A stretch of 64,000 bases of DNA, taken from positions 18,502,638 to 18,566,637 of the forward strand of contig NC_092697.1 in the NCBI RefSeq assembly GCF_964275005.1. The letters run 5' to 3'. Shown piece after piece: positions 1 to 64,000 of the stretch. The notes under the pieces are model-generated. The model ran no database searches. It saw only the letters and a program-made list of their open reading frames with translations, and was not told the origin of the DNA. The first letter of the stretch is position 1. The number at the start of each line of letters is the position of its first letter. Made by a program: the position numbers and the translations under genes. The stretch comes from Diadema setosum. Lineage: Eukaryota > Echinodermata > Echinoidea > Diadematoida > Diadematidae.

Positions 1-634
1 TATTAAACACATCTCATCGTAGTGCTACAATCAATGTGTGACTCCAAGGAAAATACCACACGATGCTATGAAATACATAGTGCAGCATACAGAGATCACA
101 TTCATCGGTCTTCCATCTTATTCATATTTATTCATTCAAATACTGCAGATTTGTGCTTCTTGCTGTTTGCAAACTCATGCTTCATGTACTGGATGAAATA
201 CACAAAAGACATTCTGAAGTTTGCAGCATAATTCATACCATCACATAAATATAATTGTGGATTACAGAAATACAAACCTTAGATAAACAACTACAAGAAT
301 AGTCTTAATGTAAAATGAGCAGATTTATAATAAAATATTTACATACATTTGTAGCTTGAGCACCAATAACTTCGTACATGGATTACATACACGTGTAACT
401 TGGAAGAGGAAAAGAAGAAAAATATGTGTAGTCCCAGGTAAGTACAATATCACACTCATTACTGCCATACAACTTTGAATCTTCAAAACAACAGCAACAA
501 TTGCAAAGAACTGATCCAAAGTCATGAAGAGCTGGTAAATTCATTCCAGTGTATTACAAGAAGAGACACAGTAAACAGTAGCCTGATAAATCCTCACGAC
601 AGAGAGAGAGAGAGAGCCAGTGGTAAGAGCTTAC
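1..634 (-). other. RIC1: RIC1 intron 10 (partial)
   Basis: Sequence downstream of RIC1 exon 10, running off the left edge. I see no further exon here; the next expected coding segment (starting about Ser-Trp-Gly in relatives) must lie outside the window. It holds a short GA-rich run near 600-616 and otherwise nothing recognisable. Confidence 0.6.
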
Positions 635-677
635 CATGGACTGTATCTGTAAGAGAGATGACCTGGACGGATCAGGG
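635..677 (-). CDS. RIC1: RIC1 exon 10 (codons 345 split to 359)
   Basis: A 43-nt exon between acceptor CCCTTCAG and donor ATG|GTAAGC. It completes the Cys-345 codon split from exon 9 and adds PDPSRSSLLQIQSM, aligning with the SDGTKKDPLKINSM stretch of human RIC1. It ends on a codon boundary. A second AG inside it (after TCTTAC) could look like an acceptor but would give a TGA at the junction. Confidence 0.82.
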
Positions 678-3600
678 CTGAAGGGAAAGATGTCAGACAA
701 ATAAAAATGTTTATTCAAGGGACAAACACATCAAAGATGTATGGCTTGACAGGAAAATGTCAAGAGTATACATTGTTGCTTATCAGATAGGTTAGCACTG
801 TGCGTCATTTGCTTGAAATGAGTTCATTGCATCTCAAAAAGGGGATACACATAGATTTACGAATGCACTGCATGCAAAACATGTTGACACCCAGTTTGAA
901 AACTGCGACTTGTTGTCTACAACAAAACAGCAATATAGTAGAAAAGGATGTGATATTTAAGCAACCATGATATTAGTAAAAGATCATTCTTTAATACTCT
1001 GAACACTAATGTGTCACAATTAAACCATAATTGAGAAAAATGGAACATTATGTATACTTATGTACAAACCCAGGTATATATAATACATATGCGACATATG
1101 TTACTTTGTAATACTTTTTTTTCTTAAAGATTTGTAGTAAAATTTGTACATCAAGCTGTTCTGTTTTTCTCCGGAAGGATACAGAGTTTTGAGACTGTAC
1201 AGTGTTAACTCTACATCCTCACCAGAAGTCACCCCCTAGGGTGCATACGAGGAGGGCACCAAACGTACTCCACAGTGAGAAGCCACCTTTCTTCCAGGAC
1301 AGAATTACTGCGCTGCCCTCTGGAGTCCAGCGTAGACACGTCACAGCCCCAGCTGCCTGGCATCCATCTGTGAGAGGGACAACATTTGAGAGTGTTATGA
1401 ATCTTTGGATTCAATGTGAACAACTTAGCTGTATGACTACATGTAATACAATAAATGATAAGCCTGTAATTCTCAATATCGCCAATAGCTAGGTGCCGTG
1501 CACAGAGCAGCATTTTAGATGCATTATGGGATAGCTCAGGGGACAAACTTGCCCCGGTTTTGGCTGCACATGCACTCAGATGACACTCTGTCTTCATACA
1601 GGGGTAGTTTTTGTTGAAGATTTCTTTACTTTCCATCATGTAACCAGCACATTGAAGCCTTGCAGTAGTGAACCACGACTCTAGACACAGCAAATCAGTA
1701 AAATTTAGAAACTTTCGACTTTTTGAAGTTGAATTATAGCCACGAAAAAAGGGGCAACAACAGAAAAGCAGACAAGTAACTCCATGGAATCGTATGAATC
1801 GTATGGGAACTGCAACTCGCGTGAGACAACCGGAAGCAAACAATGGCACCGAGGAATCCCACAGTGCATCTGTGACAAGGCTCTTAAGTGTGCCCAGAAG
1901 TTTTCTGCCCACTGGCAATACCAAGAATTTACCTCACATTTCTTTTTCTGGGAGAGAGGGAGAGAGAGAGAGAGAGAGAGAAAGGCAGAGAAGGGGAGAG
2001 AGGGAAAGATAACAGCCTATCCTGAACCTGGCAGTATCTGGCCACATACATTGTATACGCTGAAACATCATTTATCCATAAATTGATATGGAAAAAAAAA
2101 TGGGGTTCCAAATTTGCTGTGGGGTCATATTTTGGCAGTTTGATGGCTGGAAAAGAAATCTACATTCATTGAGAGTACACATATCATATACCTGATGAGG
2201 TAGCTTGCAAAGCAGATAAGTGAATGTGAGACCTTGCTACTCCACAAGTACAAAGAGTGAACACCTGTCAAACTTATGCAAACACACTAATTACCACCAT
2301 GTATCAAAGACTGGCAAGATTACAAAATATCCTAAATTTGGCACTAGATGATGCAGACATGAGAACACTGTTTACAGTGGGCTTGAGAGAGTACAGTATC
2401 CATCATGCTGTGGGACTGTAGACTGGATGTCTCCAAGGGTCAAAGGTCAAGAGACTGAGGGAATACATTAGGGACATGTGATGTCTTTGCCATGAGTAAT
2501 GGCAAGCAGAGTGAGAAGCAAAAGATGTAGAGAACTCTGAAAATGGATGTGGTGGTGAGGGTCTCCATTTTGGTGACATAGGCATACTGAACAGAACACA
2601 GTACATTTACATATTCTTTGACTGCTAAATATAAACATACACACACGTATGCACACACACACACACACACACAACTAGACCAATATACTTGGCATAATAT
2701 AGCAAGCTGAAATGTTGCTTTTGATCTGATGGAGCATTTTCTACAGTAGATAAATTTCTCAGGCACTGCAAGATTTGGTGTGTCAGAATTTAATGCTTAA
2801 TTTTTAGTACAAAACAAAGATTTTGAGCTAAAAAGCCTCTAATAATCATTATTTCTTTAAATCATTTGATACAATCTGGAAGTACTCTGCATGCGAATGA
2901 AATCTTCTTTGCATCAAATGTACTATTTAAAATTGTTTGATCACCATGAATGAGTGGTACATGTAAATAAGACCCCGTTTACAGTGCGGGGCCGGGCTCG
3001 GCCGCGGCTCGGCCGCGGCTGAGTCCGGCCTCAATTGCGCGGCCGAGCGTCGCAATTTTGTCCGTTTACACTGCTGGGCTCGGCCGCGCTTTTGATTCAA
3101 ACCTTTCAATATTTTGTCGTAGTGGCGCTCTGCTTGTAAACAAACGCAATTTGGTATTGTCTGGTTTTCAGACCCTTTGCCAAATGAATTCCGTGGCGAC
3201 GAAGTCTCCGTTCGGGCAAAGGCCTTTGCCGAAGGAAAAAATCCTTTGCAGGACAAAACCACCTTAAACTACACTAGTTTTCGACGTTGAGGGGGTTAAT
3301 ATCCTGAATAGCGAAAGATACAGGCAGAGGGTTTGGAAGCCAGACTAAAATTGGCCGCGCAATTGGCCACGCATTTGGCCCAGTTTGCGTTTACACCAAG
3401 AAGAGGCCGGGCTCGGCCGCGGCTCGGCCGTGGCCGAGACCACCTCCAGAGCGAGGCCAAATGCGAGGCCAATTTTGGCCTCGCATTTGGCCTTTTGCGC
3501 GTTTACACTGAAGCGGGGCTGGGCTCGGCCACGGCCGAGCCTCGCACTGTAAACGGGGTCTAAGTCTTTTTTAAAATGCTAAATTGAGTTAAGGTGTCAA

Positions 3601-6600
3601 AGACAGAGAAAATCACAATGGTAACAATATGACAAAAATGTTGATGTACATTGTATCAAAACCATATCATGCTTGAAAGATGTTACCTAAGAGTCATGAG
3701 GTATTAGCATAATAAGACCAAGGAGGTTCGAGAGATGGAGTTACAACTGACTATAATTATTCAATCAGCTGTCAGTTTTCTATGGATGGACAAAAGAATT
3801 CCACAGGTGCATTTGTGCCTTTGATGTTCGATGCTTGAAGCCGCCATCCTTCTGAGCAATCTGAAGATTCATTTTTAACGCTAACATAATATCGGGTATA
3901 CACTGCTCGTTTATATATCAAATGCAATGAAATTTCACCTAATGATAAAGCATATAAAACAAAAGTCAATTCCGTTCGAAAATATGTGCAAAAGTGTAAA
4001 TCTGAGCTGTATTTTGTGAAAGTGTTTGAAATTTTACCCTCACGGAAAGCCAGTTTTATCACTTTTCTCCTTATTTCCACCAAATGAAACTAATATGGTA
4101 TCATCTTCAAGTATAGTTCTTTATAAATTAATATGCCAGATTAGCATACAGACACGTACAGTCGAGTATTTTTATATCTATTTCAGCAATACTTGAGCAA
4201 TTTCTATTCGTGCACCCCCGTGCCTTTACCATTGTCTACCGCCCATAATTTGTACACTGTAAGTAGGGATAGCGAAAAGTAATTACACATTTGTACCATC
4301 ACAAAGACATATCTTCCTTGGAAAGTGGCTGGTGACTATGCAATGAGACGCGAGTCAATTGTCCTCGCTTCTGAGCGGCAGATCCAGTTTGACACATACT
4401 TCAAATATTTTTGAGTGGCGGCTTCGACCATGTGATCAAAGCGAATAAGACTGTTGTGACTCCATTTCTCGAACCTCCTTGATAAGACACTATGGCCTGC
4501 TTGCTGGAAATGGTCAGATACATTGCTAATAAATTATCTGGAGGTCAGTTCCCGTGCAGTAAGGGGGTACCAGTATTCATGACTGTAGGTATCACCCTGT
4601 GCAAGGAATGGTGTTTATTATTTCTGGCATGGATTCTCAAAAGGAAGCACACATGAGTGTTCTGCTGAGTTCAATTTGGGAATTCAGTCCAGGGACCACT
4701 GACATGGGAACTATGTCAAGCCAAACAATGAACCCAAAGTTGGGACAGATGCAGATCAGATCTAGTTGGGGAGGATAAATAAACATTCAAGATGTATTCT
4801 AGAACAAGAAGGGATGATATTGTTCCAAAATGGCGTAAAATGTTTGTAAATTCTGAGAACTGACTGATCCCAAAATTGTACCTAAGATTAGTTGAACTGG
4901 ACTTAGGACTAATTTTAGAGCTTAGTAAAACAGCCCAGGGTCTAAAAGACCAAATCATGTTTAGTCCATGCACAGTACATGCAGCTACAAACACTGCCAG
5001 TGAATAAGTACAATTTTTAAGGCGCAATATGAAAAAGCACTCTTTCCACATCCTCTCAGCTAGATGCTACTAATGGCTGTGCAACATAGATTGTCACCTG
5101 GAAAGTCACTTGTAGAGAGTGTGAGTCTGTGTGACACCAACATGGCTCCTGTGATCTCATCCACTGCAAACACAATACCCTGGCCACTGGGGAGAATAAG
5201 GAGGAGAACAGTTATTAGTGGACTGCTGCAAAATATGATAAATGGACACATGCATCCTACATTCTACAACATTTAGCTTCTAACATCATGTACAGCAGTG
5301 TCCGTATTCAGAATCTACACTAGCATCTTGAAGCTTACATAAGCAAGTCACGCTAAGCTGAGTCAACAGATGTTTTGACAGACTGAACTTCAGATTTACT
5401 GTTAGTTTAAGACACAGTTGAACACACACAGTTTAAGACAGTGACTGTCACAAGCTGTCCTTGATTGCCATTCTGGCATTTGATGACATAAATGGTATCC
5501 CGGGGTACCCAATAAAAATCAGCCATTTTGTTGAATTATCTATTTTGTTAAAAAGGTTGTACCCTGGGTGCCAAAAAGAGGAAATTATTTTGGTGCTGGT
5601 GCTAGCGCGCGCTAGCCACTGCACTGCACTGCACTGAAGCACACGCACACTAGTGGTAGCACAGCGTGCCATGCACGCATAGTACAACATGCAGTGGCAT
5701 GGGAATGACTACTACAGTATGTACACGCACACACAGTGCATGCATTTTTCTCTGGCTGTCCTCAAGTGGACGTGAGGTGGCGCTACACAACGCGGTCATC
5801 CAGGGTACTACGGTACCCCAGGGTAACGCGTGATGCATCATTTCTGGTAGCACCAACTGTAAGACTGTACAACTTCTCATTTGAGCCTCAATGGCAACCT
5901 CCTGAATGACCTTGGCCAGATCTTATCATCTTTTGCTAAAATATCAGAAAGCACATATACTGTTTGATGCACTGGATGTCTACACAACACATCATCTTTC
6001 AAAGTCTTCTTTAGCATACAGATGTACACCCTTTGAACAATCATAAAAACAGTGTGATAGCTGCAATAGACACAGCCTAGTACAAATTGTACAGATATGC
6101 TGTGTTCAACTCACTTGGCTAGTCCAAAGACAATGAGGCGGTATTTGTGATTGACGGCGACACAGGTGGCATTGGAGACATCTGGTGCCCATACTGCGTG
6201 CACGCCCTGCGGAAGAAATCAGACGAGATAGGAGCGCTATCAATGTCAAACAGATCAATACAGCTAGCGTCATCGCTGGCAGGCTAATCTATTCACAGTT
6301 CCACACTCTATGTTTGACGCAAATATTCCTACAACTAACAGATCATATACAGATCTGTGCTTTCTTCTTTCTGCATGCATTTCAAATGTGCAAAATTTTC
6401 CTCGATATTTGACAAGATGAAAATAACATAAACAGACAAACACTTCTATTTGCTTAATGATTATGCTATACATCAGGTTTTTTAACAATCTAATTTTGAT
6501 TTCACTGGGACCCATAGAAGTCATACAATTTGACCATGGGCTAACATCACTCAATTCTAGTAGGGCAATTTAATATGCATAATTAAGCATTACTTAACAG

Positions 6601-9600
6601 GGCTCGACCTTAACTTTTTTTCTAGGAAGCCAGCCGGGCTCCTCAGGGACCTTTTTAGGGAGCCAAATTGAGTTTTAGAGAGCCACGTTTCCCTCAGTCA
6701 CAATCAGCAGTAGAGGTCTATTACATGTACATGTATTAACCTGGTGGAGAAGATTTCGTTTAGATATAACATGCATTTCTCCAGACACAAGCCGGAGATA
6801 CCTGGTTCTTAGTATCTAACGGGTTTTAGCACAGTCACAGTGTGTGTATGTGTGTGTGTGTGTGCCTGTGCCTGCCGTGCACCTGCGTGTGTGTGTGTGT
6901 AGGTGTTTTGTGTGGTCCCTCTCCCATTCCCTTGTGTAATTTCTTACCCTGGTCTGTTCATAATTATTGTCTTTCTTTATCGGTTCTTTTTTTAGCTGCA
7001 AGGTGTGGGTTGTAATAGAAACAATTATGTAACGCCACATGTTGATTGATCAGCAGAGCTGCCAACCTTTGGAAGCACAAATCCGTACTCAGCAGCTCCA
7101 AAATCCGTATTTTCCACCAGAATCTGTATTTTTTCCATCTCCCTCTTTTTTGCCATTTTGAATTAAACTTGTCGACTTATAAGGCCTACAAGCTCTTAAA
7201 CATAACATTACGACATATGCCGAAGTATCGAGCTGGTCACTAGCACGATAAAGAGTCCAAACTACGCAATGTTCAGCGTTGATTGATTGCTTTCTCTCAA
7301 TGCATGTGTACAAGACTACAAGTGCATGTATGTACCTCCAGAAACTTGCTGGGCTGGTTATGGAAGCTTCCACTATCTAGCAGGGAAGGGGGATGCTTTC
7401 ATCTTCTCAAGAAAGCTTCTGTGTGAGTGAATGCAAAACTCTGTTCGGTGTTTCCAACTATCGTTTACTATAAAACATAATCATGCGCTGTTTTCAGGCT
7501 TTTTAATTTTACTGGATTTTAAACATCAGTATTTTCCGAAAGTACCGGTATTCCAATTTCTTTTACCCTGACTGGAATCGGAAAGTCTGCTATAACGATG
7601 ATCGCAAAATGCCGCGCTGTGTGTGGTTGCGCCAATGTGCAAACACGTGGTTGTACTTTCAAGTTTAAAGGAATGCGCCATGTGCTCCTGCCTATAAGAG
7701 GTTACTGCAAGTTCGATGGATCGAATGTGCCATAGTAGCTGAACTGATGGCTTGTTTACGGTAGGTATTTAACATGCAGTTTACATTCGATACGAAGAAG
7801 TCATTACGTCTTTCACGAGGAAAAACATACAAAACAAAACAAAAAACACCTACGAACGAATGTTGATAGCCAAAACTTTGAAAAGTAATAAGCAGTTATG
7901 ATGAGCATGAACTGAAATTAATTGTCATGATTTTGCTGTCTAACCATGTGATGACTGCATCTCATTGGACCTACTTCATAGTGAATTTGTCTGGGCATAC
8001 GAGACCTTTTAAGTATTTCTGTGATTGCCTTTTTAATTGACTGATTAATCGATCCTTTTTTATTGTTCAGGGAACATAAGATATTCGATTAAGTACACCA
8101 TATTCGACTGATGTTTCCTGCTATGCGCCAAAAGAAAGGCTATAAAATTGTAGAATCACGGTATCTTTGCAATGATTCCTTTAATTCAACTGAGCTGGTT
8201 CTTCTCGAGATCGATATTTTCAGGATACATGTATTTACACGCTGTTTATTCCAGTGCGCGCATTCTTTCGTCTGGCACGCACCTGGGTGTGGCACCTGCT
8301 TTTGTGGAAATTTCCACAAGGGGAGAGGGGTACAGGGCCAGTGGGTGTCAAGTTTCTTCGAGCCGAAGAGACTGCGCACGTATTCAGTATTTCACAATCT
8401 CTTCGCTCTCATTTATTGTAATTCATGACATGCTTTCTCCTTATTCTGTGCTGATATTGAACATTTAGATTTAACTTTACGAAGGTTGGTAGATCGTGGA
8501 TCTTTTTGTTGTGGTGTATGTAATTTCTTTTTTTTTTTATCATTCTTTGGAGGGGAAAGAAGAGTAAGGGGGAAGAAGAATAAGAGGGAAAGTGAAATAA
8601 AACGAACGGCATGTACGCTCAGCATTTGCAGTAAGCCGTCTTTTTATACCAGCGTAGTTTTCATCATCACCATCAGACATCACTCAGATCATTAGCCTTT
8701 TCCTATCAACATTAAGAAACACGCACAGTCCCTCGAGATAAAAACCGAGGAAAATAAATAACAAATACAAAGTATCAACACCTCCCAACAACACAAATAT
8801 TTAGGAAAGACAACACACGTCGCTTCGATTCGAAAAAGTATTGCAGCAAAGCGGAGAAATCGCTGTTACGAAAATAACAGTGCGAGACACTTGAAAGAAT
8901 TGTTTAAATATTTCAAAGTATAAAGGGAACGGATAAAGTGATATAAAATGGAAGAAATCGTAGCAAACGAGGTGTGAGAAACGACAGAAATAGAACGATA
9001 AGTTTTACTAGTAGGATTAGGCCCTAGCAAAAGTTTGCAGCACCGAAAGCTACGCGAAAATTAATACACATTGGAAACTCTGTATTGCGACGAGATCCTT
9101 GGGATCGTCAATAAACGATACAAAACAAAGGAAATTAATTCATTTTGACCGGAAAAGAGTTTGTTATAAGTATTCTGTTATATGAGATCTCCTTTAATAG
9201 GCCTAGAAATACATCGAGTTTCCACGATACTCGGGGAAAGAAAGTTCGAACGCTTTTCACCTGCACATTTACTGCAGTGCTCATCAATACACGAACAGAA
9301 ACTCACCTCTTCCTTGCAGAAAAATGATGCAATAACGTTACAAAACACACACACAACATTCTAAAAATCATTTCGTACTTGGGAGGCAAGGGAAAAGCGG
9401 AAGAAGTAGAGAAAAAGAAGCAGACATTGCACAACGGAGTGCTTCTACCCCGACTCAAAACGAAATAGGGTACTGTAGTGGCAGCTGGCTACAGTGTGTG
9501 ATAGCTAAGCTACTATACTCACGCTCCCCAGCCGGCCACACATGGGGATACCACGGCGATCGATGTAAACATCCACGGTCCGTAGGAGACAGGGATTCAG

Positions 9601-12600
9601 GCGCGCGAAGTTCCATTCGGCGTACACAGTACGCAAGCAGCGAATTGCATGTGCGCACACTACTAGTATTCTATAATAGAAGATAGGAATACACACACGT
9701 CGGGTACACACAGACACACACACATGCGGGCAACGTGGGCCGGCTGGAGAATGAAATATGTTCAGTGTGTAGTCTATATTGCAATTGCGGGGATAATAAC
9801 TTCGAGCGTCAGGGCTCGCTGCGCGCGCCGGGGCCGCTCGCGCTCGCCAATAGTGTGATTGTGTACATAAACTATGATTCTGTCTTGAAACGTGAGGCTA
9901 TACGGCAAAAAAACTTAAGGAGCCAGCCGGGCTTTTTTCATACATTTCTGGGGAGCCCGTAGCGATTCTGGGGAGCCAATGGTCCCCGGGCTCCCGCTAA
10001 GGTCGAGCCCTGCTTAATGACTATATGCAATGTATTGAGATAGAAATATATGAGGTATGTTGTAGACTGGAAACAAACAGAAGAAGGAATTGACTAAGTA
10101 CTGCAATATGAACTCAAGTTCTGAGATCTTTAGGATTTCAAACCACCATGCATTTACAATGGAGGTCAATTGTTACCCATGTACTATACTCCTACAATGT
10201 ATATAGTTAACACAGCATGCACAAGTGTAACAGTGCACTGTTTGCTGTATCTCACATATTACAGTAATATAATGTGGAATTTACAAAGACTGCTCATCAA
10301 CAATGTTGATGAGATATTTCTCTTCACAATATGACCAAGCTTTTCCATTGCTCCTAGATTACCACATATTTACTACATAAAATGTATGTAACATTAATGA
10401 ATTTGCAAATGCATGTACTGCACCTGACATCAGTGCTCCAAAACAGTCATATGCAACTCTCAATATATTATGCTCATATCGGTACTGGTTGACACCACAT
10501 CATTTCATGAAAAGCCACAAGAAAGGTGCTTTATGAAATTTCTGGAAACATTTAACGTCGACCTTTTACACTCTAATGGCATTAATTTCTTTTTCCTTTT
10601 TACCTTTTTCTTCTTACTTCATGATACTAAAACTTCATTATACTAAAACTCAGTAGACTATCAAGAGTAAAACATGAGGGCCCCTGATTCACATGACATC
10701 CTGTGCAGTCTAGTCAAAGGGGATCAATGCTGAAGGCTTGAGAAAATTCACTTAACACAGATGGGTCCTGTTTTAATCCTTCTACCATAATTAGTTCTTC
10801 ACCTTCTCCTACGCTACCATCACTTTGCATATTACACTTGTATGCACATCAAATTTTCTCCACCATGCCAACAAAAAGGCTAAGTGTTAAGTCAGGCAGT
10901 TTGAGACATTGGTTGAATCCATCTGAAATTATTCTGTCAGATATTACACTATTGATGACCCTTGCACTGCATTTACTTGTAAATGTATGTGATCCCAAAA
11001 TTGACATTTGAAATGAGACCCTGCTTGTCAGACAAAATCTCTGTCGGCTGCAGTCACTTTTTTTGACACAATTTACAGCATGCATGTTTCCAGGCACAAA
11101 ATGTGCCATCCTCACTTTGATAGTGAAAGGGTTAATCAATGAGGGGCAAAGGCAGGATATATCTAATATCCTTCATTCATCAAAACATCCTTTTACACAT
11201 AGTAGCCACAGTGTTGGGGGGGGGGGGGAGCACCCAGAATGAAGGGGTAAGGGAAGGAAGAGAATGTTACAGCAATGTGCCAAAAAGGCCTGAGCCCTGT
11301 TCACTTGTAGTTGTAAACATAATCATATGATGACATTTGTCACCTACAATACTTCTCTCTACTAAATGGCAACTTTCTAATATCTTGGAGGGTTGCACCT
11401 GCTGTAATGGTGCATCAGTACAATCCGAAGTAATTTACCACACCACACACTCGATTTGCTTTGTAGCAGCATACAATTATGTCATAATCATCCAAGACTA
11501 TTACACGTACATGGCAAAGACATGAAACAATCTGAACGTAGTACTGTTGGCAAATGGACTTTTAACAACATAACAAAAGAAAACAAAACACAATTTCTCT
11601 CCAGTTCACTGATGCCCCCCCCCCCAAATATCTGTTGTTATTTTAACACACTTTCAAATAAACTGCTGAGCAAAGTTTACAAATCTTTTATCATGAATTT
11701 CCCTTCCCCATTGCTACAATCAGACCGACTCCTGCAAAAAAAAAACCAACCAGGTTTTTCTTGTCTTCCACATAGCTAGCTGGGACTGTAGCACTACTGT
11801 ATTGTCAATCAGATGTATTCTGGGCCAGACTGTTTTCATCTAGAGTTCGGAAAAAGGTCAACTACAGTGTCATCCACACAATAAACTCACTTGTGGTTTG
11901 TATGGCTCTCCCACAAACTTATGGACTGGTGTGAAAGTAGGATTGTGAGAGAGAATGGTTATAGCCTCTCAGTACAGCCAAGTAGTTTGCATTGCATGCA
12001 CTTAAAAAAGCATGCATAGATCATAGCCATAGACACCTTTTCTTGTTATCAAACAGATGACCACAGTTCTTTATACCAGGAAATATTTTCAAGAGTTGAT
12101 TCTATCACAGCAGATGAAGCAAGAGAAGAATTAGAAATGAATGGACAATGATGGTAATATATGATGAAAATAACAACAGAGCAGATAAGAGAAGTAGTAA
12201 CATAATCAGTATCATTTTCATTATTATAAAGATCACGATTATCCTCATAACCATCTTGATAACGCTGTTAATTGTATTAGACTTTATGATACAATGCCTA
12301 TAAATCATGATATAACATGGACCATTCCTTGAATATCTATCACATCAATGTGAAATGAATGAAATCAGTATACACTTGCTAGGGTCTGACACAGGTACAG
12401 GTGTATTATAATGAGTACTCTGTAGACCACATTCCATTGACACTTCACAGAAGGACCTATAAAAACACACAGTGAAAAAGTTACATCGAACAAAGGGCTA
12501 TAATAAACAGTGAGGCAGAAAATTCAGGCATGCCAGCACACACCCATCTTACACACAATGTTTCCACCAGTTTCTACTGAACACCAGTTTCTACTGAACA

Positions 12601-13407
12601 CCCCTCACAAACATGTTTGTCTGAGACTAAGGAAGAATGGAAAATTTAAAGAAATCTCTTGAGATTTACTCTAAAGTGGCTCAGTCACCTCTATTTACTC
12701 ATAACGCAGTATTTGTCTGGCCTTGACAACTCCTCTGTGCACTAACATGAGGCCACAGTGCCTTATTTCACCTACTCAGGATAATACCCAGGGTGACATC
12801 AGATCACCCAGCTTTATTTTCCCCCTATTGCCCTTAGTTATTTGAGAAAACAAAACAACCTTACTTTCTTCTCTCAAAGGTACTGTGAAGACCTTTATTT
12901 TGAGGATCTTTGTTCAAGTTCACAGACTCATAAACAGAATAAAAAGGTTTTTGGTTGAATATACAGATGTAGTGTGTGCATTGCAGAGCAATAGTTAGCA
13001 AATCAGTCCATTCCCTACACAACAGAGTTTCAATGAGAAAACTTAGCTGTGAGAATGTCATCACTTTTAGCCATCTTATGGAAGCAGGAAGCCTAATTAA
13101 AATCAAATTAAACTACACACATCTATTCTTCCTGCTGTCACTAGTCCTGGCAGTTAGAAACACTGTTCTATGTTGTGGTTGTTCAATATCAAACTTTGCT
13201 TACAAAGCTGAATGTTCAAATGCATGCAAAAACACTCCAGCACAGAGAAGTCTTGAGAACTATGCTATCACCATTGAGACATCTGTGAACAGACATCACC
13301 ATTCTAATAAACTGTTCACAGAGTGGTTGTTTCTAACACTACCCTTCATGGAAGATATTGAGTATGGTACATTGTATACATTGTATCTGCTCACTAACTT
13401 ATATTCA

Positions 13408-13490
<83 letters not shown>

Positions 13491-16400
13491 ATCTTGAGTT
13501 CATTTTTCACACTAATTTTTTCATAACATCTGAGACTGTTAGCACGTACAGTAGGGCATTGCAGCTCATTTTTTTCCCCAAACAGGAAGAGATGGACTTT
13601 ATCAATGCCAGAAGCTTTAATTTATTAAAGAGGTCATTTTAAAGCACCGACACTCACTCAAAGTTTATATGACACTTACTATATCAAAGAAGATGTGCAG
13701 TGCAAATGCATGTTGACTTATATTGATTCACTGATATCCTCAACATCACTTTGTGCCCAAATGCATGTGTGTGTCATATATTTTATGATACATAGTATTT
13801 CTATTTTTCTTGATTACTAGGATATGCCCACAAAAAAAAAAAAAACACTTTCCAGACAAAGATTCTGCCTGTGATTTCATCTGTCAATCATTGCTAAAGA
13901 ACTAACATGATTACCAAAAGGCATTGGAATGCATCATCCCCTTGACTGAGCATACCTTGCATATTTCCCTGTAATGTCTTTTGTTAATCATATTAGTAAC
14001 ATGAAGAAGCTCTAGTTCTGTGATACATGCAATGAAAACTTCTGTAATGACATACCATTGTGGCACTCTTCTTTCACATAATGCACCACAGAACAACTAC
14101 ATGCAACAATTTGCAGTCAAGAATGTTATGAAATATATCAGTGAATTTAGTATTTACATCTACAGAATTGAAAGTTTATTCAAAATCATAACTGTTATGA
14201 CAGTGAATAATTCTATGACAGATAGTAGACTGCAAGGATTCATGATTACAGAGTAGACAAATTATGGATGTAAACATAATGCTGATAATTACATGACAGC
14301 AGCAGGATTAATAGCTGTATTAATAATAATGGTAGAAATGATAGTAGAGTTGTAGAGATTAGAAAAAAAAAAAACAGACCTACATATCACAAAAGAAATG
14401 ATGCAATATTACATGAAGCATGAAAACCAAGATTCTATTGATAGCTTAGGTATACAATGGGTATATCTATCTACTTACTGCGCTCACAAAGTCACTAGGG
14501 GCCTTCAAATTTTCAGTGAGAATGAGAGAAATGACAGCTGTCAACTTTACGTCATGACAGTTGGCAATCATGATCAGCATTTTTACATATTAAAAAAAGG
14601 CATCATACACTACATCTTAGACGTATCATCTGCATTGGTCAACAATGAAATTATCACTAGGAATGTGGAGAATTCCTGCATTGCAAATTGCAAGTTTCGA
14701 CTTCCTTGACAAGAAAATTGTCACCACTCAGTTTAAAAACGAAGCACTTTCTCTCCATGATTTTTGACAATACTCCCTTTACACACACACACACACACAC
14801 AAAATATCCCATTATTTTCTGATAAAAGGTTACTTTTGATAGTTAAAAGCTTGCAAGCTTTCAATTTGTTCAATTATGTGAAAAAAAAAAATGTTGTCTT
14901 AAACTTTGTGTAAGTAGGAAACAGCAATAAACGATCACGGGTGCACCATGGAGACGACCAATTCAAAAGTCTGGTATCCTTGATGTGACAATGTGAGCTG
15001 CTTTTTCACTCACACTGCAATAAGGCTTGAATTTACAGCAGGCAAAAATTAACACCAGGGGGTCATCAAGTTTGGTGAAAATCCATCATGGGTTTTTTTT
15101 CTGAAAATGCTGGAATGCTGAAAATGTAACAAGTTTACACACAATGCACGATGGAAAATGAGGGATTGCAAATAGTTCATTAGGGCGTATGGCTCAGGAG
15201 AGCTAAAACAAACAAACAACAAGAGACCCGCGGGTCTAGCGCTCACCTGAGTATCGCAAGTTCACCTTTCACGCAGTCACTAATCTAAATTATTCACAGC
15301 TCTACTAAAATTTGACCAGGCATTCTCAAGTAGAAGATGAAAATGTACAATAAGGGCCCAAATTTTTTAAGATTCCTTAATTTGGGGGGATTGGGGCCCC
15401 CTGGGGCCCTCTGGGAGGGGCATGGTGCCCATTTTGATAAATTGAGATCCTGACCCCCTAGGGATGCTACCTGCCAAGTTTGACGAAAATCCATCATGAG
15501 GTTTTCAGGAAGAAGATGAAAATGTACAATTCAGGCCCCCATTTGGACCTTCCAAACCCCCCCCCCCCCCCCCCCCCGCCTTAGAAAATCCAGGGGCACC
15601 CCTGGATTTGCTATGAACAAACTTGAAACTACAGTCATTAATGTACTCACTCATAGTATTATCTTAGCTCTATAGCTTCTGATTCTAGAGAAGATTTTTA
15701 AAGATTCCTTCATTTTGGGGGGTTTGGCCCCCTGGGGCCCCTGGGTGGGGCATGGTGCCCATTTTAGCAAATTGAGATCCTAACCCCCTAGGGATGCTAC
15801 CTGCCAAGTTTGGTGAAAATTGGTCATGGGGTTCTCAAGAAGAAGATGAAAATGTATAATTTAGGCCCCATTAGGACCCCTCCCCTGGGTCCCAAGGGGG
15901 GCACCCCTGATTCTACCATGAACAAACTTGAAACTACAGTCATCAATGTACTAACTCATAGTATTAACTTAGCTCTATCACTTCTGGTTCTAGAGAAGAA
16001 GATTTTTACAGATTCCTTAATTTTGGGGAGTTTGGGCCCCCCTGGGGGCCCCCTGGTGGAGCATGGTGCCCATTTTAACAAATTGAGTTCCTAACCCCTA
16101 GGGATGCTACCTGCCAAGTTTGATGAAAATCGGTCTTGGGGTTTTCAAGAAGAAGATGAAAATGTAAAAAGTTTACGCACGACGGACGCCGGACGAAGGG
16201 CGATCGCAATAGCTCACTTGAGCCTTTGGCTCAGGTGAGCTAATAACCAAAGCAATATAAAGAAACAAGAAAAGCCAGGGATCTGGCCTTACCTTGGGAG
16301 AGAATTTGGTGGTCTCTGAGGTGAGGAAGGCAGCTCTGCCATCTGAAAGAACCACTGCAAAGCCTCCCAGCAACACACTGTACTCCAGCTGTTTGAAGTG

Positions 16401-19400
16401 AATACTGGGGTCCTCCAAGAGGGATTCTACAAGACACACACATGTTTTTGCAGTGAGTTGGACCACCAGATCATCTTGGTACTACCAAGAATACACACAA
16501 ACACACTCACATTGCCATAAGAGACAGCAAAACTTTGGGTTTTTTGACAATGGGATAATGATGTAAGTGACGGTGGTTCTTTTTTTTTCACACTGGGAAA
16601 GATTGAGAAAGTTTGCAATAGTGAAAAAATTCTAGCATTATTCTCACAAACGCAGCAATGCCCATATGAACTGTCATAACTTTCGGATTCCTTCAAACCT
16701 GAGGGAAAACACAACACTAAGAGATCATAAAGTAACTGAAAGACATGAGAGCAGCACAATTCTGCTAAAAGATTCAAAGACATATCAAATAACCTTGCAA
16801 CATCTGCATCATTCTTCTGCAGAAATAGCATGGCATCAATCTCCATTGCTTCAGATCAGCTGAACTATTTATAAACCCTCACCTCGCGATTGCTGAAGAT
16901 CCAGTGAGAATGGGACAGACCTGATGGACACGTCCAGATGGCTTCTACCAATACCTTCCCATGTGATTCTCCTCAGGAGACCCTGACCGGTGGCCACTAA
17001 CATCTCATCCTTTAGGCAACACAAACTGGAAGTTATAAACACAAGAGATGCAAATACATACAGTCTTAGTGCATAAGTACAGTGCATTCTGGGCCTGTTT
17101 CATGAAATGTGTTATCGGTGACAAGTTGTGATAATTGTTAGAAACTACTGAAATCCTTGCATCTGATTGGCTGAGAGCAAATTTGTCATAGAAATGTGGC
17201 AGTTGTTACTAACAAGTTTTATGAAATGGGACCCTGATCATCATATATGCCTTGTCTGTGTATCTACCAAGACTTATATTGCCTCCTGTTTAAAGAACTC
17301 CACATGGCCTCATCAAATCTTTCCTTGTCCTTCAGCATTAAAAGGTAAAATATTTTCCATTTGACACATACTATTACATTACATTTTGTATCTGAATAAA
17401 AAAGTTTGTATGAATATTTGCTGGTAAAACTCACAACTGAGTTCTACAGGTACTTTACACTCACTGATTTATTTCGTAAACCAAATGAGAAATTCCCTGT
17501 CCTTGAACTAATGACACATACCAACTGTTTTAATGAATAACTATTGACCAACCTCTACAGTACTAACACACAATGTAGAGACATCACTGATTGTGAATTG
17601 GTGGCAGCTAAAAAATAATATTTAAGACAGAGATGTACATCATCAAAAGCAAAAGGTAAGATCTCAGGTGTCTATTTGTAACATAATCTTTCTACTTCAA
17701 TTTAGCCTGTGAATTACAGGACAAAGGCCATTCAGTCTATATCATTAAAGGGATCGTATACTCAGTAAGTTTTGGTTCAGACCTCACTTTGGGTTTCTAA
17801 AATAAAGGTGGGACCTACCTTTTATTACGATCACTTTATTATTTTGTTTTTGGATGTCTCAGCCCCTTCAAAACCTACTTTCATCAAATAAACTTGCAAT
17901 TCCTAGTAGAATGGTATGCTCTGTATTATTTCATAAGTGGTACCTTAGTATCTCACAAAAAGTTAAAAGACCTATCCTCATCTCCACCAATACTATACCA
18001 TCCCTTTAAGCTAATGAAACAGCCTGAAAACAGAGTACTCGGCAGTTGGATAATGAGAGAGATTCCAGGAGAGTTTGTCTTTTCGACCCCTGTGTGACTC
18101 ATTTGTTTTGTGACTCATATTAAGAGCCTCCTGGTATCAGATAACATTAAAGGGAAGATAAACCCCAAGAGCAATGTGGATTGAGTGAAAGCAGCAACAT
18201 TAGTAGAACACATCAGTGAAAGTTTGAGGAAAATCGGACAATCGATGCAAAAGTTATGAATTTTTACAGTTTTGGTGTTGGAACCGCTGGATGAGGAGAC
18301 TATTAGAGGTTATGACGTATGAGTGGACAACAATACCAAGAAAATATAAAGAAAATTCTACAAAAATCCATTTTTCATGAAAATTACAAATTCCATCAAC
18401 TTGATTTTGACATATGTTAAGGGTAGCAATTATTCACCCTGCTTTCTGAAAGAGGTTGGTCCATTGCTTTTTCATGATTCTAGAAAAGTGAATTTTTGTT
18501 GAATTTCCTTTATATTTTCTTTGTATTGTTGTCCACTCATACGTCATATCCTCTAGTAGTCTCCTCATCCAGTGGTTCCAACACCAAAACTTTAAAAATT
18601 CATAACTTTTGCATCGATTGTCCGATTTTCCTCAAACTTTCACTGATGTGTTCTACTAATGTTGCTGCTTTCACTCAATCCACATTGCTCTTGGGGTTTA
18701 TCTTCCCTTTAATTTCCTACCATGCTACACCTCCGGTGACCTGGAATGTGGCTCCAAAGGTGACCTTGAGTTTGGGGACAGCGATGGTGTCTGCTTCCGT
18801 CACATCTCTCTTGTAGTGATATGACCTACAAAGAGGAGAGAGCAGGGGGAGCATGGGGGGTCATAGACGGGCATTTAGGATGACAAAACAGTGTAGAAAG
18901 GGCACATGGGGATTTGAGGAAATTACACAGTAAGTTATGTATGACCTATCAACTCTGCAAGTGCCTACACTGTACCTCATCAGCTCAGCTCGAGTAATGC
19001 CCTTCCAGTTTTGTGTCATTAATTCATAACCCAAATGTGCATGGCAATGTATCAACCCATAAAGATAGGAGTGGGCACATGGGTACTTACAAAGTATGTT
19101 GAAGAGTTAAAAGTCATATCAAAGTGCTGTCCAAATTCCTACAAACAGAGTTCATTGTGCATTAAGAATGGTACAATCATGGTATAAGGATCTACGATAT
19201 ACAATGCATGAATACTCGAAAGCGAAAGGTTTTCATCATTTGGTGGTAAATCATTAGATTTGATATGGGAACACATATTTCCTCTGTGAGTCACAAAGAG
19301 ACACAGCTGCCAGCATGAAATATGACAGAATGGATAAAATGAGCACACTCAATATAATATAGGCCCTATTTGATATTGTCAGCTAACGTCATCTGCACAT

Positions 19401-22400
19401 GAACAAAGATATCCATAACACACGAACAGCTAAATACCGTAAAGTTCCGTGTATAAGACGCACCCGTGTATAAGACGCACCCCTACTTTCGGACCTAAAA
19501 TTAAAAAAAAAAAAAATTCCACGCAAATATTGCTCGTGTCATACATATTTTTTCAGCTCAAAATTTCCCTAGAATGCAGCATGTATTTGCTCTATTTTTC
19601 GTTTCCTTTTATACTTTCTTTTAACGGTATTCATCGGACATCGGCAAAATATGGAGGACGCAAAATGCGAGACTTGTTTCGGTACTCACTTGCTATTGTT
19701 TGGCCTTTCAATCATGGTACATGTGTCATGCACATCGTACTCATGAGTGTACAGTACGATCTTTGCTGTCATACATGGCAGAGGGTGTCTCGCGTATTGA
19801 CGCATGTCAGACTGGAAGGTTCATTACGAAAAATAAGAAAAACATCAACACGTGTAGCAGAGGGATCATACGGCGAGACGTACGGTGCGTACGGTAATTA
19901 CACTCACTGTTGTTTAGCCTGGAGGGATTACCAGTAACATGTGTGTCTCTTGTACCATGCTTGTATGCACAGTGCTAGCCTTTTGCAAAAGGCAGCTCGC
20001 TATAATTTCAGCACACGCACACACAGAGAGCAATGGACTTGCACACACAGCACGCAACGGGCAAGCGCGTTACGATCCGATCGCTGTGTGCACGCGAGTC
20101 CATTGCAAAAGCCTCTCTGCTGCAGCTCCTGCCTTTGCCAAAGGCTTGCTAGCTACAGTAGCTAGCTAGTAGCTACAGTGTAGCTATGCTATCCTAGCTG
20201 GCCTCGTGAAATGAAGAGCAAACGAACGACACGGATATGCATGCATGCTTCACACATCGTTCATATTTACGGTGACATAGTGTCGATCCTACTCCGTATT
20301 TTACAGCTTTTGTCTATGGCCATATTGATACTAGTACAATTTATGTACATTGATAAGTTTTACGGTATTGGTAATTTAGTAATGATACCTGTACATCGCG
20401 TATTCCAGCTACTAGGTTGGCTGTTGGTAGCTTGGTAGACTGACATCGGTAGCATACAGCAGTGCTGTTACAGCCGTTGTCTATGGCCAGATTGATACAT
20501 TGTTACTGCACAAGGCCGATCGTAAGTTTATCGGGGTCGTATTTGCAGCTTTTGTGTGTGTCCCGATTGAAAGATCGCTCATTTATCCGTAAGTTTTAGT
20601 GATTGCTTACCTTCCAAGCGTCGATGGGCATACCGGTACATGGCCCCAAGTTGGCCTTATAAAATTGGGTGTACATGACAGATTTTTTTCCGTGATTCGA
20701 CTGTACCCGTGTATACGACGCACCCCCGATTTTCAATGTTTTCTGACGAAAAAATAGTGCGTCTTATACACGGAACTTTACGGTAACAGCATGCTTTGCT
20801 CCCTTCATGGACACTTCAGCCACAACACAGTACAACATGTATGTGATGCTGCCTTTTTATCATAAATATGAGTCACTCCTTACGCCCCACTTAAGTTTTG
20901 TGATAAAACAGCGCCCGCAAAAGCAATGCTATTCATGAATGTACCTCTTCCTTTAACTTATTGTAGTGTAAAAAGAATGCACAGTTTTTTACGTTAAGCG
21001 TGCCAAAAATGTTTTCTTAATGTGCAATTCCAATATCTTGTGGAAAGAAACATCACATTCTGGTTGGCACATGAATGTTCAGTTTATTTTACAGCATAAT
21101 GACGTCAGTGTAACATGCATAGCAACAGTCAAGGGAAAGTTACAGAAGAGATCACACAATACTGGTCTGTACAGTTGTGAGTTGCATACAGTATGTTCTG
21201 TTTGATAGTGACAAACCAGACACGCGTATAATGTATGATACCGGGTTTGGTTTTTGTTTTTGTTTTTTGCTTTTCTTCTCCCTCCCCTCATCTCACTTTT
21301 ATGCGTTTCTCTGACGTATGCATTATTTGTGCAAGCCCAACACATTCTCTGTCAGGCAGCTGTCATTGAATGGGGAATAAAATATTGAATCTCTTCACAC
21401 ACAGCCCCTGATCCATTCCAGCAGACAGGCTTCAGCTGCCCCCAACTCTCTCTCTCTAGTCTCCATTCAGACCACCACTACAGTAATGGATCTCAATCCA
21501 TCTAACTTTCAAACCCTCCACCAAACTCCTATATCTGCCTTTGCTTCCTTCATTCTAACAACAAACGAATATGTTGTTCCAGAGAACACTTTAATACCGG
21601 ACAATCATCATTTACATCGATGTGATAGCACATTATTTTGATATAAGACACATTTGGTTGGAGACACGCATGTTTTCCCCCGGATTGCTTTGTACACTAA
21701 ATACGACAAATTCCTCAACTGAAACGTGGAAGTGAAACAAGGACTCCCAACAGTCAAAGATTTATCACAAGGCTAGAGATCTTGAATAAATGTCATGAAA
21801 TTCTCTGTTTTCCATATTGATGTACACAATGCATATGTTCAATGTTGTGATTCATCATCAATGTTCATTTATATTCAACAATATTACAAATCATCACCAC
21901 ATGATTTTGAAGCCTAACATTTTTAAGATAGATCTTTGATTTCATCCCCAATATGGAAAGGATAATGGAGAAAGTGTATTGACTCACCCTGATTGCTTAG
22001 TTGCATACAGCCTCTGGTTGCTCTCCGACACCACCTTCAGTAGTAACAGGTGACCTCCAGATGTCTATAAGTGATGAAGCCAACCAAACACAACACACAC
22101 AATGTCAACTCAGGCAGAGATTCCATCTGAATGAACAGTGACAGAGGTCATGGTTCTCCCCAGCAGTATTAGACCCCTGGGATGGTTTAAGGTCAAGTTT
22201 GTGCGAAAGGTCAGCACTCCAGTCCATACATTCAATATCAGTATGACTTTGTACTGTAGTGCATAGGGTGAGTAGGAAAAAATATAATAATGATACTATG
22301 AGCACTTGCAACGTGCCAGTATCCACCAAAATATACAAACTGAATGCCCTTGCAGTGGCTGATCCAGAGGGGATACCGGGCGCATGTCCCCTCTTTATTT

Positions 22401-25400
22401 TTTGTTAAAACAAAAGAAATAAAGAGAAAAAAGGGGGCGCCTGCACCCCCTTTTTCTTTCGTAAAGGCACTTCCCCTTTATGGAATTCCTGCCCTTGGGT
22501 CTCAGACATTTAACTCGCAAGTACCTTCAACATATCACTAGTTTCAGTAATGTTCTTCCGTGGTACAGAGCATCCAAAAGATTGTAGCAAAGTGGTACTA
22601 CACATGGGAGAACACTGTAATAAAAGGTCTACTATGATGTAAAGATTTTTTCCCAATCATTTAATCTCAACAAGTGTACATGCTGCTTGAATGTTATACC
22701 ATTTATACATCGTACAATGCTTCCATATTTTGTTTAAAGTCTAACTACTGGTATGCTGTATTTGTAAGCCATAGCTAGTGTATGTGCTTAGCTTGTGTCA
22801 CTCATGCCTTCCGACGCTTTCTGTCATTGACATCACAGTAACAAGGAATTGATGGAGTGGTCTGTGGAGTGCAGTAGAATAGAGAGGTCAGACAGTGTCA
22901 CCCCTGGCATGCCACAGCACACTGACAGGTTGGCTTGGTACACCAACACTCGATTCCTGACTGGTTCTATGCACTACTTACACAGGCTGAAAAGTAAATA
23001 TTTACTCTTGGCTTCCAACAGGCTAGGACCAAGCTTCCGTTTTGGATGACAAAACAATGATTTATCACACAGTTTATGTGGGTTATGATACATTTTAAGT
23101 TATAAATTGTAGACATTTGATGGCACTAATCACATGTTATGATGTATATTGTGTAGGCTACACGTGTATGAAGGTAATGCAAGTATAATGTATCTGCCTT
23201 GATTCAATGAGAGTACGATTTATAGCCATCAGGAGAGTTTTCCAGTATTATTCATCATTGATTTCCAGGGTAAAAGCAATCACTTTCTCACTGGGAAACG
23301 TGTCTGAAAGCCACTGTTTACCAATGGGAGCAGTGATTTAAAAAAGTTTGAGTTTACACATTTGACGCATTAAAATGTAGGGGCCCTGTATGTGTAAGGT
23401 GTATTACAAAACATCCTACCATATAAACATTTTGCAATAAAGCCTCAAATATAAGGAGATATTACCATTTTTCTCAATAAACCATAACTGTAGACGTTTA
23501 ATTCTAGAAACATTTCAGCAGCCTTTTTTAGCTACATCTTTTTATATTTAACAGCGATACTGATTAACATTTTTACATTGCTTATTTCTATCCCTAACTC
23601 AGATTTTAGAACTATTTCAAAGCACTAAAGCTGGGTTTTTGTTTCATCTGCAAATGGTAAATAGTGCCTTTAAAACATTTCCCAAGCATTTCATACATGT
23701 TTCATCTCACCACTCTCACATCTCAGAGACAGCTCACTGATCTGTTATACAAAGCTTGTACATTGTATGTTCTCAAAAGTACGCCCTTGTCATCTATCAA
23801 CATGATCTAATTGGTAGAGGTGTCCTTCCAATGAACAGCTACAGTGTATGTGAGGTATACTTCACTGAAAGTCTACTATTTTTGGTACATCCAACCCTGC
23901 AAGCATATCAAACTGTACAATGTTTTGTCCATAGAGGGTAATACCAGTAAATGATGACAGTGTTGTCTCGCTTCACACTCATTATAACTCCACATTGATC
24001 ATGCCGCATTGATCTGTGAGATCTAAGAAATTATATCCAAGGAGTGAAGTTGTAAGGGTTGGGTCTAGGGATACGGTAAGGGTTCATTCAAATAAGCAAA
24101 TTCAAATATACGCTTGTTTTTCCTACATTGTAATTCTGTAAATAGACTCTATCCCCCCCCCCCCCTAAAAATATAAAAACAACACAAATATAAAACATTT
24201 TGATATCACACTAAAATAAAATGTACATATTTTGTTTGGCAAACAAATGTGAAGCAACATCTTTATGACTGGCTCTCATGTGTTGTTACAAACATTGACC
24301 TGTCCTACATGTATTACAATGTGATATCAGCCCACCATTTGGTACATTGTATCTTACTTCTCCTCATATCAAATGTAACTCAAACTTGCATCTTCTTCTC
24401 TTTCTTTCTTTCTTTCTTTTTTTGCATGTGATACACATAACTTAGCTGTAAGCAGATTATTGATTCTGTCTCCATCCTAAAGTTCTCACACCCTGAGTTC
24501 TCCACCAAAGGAGTATCAGGTTCCCTTGACAGAACGCGGTGCTATAATGGAATCAACATGACGATGTATTGTGCATTCCCATGATGTATTCCACAGCTAC
24601 ATGTATACAGTACCTACAGTATGTCACTTCTGTACTCTTGAATAGAAATGAGCACAATTTAGCTGCAATACAGCCTTACATGTAGTATGCAAATAGAAAA
24701 ATGACCTTTTTTAAATTTATCAGAACAAAGTGTTATTAATGTGTTTTTCTTTATACAACATCTGAAAGTTTAGGTTCGGTGATTGGATGCCTCTTTATAA
24801 ATGAGAATATTTTGCAAAGCCCAATGCCTTTGTGGGATCAACACATCAGCAGCTGAGGTACAAGACTTACACCATGTAATTGCAAAAACTGTGTAACAGT
24901 ATATTGGCACTTTCACATATAAATCTACATGTTTTGAAAAACTGATGTTTACCATCATGATCATACCAGCAAAATGTATAACATTCAAAATATCTCATTT
25001 TACAATTACTATCAGCCATGTGCTTGTATGTTTGAGTGTGTGCATTACAGTATATAACATGTCTGTACACTTGTATGTGCCTGCATTTATGTACATCCTT
25101 GTGTGACTGTCGTGCTGTATGCATATTAAATGCATGCATCCTCGTGTTTTTACATTGTAGGTGATTTTGTGCTTGTGTGTTGGGCAACTGTTTGTGTACA
25201 GGTATCCCACTGCCCAGAAGAAAATTACATTGTATTGATTTCCTCATTTAACCACCCATTTTCTACTGATGGTCCATAACTCCAATCATAAATGTACCTT
25301 GCATGTGAAATGTCTGTGCCTGACATGATGAGATAAAATGTAGTATCTGCTACAAAGACATTGAAATACACTGCATTGGTCCCCATGATCTAATAACATG

Positions 25401-28400
25401 AAAGCGAAATCCTCCCGTTTTTGTTGGGGTTTTTTTCCTACGGACCTTTTGGGTCTACACCTGTATGCACAAGCTGTCCTTAGTTACTGTATACGCCGAA
25501 TATTTCGTGAGGTTTTTATTTTTCGCGAATTTTGCGAGTCAGGCGCTATTCGCGAAATTAAAGACAAGCGAAAATATTGACTCTGATCCCAATGTGAATG
25601 TGACGTACAACATTTGTACGCGTGTACTCTTCTCCATTCAGTCCAGGACTCCACAATCGCGAATTTAACCACTCACGAAACCGTCGGGAATTCCCGATTC
25701 GCAAAAATTTAGACTCGCGAAATACATTATATGGCGTATACAGAATATAACACAGAGTACATGAAAAGAACACTGTTCATAACTCTGCAGCAAGCTATCG
25801 CTCTTTGTTTACTCAGGCTTGATCAAGAAATCTAACAATGTTCAGTGTTTTTCATATTTACTGCATCATCACGTAGCCTGAGCAAAATGTGACAATTAAT
25901 CTCAAAATACACTTTGTTAATTTACTGAAATAATGCTATTTAAAGGCATTGGCTTGTGGTGTGAATCATTACCTTAATGAACTTTCATATCGAGCGGATA
26001 AAATCAGCCGATAATATGGTGCTTCCAATGATTCACACTCTCCTTCCATGCATGTGGGAGCTATAATGCCCGATTTAGATTTTCATAATACATGCTTGAC
26101 TTTGCTTTTCATCTATTTCTTCCAGCGCAGTTTTCTGTTGAACTTGCTCTCCATGATATTTATAATGTCCTAAAAATATTGGTTATCCCGCTTTTCATTC
26201 AGTACCCACATTTGAAGATCTCCATTGTACACTGCAAGCTAAACATCAATACCACACGCAAAGCAGCAATGCGCGCAATGGGTGCATTTATACTACCATT
26301 AAACTAATGAGCAAATAGTGGCATGGCTAATTTACAGTTATTCTACAATGGAATCACAGTGTATGACCAGAGGGTTAATTTGAAATACTTGGAGAGACAC
26401 CTTTTTTCTTTTTTTAAAGTCTAATTATGGCATTATAAGAACCCCATGCAGGAGATGCATGACACATGAACTCTAAACGGATTACATTCAATGCATTTCA
26501 TGCCAAGTATACATTTGTACTTTTGCACAAGCATGATTTAACACCAATAAACTGTTTGTCCCTCAGAAAGAGAGTACATTTTTCCTGTTCAAAATGTACT
26601 CTGTATGTATTGTACATTCATTGTTGTGGATCACAGGAAACTCAATTTGGTAACATGAACTCATCCACAGATGCAGACAGCTGCAAGGAAATTACACTGT
26701 TTATCATAAAGGAAATTAGCTACTGACCTTGTTAGTTGTAAAGAACTGGAAAGAAATTAAAAAAAAAAACATACAGTTTGAATTATCAAAAAAAGAAAAG
26801 AAAAAGAATTTCTATACTATCCAGCCATCTCCTGGGTACTCACTTATAGCAAAATTGATATTTCAGACATTCAAGTCACTTTTCCTAGTTACAGGTACTG
26901 CATAAAAAATGGCTCTTCAATTCTATACGGAACATCATTCAATACTGGTATAATGTGTCCCAAACCGTGTCCCCAGTTCTGATGCAATGAATGCATCCAT
27001 GAATGTTACTTTAAAACAGAGTGAGCATACAATAGGTTCATGGCCAGCCCTAGCAGTCTGCAGGTGGCTTTCTCCTCAACACACAGCCAGGATGAATCAC
27101 TGCATTACAAATTACCCCCGAGCAATATCTGATGCATGAAATCTGTAATCTCAAAGTCATCACAGGAGCTGCTGTCTGGATCAGATTGGAGGTGAGGTAC
27201 TAGACGGCCACTCTCCAGTGAAACATAAATAAATTAGGGGGGGGGGGAACCAAATGACATTGTACATCCTGTGTGAGAAACATTGAAATACAGTATAGCA
27301 TGTAAATATGATAAAACATTGAAAATATTTCATACTGATGTGCAGCCCATCTTGTATACAAATTGTATGTACAATGTATGGCAAGAAGTAGTATTCATCT
27401 ATGTTAAAGGTGACAAGTTCATGTTGAGACATACAATGCATCAAATATGAATGCACACTAGAAGTATGTGTGTCCCGTATGTGCTTGAGGAATGATGCAT
27501 GACTGGGAGGGTAAATTGTGAAGTGCCTCTATCACACAATGTCTTTGTAACACGTTCATGCGTCCTTTGATGCGACAGGTGGCAATTTACTGTTTGATGT
27601 TCTCTTTGGTCAATCACAATCTTTGTTATTTTTTTTATGCACGATATGCATGATCAAGTTAATAGTGTATCACACACTTTCAAACGACCCTCAAACGCAG
27701 GTATTGACTTCAAACAATTTTGCAATGACAAAGCATTTTCAAACATTTTCTATTCCTCAGCAATGCATAAATATGGTTATTCATACTACAAGATGGTAAT
27801 TACCCGCACATTTGTAAGCACGTATCATACACATAGTTTGTACACGTAACACACTTCCCTGGATATGTACTCTAAGTCATTACATTTTCAATATACTTTT
27901 GATCTCACAATATGCCAAAAATACTACATTACCCTGGCAAATCACGTCAGCCACAAGTTTCTAGGCTAACCATTTCAATTAATTGCAAGAGAATTCCAAA
28001 TGGTGGAAAATGAATTTGAGCCCTTCAGAGAATTACCACGATGTTTTACCCTTAAATGCATCACACAACACAAATACAAAAAATAAACATGCCATTCCCA
28101 TACAAACGTTGCATGCCTTTAATCAATCCGGGGATACATGTTTACTTTACTTCTCGCATTTAGAACCAAAATGCTAGAAATGCTAATTCACACACACATA
28201 CAATGCCTCACATCAAATCATTTACAAACCCATTCAAGCTTGATAGTTGTGTGTATATGGGTGTGGTCACTGGGTGACTCTTTTCCCTGCTTCTATCTAC
28301 TTTGGACTCAGCATCATTATGCACTGAATATATCTTTTCTTGTACTAGTAGACTGCTGTACGGTATCCATCATATACAGTGTATGCTCCTCTGGGTTATT

Positions 28401-31400
28401 GTCATTACAAGACTTTGGAAGAACTCTCCATAGATCTACTTGACAATTACTGGTATGCCGGGCAATCCAACCTGACTGTGACATTACCTGGAAGCATACA
28501 AAATATGTAGCGTTGCTGATGATGTTCGCACAAGGAAATACATGTGTATTCCATGCAACATACTATACCGTTGAGAAAAGCCACATTTACAATGGATACC
28601 TACTCACTATGTATGTGGGTCTACAGGCATCAAAGTGTCTAGATCAGGTGAATTGTATTACACTTTAAAAAAACAAAAACAAAGCCCACATACAGTAAGT
28701 ACAGGATTATGCGTGGTTTAAGGTTGCGCTTTGTCTGATTCCACTTTAATCTTACAGCTCTACTGAAGTGTTACGAATCTGACACATGTCTTTTTACAAA
28801 GAGAGAGACTAGCATATACTCGACATGTAGGAGTCCCTTCATGCAGTTTGAATGTGACTTCCTCTAGTGTTGACAAAGTAGGAACTTAAAACTCTGAACA
28901 AGCTCTCTACAGAGAAAAGCATCTACAAGTACCTGAGCCGAGGCACTTCTACCGAGGTACTTACAGCCACTGCAATGACACTGGAATCTGGTTTCCATTC
29001 TGCACCGCAGTTTGTGCCAAGAACCACAATGGAGTCATCAGAGCGTCGGTAGCTGACTATCAGCACACATGGCTACAGGGGCAAGTCAGCAAAGAGAGAG
29101 GGGGAAGAAATGGTTATCATGGCAAATTTAATACTACAAGAAAACAAGCTACACTGTATCTGACATAATATGATTAAGATCTGCAACTGACAACCAAGCA
29201 AAATATGCAACTTGTGAAATGCACAATGTACAGTATAGCGTATCCGACAAAATAACGTATTTAAGCTCTTATTTCCGCATACAAATATTTTCACGAATGA
29301 GGAGGTCACATTTTTGTGAGATGTTATGCTACTGTAAATGCATGATTACCTGTAGCACATGGCGATACTTTTGCATGTCATAAAATTTGCAGTCCAACAG
29401 CAATTCACAAAATTCGCGAAAATCAAACCTTTGCAAAAATAACAGCTTACGGATATTGGTCCTCACATCATTCTTCTACCCAATGTAAACATTGTGCTAA
29501 TGCCTTGGTTACAACAACCAAGAGATGAGAACAAACGGTTCACTCCATTTGATACCATACAAGAATAGACACAATCATTTACCAATTTAAAGCAAGTATC
29601 TGGGTAGCATGTTGCACAGCTTTAACATCATATCAAGTCTATTACAATTACAGCCAAATGATTCTCCACACAAACAAAAATTTCAATTTTCATACCAAAA
29701 ATCAGGCACTGCTGGACTTTGCTGAGCAGTCTGCAGGGTGGTCTAAATCAGTCTGAAGGGGGTTACACACCGGGCTTTGTGAAGAGTTGCGTAGCGTTGC
29801 GTAGCAACTGCACGCAACATTACACAACTCTACATAACAGTACACCGAGGAACATAGAATAGGTACACAAGATGTACGCAAAAAAATTAAACACATATAA
29901 CTTTAATTCAAACATGTTTAATTTTTTGCGTACATTGTGCGTACCTATTTTGCGTCCCTCGGCATACTGTTACGTAGAGTTGCGTACTCACAGTGTATAG
30001 TTGCATAGTGTTGCGTAGTAATTGCACACAACACTATGCAACTCTACTCAAAGTCCGGTGTGAAACCCCCTTTGGGAAGAAAATCTGATTGGTCCACTAC
30101 AGCAATGTCATTTCACATAAAATGTTGAATTGTAGAAAATACTCTTAAAGGGCATAAGGCATACCAGTATCAAAGTGCCTTTCAAATCAAGTTTGTCCAC
30201 TGTTGTAGGCACCCACTCAAATTTTGTAATTCACGAAGCATAATTCTGCATATTATCAATTATCATGAATTTCTCTCTCCATCTTTTAGAATAAAAAGTA
30301 ACTAGAAATGTCGCTACAGCGACTGGTTATACCCCCGCCAAACAACATTTCATAAGCTTTGGTCAAAACAACATTTCATAAGCTTTGGTCAAAAAACTGA
30401 GGAAGTAGTTAAATCTGCAAGATCTTTCCTTGATCTTCTGCCATTAATATGCCGTTACCATGGCAACGTACTTTCAGGTACTGTCGAAAAATGCGTCTTG
30501 CACATCTACAACCAAAGGCACACATCTGTACCAAGTTTCATGGAAATTGGGCAAAAACTGAGGAAGTAGTTTGCAACACAAAATTTTCCATCATTTTGGC
30601 TCATAATATGTGAGCATGTTACCAAGGCAACATACTTTTTGTAACTGTCAAGAAATGTGTCATGCTGACCTATATCCTAAGACAAACATTCAATATGAAT
30701 TCCATGAGAATTGGAAGAACACTGATGAAGCAGTTTTGCCATGAAGCATTTTGCCCTATATTTTACCAATAACATGCCGTTACCATGGCAACGCACTTTT
30801 TGCCACTGCGGAAATATGTGTCTTGCACATTAACATATTCAGATGAACATCTGTACCTAATTTCATAAAAATTGATCAAAAACTGTGGGAGGAGTTCGCG
30901 ACGCAAGATTTGTACCCATTTTTGCCCATTATATGCCGTTACCATGGCAACGAACTTTTGGGTACTGTCAAAAAATACGTCTTGCACATCTACAACCCAA
31001 GGCACACATCTGTGCCAAGTTTTATGGGAATCGGTTGAAAACTGAGGAAGTAGTTCGCGACGCAAGATTTGTACCCATTTTTGCCCATAATATGCCATTA
31101 CCATGGCAACATACTTTTGGGTACTGTCAAAAAATACGTCTTGCACATCTACAACCCAAGGCACACATCTGTGCCAAGTTTTATGGGAATCGGTTGAAAA
31201 CTAAGGAAGTAGTTCGCGACGCAAGATTTGTACCCATTTTTGCCCATAATATGCCGTTACCATGGCAACGTACTTTGGGTACTGTCAAAAAATACGTCTT
31301 GCACATCTACAACCCAAGGCACACATCTGTGCCAAGTTTTATGGGAATCGGTTGAAAACTGAGGAAGTAGTTCGCGACGCAAGATTTGCAACGAACCAAC

Positions 31401-34400
31401 CGCCCGACCAACCGACCGCCCGACCGCCCGACCGACCGTCCGCTGATTCCTATATACCCCCTTCAAACTTCGTTTGGCGGGGGTATAATAAGAAGCCAAA
31501 TCAAAATCGTTCTGAATGAAAGTGCAAATCACCTAACTCTGCTTGAAGTATCACCCAACCTGCTTTTAGTGCATAGCAACAATGCACCCCTCACACTGGG
31601 CAGTGTGTTTCAGCAGAAAAAAAAAAAAAAGAAAGAAAAATCACACCACAGTCTCTCTATGCATCATACTGATCTCTCAAACAGAGTGATGAGGCAAAGA
31701 GGATTTATTCTGCTAAATATTTCAGTGGTGTTTCATCACTTAATCAACAGGAGTTCATCAATCTCAAAGGGGAGAACTTCAGGGTATGCACCTGCAGGAA
31801 CCTGTTAAAAATTGTCCACTCTGAAACTAGAATTATCACTGAAGGTGATTAATACCCCCGCCCCTAGTGTTGCTTTAGAGTATGTGATGTCTTGAGGGCA
31901 ATGACGTTAACACCAAGTTTGTGCACTTGTCAAATTGGAAATAGAACAATTTTAGTTTACTGTACAATTACAGAGTTGACACTGAGTATAAAACTTACAG
32001 CAAATAGAAACGTGCTTTCCCCCAGCATCACTACAAAAGACCATCATACACACCAAATTTGACCTTCATAGCTTGAATGGTTTATTTTGATACAAAAATG
32101 AGTGGTTACCATGGCAATACATTTTCCTTAAACTAACACATTGGTGTCTTGCAAACTACACTTCGAGATCATGATACATACTAAATTTGACTTTAATTGC
32201 TTGAATGATGGAAAAGTTATTCGATCTGCAAGGTTTTGGTAAAATTGTGGTTACCATGGCAACGGTTTGTGTGACAAACACAAAAACTACAGTATGTGTT
32301 CCACATCTACACGTGTATACATTGTACCTCAGGGCCATAATGCCTACCAAATTTGGTTTCAATTGCTTGAAAACTGTGGAAAAATTTCACTCCACAGGAT
32401 TTAAAAAAAAACCAAAAAACATGCGGTTACCATGGCAATGCATTGTCCAATACAAATACAAAGGACATTTTGCAAAACTACACTTAAAGAGCATCATAAA
32501 CACCAAATTTCACCTTCACAGATTAAACGGTTCAATTTGATACAAAAATGAGTGGTTACCATGGCAACACATTTTTCTTAGCACATTGGTGTCTTGCATA
32601 ACTACACCTCCCAATCATCATACATACCATACTAAATTTGACCTTAATTGCTTGAATGATGTGGAAGTTATTCAATCCACAAGGTTTTGGTAAAATTATG
32701 GTTACCATGGCAACGCTTTGTCCGACAAACACAAAAATTACGTGTTTCACATCTATGCCTCAAAGCCATAATGCCTACCAAATTTTATTTCAATTGCTTC
32801 AAAACTGTGGAAGTTGTTCACTCCAAAAGATTTCGAAGAAAACACGGTTACCACGGCAACGCTTTGTCAAGACAAACACAAAGAGTGTCTTGCATAACTA
32901 CACCTATAGATCATCATAGATACCAATTTTGAAATTGATTGCTCAAATACTTTGGAAGTTATTCAATCCACAAGGTTTGGTAAAATTATGGTTACCATGG
33001 CAACGCATAGTCCGACAAACACAAGAAACATGTCTTGCACATCTATACCACAATATCATCATTTACCCTAAGTTTCATTTAAATTGCTTCAAAACTGTAG
33101 GAGGAGTTGCGACGCAAGATTTTGCAACAGACTGACCGACCGCCCGTCCACCCGACCGCCCGACCGCCCGACCTACATCACGCTGATTCCTATCTATACC
33201 CCCTTCACACTACAGTGTGGCGGGGGTATAATGAGCGCAAGAGTCATGTAGCTACAGTTGTGTACAGGCTAGACCAAAACGTGAGTTCAGCATATAATTA
33301 GCAGATACAGAAAGAACTCATTGACAAGGGCTGCCTTGACATTGATGATGGCTCGGTGGCCTGTGGCCACTAAAAATTGATGTCAAGCCACTGCATATCA
33401 AAAAAGCTATTTGGTGGCCCAATTGGGCCCTTACACATTGTGTACTGTATGTAAGATTCAAAATGGATTGTTATTTTTCCTTTTACTTCTGGGCCACTAC
33501 TTTGATTTCTTGATTTCTTTTTCAGGCCACCAAAATGTCATATTAAAAGTTTTTTTTTTTTTATATATATATAATAATAGTGGCCCATGGGTCACCAGCA
33601 GAAAACGGTTAGTGGTGAGCCCTGATTGTGTGCGAGAGGAAAGAACAAAAGTATGAGTACTACAGACTGTTATCTTTTTTAATTGAATTTCTCTTCATCT
33701 ACAGCATGAACATCTCTCACAGTACACACTAAATGATTATTGATAAAGAGAGGGAGAAGACACACCTGCACTTGTGATGATGAGAGAAAGAAAAAAAAAG
33801 CTACAAGGTTCTCTGTACTTGTTGCTACTGCAATCCATGTACATGTTCATGTTCATGTGTCATGTACATTGTACATGAACATGAACCAGGGTTCACTGTA
33901 TGTACACCTGCTTGATCTTGCATATTACTTGCTGCTACTGCAATCCATGTACATGTTCATGTTCATGTGTCATGTACATTGTACATGAACATGAACCAGG
34001 GTTCACTGTATGTACACCTGCTTGATCTTGCATATTACCGGTATTCACAAGGAAACTGAAGATAGCATGGTAGACAACTCTGCAGTACAGCATACAATTT
34101 CATTAACGAGTTTGCCTGTTCCGGTGTTTTTTTTAAAGGACTGCACAGGATGGGAAGATACACTGTACACGTACTATTTATATACACAAAATCAGTCACT
34201 GGGGAGTATAAAGCCGGCATGCCAAAGACAAGGTTTGTAAAAAATGCATAGTACGCAGATAACACCCAATAAGAGTGAAAGCGTAATACTGCTCACAGAG
34301 TTCAAATAATTGAAAACATGTCCAATCACTGGGGATATACATTGTGTTGAGGCAAGACTTTGGAGGTTATTTTCAGAAATTTCATTTGATTGTACATTCC

Positions 34401-37400
34401 TTTGATCTCGTAGAGATTGCCCAGGCAAATATGATTTCCTCCCAAAACTGCACCATGCAATTTTCTCGAACATAATTTCACGATAATACATGGCATAGAC
34501 ATGTACAAAGTATCTCCCTTTTTTAACCTGTTAAGGACGGTTTGATTTTGCTACAACACGCAATTCCCATAGACACCATAGTATACTCAGGACTCGTCCT
34601 CAACGGGTTATGTGTATAATGGTACACAACACAAAGACATGGCTGCTGTACAATGTGTATTACATATCAATGCTGAGATTGTGTATAAAGTCCCGATTCT
34701 AAAACATCCATATGGCACATACAGTATTGTTCAAAAGTGTACAATGTAAACGCACTCAAATTATTCTGACATACATGACATACATGTATACCCCTCCTCC
34801 TTACTTGATACAATGACAATATGCTACAATGTACTGTATACGCCAAATACTTCGCGAGGTTTTTATTTTCGCGAATTTCGCGAGTCAGCTGCTATTCGCG
34901 AAATTAAAGACACACAAAAATATTGACTCTGATCCCAATGTGAATGTGACGTACGTGTGTACTCTTCTCCATTCAGTACAGGACACCACGATCATGAATT
35001 TAACTACTCACGAAATTGTCAGGGAATTCCCGTTTCGCGAAAATTTAGACTCACGAAATAGATGGCGTATACAGTACGTGGCTGTCTGCTTTGACACTGA
35101 GTTTGTTGAAGTTGCATGGTTGTTCTTTTTGAGTGTGTGTTCATAGCATATTATATCAGCCATGATCTATGTTGATACTATACTTGTACAAATTCTTCAG
35201 CACTGAAGGTGTAGGTGAGTGTAATGGGCCAAGGGATTAACGGAAAGAAGAGAAACCTTTGGAGGATAACAAAAGAGAGAATTACCATCATTTACTTGTG
35301 CTTTGTAGTCTATTAAACAGATTATGGCTTCCCAGTACTGAAGGGTGTAGCTGAACCACCTACATGTAATCTTAGATACAGAGTTCAGGTTTTTGGATCT
35401 CAGCCTTCCTGTCTAAAGATGCAGGCCCATGGATGTACACTAGATGTGTGATGGACTGTTGCTCTTCACACAGTGTATCTCTATGTTGCAAAGTTTGAGT
35501 CATCACTTCTTGTATTCCCTAGTTAAGTAGCCAGCATCTTTTGCATACCCTCAGAATACATAATCAGAGCTTGTTTAATGAGTAAATCTGGTGTAAACAA
35601 CACATGTGTTAGGTTATACCTCAAGCATAACTCAGGGAGAAATGTTTACTAATTCCGGTTTACTTAGAACTATGAATGTTTCAGATAACCTCTGATCTTT
35701 TCATTTACATTTACAGCAAAAGAATCTCCTTGAATTATTAGCAAACATGCTACAGGCTTGAGTACTGTACTGTATACATGTACATGTACAGTGTACTTAC
35801 ATGATACATTTAATACACCTGAGTGTTGAGGCAAGTTACAGTTGTAGCTGTACAATATAACACCAAATGTTTTGGTTTGGTTTTTGTAACAAAAAATAGC
35901 CTGTTTTCCAGGGGGTGGGGGGGGGGGAGGGGGTAACTCACTTTGCCATGCATACTTGTACACACACAGACAGCTGTTTTGTCAGTACAATGGGAGCAGT
36001 TACACGTTTGTGTACATGGTATGCCGAACACTTCTATAGGCTGTTGAACATATTTTTTTTTTTTTAATAAAAAAGCATAAAAATTAGAAGCTGATTATTG
36101 TTTGCCTTTTCTGGAAATCATAAAAAAAAAAACACATTCATTATTAATCATTCCTCTCATTTTTATTATAAAGGTCAGAGATACAACATTTACCATTGTT
36201 TACTGGTTAAACAACATTTACATTTGTACTAGTCTTTAAAATTAAGGTATGTGCGTAAGAAAAAAAAAATACCAGTATGCATGGCTTTGATAATGATTTT
36301 ATGACCTTTTTTTTTTTTTTTTTAATTAAATGATGTCACATTAAGCCTACGGCATAACTGAGATGATTAGCCATTGGGTGCCTACATAGATGGCAATGTC
36401 TAGTACAAAATGTTATTGTACCTCCTTCCCTATCATAATGAGAAAGACTCAACTTCCCACGTACAGTAGGTATATAAAGTTTGTTTAACATCATATCCAA
36501 TATAGCTGGAACCCCTGGAATAACTGAACATGATAACATACAATTGCACCTCATTACTTTCTATACTTTTTAGGGTCTATAACTTTCTCACGATCTAATT
36601 TTATTTGTGTCCAGAGCACTCCACAGAAAGGATTTGGCCTAATTGTTACAAATCATATAATACTTTTATTGCATGCTGGGGGCAAGGCTACCCTGCAACA
36701 ATGATTTCGGGAGAAAAAGAATGCATACAAACCTGTACATCAGTATGAAGACAACCTGAACATTCCCACACAGTTTTATATAAAATCAGTAAATTATATG
36801 GACCAACTGCTGATTTAATAGTTTGCATAGCAAACGAGGAAGTCTCACCATTACTGCATGTCTAATTGGATAACTATGCTAAGCACTTCTCACCTACAGC
36901 TGTACATGTAGCGCACTTGCAGAAAGGTAGAACTAAAAACAAAGGTGGTGACCAGAGCAGATGGCAATGGAATGACAAGACACATTAAAACAGGACCTTT
37001 GCACCTACTGTTATACAAGTACTGTAAATCCAGTTTCCCTATTAAAAAGTCGAAACAGAGACTTCAATTGGATAGACCGATAAGACACTAGAAGGCTTAT
37101 AGCACATTTGACAATGTACAATCTCTGTGCTTCATGATCCAGCAATCTACAGTGTACGTCTTCATTTGTCCCGATAGAGTATGTAATCTATCAAGTAATA
37201 TTTGGCAGAAGAATCACAATTTCTGGGAAAAAAAAAAAAAAAAAAAAGGTTGAAGGGGATGGCTAGTAACTGATCAGTGGAAATCAGTTTGAATGCTGGG
37301 GGATGATTGTTCTAATCCTTGTGGGATTCATTACGAGTACATTATATATCTATTGTTGTGTGAAAATTATTTGCTTCAGAATGGTCTCATGTTCAAGTAA

Positions 37401-40400
37401 TGTGCAGTTCAATGTTTCCAGGTTAGCATGCCTGTACAGTGATGGGGCGATCGTTAACAGAGCACTGAGCACCAACAGCCTGCTGGTAAATTGTAGAAAT
37501 CTATGTATTACATGTAAATTACGTCTGGTCAGTAGAGTATTTTTATACAATGTAGATCAGAAGGCTAGTCATGATTCTACTTTTAGCCTGCATTGCCGAT
37601 TGGCTTGATTGGTAGACCAAGAAAGGTCAAGTGAGGTAGAGTAAAACCCCCAATTTTGATGTACAATTTTGATTTACATGTAAGCTTTTTTGCAATATTT
37701 TTTCAACTCAAATAATACTCTACAAAATCTATAATAATGTATGTTAAATATATCAACCTACTTTTTGCCCCATATTGATTTTTTAAAATCCATCATAAAA
37801 TTTCACAGAATCCCCAAATATTATCACCTCGTCATTTCCCCAAAATTCGGACAGCATCTCCAAAATTCGGAGATTCGTGCGCAATGTCAATACACGTACA
37901 AAGGCCAATGAAAAATGAGCGCGCGCCATACCTTGTTGGCGTAAGGTTGCATCGCGGATATTGCGGCGCTTGTTCGTGTCTGAATTATGGTAACTCTGCA
38001 CTTGCATTCAGCCCCTGTACATTTATTCACTGCATCAGCACGTAGAGAGATTTTGTTTTTCTTTTGTGTTTTTGAGGATACCATCACACCCTGAGCTTGC
38101 GATAAGTGAAAAATCTCGCAACGGAACGGTGTAATTTTTCAATTTTTAGCGCTTTTTCGGCGACCCCGATTCTTTACCCGGGATCTAATTCGCGCACGCT
38201 TTGGAAAAGTTGCGGCAATTCTGCATTTTTGACGGCAAAATTTGGAATTTTAGATGGGTTTTTGGAGGTGACTCAGGCTTTGGAAAAGTTGCGGCGATTC
38301 TGCATTTTTGACGGCAAAATTTGGGATTTTAGATGGGTTTTTGGAGGTGACTCAGGCACTTTCCTGTGGTGAACGAGTTTGCCAGTATGTGAATCGATGC
38401 GTGTGTTGTGACAGTAGAATTTGCTGGCTTGTGATAAGTGATAAGTGTCCAGATTTTGGAGGCCGGCCGAATATGGCTTTTACTCTAGATGTAGATCTAG
38501 AGAGAGCAGAGGTAGCTAGTAAGTTACAGAGGACACTAACTATACACAGCCCAGTCGCTGTAAAATAGCGACAGGGCTGTACCGTCACGACCCACAACAC
38601 AAAGAGAGCTCAGCGATCGCATTGCAATTGCTTTGAGTTTCGATACTTTAGATCATTTTTTGTCACCTCAAACTCATCTAATGTAAATCTTCATTAATGA
38701 GACTTCATGTATCTATGCTATCGATATTGACATAGGGTAACATCCCCAGTATTCGGTCACTTAAAGGACAAGTTCACCTTCATTAACATAAGGATTAAGA
38801 GAATGCAGCAATATTAGTAGAACACATCAGTGAAAGTTTGAGGAAAATTGGACAATCTATGCAAAAGTTATGAATTTTTAAAACTTTTGTGTTGGAACCG
38901 TTGGATGAGGGGACTACTAAGGCTCGTGATATCATATGAGTACAACAGTATAAAGAAAATATAAAGAAAATTCAACATATTTTCACTTTTTTCGCATAAT
39001 AAAAGAGCACTTGACTTGCCTCTTTCTAAAGTCAAGGGAATGTGTACTTTTTTCAAAAGATGAAATTTTGTGAAATTCTCTTTATATTTTCCTTATACAT
39101 CTGTATGTGACTGTGCATCACAAAACAAACAAAAAGTTGCACCACTTGATTTTACTTGAGGACTCAAGAAAGGTGAAATGGGTCAACCAAGTCAATTTTG
39201 AGTTTTCCATATTTTCTGAAAGAGCTATTCTTCTTCTACATTATTCTCGAGTTAGGGATCATAAATTGAATGGGAAAGTGGGTTTTCAGCCATTTTTATA
39301 CAACCCCTTTTTTGGTAGAGTAGTGTGATCAGGTTTTTCTTAGAGGCTCCCTTTCATTTCTTGAAAATCCTATGCACACTCTTCACTTTCAAGTCTAGTA
39401 ATTTTTGAAAGGATGATGCTACTGCTGTGAAAGCTGGCATTTATCATGGGCAGAATGTGTTAATGGAGCATGCTCAATTTCAGCTTAATTTTATAATCCC
39501 TTCATTGTTGTTGCTACAGTGGGTTAACATCATGTTTTTGTCCCATTCATGGCACAGGTAGCACAGGTAGTACATTGAATAGACGCGTGTTCTTCAAAGC
39601 CTCTTTTCTCAGTTCACACTTTTCAAGAGTGTGGCTTTCTTTCCAATATTTGTATAGGTTAGGAGAATCCATTTGAATTGAGTTATAATTGTACATCATT
39701 TTAAAGCTCAGAGTCAGCTTTTTCAGAATCTGCCCTTAACTAAAAATCTATGTCCGGCGACTTTTTGTTGGTTTTGTGGTGCAGGGTCACATATTGTTGT
39801 ACGTATGTGACATCATACACTGCAGTAGTCTTCTCATCCAGCGGTGACTGCACAAAAACTTCAAAAATTCATAACTTTTGAACGGATTGTCCAATTTTCC
39901 TCAAACTTTCAATGATGTGTTCTACTAATATTGCTACATTCTCTCAATCCTTATGTTAATGAAGGTGAACTTGTCCTTTAAGCTTTTTTTGCAATATTTT
40001 TCGAACTAAAATAACACATACATACAACTTATCTGCAGCAATGTATGTGAAATACATCAAATTTCTTTTATCTCAATTTTCATTTTGTTAAATATCACAC
40101 AGAATTTCGAAAAATCCCAAAATATATCAACTTGAAAATTCCCCAGTATACGGTCATCGCGACCAGTATTCGGTCACGCGATATGCGTGTTCAAGGCAGC
40201 TGAAAAATGCGCGCGCACGCCCTTGTTGGCGCAAAATTGCATCGGGGACGTTGTGGCGCCCGTTGGTGACCAAATACTGGGGTATCGGCACTTGCATTCA
40301 ACCCTTGTACATTGAGACACTGTATCGGCACGTACAGAAATTTTGTTTTTCTTTTGTGTTTTTGACGATACCATCATACTCTGAGCTTGCGATAAGCAAA

Positions 40401-42335
40401 AAATCCCGCAAGAGAACGGTGTATTTCTTGATTTTTAGCGCTTTTTCGGCCACCTGTACTCTTAAAACAGGGCCTTACCCGTGCACGCTTTTGGAAAGTG
40501 GCACGGATTCTGCACTTTTGATGGTAAAATTTGGGATTTTGGATGGATTTTTGGAGGGGGCTAATGGAGTTTCCTGTTGTGAACGAGTGTGCAAGTATGT
40601 GAATTGATGTGATTTGCATGTGTTGTGACAGTTGAACTTACTGGCTGGTGACTAGTGATAAGTGACCGAATACTGGTGCTCTTACCCAATTTACACATTT
40701 TACAACTTACCGAAAATGATGATTATCATGCAGCATGCGCGAACGGTACATTGGATTCACGCCAGGCCATTTTGAATATCTGGAGTTCACACGATCTGAA
40801 TGCACTTTTAAAAGGTCACGCCGCACTGTCGACCGTGCTGAGGTACCAAAGAGCGCACACACGCAATAGATCGCTGCACTTCCAGCCACGCACGCGCACA
40901 CATAATTTGCTGAGTGGTCAACGCGCCATTTTGAATTCTGCAACGATGAACCCCAACGGTCGGGGATTGCGCTAGAAAGTGCCATTTTTTTGTTCAATGC
41001 CATGGATTATCGTGAGGGCTCTCTATGAACTTTATGTATACTTGGGTGACCCGCACCTCGTCATAGTTAATGTTTGCATATATTTGAATCACATTTCGCC
41101 ACTGAAATTCTTTGAAATCCAACTCACATACAGGAAAAATGCTGAAAATTCCAATGGAATCACAAGTTCACTGATCGATATCGAAAATTTGCAGCTATCA
41201 TCGTCAAACGCGAACGATGCGAAAAAGTTGCGCGCTAAGGAAGGGGCCCGCAACTCGTCACCCGCGCTCCCATACACAAAGCACGTAAAAGACGTGTGCG
41301 GGTGACCGTGATGCTCCCATAGACATACACGACGTAAAAGATGCGTGCGAGGACAGTGGTGATACTTACTAGTCCTTATGTGATTGCTTTCCCTGTCTGC
41401 TTACACGTAGGGTCCTATTCCGATTAAAATTTCTGATTTTCGCGAAAAACTGTTCGGTTTTCACCAAAATTTGCTTGGTTGTGGTAACCCTGCCAAGTTT
41501 CAAGCGTACTGAACACAGTCCTGAGCATAGATTTTTGTTTAGTGCACTTAAAACAATTTTAAGCGGGTGACGGTATTCGAGCCCCTGACGAGGTGCGAGC
41601 ACCTCACTAACTGTGGTTATACCTTCTGTAATATAGATTCTAAGCATGCACTTTACGTGAGTAAATTTAACGTACAAATGTCTATAAGTAAGGTATAAAT
41701 TGATATAGGTCTAACGTTAGGGCTCTAAGTTTTGTAGTTGTGTTGTGGTTCCCCACTTTGAAGGCATCAGAAGGCGAGGCTTCGACTGTCAGCTGTCTGA
41801 GCGTCTGGTCGGGCTAAAACGAGACACATGCACATTTTTACAGATTTCTTAATGCATAAAATAATGAAATCTTCTTAAAACCTTTTTCCATCATCTATTG
41901 CCTCTGTCGCACTGACACTTTTCATCAATATTGCAAGTATAAAAATGTACGCTACTGGTTTAGACCAGTCCAGCTCTATTTTGCGCACTACACAATTCAC
42001 AATGCTACCGTGGCCGTGATCACTGGATTCTGCCACGCCATTTGAGCCGCGTCTACAGTTACAGCCCGTGGGCGTTGGGGGTTGAACTCGGGGAAAGGTG
42101 CGGACGTGTACCCGGCGGCTGAGCGCGTCACATCAAGGATCCGCAGCCGTCTGAAAGAAAAAGGAAAGGCTGATACGCGACAACAACAACCTACCTTGCA
42201 CTGCCACAAATGAATCGCTTGCAGAGTTACGACGGCAAACAACGTTCGCTCCCTGTTAGCTACGATACACTGGACAGGATCTTCATCTTCATCTGGTAAC
42301 TGAAGATATTTAGGCCACCCGATTGGAAAATACAT
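635..42335 (-). CDS. RIC1: RIC1, RAB6A-GEF complex partner 1 (N-terminal 359 codons, 10 exons; gene continues left)
   Basis: RIC1 pairs with RGP1 to form the guanine-nucleotide exchange factor for RAB6A at the Golgi, supporting endosome-to-trans-Golgi retrograde transport (family knowledge). Ten minus-strand exons were assembled by eye: 42195-42335, 28965-29072, 21988-22064, 18721-18825, 16883-17025, 16293-16426, 6115-6206, 5098-5186, 1223-1367 and 635-677. All introns are GT-AG, all phases agree, and the exons sum to 1077 nt with no stop. The protein starts MYFPIGWPKYLQLP, like other RIC1 proteins, and keeps family landmarks in order: LIVSYRR, AEWKPDS, LVATGQG, SVPFSLDLQQSR, LGGFAVVLSDGR, CVAVNHKYRL, EITGAMLVSH, FSLWSTFGALL. 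This is the N-terminal WD-repeat/beta-propeller part, about a quarter of the roughly 1400-residue family length. The conserved C-terminal RIC1 domain is outside the window. Identification comes from remembered human RIC1; exon edges are read directly from sequence. Confidence 0.93.
1223..1367 (-). CDS. RIC1: RIC1 exon 9 (codons 297 split to 345)
   Basis: A 145-nt exon, acceptor CTCTCACAG, donor TTCTG|GTGAGG. It encodes a WD-type blade with AVTCLRWTPEGSAVILSW and FSLWSTFGALLVCTLGGDF, matching the second annotated WD repeat of vertebrate RIC1. The Asp-297 codon is completed from exon 8 (Pro-Asp, as in human YPDIW). A longer open frame covers the same bases in another reading frame, but only this frame joins its neighbours. 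Confidence 0.92.
2971..3560. mobile_element. GC-rich MITE with TAA target duplication (PIF/Harbinger-like)
   Basis: The ends are inverted copies beginning GACCCCGTTTACAGTGCG, at 2971-2988 and in reverse at 3543-3560. Both sides are flanked by TAA (2968-2970 and 3561-3563), the 3-bp TWA-type target duplication typical of PIF/Harbinger. The ends are loaded with GGCTCGGCCGCGG-type words, so the element is self-complementary and far richer in CpG than its surroundings. No transposase frame is present. Superfamily is inferred from target length only. Confidence 0.75.
3719..4481. mobile_element. Non-autonomous TIR transposon, hAT-like, 763 bp
   Basis: Terminal inverted repeats of about 28 bp start CAAGGAGGTTCGAGA and differ at only two positions between ends. 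A 7-bp direct repeat ATAAGAC flanks it (3712-3718 and 4482-4488). A minus-strand open frame at 3772-4083 (103 codons, starting MVEIRRKVIKLAFREG) fills nearly half the element; I do not recognise it as a transposase. The CA..TG ends suggest hAT, although hAT normally makes 8-bp duplications. Confidence 0.75.
5098..5186 (-). CDS. RIC1: RIC1 exon 8 (codons 267 split to 297)
   Basis: An 89-nt exon, acceptor TTCTCCCCAG, donor CCAG|GTGACA. It encodes GQGIVFAVDEITGAMLVSHR followed by LTLSTSDFP, matching human [20 protein letters not shown]. The donor is less standard than the others but fits phase 1 of exon 9. Confidence 0.9.
5187..6114 (-). other. RIC1: RIC1 intron 7
   Basis: Intron of 928 bp. It contains a perfect 16-bp palindrome, GCTAGCGCGCGCTAGC, at 5601-5616, followed by four CACTG repeats, and paired GGTACCC/GGGTACC words near 5497-5505 and 5805-5825. 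These suggest a decayed inverted-repeat element. No coding signal was seen. Confidence 0.6.
6115..6206 (-). CDS. RIC1: RIC1 exon 7 (codons 237-267 split)
   Basis: A 92-nt exon, acceptor CTTCCGCAG, donor GCCAA|GTGAGT. It encodes GVHAVWAPDVSNATCVAVNH and then KYRLIVFGLA, matching human [21 protein letters not shown]. It begins on a codon boundary and ends with two bases of Asn-267. Confidence 0.92.
6598..10012. mobile_element. Large TIR element with CAGGGCTCGACC ends (hAT-like)
   Basis: The left end reads CAGGGCTCGACCTTAAC and the right end is its inverse (GCTAAGGTCGAGCCCTG). Repeated GGGAGCC words follow on both sides, as in the widespread CAGGGCTCGA hAT families. A 5-bp direct repeat CTTAA directly abuts each end (6593-6597 and 10013-10017), whereas hAT usually makes 8 bp, so superfamily is uncertain. 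No transposase frame is visible in 3.4 kb. The interior includes a possible separate insert starting near 7051 (CAGAGCTGCCAACC) and a T-rich run near 8527-8540. Confidence 0.7.
13412..13489. repeat. (TG)n microsatellite, 78 bp
   Basis: An uninterrupted TG dinucleotide run of 39 units. It creates false valine-cysteine open frames on the plus strand that should not be read as protein. Confidence 0.98.
15050..15206. mobile_element. Decayed end of a Helitron-like tandem-repeat element
   Basis: It resembles the last repeat unit and terminus of the element immediately to its right: GGGGTCATCAAGTTTGGTGA, a degraded ...TTTACACACAATGCACGATGG, and a terminal GGCTCAGGAGAGCTAA. It ends only about 14 bp before the next copy begins, so two copies sit head to tail. 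Confidence 0.6.
15220..16243 (-). mobile_element. Helitron/Helentron-like element with ~310-330 bp internal repeats
   Basis: One end (right, plus coordinates) is a hairpin: GCTCACTTGAGCC / GGCTCAGGTGAGC, then TAA. The other end reads, on the minus strand, CTCAGGTGAGC, then a hairpin AGACCCGCGGGTCT, then CTTG followed by TT. This is the plan of the CTAG-ended elements elsewhere in the window. The interior has three copies of a unit starting near 15371, 15704 and 16010 (GATTCCTTAATTTTGGGG ... GAAGAAGATGAAAATGTA). There is no coding capacity. CTTG in place of the CTRR terminus of classic Helitrons makes the class assignment tentative. Confidence 0.6.
16293..16426 (-). CDS. RIC1: RIC1 exon 6 (codons 192 split to 236)
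   Basis: A 134-nt exon, acceptor TCTTGTAG, donor CCCAAG|GTAAGG. It encodes SLLEDPSIHFKQLEYSVLLG, then GFAVVLSDGRAAFLT, matching human [21 protein letters not shown]. The open frame continues upstream into intron sequence, but the acceptor and the Glu-192 phase fix the edge. Confidence 0.92.
16427..16882 (-). other. RIC1: RIC1 intron 5
   Basis: Intron of 456 bp with no element or regulatory site that I can recognise. Confidence 0.6.
16883..17025 (-). CDS. RIC1: RIC1 exon 5 (codons 144 split to 192 split)
   Basis: A 143-nt exon, acceptor ACTTCCAG, donor CGCGAG|GTGAGG. It encodes LCCLKDEMLVATGQGLLRRI, TWEGIGRSHLDVSI and RSVPFSLDLQQSR, closely matching human [20 protein letters not shown] and TVPFSVDLQSSR. 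Confidence 0.94.
17091..17234. mobile_element. Short MITE, 144 bp
   Basis: The left end GGGCCTGTTTCATGAAAT is the inverse of the right end, which reads TTTTATGAAATGGGACCC. It lies in RIC1 intron 4, 65 bp upstream of exon 5. The target duplication is unclear and there is no coding capacity. Confidence 0.65.
17749..18005. mobile_element. TTAA-flanked MITE, 257 bp
   Basis: Its ends are AGGGATCGTATACTC and the inverse of AGGGATGGTATAGTA, with TTAA on each side (17745-17748 and 18006-18009). TTAA target duplications are made by piggyBac and Kolobok transposases. It lies in RIC1 intron 4. Confidence 0.7.
18151..18708. mobile_element. TTAA MITE family copy 1 (AGGGAAGATAAACCCC ends)
   Basis: A nearly palindromic 558-bp element. 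The left arm, with the words AGTAGAACACATCAGTGAAA and GAGGAAAATCGGACAATCGA, is repeated inverted in the right arm over more than 100 bp. TTAA flanks both ends (18147-18150 and 18709-18712). Its right flank lies 8 bp from the 5' splice site of RIC1 exon 4. Confidence 0.85.
18721..18825 (-). CDS. RIC1: RIC1 exon 4 (codons 109 split to 144 split)
   Basis: A 105-nt exon, acceptor CTTTGTAG, donor GCATG|GTAGGA. It encodes SYHYKRDVTEADTIAVPKLK, then VTFGATFQVTGGVA. An upstream GGAG|GTGTAG donor was considered; only the chosen one keeps the phase needed for exon 5. This part of RIC1 is poorly conserved, so support rests on phase, splice sites and position. Confidence 0.82.
18826..21987 (-). other. 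RIC1: RIC1 intron 3
   Basis: Intron of 3162 bp, almost half of which is the TA-flanked element at 19437-20783. The remainder shows no gene. Confidence 0.65.
19437..20783. mobile_element. TA-flanked TIR element, 1347 bp (Tc1/mariner/pogo-like, non-autonomous)
   Basis: The left end reads CCGTAAAGTTCCGTGTATAA followed by GACGCACCC, and the right end is its inverse. TA dinucleotides flank both sides (19435-19436 and 20784-20785). The GTGTATAAGACGCACCC motif recurs subterminally at both ends. Internal open frames of up to 162 codons show no transposase motif I recognise. Confidence 0.75.
21988..22064 (-). CDS. RIC1: RIC1 exon 3 (codons 84-109 split)
   Basis: A 77-nt exon, acceptor ACTTATAG, donor TCAGG|GTGAGT. 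It encodes TSGGHLLLLKVVSESNQRLY, then ATKQS, matching human [23 protein letters not shown]. It was found by splice-aware reading; it is too short to stand out as an open frame. Confidence 0.9.
22352..22490. mobile_element. Truncated repeat starting GCAGTGGCTGATCCAGAGGG
   Basis: The start resembles the GCAGTGGCGGATCCAG ends of common hAT-type non-autonomous elements, followed by the usual GGGGGCGC / GCACCCCC inner words. No matching right terminus was found, so this is a fragment. Confidence 0.45.
25487..25743. mobile_element. TA MITE (CTGTATACGCC ends), copy A
   Basis: Inverted ends CTGTATACGCC / GGCGTATACAG with TCGCGAA-type words repeated inside both arms. A TA precedes the left end; the right flank is AA, so one duplication copy has probably mutated. 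A second copy is at 34834-35074. Confidence 0.75.
28965..29072 (-). CDS. RIC1: RIC1 exon 2 (codons 48-83)
   Basis: A 108-nt phase 0 exon, acceptor CCCTGTAG, donor GTGGCT|GTAAGT. It encodes PCVLIVSYRRSDDSIVVLGT and NCGAEWKPDSSVIAVA, matching human RPSVLIVTYKEP and QAEWRPDSTMIAVS. Joined to exon 1 it restores the family sequence LWQCKPCVLIVSY. Confidence 0.94.
29757..30072. mobile_element. Palindromic MITE, about 316 bp
   Basis: The left end GGGGGTTACACACCGGGCTT is inverted at the right end (AAGTCCGGTGTGAAACCCCC). Inside, GTTGCGTAG/CTACGCAAC words and a central hairpin of TACGCAAAAAAATTAAAC against its inverse near 29875-29932 make nearly the whole element one foldback. Confidence 0.75.
30302..31490 (-). 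mobile_element. Helitron/Helentron-like element 1 with X-box tandem array
   Basis: Read on the minus strand, the 3' end has the arm GGCGGGGGTATAACCA, a hairpin GTCGCTGTAGCGAC, ATTT, then CTAG followed by T: the hairpin-plus-CTAG signature of Helitrons. The 5' end is a hairpin of TATACCCCC and GGGGGTATA (31453-31487). The interior is a tandem array with three near-identical 159-bp units plus older ~160-bp units, each containing GTTACCATGGCAAC or a close variant (30454, 30618, 30779, 30938, 31097, 31256). Long open frames here exist because 159 is a multiple of three; no Rep or helicase is encoded. A CCGCCCGACC run precedes the 5' hairpin. Confidence 0.75.
31827..33234 (-). mobile_element. Helitron/Helentron-like element 2 with X-box tandem array
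   Basis: Same plan as the neighbouring element. The minus-strand 3' end has GGCGGGGGTATTA, a hairpin ATCACCTTCAGTGAT, AATT, then CTAG followed by T. The 5' hairpin pairs TATACCCCC with GGGGGTATA (33195-33230). Internal units of about 145 bp are diverged and carry GTTACCATGGCAAC or one-base variants at 32105, 32250, 32426, 32555, 32701, 32847 and 32991. It is more diverged than element 1, so probably older. No protein is encoded. Confidence 0.75.
33328..33625. mobile_element. Inverted-repeat element with AGGGCT ends
   Basis: The left AAGGGCTGCC and right GGTGAGCCCTGATTG ends are imperfect inverses, with GTGGCC/GGCCAC words inside both arms and a short T/TA run at the centre (33550-33575). It is possibly a hAT-type MITE; no clear target duplication was seen. 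Confidence 0.5.
33823..34042. repeat. 110-bp tandem duplication, two copies
   Basis: Two nearly identical 110-bp units begin TGCTACTGCAATCCATGTAC at 33823 and 33933. Each contains a foldback of GTTCATGTTCATGT against ACATGAACATGAAC around GTACATTGTAC. Confidence 0.92.
34524..34610. mobile_element. Very short inverted-repeat element, about 87 bp
   Basis: TAACCTGTTAAGGACG at the left is inverted at the right (CGTCCTCAACGGGTTA). It is probably a miniature TIR element; the ends resemble the TTAACC starts of piggyBac-type elements, but no convincing target duplication is visible. Confidence 0.5.
34834..35074. mobile_element. TA MITE (CTGTATACGCC ends), copy B
   Basis: Same family as the copy at 25487. 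Inverted CTGTATACGCC ends are flanked by TA on both sides (34832-34833 and 35075-35076). Shared interior words include TATTGACTCTGATCCCAATG. Confidence 0.8.
37645..38467. repeat. Dispersed repeat, copy A
   Basis: Homologous to 39982-40676: shared AAGCTTTTTTGCAATATTTT, TTTTGTTTTTCTTTTGTGTT, CTGAGCTTGCGATAAG and TTTTTAGCGCTTTTTCGGC in the same order. It contains an internal 79-bp duplication. Its ends are degraded relative to copy B, so the limits are approximate. Confidence 0.65.
38199..38356. repeat. 79-bp tandem duplication, two copies
   Basis: Units begin CTTTGGAAAAGTTGCGGC at 38199 and 38278 and run through GGTTTTTGGAGGTGACTCAG. They are almost identical, implying a recent duplication. 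Copy B of the parent repeat has only one unit. Confidence 0.9.
38545..38580. other. Hairpin CAGCCCAGTCGCT / AGCGACAGGGCTG
   Basis: A near-perfect stem of 13 bp around GTAAAAT. Its function is unknown; it could be the end of a decayed foldback element. A related word, CAGCCCTGTCGCT, occurs near 62289. Confidence 0.6.
38765..39977. mobile_element. TTAA MITE family copy 2 (AGGACAAGTTCACC ends)
   Basis: Ends AGGACAAGTTCACCTTCATT and its inverse, with TTAA at 38761-38764 and 39978-39981. The arms share AGTAGAACACATCAGTGAAA and GAGGAAAAT with the copy at 18151. It is split by the TA-flanked element at 39106-39791. Confidence 0.85.
39106..39791. mobile_element. TA-flanked MITE nested in TTAA MITE copy 2
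   Basis: The left end TGTGACTGTGCATCACAAAA is inverted at the right (TTTTGTGGTGCAGGGTCACA), continuing through AACAAAAAGT. TA lies on both sides (39104-39105 and 39792-39793). Total 686 bp, with no transposase. Confidence 0.8.
42195..42335 (-). CDS. RIC1: RIC1 exon 1 (start codon, codons 1-47)
   Basis: A 141-nt first coding exon starting ATG at 42335, giving MYFPIGWPKYLQLPDEDEDP and ending IHLWQCK at donor AAG|GTAGGT. The start matches the conserved RIC1 N-terminus (human MYFLSGWPKRL), so no upstream start is needed. The frame stays open beyond the donor, but homology stops there and resumes in exon 2. Confidence 0.95.
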
Positions 42336-42393
42336 AGTAAAAATTGCTCTCCAGTCAACAGACTATCCTCTAAATTATTGCGAGAGAGTGTAC

Positions 42394-42406
42394 GTCGCCA
42401 TTTTCC
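42394..42406 (-). promoter_or_regulatory. YY1-like motif upstream of RIC1 start
   Basis: On the minus strand this reads GGAAAATGGCGAC, matching the AANATGGCG core of YY1. YY1 sites in animal promoters often lie just downstream of the transcription start. It sits about 60 bp before the RIC1 ATG and on the same strand. Chance occurrence cannot be excluded. Confidence 0.5.
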
Positions 42407-43744
42407 GACAGACGTAGTATTTAATTAGTAATAAAAGAAATAGAGGCAAAGCTACACACGAAATAATTGGATGATTTTCAGTCCTATGCTGGTCAACAGC
42501 CAATCAGAAATGTTATAAGAGGATACAGAACAGCACACCTGGTATTGGTGTAGTCTTTTTTACAGTCGCTTGACAACTTTATGATGATGATAATAATGAT
42601 GATGATAATAGCAGTGGTAGTAGTAGAAGTGATAATAATAACAAAGAAAATGATAATAACATCAATCGTCACTTTACTTGAATTCAATCTGACATCAACA
42701 AAGGGAGACAGTGAAAGACGTAACGTTAGAAATAACAAAATTATTAAATCAATAGTTATGATCACAACAACAACAACAACAAAGGCTGTGTTTAATTGCT
42801 TCTGCTGTTTCTACTGATGATACTTGCACAACTTTTCATTCCTACAGAAAGACCTGACGGGTATCAGCATTTGCTGTGCGTAGAGTTAGTAAAAACTGCC
42901 CTCTTCACAATCATGGGAAGTTTCCACCTGTGACAGACAAACTTAATGACATAGGTTTCATCAAAATCAGACATAGACCCTATTGGTGTATTATATGTAA
43001 GTTTTGGCATTTTATAATTTTCCCATGTTTTCACAATCAGTGATATCAGTTGCAACCGCAGACTCAAACGGAGATGTCATCACCTCACACAGTGCAGGTC
43101 TCCCATTAAAATAAACCTAAATCACAAGCATCACTATTCTTTTTCAACAAGAAATCAGTAAGAACCAGTGAGAAAGCCTCCTGGAATCCCCATGTATCCT
43201 AATAATAATCTTATGTAGGAATAATTGAACCTATATAAGCAATGATGACAGTTTAGGGGACAGAGACCGCAGTTGCTAAATCATTGCTCAGCATCTAGAA
43301 AAAACTCGTGTTTTTGATGGCCTTTTACATACAAACCAATGACATAATCACATCTTCCATTTGTCGGACACAGGTGAAAGTGTGAAATTCCATTGCTTTC
43401 ATTATCTTATATCTGATTTTTATTCTATTCAACCCTATTTGCTCCATTTAAAAGCTATGTTGATAGGCTTACTTGAACATCAACAGTTTGATTGAATTGC
43501 ACTTTTGCAGACCGGCCATGGCGGCACACTCTATTGATCTCCCCTCCCCCCCCCCCAAAAAAAGTCCATTAGTAACAGTGTTATATAGTCACCATCACTG
43601 TATAGTCATTTAGAAGGAACTCAGTCAAAGCTGTCCGGTTCAGTGAGATCTTAAAAAAAGAGAAAAAAGAAATGCTTAAGGTGGGCCCCGTTCACAAAAT
43701 CCAAACCCAGTTCATTTTCATGATATCATATTGTGACAGAATGC

Positions 43745-44328
43745 TAAAGGATAATGACACTCAAATATAGGCCTACTTGTTGACTGAGGGGAATGCAGCA
43801 CTATTAGTAGAACACATTCAGGGAAGTTTGAGGAAAATCAGATACCTAATCTGTTCCAAAGTTATGAATTTTTGAAATATTGGTGCTGCAATTGTTTGGA
43901 GGAAATTACAACACTTTGTGATGTCATAGGTCAATCATATAAAGAAGAAAGAGAATTCCACAAAGTAACATTTTTTATGAAGGTGAATATTCCCTCAACT
44001 GTTACACTAGCATATTTTAAGGGTAATAAAACATTCCCCCTGCTTTCTTAACAAGGTAGGTCAAGTGAATGTCTTTTCACTATTTTAGCAGGCAATGTGA
44101 TCGAGTGCTAATTTCTCTTTATACATGTGTATTTTCTTTTCATTGTCCTGCAGTGACATCTAGAGCTATTGTGGTCTCCTCATCCAGCCAGGGCGGCACC
44201 AAAACTTTAAAAAAAAAAATAAGGTTTTTGAAAGGATGCGTGTCCGATTCCTCAATCTCCACTGATCGTGCTTTATATTGCTGCATATACTCAACCCAGA
44301 TTATTTTATTTGGGTTTCTCTTCCTCTA
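43745..44328. mobile_element. TTAA MITE family copy 4 (degraded)
   Basis: Both arms are recognisable by GGAATGCAGCACTATTAGTA and TAGAACACATTCAGGGAAGT at the left, and weakly by their inverse at the right. The termini and TTAA are eroded, so the limits are approximate. Confidence 0.6.
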
Positions 44329-45339
44329 AGAACCTGGATAGTAAGACTACGCATTGGCAGAGGGCGGAGCGTGTGACCCATTTCACGAGAAGACGGAAGT
44401 AATCCCTATTGTGTACTGTTTCCTAGCGATCGGGATACGACGGCCGGCCAGCCAGCGATGCACCTGTTGGATTTCGAGTCTGTAAGATAATTGAAATCCT
44501 GGCTTTTTTCATACAGATACGCCTGATATAGATGACAGAGTGATCAAGAATCATAAACATATTACTGGCTGATGTGTTACAATACCAAGAGTAAGTAAAT
44601 ACTAAAATGGCTCTGTCATGAACACCATTATTCGTACGTTTTGTTTTGATTTTGTTTCTTGTTTTTGTCATTCGACTTGCTGAAAATAATACCACCAGCA
44701 CCACACGGCACTGGCACCAGACCGAAGGCCGGACAACTAGAAATCTATAGCTAGACACGAGATCTAAATTTCATTCAATAGCATTTGATACATAGGGGGC
44801 CTAAATTAGAATTCTAGATGAATCCCCACAAGCAGAGCGAGTAGTTTAAAGTTACCGACGACGTTTGATAACAACATTGTCAAATGTTACTGGTGTGATG
44901 TGGTGAGTGTGGATCTACTGTACTGCAACAGCCTACTTCGATGACTTAATTAAAATTTACTAGATCTAGTTGTGCGTAGTAAAGGAAAGTATAAACCAAA
45001 GATAGTATATAACAAGATAAGAAGGCGCACAATAAAAATGGACACAAAATGGCTACCCTACATGACGATACAAAAGATAGCTAAGTACAAACTCAGTACA
45101 CCTAGAAATATCATTCATTTCCAAAGGTTTCTATAAATTCTAGTGGTATTTTTATTGTTTATTATCTTAAAAAGATTTAAAAATTATAGCCATAATTTTT
45201 TTTCGATTAAGGGGATTATTTTGAAGAATGAGATTTTAAAGTAAAGCTTAAGGATTATTTCATGGAGGTAAAAATTTGGCAACAACGTGATCTAAAAACA
45301 ATCAACGACACTTGATAAACAGCAACAACAACCAGAATC

Positions 45340-45470
45340 AAAGACAGGGCGTCTCAGGTGATGTGCGTAATACGTTTGAGGACTGCGCGCTGTCCATTAA
45401 CTTCAAAGACAGCGCGTCTCAGGTGATGTGCGTAATACGCTTGAGGACCGCGCGCTGTCCATTTGTTTTG
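45340..45470. repeat. 65-bp tandem duplication with GCGC palindromes
   Basis: Two units begin AAAGACAGGGCGTCTCAGGT and AAAGACAGCGCGTCTCAGGT. Within each, GACAGCGCG pairs with CGCGCTGTC about 35 bp later, so each unit can form a stem. It lies about 640 bp upstream of the DYNLT5 start codon. Confidence 0.88.
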
Positions 45471-46101
45471 TACAGGATTAGCGCGCACTTTCCTGTCTTT
45501 TAGTTAGATCTAAGTGTCTTTGGTATAAACATTGATAAAAGAAGTGTAAAACTGTATAACTACTTACACTACAGTGTAGTGGTCTATTTACCTACAGTGC
45601 ATTGCCCTCAACTCATTGACGCTGTGTCATCAGCGCGATCATCAGCCGACTCCACACAATCATACGAAGTGAGGGTTGATAACACATTCGTGGAATCAAA
45701 AACTGAAATGTCAATATCGTTCATTTAACAAATATGTCCCTTTGCTTGGCTGTGGTGATATGCCTGAAAGAGAAAGTGTATAGTATTGTTGTAGAAAAGA
45801 GGATATATAAGTGCTTCCATTTTATTAGAGCCTCAGTAGAGGTTGTTCTACATACAAATTGTATCTAGGTAGAACCTACATCTGTATAACATATAAATGA
45901 GATTAAACTAAGTCTTGCAGTGAATTTTTCAGAGTAAAGTGATGACCTTTCTTCTTTTTTTCCCCAATGTGGGAAACTGGGATATGCAATTTACAAAAGT
46001 GTATGTTGATGTGCATTGTTACTTGGTGATGTCGTTGCAGCTGTAACCATCCTGAGAATAGCTGGTGAAACAGACTGTCTGCCGGTCGCAGATCTGCCGA
46101 G

Positions 46102-46220
46102 ATGGCTTCAGATAAGCAAGATGTGGCAAGGACTAAAGCAGCCAAGCTCCTGAAGAGACATGGCAGCGCTTCCTCCCTGCTCAGTGGGAGTGAGTTTGGA
46201 GGGAGATTCAAACCAGCAGG
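46102..46220 (+). CDS. DYNLT5: DYNLT5 exon 1 (coding part)
   Basis: ATG at 46102 (CCGAGATGG, with G at +4); donor CAGG|GTAGGT. It encodes [20 protein letters not shown] and [19 protein letters not shown] plus two bases of the next Gly. TTGCAG at 46035-46040 just upstream could be the acceptor of a non-coding exon. Confidence 0.88.
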
Positions 46221-48999
46221 GTAGGTCTGCCTTATTCTATCAAAGTCCTCTTATAGTCCTTGATTTAGTGTAACCAGCTGTAATGATGATGTTGTAATTT
46301 AGAATATCATGATGTTGGAAGAAACAAAAGATCATCATAAGTGGAGCTGAGATAGTAATGCTAGATACAGAAGTATCAACAGAAGAAATATCCATGAAGA
46401 TAAGATGTAATATATATTATTTTATGCATGTATTTCCTTGAGGAAAAATAAGCTGTGAAGGACCATTTCTCATGATACAGAGGTGAAGTCTTATTTACAT
46501 TAGCTCAAAATTATTTGATAAATTTACGGAGAATATATTTGTTTGAAATCTTTATTTCATCTTTAGTCTTTTTTATTGTCCTTACCTTTGTGATGCATGT
46601 GTGAAAAAATAATATATATATGCTACAGAAATAGTGCCCTTTCATCTATCATCACCTTTCAAAATGGATTTATATCTCCTTAAGTAACTGCATCAAAAGT
46701 AGAATTTAAAGGACAAGTTCACCGTCATAGACATGTGAGTTGAGTGAATGCAGCAATAGTAGAACACATAGTGAGAGTTTGAGGAAAATCGGACAATCTG
46801 TTCAAAAGTTATGAATTTTTGAAGTTTCTGCTCAGTCACAGCTGGATAAAAAGACTACATTGTACCATAGCATGTGATGTCACATGTATACAACGACATG
46901 AAGAAAGAATAAAGAAAATTCAACATATTTCCATTTTTCTTGCATAACAAAAGAACACTCGACTTCTCTCTTTCAGAAGGCAGGGGGAATAATATTACCC
47001 TTAACATACAGCAGTAACAAGTCAAAGAAATGTGCACTTTATTCAAAAAGTGAAGTTTTGTGAAATTCTCTTTTTATTTCCCTTATATCCTTGTAGGCAT
47101 GTGACATCATACATCATAGTAGTCTTCTCATCCAGCAGTGACTGCGCAGATACTTTAAAAATTCATAACTTTTGAACAGATCATATGATATTATTTTCCT
47201 CAAACTTTCACTGATGTGTTCTACTAATATTGCTGCATTCTCTCAATCCTTATGTCTATGAAGGTGGGCTTGTCCTTGAACCTTGCCTCTCTTGAATAAA
47301 GCAAGTGATACAAAATTAAAAATGTTAGTTATTTAGAGATGACCCAACGTACCCTATCAGTCTAGCTGCTAAAACCTACGGCAAAAATGTTTACATTTGT
47401 TATAATTCTCATCTGTATTTCAAGTATGTCTCATCAATTGGCTAACACTGTCAAGGTACATTTCGTATGTGCACCATAAATGGAACTGTGATGTCTTTTC
47501 AGGTCTGTGAGCACTGTGTCCTTTATTGATGAGCCAGGCGATGGGACAAGGCCTGGTCCTCCTGTTAGACTCGAGCCCACTTACCAGCTTGGTCCTGTTA
47601 AGAAGTTCCCTGTCATGACTGTGAAGAGCATCCTACAAGAGACACTAGAGAACTACTTGTTGGACAAGAAATATGAACCAGAATTGTGCAAAAAGATGAC
47701 CAAGACCATCTCAGATGTACGTAAAACTTTTTAGAAAGAAAACAAACAAACAAACATGATTACGAAGAGTTAATGCTCATGCTTCCTGGTATTGTCAGGA
47801 CATCTACTTCCATGGATTACCACATTCAGATAACAACAGCACTGACATGTATTCCACAAATGATAGTACTCTGAATCAGTTTGAGTTGACTTATTCTGAA
47901 ATGAATTTTAGCAACACCAAGCAAGCGTTGGTGTACAGTAGTATGGTGTACACTGTATACTTGCTAAATTTATTCCAGAATACACCATGGATACTGGTTT
48001 TGGGGGTATGCTGAATGCAGGTAGTAGTCTCTGCTTAGATTATAGTATTTTCCATGGTACCGGTTTTCCTGATGTGGTAGATTGGGTTGTAATTGTATAG
48101 GTGGTAATTTTCCTGATTGGGTATGTTCCATGTGCTGTTTTCCCCTGGTAGTGATTATCCTGGTTGGTAATGGTGGTGATAGTAGTCATCAAGGGTGAAG
48201 CATGATATTGACAGCTGGTGCAGATGGAGCTGCTTAAAAAAGCAAAATGTTCAGAGAAGTACTAACTCAGAAGGAAGGATTTAAAGTATGAAAATGGGGT
48301 TCTGACGCCAGAGAGGTTATGTGAACAATGTTACATCCCAATACGGGAACTTTTTAACCTGCATCTACATAGGTAAGACAGGTACGAAATTTGACTACAA
48401 CTTGGTAACCGGTCATTGTCTGATTTGCAACATCTGCATCTACTTGGTCAAATACTTTGAGACTCAAATGTGTGTATGTCTTGCCTATAACATAAGTATG
48501 CTTATAATAGTAGTTAGTTTGGAGTACGTAGTATATCATATATATCAGGAGATATGAATAGAATACCTGGTCTGAAGATGCATATACCATATCAATCTTT
48601 GTTCCAACTCGAACTGTATGTATCATAAAAGCTATAACTGTGTACTGTATTATAAAATGCACACATGCACACATAGAAATAACATAATTGCTGTAACAGT
48701 CACAGTTAAGCAGTAGTTAATTTTTCCATTTCTCGGGAATATGTGCGAGTACTGAACAAAACAAATAATTTGTATTCATTTCTTTCTTTTGGCAGGATGT
48801 GAAAGCTCAGGTCAAGGATCTCATGTTGCCTCGCTACAAGATTATAGTCCTCGTTCACATCGGTCAGCTGCAAGACCAGGGGTTAAAGGTCAGCAGTCGC
48901 TGTCTGTGGGATGCCTCCAATGACACATCAGCATCGTATGAATTTAGAAACACCAGTCTCTTTGCTGTTGCAATGGTGTATGGTGTGTATTATGAGTAA
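46102..48999 (+). CDS. DYNLT5: DYNLT5 / TCTEX1D1, Tctex1-type dynein light chain (complete, 3 coding exons, 178 aa)
   Basis: A Tctex1-domain protein of the dynein light chain family, whose members act as dimers on dynein motors or in cilia and sperm flagella (family knowledge; the exact role of DYNLT5 is little known). Coding exons 46102-46220, 47503-47716 and 48796-48999 have GT-AG introns and total 537 nt including the TAA stop. Length (178) is close to human DYNLT5 (179). Diagnostic segments: a disordered N-terminus with [19 protein letters not shown], then [68 protein letters not shown] and a C-terminal [14 protein letters not shown], which ends the Tctex1 fold in this family. It is divergent to RIC1. 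DYNLT5 is favoured over TCTEX1D4-type paralogues because of its N-terminal motif and length. Confidence 0.93.
46710..47276. mobile_element. TTAA MITE family copy 3
   Basis: Lies in DYNLT5 intron 1. Left end AGGACAAGTTCACC follows TTAA (46706-46709). The right end GGTGGGCTTGTCCT is followed by TTGA, a one-base decay of TTAA. The arms share AGTAGAACACATAGTGAGAG and its inverse with the other copies. Confidence 0.8.
47503..47716 (+). CDS. DYNLT5: DYNLT5 exon 2
   Basis: A 214-nt exon, acceptor TCTTTTCAG, donor TCAGAT|GTACGT. It encodes [39 protein letters not shown] and [12 protein letters not shown]. This is the start of the Tctex1 domain. Confidence 0.94.
48796..48999 (+). CDS. DYNLT5: DYNLT5 exon 3 with stop
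   Basis: A 204-nt exon, acceptor TTTTGGCAG. It encodes [40 protein letters not shown] and ends VYGVYYE-TAA. It is the most conserved part of the Tctex1 domain. The poly(A) site is not assignable; AATAAA occurs at several downstream points, for example 52673 and 54903. Confidence 0.95.
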
Positions 49000-49268
49000 T
49001 TACATTTCTATCCTTGTAAGAAATATAAAGATACATACTACTTTGATCTGTTTTGATATCTATGGTATACAGAATTATCCATTGCTGCTGAGAATACCAA
49101 AGTCTTCTTATTTTTTTCATTCTTTATTTTTATTTATTTATTCATTTGATCTCATATGACACCATAGAGGAAAAAGTTTGTGTTTAAATCTTGACACGTT
49201 TGTTATTATGGCGATGCAAGAGTGTTTAGATTACATTTGGTAGCAATAGCATTTGCTATGTCACACTC

Positions 49269-49309
<41 letters not shown>

Positions 49310-49959
49310 GAATGAATCAAAATCACTCCTATTGTAAAATGCATGGGAAGGTAGTCACATTGCTCTGAACCTTCACTTGTTTCATTGATTATACCTGACT
49401 GCTTATCCATGGGCATGTATGCAGAACAAGAATGCATGTCATACATATATATACGTAACAAAAAAGAAGAATGCTCTCATTTTATTTTTCCTGCTGTTAG
49501 TACATCAACGAGCACTCTGAGAGAACAGCAAACGGTTCAGCACTATCCAAGTCGTGCAATGATTCAAGCGGAGATATTAGTTCATGTAATTTGTGTGACA
49601 GATCATAAGAAAATAGTTTACACATTTTTCTGGAAGCAATTTTTTCTTTGAAAAGAGGTTCATCATGCATCAGAGAAAGTGAAGGTGTTGTATAGTTTAG
49701 CGCTCACCATTTGCCAAGCATTTACTATGCATATATATCAGGAATTGTAGACTTAATAGTCAACATTTACCACAAAAGAACCAACCAAATAATCAGTTTG
49801 CTTGCAAGAGTACATTGTGAGCATTCTTCTCCCTAATTATTAAATTTTGTTTAAGGTCTTGGATAGCTACTGTGTATTCCATAACTTGGTAATATTATAC
49901 AAACTTGGAAATAATATACAGGATAGATTCACAGAACATAATTTGATTTAAATTAAGGT

Positions 49960-50343
49960 ATAATAATAATAATGATAATAGCTGGTTTTTATATAGCGCA
50001 TTTCACACACTTCAGGGTTTCAATGCGCTTTACAGACTATTATTACCCCGGTCACTGGATACATTATCAACCAGCACTAACAGTGCTCATTCTCCACTCC
50101 CTGGGGAGCATTCCAGCCAGTCGCAGCCATTTTTACAGGTGCGCACATGCTTATCAACCAACATAAGCTTTCTCATCCTACCGGGTACCCATTTATACTC
50201 CTGGGTGGAGAGCAGCAATGTGGATAAAGTGCCTTGCTGAAGGGCAAACGTGTCGGGCTTGGCATGGGCTCGAACCCACGAACCATACCACGCTCATGTC
50301 GTTCACAGACGAGCGCTCTTATCCACTCAGCCACGACACCTCC
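49960..50343 (-). mobile_element. tRNA-derived SINE
   Basis: The minus-strand head carries RNA polymerase III promoter boxes: an A box TGGCTGAGTGGA (50322-50333) and a B box GGTTCGAGCCC (50266-50276). The body passes through GGGTACCCGGTAGGATGAG and GTAAAGCGCATTGAAACCC to a tail GCGCTATATAAAAACCAGC plus an ATT repeat at 49961-49979. The AGGTAT found at both flanks may be a short target duplication. It is not a functional tRNA gene: the cloverleaf is not intact and a 3' body follows. Confidence 0.85.
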
Positions 50344-53127
50344 ACAGGTATGCAGATTATATTTCTGTTTTATGCACATTGTTGGTCAAAACTATGAACA
50401 CATATGCAGAATCATCTTATCTAATATATAAGCAGATTTTATTATAGAAGAGAATGATTTACTCTCACAGATAAAGTGATAAGTATGCTGTTACATATCT
50501 TATTTATTTCTTCCTCTTTTTGTCATTATGATATATGTTGCGTTTGAACACTACTGTAATCACTACAAGTCTTTGTACAAATTGCAGGGTATGTGTCATG
50601 ATCATAGCTTGTAATAGTTTAGTTTATCAACTGCAATACCTTCAGTATGATATGGTGCAAGTGGCTGTCAGATAATACTGGTATTTTGTAGGTGATTATA
50701 GTAATGCATTTCAATGCACTTTCAAGCATGAAAGAGAATCAACTCTAAACTTGAGTAGAGCAAACATCTTGGAACTTCTGCGCAAGCATAGATAAAGTCA
50801 GCAACTCTTCTACAATTCTTTAGTAGTCACCTCACTCTTGTATAACTCACTGCTTGACTGAAATTCTTGTTGTACATAGTTTAAAGTTGAATATTTGAAT
50901 GGGGTCAGGCTCTTTGTGTATCGTGGCAAAGTGTATCATGGCACGTTTTGATCCACATCATTGGCATCTTAGCATGTACTGTATGGAAGGATAAGAAAGA
51001 GCCAACATGGGTATTGCATTATTCATAGTTCTCATTTTAAGGCTGATATTGCATTGACCTTCACTCACTTCATCAAGTTATATAATCCGACTTGTTCATG
51101 ATACAAGTAAAATTTACCAAATAAGTAAAAATAAACAGCCAGTTCATGTTACATTTCTTTTTATTTTATGAGAAAAATGTTTGAGAAAGTGAGAAAGATG
51201 CAGTTGTCATTGAAGACAAAGTTTTAAAAATGTAGCAAACATACTGCTGTTATATGGAATATTTTGCAGTGCAGAAAATTTGTTGAATTTGCACTCTATT
51301 GAACTAGTGAATGCATAAGAACATAGACATATATTTGGATATCATAGCGTGTGCGCAGGAATTTTATCAGTGAATTCAGAAACAAGTGCATTTCATTGGT
51401 ACTGGATGATTCATCATGACAAATTTTCCTTGTGAACAGTATGTCTGCCCAACTAATATATAGTGAAAACATGGTAATATAGCCTATAAGATGTACCAAA
51501 TATATTAAGAGATACATTGTATGCAGATTCTATGAAATGAAGAAGTATAACTTTTGTGTGAAGTGATTATTGAAGACGGTCATATCTTTTTTGGCTGTCA
51601 TCAAAAAGGGTCTTGTACAACCCAGAAACTGCAGCATTCACATAAATTAATGCTCTGTTTTTTCTTTTTTTCTTTTTTTTCTTTTTTTTTTTTGGGGGGG
51701 GGGAGTGGGGGGTGTTTATGTTCATCTATATATACTTGTATGCATTGTTTCCTTTCTGTTGTACATATTTTGTTTTGAGTGGTGTGTGTATTGTAGGTAG
51801 GATATTGTTGTCTTTATATGACCAGCATTTTCACAGGACAAAAAAGTAATCTCTGTGGTTATGATTATCAAACTACTTGTGAGTAATATGTACTGTAAAA
51901 GTGGATATTTTCACATAAGTAATCTTTCGCGTTTAGCTGGGTGAGATGAATTTCTCATGTTTTCAATTCTGCAGAATCAAAACATTAATCACTGGAATAT
52001 ACATGTATGGCATGCAAAAATATTCGCTACTTTTATTTTCATGCTAGCTTCTGGTTTCACCAAATGTGCGAAAATGTCCGCTTTTTCAGTAATGTACAAT
52101 GTATCTAGCCATAGCTCCATGCCGACAAACTATAAGAGAGATAGTAGCTTTTATATGGTATTCAATCATTTATAAAGCTTTAAGGAGTACAGAAGAAGAG
52201 AATTTTAATAGAGTATGCTTTGATATTTTTTTTTTCTTTTTGGTCAGAAATTTATATCCAATCAGAAAGATCTCTTTGTACATGCATACTTACAGATACA
52301 GTATATTTTTAGGAAACACAGAAATTGTCCAGTTAATAGTATTTTTATACACCATAAACCGAACTTGTATGGATTCAATTTGTGATTCATGGATGATGTC
52401 CATTTTGCCAAGTCAAGAGCAGTATTCACGTCCTGGAACGGCAGATGCCTGACATGCAAGTATATGTTCCGTCCTGATGGTTTCACAAAAGCAAATGACA
52501 GCAAATGTTTCCAGCTTTCATAATGGGTATTTAAATTCTCAGTGGTACATGTACCTCACCCATGTAAGAAAATTTTTCTCCCAGACTGTGATTAATGCAG
52601 CTTATTTAAATATCAAAGGATGTTGACAGTAGTGTATAGCATCTTTTATGTGTGCTGTGTGTTTGATCATGAAATAAAGTATTAATTGTTTGTTTGGGGT
52701 TTTTTTCCATTTTGAGTAGAGTCCATGAAAGTCCATCACATGCAATTAATAGATTCAAGAGATATTGATATTCAGTCATGGGTGTTAAGACTCACTGTTA
52801 AACTTTCATCTCTTCTGTGTTATTAGCATCAGTGATTGTAATAATGTTTTTAGCTCTCATCATGGAGCATTCTTTTTTCTTTTTTTTTTTTAGTGTGTAT
52901 TCAATGCACTTTGAAATTTGGTTAGAAAAGAAGTCAGTTTCAATGCTTTGATTTCTGTGAATTGATGACAATATAAACCAAATTGTCCTGGCAGTGTTAA
53001 GTAGATGATCACTTGCAATGAGGCTTTATGTGCACATCAGGTATTTTGTATACATGTAGAAATCATCCAGTCCACTCTATGCTTAGTATGGTGTAGAGTC
53101 AAGCTCACTCTGGTTTACTTGTTGATT

Positions 53128-54092
53128 TTTATGCCTCCGCCACGAAGTGTCGCCGGAGGCATTATGTTTTCGGGTTGTCCATCCGTCCGTCCGTCAGTAA
53201 TCAATTTTGTGGACAGCGTATCTAAAAAACTGTTAGAGTATCCTAATGAAACTTGGCATGTATATGTATGAGTGGGTGAAGTTGTGTCTATCAACGTTTG
53301 GGTGCACCTGCTCAAGGTCAAAGGTCAAAAAGTCAAAGTCAAATGCTCAAAATTTTACTATTTCCCCTATATCTATGCAATGTCTGAAGGTATTTTCTTG
53401 AAACTTGGTGTATACATGAACTACCAAATAAAGATTCCCCAGAGAGAGCTTTGGGTCATGAGGTCAAAGGTCAAGGGTCAACGGTCAAGTGAAAATGTTA
53501 AAATTTTACTTTTTTCTCCATATCTCACAAATATTTCAAGGTATTTTAATGGAACTTAGTATATGCATGTACTGACTGGCAGTGATCATGAGGGAATTTA
53601 GGGGTCAAAGGTCAAGGTCAACTCATCAAAATGTCATTATTTCTTTCTTATCTATGCAATGCCTGCAGGATTTTTTTCTTGAAACTTAGTGTATACATGT
53701 ATTACCCAATACAGAGTCTCTTGGAAGTTTCTTGCCAAAAGGTCAAAGGTCAAAAAGGTAAAAAATCAAGTGAAAGTGTTAAATTCCCAGGGCAAAATCC
53801 AATTGAATATTCACTTCTTCTTTAAATTATAAAGGGTCAAAAGTTGGGTACAAATCCTCAAATCCCCAAATCCTCGAATACCTGCACTCTTAGACAGTAC
53901 AGCCATTCATCCAAATAAACCTAGTTCAAGGAAAGTAAACACTCAATGCATTTATGACAAACCTGTCATTTTAATATTTTGCCAGTTATGTGAAACTGTC
54001 ATCACACATTGTCAAGACATTGTGCTATAGACCTATTCGGAGAACCATGCATTATGGCGGAGGCATACCAGTCGCCATGGCGGCATTTCTAG
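53128..54092 (+). mobile_element. Helitron/Helentron-like element 3 with AGGTCA direct-repeat array
   Basis: The 5' end is a hairpin: ATGCCTCCG ... CGGAGGCAT around CCACGAAGTGTCGC. The 3' end has GGCGGAGGCATACCA, a hairpin around GTCGCCATGGCGGC, ATTT, then CTAG (54089-54092) followed by TT. The interior is about four diverged units of 140-146 bp, each with GAAACTTGGTGTATACATG-like text and AGGTCA repeats. DR1 sites lie at 53315-53327, 53461-53473, 53602-53614 and 53740-53752. No protein is encoded. A CCGTCCGTCCGTC run follows the 5' hairpin, like the CCGACCGCCC run in elements 1 and 2. Confidence 0.75.
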
Positions 54093-55830
54093 TTCTGAAT
54101 TTATCTCACTGTCTCCACATTCAACTCCTTTACAAATTGCACTGAAATTTCCTCTTGACATCTGTGTTTTTCCAAGCAACTCTGATAAGATGTGGATTTG
54201 TCTATACATACTATGCAACTAATGGTACTTGGTAAAGAGTAGACTAGAGACTCAAATATTTCATGTACAAGCTGTGAAATTTGATGTTTTGTTTTTTTTT
54301 TTCAAAAGTGTGATATTGAGGTAAAGTGTACTACTTTTTAAGTAATGAAGGCTTTCATATTGAATCTGATGTGATTTGTGGCTGATATCAATCGATGCAG
54401 GGATGGAAGATAAAGTATAGGAAAATGTAAAACTACTTTTGCACAATTCAAGCATAGCATCCTTTGTGGCATTTCAAATCCACTAGCATGGGCACATCCT
54501 CCTGTACATATAGCAATTTACAGGGAGGAATGTGTATGCAAATTTTATTGTAGTGATAATAATGTGTGTTCATATTGGAAGAAGTATGACATGTCAAGCT
54601 GCTTAATACAAATACAGTGAAGTAATTCTTCGCTAAGTCCTATATTTTGTGATAATTTCTGAAGGGGGGATGTAACATTGTTGATATCATGTAACAAAAG
54701 CAATATACATGTATCCCCTTACTTAGAACAAAAATGAGTGAACCGTCCATAATGCAGTAAATGTTTTTGACACTTGCAGGACAAGAGGAACTTGGACTGC
54801 CTACTGAGCCACTTTAGTATGCTTGTTGGAAATTTATTGTCTGCATGTAATATTATGACCAAATAATTTGTTCATAATTACTGTAAAGAGCAATACTTTA
54901 TCAATAAAATAACTCTAATCATGTTGAAATATATATTTCTGCATAACGATGTGAAAAAGACTTTGTTCCCACAAACCATTTACGCTTGAATAAATATGTC
55001 CGTCCACCTCTGCCTCTGTCTGCATCTGTGTATTTATTGCAATTAACAGATTTTCAGTGATGGATCGGTTGGATCCAAAGTGTGTGCAGGAGTGAAATGA
55101 ATAGCAAGCCCATCGATGTCTAAATACATGTACATATGACATTTTTCTGTTATGAAACTCTTCAACAGCTTTTCTATAGAAAATCTAAAACATTTAATTT
55201 TCTACAAAGAGGTTTTTTATGATTCTTTTTTTTTCTGTAAATCATCTGTCATTTCTTCTACAGAATGACTTACTAAATTTTTGCAAAAGGCACGGAAAGA
55301 GAAAATGAAAATATGTCCATGTTTCTTTATTAAAATATTTGAGATTGAAGCTGCTGAAAAACAGAAAATAATCAAAATATATGTGATGATTTCAATAAGT
55401 TTTCAAAAATATTTGTTTTGTATCGGGTGCAGTATCATTGAAAAGATTTTATTTTTCTCCATTTGATGACTTTACATTACAAAAATTGAAAATATTGTTT
55501 ATCTGTTTTTCATTTAAACTCGTCACTTATTGTAGAATAATTTGAGGACATATTTTAGAAGATTAGGTTGTAGAACACGGCCAAGTGATGACGTATTACA
55601 ACTGGTTGTAATTCTTAAAGTTACTGAACAAACTCTTCTGTCCACTCTAAGCACTCGATTCAAATAGATACAAAGATAAGATAGAAAAAAAGAAAGAAAG
55701 TGCCTGATTACTTCTTGCACACAAAAACAATAACAGAGACATTTAACCTGTTCCATACTGAATTCTGAATCCCCCATAGACATAATACACAGACCAACAG
55801 GTTCCCATATGATTTGATATGATATAATAT

Positions 55831-55973
55831 CATATCATATCATATCATATCATATCATATCATATCATATCATATCATATCATATCATATCATATCATAT
55901 CATATCATATCATATCATATCATATCATATCATATCATATCATATCATATCATATCATATCATATCATATCAT
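55831..55973. repeat. (CATAT)n pentanucleotide satellite, 143 bp
   Basis: About 28 perfect CATAT units with no interruption, preceded by degenerate GATATGATATAATAT. The purity suggests recent expansion or strong slippage. Confidence 0.97.
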
Positions 55974-56526
55974 GTATTGATTGGATGTTTACAACTAGAT
56001 TTACCAGATACACACTTTATAAGCAGGCTATTAACAATCAAACAGGCATAAGTTTGATACTATATGACATTTTTGTGTAAACAACACATGTCCGACTGAG
56101 ATTTAACAATCTAGCAATGTCAGCGTCACGAGTCCTCTTCACAAGAATAACTTCTGTTTTGGAGTTATCAATGCACGGCGAGCCACAGAAGGGGGGTTTG
56201 TTGGATTTGTAAAAATAAAAATGAAATAAAATAAAATAAAATAAATCAAAGCACCAATATTTTCTGAAGATTCCGTCTTTTCATTTTTCCCTTTTGGGAT
56301 GTTTATGATACATAGTTACATAAAAATGGCTTCTTCTTTGTTTGTTTGTTTGTTTGTTTGTTCTTTTAACCAGAAAGTACACTAACCTGACGATTATAAC
56401 ATGAAGGAGTACAAGAGTGGAGAGAAATATTATCATACGAATTACTAAAAGGAAATGGACCATCAATCTTTCAGTTCTAATTGTAAAGATTCAGGGCACT
56501 GAATTTGAACAGACATACTTTTACAT

Positions 56527-57914
56527 AATTCAATTCAATTCAATTCAATTTATTGAAAACCAAACGAAACATAGTCCCCAAGAAGCACAGCTTGTGAGTG
56601 GGACCTACTGTAATATATATAACATATAAACAGTTATAACATATAAAATCATTTATAACATAACATTCACAACATTTATAACAGTTATAACATTTATAAC
56701 ATTTATAACAGTTATAAAATTTATAACATATATTTATATACAGATGTACAAGAAAAAGAGAAAAAAACTGAAACATTGAACATAACATAATGTAAGTCCC
56801 CCCCCCCCCTCCCCCGATAATGATATTTGAAATGTGCTAGAGCATCAATTGGTCACACACACACACAAATACACACACACACACACACACAGTGATTCGT
56901 CGACACTATACAGAGGAAAACAAATAGGCCTATACTGTAAATAGATCCAAAATACACTTGTAACAGAGCCTGGTAAAAACAAACTTATTTTATCAGTCCC
57001 AATGAAATACACTTCCAAGGGCAGTTTTGTACCTTTTTTAGAAAATAACAAGTGATGACAAGATGTCTGGCACAATAAGCATACCAAGCCTCCTCTGTAG
57101 CAGTATTACATCTTCAAAGAATGATAACTGTATAGCTAATCTATTTCACTCTAGCGAGTAAATATGAAGAGTTTGTTTGCAAAAACCGATAAGTCCATAT
57201 TTGCCAAATGGAGATATTTGCGATTAAAGTTCAAGAAAAATAAAGAAAAAAATAAGAAAATTTTTGCTTCTTTTGACCATATGAATAACTTCAAAATTAT
57301 ACCTTTATATGTAGTGACCAATATATCATTTAAAAGGTATTATTTTGTACTTTTTGACAGAGACCATACTTCAAAATCTTTAAAAATGGACTTATCGGTT
57401 TTTGCAAACAAACCCTTCATATGATTTACATAAAATCCTGAATCTGGTAATCTACTGACCTTAACGTCTGCAGGTAACTAGTTCCAATCTTTAATACATG
57501 TGATTTGGAAGAAATTGAATGCAACATTTGTCCTAACACAAGGTTGATGCAGAAGGTTTCTTTGATGTGTGTTGTAAGTATGTATCTGGGAGTTGCAAGA
57601 AAATAGGTCTTTTAAGAGACATATATGAGCTAAAACTGGAGTTTGAACATGATCGAACATCAAACTACCTAAAGGCACAAGTTCATCAAAGGGTAACAAC
57701 TTCATCTTAAGAAATAATGGCTGACTAGGTTCCCTAAAGCTGGAGCTGGTAACAAACCGAATAACTTTGTTTTGTAATACTTTGAGTTTATAAGTCTTAA
57801 AACTGTTGCCCCATGCAACACTGCAATAGGTAAGGTAAGGGAGAATAATACTGTTATAAAGCATAAGGGCCCCATCTTATAAAGAGCGTGATTGCTTCGA
57901 ATTAATTTCCCCAA
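56527..57914 (-). mobile_element. LINE 3' fragment (non-LTR retrotransposon), decayed
   Basis: Minus-strand 57478-57864 encodes the C-terminal part of a LINE reverse transcriptase: LYNSIILPYLTYCSVAWGNS, then KLKVLQNKVIRFVTSSSFRE, and a terminal CIKDWN before LPADVK, as in jockey/CR1-type ORF2 proteins. A TAG stands where the usual WNSLP serine would be. Further 3', a (TTGAA)n tail at about 56527-56553 after CAATAAA on the minus strand looks like the LINE end. A MITE (57161-57424) and ATAAC-type simple repeats lie between. No endonuclease or intact RT core is present. Whether tail and RT fragment belong to one insertion is inferred. Confidence 0.7.
57161..57424. mobile_element. MITE with AAAAACCGATAAGTCCAT arms
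   Basis: The two ends are inverted copies of about 37 bp: GTTTGCAAAAACCGATAAGT at the left and its inverse at the right, followed by CCAT. Total about 264 bp, AT-rich. It lies inside or next to the LINE fragment, so it may have inserted into it. Confidence 0.75.
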
Positions 57915-57945
57915 TTAATTGCAACTTTATGACTGATTCCTAATA
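57866..57945. mobile_element. Terminus of a GGGCCCCATCTTATAAAGAG repeat
   Basis: The start resembles the GGGCCCCGTCTTACAAAGAG end of a common non-autonomous element, followed by an ATTAATT palindrome. The other terminus was not found. Confidence 0.4.
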
Positions 57946-58219
57946 AAAAAAAAAACCTCACACACACACACACACACAAACAAACAAACAAAACAAAACC
58001 GCTGGATAACAACTGCAAGTTTTTTAACCAAATTAATTGCAAATCCGTCAACAGTGAATAACGGTGCACCTGATTCTATAAGTAATAAATGTCAAGAAAA
58101 TAAATAAGAAATTAATCACAAATTCTAGGTTGCAGAGGAATTTGCCCTTAATCAGACATTTTTAACATCATAATTAAAAATAGAGTATCATTAGAGAGAG
58201 GACATCCTATCACTCTTTT

Positions 58220-58516
58220 CCAGGGGGGTATTCTATGAAGATTTTATGTCAATCCTAAAGTTAAGAGCAACTTGAAATCAAATAGTATATAGTTTTATCA
58301 GATATTTAGTTTTATCAGACTTTCAGAATCTACTTCAAATTGTTGTTAAAATTTACAGAAAATTTTCCTTGTCACTCATTCTATTTTGTATATCGATGGC
58401 TGCATGTAAGACTCTTCAAAACGTTCATTTTAGATGCACACAGTATACCATGATTTTAAGTCGACCTTAAAGTGTAAGATTGACTTTTCAATAGACTCTT
58501 CATGAAACTCTTCCCA
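58220..58516. mobile_element. MITE with CAGGGGGGTATTCTATGAAG end, about 297 bp
   Basis: The left end is mirrored imperfectly at the right (CTCTTCATGAAACTCTTCCCA), and the inner words GTCAATCCTAAAG / CTTTAAGGTCGAC type extend the inverted arms. There is no coding capacity. Confidence 0.6.
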
Positions 58517-59416
58517 GGAAAGTAGATTTCAAGGTTATTGGGAATACGAAAATACCAAAGTTAGGTGTAACATTTTGCATCAGTTTTGTAGAAAAAAAAA
58601 AAAGAAGATAAATATTACATTTCATTCTTACTAATCGCAATTTGAGTTTGATCTTTATATCAAGATTGATATTTGCAATAAAATCACAATCGCAAGTTTG
58701 GCATGTAAAATTAATTTTCTATCCCAGGGTTTATTTGAAGACGGGGCGCGGCCCAATCAATGGTTCAGAGAAGCCTTGGTTTGAATGTCGCCATCTTTTG
58801 GCTGTATCGGTAAAGTTTGAAAGCCAATTTGATGAGAAGGATTGACATTTTCTAGTCTAATTACTCTTTAAAGTTTGAAGTACCCATGTTCTTACCATAT
58901 TACAAATTTAAAATCAGTAAAACTTGAATATTTTCCATAAAATTGATGGAAACATGAAATAGATTTATATATGAAATATATTGAAATTACTTTTCCATGT
59001 ATCAAGACGGCAGATGTACTGTACGTAGGACCCTATGTATCTTGTACAGTTTTATACTCGCTGCCGGGTGCCCTACGTATTGAAGCGAAGGACACATTAA
59101 TCATATCGCATACACACACAGTCTTGTGTACACGTAAACACTGAAGACAGTGTATGCTGCTCATTCTCGTTGCTGCTTAACCTTTTTCCGACTGGGGTCT
59201 GCAAAGCTTGCGGAAGATCCCGGTTTACTGGCCGCTCGATGTATCATTACCGGTACATGAAGTGTACATTTAATTATAGGAATCACTTGTCGGAGCCAGC
59301 TCAACGAATCGTACCGTAGATCTCGAAGCTGGTGTTGTTGATAACTTATACGCCTCCCGGATCGCGATCGTCAATTTACTCTTCAGTCTGCTGCCCTATC
59401 TTTCCCAATGCCTAGA

Positions 59417-59455
59417 ATGGCAGATGATGAGTTATGTGATAGTTTGCTAATATGG
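59417..59455 (+). CDS. Putative first coding exon of a HOOK-family dynein adaptor
   Basis: An ATG in strong context (A at -3, G at +4) gives MADDELCDSLLIW and ends at a good donor TGG|GTATGT. This matches the start of HOOK proteins (human HOOK1 has LCDSLMIWLQTF), and the exon ends just before the conserved Leu-Gln-Thr-Phe. HOOK proteins link cargo to dynein-dynactin through an N-terminal HOOK domain followed by long coiled coils (family knowledge). The upstream 350 bp has more CpG than most of the window, as expected for a promoter and 5' UTR. No exon starting LQTF is seen before 64000, so intron 1 would exceed 4.5 kb. Only 13 residues support the call, so it is tentative. Confidence 0.55.
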
Positions 59456-59810
59456 GTATGTATGAAAAAGGCCCTTGTTTCTGTAAGAGCAGTCTTTTGT
59501 CGATGTAATTATGATTCAGTCATTCACGTTGACTGTACTATTTGCCGGTAGTTGGCCGACTATTTTTTTCACAGATGTCAGCATGATGTTAACACTGCAC
59601 TGTAAAACTATGCCGGTGCGGTACTCGAGTCCAGTTGTGACATGAGATCCGCTGAACTAACGTTAGATCTATGCCGTGTGCGTTCTGCCGTTGATGTAAA
59701 CTTGCTGTTTTGATGTATTTTTACAGTGTAGCCTCTACATACGAGAGCTAGCTAGGTCTGCTTGATGAGCCCTATGAAATAGTTGGCAATTGTGCACTTT
59801 ACAGCCCTCT

Positions 59811-61770
59811 AGAGTCGGGGCACCAGTTTGCTGCAGGGGTCCAGTTTGCGGCACCCCTACTGCCCTAGGAATATCTAACCATTGCTAGGAACCTAACCAT
59901 ATCTTCAAAAGTAGGAAGGGTTTTTTTTTTCTATATTGTTTTATTTGAAGAACAACTGAAGAGCTTTCTTTTGATACCAGAATCATGAAATAACTTGGAT
60001 GATGGCCTTCATAATTGTAATTTAAACCGTCTGTGTCACGCTGTTTTTAGGCAGTGTATACAACCACACGCGTGTCTTTACCATCCAGCCACACGAGTGT
60101 GGTTGTAGCCATGGCCCGAGTCGCTGGATACAGCCACACTCATGTGTATCTACACGTCTACACGTTACACATAACACACGGAGAAGATGATCGCCGTGCG
60201 TGCGTGCGTGTCAAGCACATGAACACCACACAACCAGCTAGTTACTAAATTGGCAAAGCGATGAAAGTAACCTCATTTTCATACCTTCTGATATTGTTTT
60301 CTTACATATATTTTTTTTTTAGCTCCATTCTCATCGTGTTTGCTTGATACGATGGGTTAAGCATTAATAGCAAAGTTACAACTGCCGCTAAATTGGGGGA
60401 CTTCGAATTGACATCGCTAGACTGCAGCTGGTGGTGGGTCCTACATCGTGACTTCGGGTGCTAGCGATCGCCCAGCGCAGCTGCAGCCTAGCCAGTGCAG
60501 TTGTGCCACCCGCGCCCGCCCCAGCAGGCCGCCCCAGCAGGGACCTGCGCCCCCCGGCTGCCTGTGTACGCTAGGTGCACGATTTGCGAGTACCCAAACG
60601 AACGAAGGTGAAGTCTCAATAACGACGCGATGCATGATCAATCGTAAATCAAAGTCCAAAATCAATTGTAACTTTGCTATTGATTTTAAATTCATCTTAT
60701 CAAATAAAGAAAATGAGAATAAAGCTTAAAATGAAAAAAAGTAAATTTGTTTAGATGGCGAGATAATATTAAATGAGGTTAAAGGAGGTAGGTTCATCGC
60801 TTTGTGGTGGTAAATTTTACATCATATCGCGTGTTGTATGTGGCCACACACACTTGCACACAGCGTGTTCCCCGCTACGCAATACAGTATAAAGCTCCGT
60901 GTGTGTGGATATGTACATTTGAATACACACGAGTGTGGCTGTATCCAGCGACTCAAGCCATGGCTACAACCACACTCGTGTGGCTGGATGGTAAAGACAC
61001 ACACGTGTGGTTGTATACACTGCCTTTTAAAAAAGTAGGGCCTATGACTTTCTCAACAAAATGTTAAGATTTTGTTCTGTTGCGAAGCAACCACCATCAT
61101 CCCTTGTTTGTATCTTTATACAAAATCTTACTATGGAAAGAGACCTGGCATGGTAAGGATTCCTCGTGTAACTGTGTTAAATATTCTAAAATTAATTTCC
61201 TTTGTCAGTTTTGAGGATTGCAACAGTGACCAAAATGTCGGGGATGGGTCCGGTTTGCGGCACCCCTATGGGATTTACACAAATAGAGTTCTAGAGTCGG
61301 GGCACCAGTTTGCTGCAGGGGTCCAGTTTGCGGCACCCCTAGGAATATCTAACCATATGTCCATATCTTCAAAAGTAGATCAGAAGGGTATTTTTATTGC
61401 CAAATAGTTTTATTTGAAGAGCAACTGAAGAGCTTTCTTTTGATACCAGAATCATGAAATAACTCGGATGATGGCCTTCATGATTCTAATTTAAACCATC
61501 TGTGTCACATTGTTTTTAAAAAAGTATGACTTTCTTAACAAACGTTAAGATTTTGTTCTGTTGCCAGGCAACCACCATCATCCCTTGTTTGTATCTTTAT
61601 GCAAAATCTTACTATGAAAAGAGGCCTGGCATGGTAAGGATTCCTTGTGTAGCTGTGTTAAATATTCTAAAATTCATTTCCTTTGTCAGTTTTGAGGATT
61701 GCAACAGTGACCAAAATGTCGGGGATGGGTCCGGTTTGCGGCACCCCTATGGGATTTATACACATCTATA
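59811..61770. repeat. Tandem repeat of about 480 bp, two units, the first interrupted
   Basis: Unit 1 runs 59811-60049 and resumes 61025-61290. Unit 2 runs 61291-61770. Both share AGTCGGGGCACCAGTTTGCT, TTTGAAGAGCAACTGAAGAG (with small changes) and GGCATGGTAAGGATTCC, ending in GGGTCCGGTTTGCGGCACCC. Related inverted words (GCAAACCGGGTCC, GCAAACTGGGTCC) at about 61976 and 62165 suggest the whole block to about 62180 is one decayed element. Confidence 0.8.
60050..61024. mobile_element. Long-TIR element with 5-bp TTTTA duplication, 975 bp
   Basis: Ends GGCAGTGTATACAACCACAC and its inverse; inverted arms of roughly 90 bp include GTCTTTACCATCCAGCCACA and CACTCGTGTGG-type palindromes. It is flanked by TTTTA at 60045-60049 and 61025-61029. 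The interior is GC-rich near 60455-60570. No transposase was recognised. The superfamily is open: few TIR transposons make 5-bp duplications. Confidence 0.85.
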
Positions 61771-64000
61771 GCGCTATTTTACATGTGAAAATGGGTGGAA
61801 ATTGATGATATACTATGCGATCTTGAAAAACTATGAAATCGTGAAGGATCGAGATATTGAATCTAAATAGAGTGTTCTAACAAGCTGAAAACTGGTTGGA
61901 CCATCAAAAAATATTTGGTTTTTGCAAAATTTTAATGTTTGAAGAAATCAGGGGACATTTTTGTGTGGGGTGCTGCAAACCGGGTCCTCTTGGTGGTTGC
62001 AAATTTTCTGCATAAAATTGATTATTATGACTAGGTAATTGTCCATCATACAAAATTGAGATGCAGAAAAAAAAGAAAAAAGAAAAAAGAAAAAAAAATA
62101 TTTAATTTCTGTTGCCCGTTTTACCAGAATACTACTCAAAACCCTTGAAAAGGCCTTAACCTGCCGCAAACTGGGTCCACTACTCTAGTGTTAAAAAGGT
62201 CTAAACCCCGCTCCTTCACACAGTAGGGTCTATACTATAGTTTTAATGTACCAGCAAACGGCTTAGATACCCTACTTTTAATAACACAGCCCTGTCGCTG
62301 TCGCTGCACTGTACACGAGTGTCGCTGGCACACGGTGACGCCGTGCGCACGGTGTCTGGTCCTGCTAACTTTTAAACTACATCTAGAATTCTATAGAACC
62401 CTAGGGACCTACATACGGTGTCTACGTTCTGTAGAATTCATACCCGTTGTGCACTTACTCATTGATCCCATGGTCTCGAAAAGATATTTTTCTATGACTC
62501 TACGAGTTCATCTCCATGCCCCCTGTTCCTTCCTTCGTTTTTCAAAACAACCTTTGCGTGGCACATTGAGCATCGGCGATATGAATATGCCTTAAAGTCG
62601 TGATGTTTCTAGCCTTTGGACAAGGCTTTTTTGCTGTGTAGTGGCGAGCAAAAGAGTTCAAGTGAAACGCGGCCAGCAGAGAGCGATCAGGTGCCACTTG
62701 ATGCACTGATCATATGCCATGGGTAGGGTAGGTCGTGTCTTTGAGTAATGTATTTTAAAGCTGCTTTGCCTCATGACAGAGGGAGAGAGAAGAATAGCCG
62801 ATGCAATTGTCATCTAAATGTCCAAGCGGCAAATTTAAAGCTCCCTATTTAGATGCCATACCTAGCCAGCACTGCGCCTGCCAACCAGACGCTGTACGAG
62901 GAACCATACACTTTCACTGTATTCACTGAGTGGAGACCCCCTTCGTAACACTAACGTTAGCTACAAGACATTGAAAATTTTTACTTTCTACCTCAACTGA
63001 CATTCATTAATTTATTGCTTGGACTCTCTATTTAGCATTACAATCCATGCATAGAGCTCTAGCCATGTACAAATGTATCAGGTAATGTCTACATGGGGGA
63101 AATTAGCATTTCTGACTGGCTGCTGCTGACTGTAAACCTGTCCATCGATGCACTATTCTATGCCTAAGTCAAAGTGCTTTGTAGCAAGCACCTCTTGTGC
63201 ATCGCATTTGGTCATCTGCTATGCACAGCAATTCTTTCTGTTAGCGTGCTGCTTGGATGTGACCTTTTAAAGTGCACAGCGATTGCCTTCCAGGGAACTT
63301 CTGCCTTACTACCAAGTTGAGAAAAGTGAACTACAGTATACAGACAGGCAATAAATCATCATTTCTTAGGCAAATTGTAAAATGTTTTTATAAGAAGCAG
63401 AAATCAACAACACCAAAACAAAGCAGAAATTATCACAATTAGATTTACATGTATGTAGGTCTGAATTATCAAACATACACTTTGTAACATCTACATAATA
63501 TGTAATTGCATTGAGTCACTGAGATTTCAATGGCTGTTGGTACAAGTATAGCGCTGTTGCAAATTGAAATCACCCTACACTACCCTTACACATGTACCTT
63601 ACTCAAACTACAAGTATGCACATACACGTACGCACACACAAATGCATGTTTGGCAAGTGGTGAGGTATTTTGCTGTACATGTATGTACATGTAAAGTATT
63701 ATACGAATATAGTTTAACTGAGGTTGAACATGTTCTCACTGACTCACTGTGTTATCATGTGCACATAAATGATGTATTTCATGGCAGTCTATGGCACACT
63801 GATGATTTGTTACCTTCATTGTTCATGATCGTCCAGCAAGCTGTTGTGTACAGTGCTTCTGCTATTGCAAAATTGATGTCAAATGAAATAAGATTTACAC
63901 ATAATGCATGTACATGTACATTGATTTATGACTACAGTACTATGAATTTCAGTGGGGAAAAGTGTGTCAGCTGAAATGATGGTCACTTTATTCAGATTTC

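Follow-up and report, generated by a model that had tools for sequence, protein, structure and literature searches.

HINE or DINE-1 elements are characterized by subterminal inverted repeats (subTIRs), of which at least 11 bp defines a family, by a 3' palindrome and by a T-rich target that is left unmodified, and the sections of Thomas et al. 2014 (PMC4067079) used here add that some copies carry tandem repeats and that the copies outnumber their partner. In Cg_HINE from Crassostrea gigas and in Pearl, a 5' subTIR is followed by its inverse, a GTCY-type microsatellite and monomers of 140-180 bp; Cg_HINE has a 3' subTIR, a palindrome and a TT target, no partner was identified for it, as for the elements below, and two conserved monomer segments are mentioned in the main text (PMC7492417). 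Rolling-circle transposons may also carry sites for host proteins: the Helitrons of Caenorhabditis bear heat shock elements, that is, HSF-1 sites, for which PMC6927752 reports, in the part used here, binding and expression data.

In this work we describe four elements, A to D, from Diadema setosum, found in a window of 64,000 nucleotides, by which we mean the whole stretch of DNA that was analysed (contig NC_092697.1, positions 18,502,638 to 18,566,637). They are very probably HINEs, non-autonomous Helentrons whose copies run into the thousands in this genome. They share with the HINE or DINE-1 elements the subTIRs, the 3' palindrome, the T-rich unmodified target and the internal repeats, and differ from them in that A, B and C end with CTAG and D with CTTG, and in the presence of an X-box, which is not mentioned in those sections of PMC4067079. 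The whole plan, including the 5' inverse, the microsatellite, the monomers, the 3' palindrome and the TT, resembles that of Cg_HINE, even though the arms differ and the main text of PMC7492417 contains neither "CTAG" nor "transcription factor". As transposons, A to D are thus known in kind, with families that are new; what merits testing is the X-box result.

Anatomy and abundance of the four elements

Read in element sense, the four elements follow a common order (Table 1). A T-run and an arm come first, the inverse of this arm lies a few bases on and forms a hairpin with it, and a microsatellite or similar sequence comes next. The internal repeats then lead to the complementary arm and a short hairpin, after which stand CTAG, or CTTG in D, and finally TT. 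The subterminal inverted repeats reach at least 11 bp: they are exact over 11 bp in B and over 13 bp in C, they comprise at least 11 bp inside an 88% pair of 24 nt in A, and by inspection they are GCTCACCTGAG/CTCAGGTGAGC in D. No transposition gene was found in A, B, C or D. The family of A is young, the next six genomic copies being 97-98% identical. The placing of all four elements in an earlier note on this DNA was confirmed by reading the sequence and mapping the inverted repeats. The 5' hairpin that it had built from the arm and its inverse was mapped in A, B and D, and the two C arms are also present; for D, the shared plan and the CTTG end stood and the strand had to be corrected to minus.

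Table 1. Positions of the elements A to D and of their parts in the window
Feature	Positions	Strand	Remarks
Element A	30302..31488	-	very probably HINE, six ~159-bp monomers; 3' end in element sense GGCGGGGGTAT-AACCA-GTCGC-TGTA-GCGAC-ATTTCTAG, then TT
A 3' terminal hairpin	30310..30323	-	GTCGC-TGTA-GCGAC, then ATTTCTAG and TT; DNA fold -4.7 kcal/mol, z -2.86
A 3' subterminal arm	30329..30339	-	GGCGGGGGTAT
A X-box 14-mers (six)	30454..31269	-	+ strand starts 30454, 30618, 30779, 30938, 31097, 31256
A microsatellite	31395..31442	-	GGTC/GGGC type, adjoins 5' hairpin
A 5' fold-back hairpin	31453..31487	-	arm and inverse
Element B	31827..33232	-	very probably HINE, seven ~146-bp monomers; 3' end in element sense GGCGGGGGTAT-TA-ATCAC-CTTCA-GTGAT-AATTCTAG, then TT
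B 3' terminal hairpin	31835..31849	-	ATCAC-CTTCA-GTGAT, then AATTCTAG and TT; DNA fold -3.0 kcal/mol, z -4.02
B 3' subterminal arm	31852..31862	-	GGCGGGGGTAT
B X-box 14-mers (seven)	32105..33004	-	+ strand starts 32105, 32250, 32426, 32555, 32701, 32847, 32991
B 5' fold-back hairpin	33195..33230	-	
Element C	53128..54092	+	very probably HINE, abundant family, internal AGGTCAAAGGTCA-like repeats; 3' end in element sense GGCGGAGGCAT-ACCA-GTCGC-CATG-GCGGC-ATTTCTAG, then TT
C 5' fold-back hairpin	53131..53162	+	arms 53131-53141 and 53152-53162
C 3' subterminal arm	54056..54066	+	GGCGGAGGCAT
C 3' terminal hairpin	54071..54084	+	GTCGC-CATG-GCGGC (window copy), then ATTTCTAG and TT
Element D	15220..16243	-	very probably HINE, another family; 3' end CTTG, then TT, at 15220, 5' end at 16243; 3' end in element sense CTCAGGTGAGC-GCT-AGACCCGCGGGTCT-CTTG, then TT
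D 3' terminal palindrome	15224..15237	-	AGACCCGCGGGTCT; DNA fold -2.9 kcal/mol, z -1.64, weak
D 3' subterminal arm	15241..15251	-	CTCAGGTGAGC
D 5' fold-back hairpin	16210..16242	-	

Ends built from an arm, a hairpin and CTAG or CTTG are present in this genome far beyond chance. In the host genome of 912.7 Mb in 102 contigs, with the reversed pattern as control, GGCGGRGGYATN{5,25}CTAG was matched 3318+3373 = 6,691 times, against 18+8 = 26 for the reversed pattern, and 3318+3373 became 2904+2992 = 5,896, against 0+1, when TT was appended. TT thus follows CTAG at 5,896 of the 6,691 genomic ends (88%), against a background of 18 of the 274 CTAGs on both strands of the window. The arm GGCGGGGGTAT alone occurs 534+543 times (3+4 reversed), and the D pattern CTCAGGTGAGCN{8,32}CTTGTT 575+575 times (0 reversed). 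An occurrence in viruses was also considered and rejected: 97 IMG/VR stretches fit GGCGGRGGYATN{8,30}TTCTAG, and since none of the 97 carries the exact inverse arm upstream within the stretch, these matches were taken as chance.

Boundaries, oligo-T target and the autonomous Helentrons

For the boundaries, A, B and C together provided 25 distinct copies (19 plus 6 more), each window copy being counted once. CTAG is followed by T in all 25 and by TT in 23, the exceptions with a single T being L108 and L112. On the other side, the arm is immediately preceded by T's in all 25 copies, by at least two in 24 (one T in L107), and the flanks differ among the copies. Some arms carry single-base changes (for example in L101, L108 and L112).

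The target is best seen at 619.5 kb of contig C1, where an A element sits inside the internal oligo-T of a C-type HINE. This nested A is flanked by T9 before and by TTTACACTTGG (T3) after, and the uninterrupted relative reads ...GTTAT7ACATTTGG, so that this one clean nested site gained T's and no other duplication. Likewise, no target duplication was seen by eye in 19 flank pairs. When the 19 joined flanks were compared with a general collection of DNA sequences, no match spanned the junction, and no spanning empty site was among the places scored in the genome; the latter were mostly self-matches, so that the genome comparison carries little weight. The earlier note had set the boundaries between CTAG and T with a TT target, which agrees with these copies and with the genomic ends counted above; neither boundaries elsewhere nor flanking duplications, which it had named as evidence against its reading, appeared in the 25 copies or at the nested site.

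These observations bear on two other classifications. Canonical Helitrons, which begin with 5' TC, end with a 3' hairpin and CTRR and insert between A and T, would account for the CTAG that A, B and C have after the hairpin. However, 5' TC was found in none of the 25 copies, T's standing directly before the arm; paired subterminal arms are present at both ends; the sequence after CTAG is TT rather than the T of an A-T site at 88% of the genomic ends, with T on both sides in all 25 copies; D ends with CTTG, which is not CTRR; and the Rep proteins of this genome have the Helentron motif and an endonuclease, all of which makes this assignment very unlikely. Cut-and-paste elements of the MITE type would explain the short inverted repeats near both ends, but not their asymmetry, with a hairpin and CTAG on one side and a fold-back arm on the other, nor the gain of T's only at the nested site and the lack of duplications by eye in the 19 flank pairs, and we consider them the least probable of all. 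The Helentron-type rolling-circle identity proposed earlier is supported by the anatomy, the boundaries and the TT target.

The genome has candidates for the autonomous partner. Helitron_like_N gave 49 genome matches, 21 of them in open frames of 3,276-3,517 aa. Among 30 Rep loci compared, 27 are mutually about 89% or more identical, and the other three form a second group, about 73% identical to them. In one Rep locus, an N-terminal part with OTU, DUF6570 and Herpes_teg_N is followed by Rep, PIF1 and a C-terminal Exo_endo_phos, and the Rep motif FYRIEFQQRGSPHTH bears the serine that marks the Helentron type according to the relevant section of PMC4067079. No match to the arms of A to D, with up to one mismatch, was found in stretches of 36 and 32 kb centred on two Rep loci that belong to one family; the ends of these large elements could not be fixed, as the sequence on either side passes into shared repeats. 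Likewise, the 3.6-kb Rep loci L116-L145 showed no 3' end of the arm-hairpin-CTAG type. Thus, the search suggested earlier for an autonomous copy with the same ends did not find one at these two loci.

We infer rolling-circle replication for these elements, with a role for each hairpin and a driving autonomous element, in the following manner. An autonomous Helentron Rep-helicase-endonuclease would move A to D in trans. Replication would start at the 5' arm hairpin and would stop at the 3' arm, the hairpin and CTAG (CTTG in D), and the copy would then enter an oligo-T target without duplicating anything other than T's. In A and B, the source elements would additionally keep a 14-bp X-box in every internal monomer for their own spread, through a host RFX protein.

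A HINE at 4,749 kb of contig C1 presents a tandem array, in which the sequence covered contains a single 5' end, while the 3' part is present four times at intervals of 499 bp. At each junction, CTAG leads directly into the element's own internal T-tract, a type of junction that occurs six times in the genome, three of these in this array. Had one element simply inserted into another, a second 5' part would be expected, but this is absent from the 1.0 kb upstream. The array fits the joining of the 3' end to the internal T-tract, followed by amplification; unequal crossing-over at the T's is another possible origin.

Stems of the terminal hairpins

When folded as DNA and compared with shuffled sequences, the 3' hairpin is stable in A, in B and in the common form of C, and weak in D. 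The common C form is GTCGC-CATA-GCGAC, present in most relatives inspected, which folds with -5.5 kcal/mol (z -6.73). In eight of nine other C copies inspected the stem is GTCGC...GCGAC, as in A, and in the ninth, L108, it is GTAGC...GGGAC; the GCGGC of the window copy is absent from all nine and represents a private change giving a G.T pair. Hence, the stems of A and C, which had been regarded as different, are both GTCGC/GCGAC.

Four of the 100 3' ends listed were too short to be parsed. In the other 96, the stems are GTCGC/GCGAC in 68, GTCGC/GCGAT in 10, ATCAC/GTGAT, that of B, in six, and others in 12, and 74 of the 96 are fully Watson-Crick paired. The second of these groups has a one-sided change leading to G.T. 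The stem GACCC/GGGTC is common to 78 of 100 listed D ends. With such majorities and few two-sided changes, it is not only the pairing of the stems that is conserved but also their sequence.

The earlier note had argued for selection on structure rather than sequence, with covarying stems. In favor of this, B differs from A by changes on both sides in two of the five pairs, and two-sided variants exist in single copies, GTTGC/GCAAC in one of 100 listed A copies and GACCT/AGGTC in one of the 100 D ends. However, B is the only lineage among the groups with changes on both sides, and one of its two changed pairs, like the A example, is a CpG in both arms. CpG decays readily. Together with the single stem shared by most parsed ends, the one-sided change in the next group and the stem common to the D ends, this renders selection on structure only improbable.

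The X-box of the A and B monomers

Each monomer of A and B contains one copy of a 14-mer, GTTGCCATGGTAAC in element sense and GTTACCATGGCAAC on the + strand, which is exact in four of the six monomers of the A window copy and in four of the seven of B. Across these 13 window monomers it is the best conserved block of 14 columns, with 0.973 against 0.547 elsewhere. Majority sequences were built on seven A and eight B copies taken as best matches, and the monomers were located via their own X-boxes, with a spacing of 146-152 and 159-163 and one of 129, which is too even for a unit to have been missed within the arrays. In these sequences the 14-mer is identical in 6/6 A and 7/7 B monomers (13/13), whereas 75% (A) and 68% (B) of the other monomer columns are identical; the next longest invariant runs are of five bases in A and three in B, making the X-box the sole block longer than five in either family.

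The exact 14-mer occurs 4729+4509 = 9,238 times in the genome, against 1+0 for the reversed sequence and about five expected from base composition. In the first 100 of these copies as listed, eight stand alone and 92 have another X-box at a distance of up to 500 bp; the gaps measure 120-170 bp in 61 of 99 cases, and for 50 of the X-boxes an exact GGGGGTAT-type 3' end is present at no more than 2 kb. A fully palindromic form, GTTGCCATGGCAAC, has 2,076 genomic sites, which, together with the eight lone X-boxes, indicates that the motif extends beyond A and B.

Read as GTTGCC-AT-GGTAAC, the 14-mer fits exactly the consensus GTNRCC(0-3N)RGYAAC of RFX proteins, as given in the relevant passage of PMC5752003. 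A role as a second hairpin was rejected, as the X-box has no stable fold (-0.5 kcal/mol, z +0.89), and an asymmetric G/T position is kept in all 13 majority-sequence monomers; the lack of a self-fold and the retention of this position speak for a protein site. Among the papers listed in searches of the literature text, none linked this motif to Helitrons; in the same text, the exact element-sense 14-mer was found in no paper and its complement in one unrelated paper.

After insertion, the X-box is not spared, as it should be if the host retained it. In B, its divergence is 0.043 against 0.039 for the rest, a value that 314 of 500 random block sets equal or fall below. In A it is 0.019 against 0.011, this faster decay being perhaps due to the edges of the 14-mer, which are often CpG on both sides. 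Since the decay of the X-box is no slower than that of the sequence around it, the constraint acted on the source elements and not afterwards. In the source monomers the motif remained unchanged as the rest diverged, which means that it probably serves the spread of the A and B elements themselves, most simply via a putative binding of host RFX. Judging from the sequence, we read this retention as the recruitment of a host factor, for which RFX is the candidate.

Tentatively, and with somewhat less than even confidence, we propose that A and B depend on a host RFX protein. The source copies would have been selected for keeping an intact X-box in every nucleosome-sized monomer, which makes six or seven in each element at distances of mostly 146-163 bp; these could, for instance, open chromatin or drive germ-line activity of the element, and the thousands of genomic X-boxes would have been seeded as a by-product. 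That the motif is instead recognized by the transposition machinery, or by a host protein other than RFX, is a serious possibility, though a minority one in our judgement. One X-box per monomer would suit such a site, the binding of RFX is a prediction, and the first seven bases, GTTGCCA, resemble by eye the GTCGCCA of the C-type terminal hairpin. Against it stand the exact fit to the RFX consensus and the asymmetric position without a fold, with which the motif is not simply a second hairpin.

Transcription-factor sites borne by transposons are mostly treated as something from which the host gains. In A and B the motif is kept perfect in the source elements yet decays after insertion, so that a benefit to the element can be separated from one to the host. 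If the RFX binding holds true, RFX would be a host factor on which a non-autonomous rolling-circle transposon may depend, and the genome would offer a natural experiment with thousands of new X-boxes. As in the Caenorhabditis Helitrons described in the cited part of PMC6927752, a rolling-circle transposon would be multiplying a putative host transcription-factor site; unlike those, the sites here are X-boxes, and what supports them is constraint on the element.

The DR1-like motif AGGTCAAAGGTCA, repeated in C, was considered and rejected, as it is not unchanged in the majority sequence. It decays like the rest of the element, with 148/2098 against 2411/38693 differences and 321 of 500 random sets as low.

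Autonomous Helentrons in the host genome

Two very large autonomous Helentrons, one on contig C1 and one on contig C22, share a common core of approximately 23-26 kb. Each carries a single frame of about 3,400 aa that comprises OTU, DUF6570, Herpes_teg_N, Rep, PIF1, and endonuclease domains. The same repeats flank these elements on either side, and their ends were not found within the intervals listed in the table.

Coordinates of autonomous Helentrons, the HINE-derived array, and the self-complementary repeats
Feature	Location	Loci or remarks
Very large autonomous Helentron	C1:14812000-14847999	L160, L150, L146, L147, L151, L161
Very large autonomous Helentron	C22:16763000-16794999	L162, L152, L148, L149, L153, L163
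3' portion of a single HINE, arrayed in tandem	C1:4748400-4750800	L154; upstream stretch, L164
Largely self-complementary repeat family	window 18146-18713, 38760-39140, 39757-39985, 43778-44324, 46706-47284	fold-back-like

Array and probable duplication of the non-autonomous elements

The tandem array on C1, derived from a non-autonomous Helentron (HINE), has a unit of 499 bp, and every unit joins CTAG to the internal T-tract of the HINE itself. On contig C17, three HINEs of the type of element A lie in the same orientation at 20463814, 20471866, and 20479755, spaced by about 8 kb and 99% identical to the query; they probably represent the tandem duplication of a larger unit.

Motifs in element C and across the genome

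HINE C contains repeated AGGTCAAAGGTCA-like motifs at window positions 53315-53752, where five of the seven matches in the window (with at most one mismatch) are located. These motifs, which are not invariant, are DR1-like, of the nuclear-receptor type. The fully palindromic form of the X-box (the 14-mer that fits the published RFX consensus), GTTGCCATGGCAAC, occurs at 2,076 sites genome-wide, for instance at C1:19438327-19438806. Some of these sites are arrayed at a spacing of about 150 bp, which suggests further repeat families bearing the X-box.

Neighbouring repeats and frames

The self-complementary family of the window resembles fold-back elements in its self-complementarity, as exemplified by 18146-18713, which matches itself at 87% over 578 columns. 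One HINE copy (L112) has beside it a repeat roughly 350 bp long whose inverted ends are nearly identical; this repeat is present in several other places, including C10:18301550-18302250 (L156) and C2:29259700-29260500 (L155).

Window 15067-15206, which adjoins the 3' end of HINE D, shares 71% identity with that element's 5' portion (16115-16243) and is probably what is left of an older HINE of this type. Short frames on the minus strand at 16173-16855 resemble exons of a candidate protein-coding gene, which we take to be a RIC1-like candidate.
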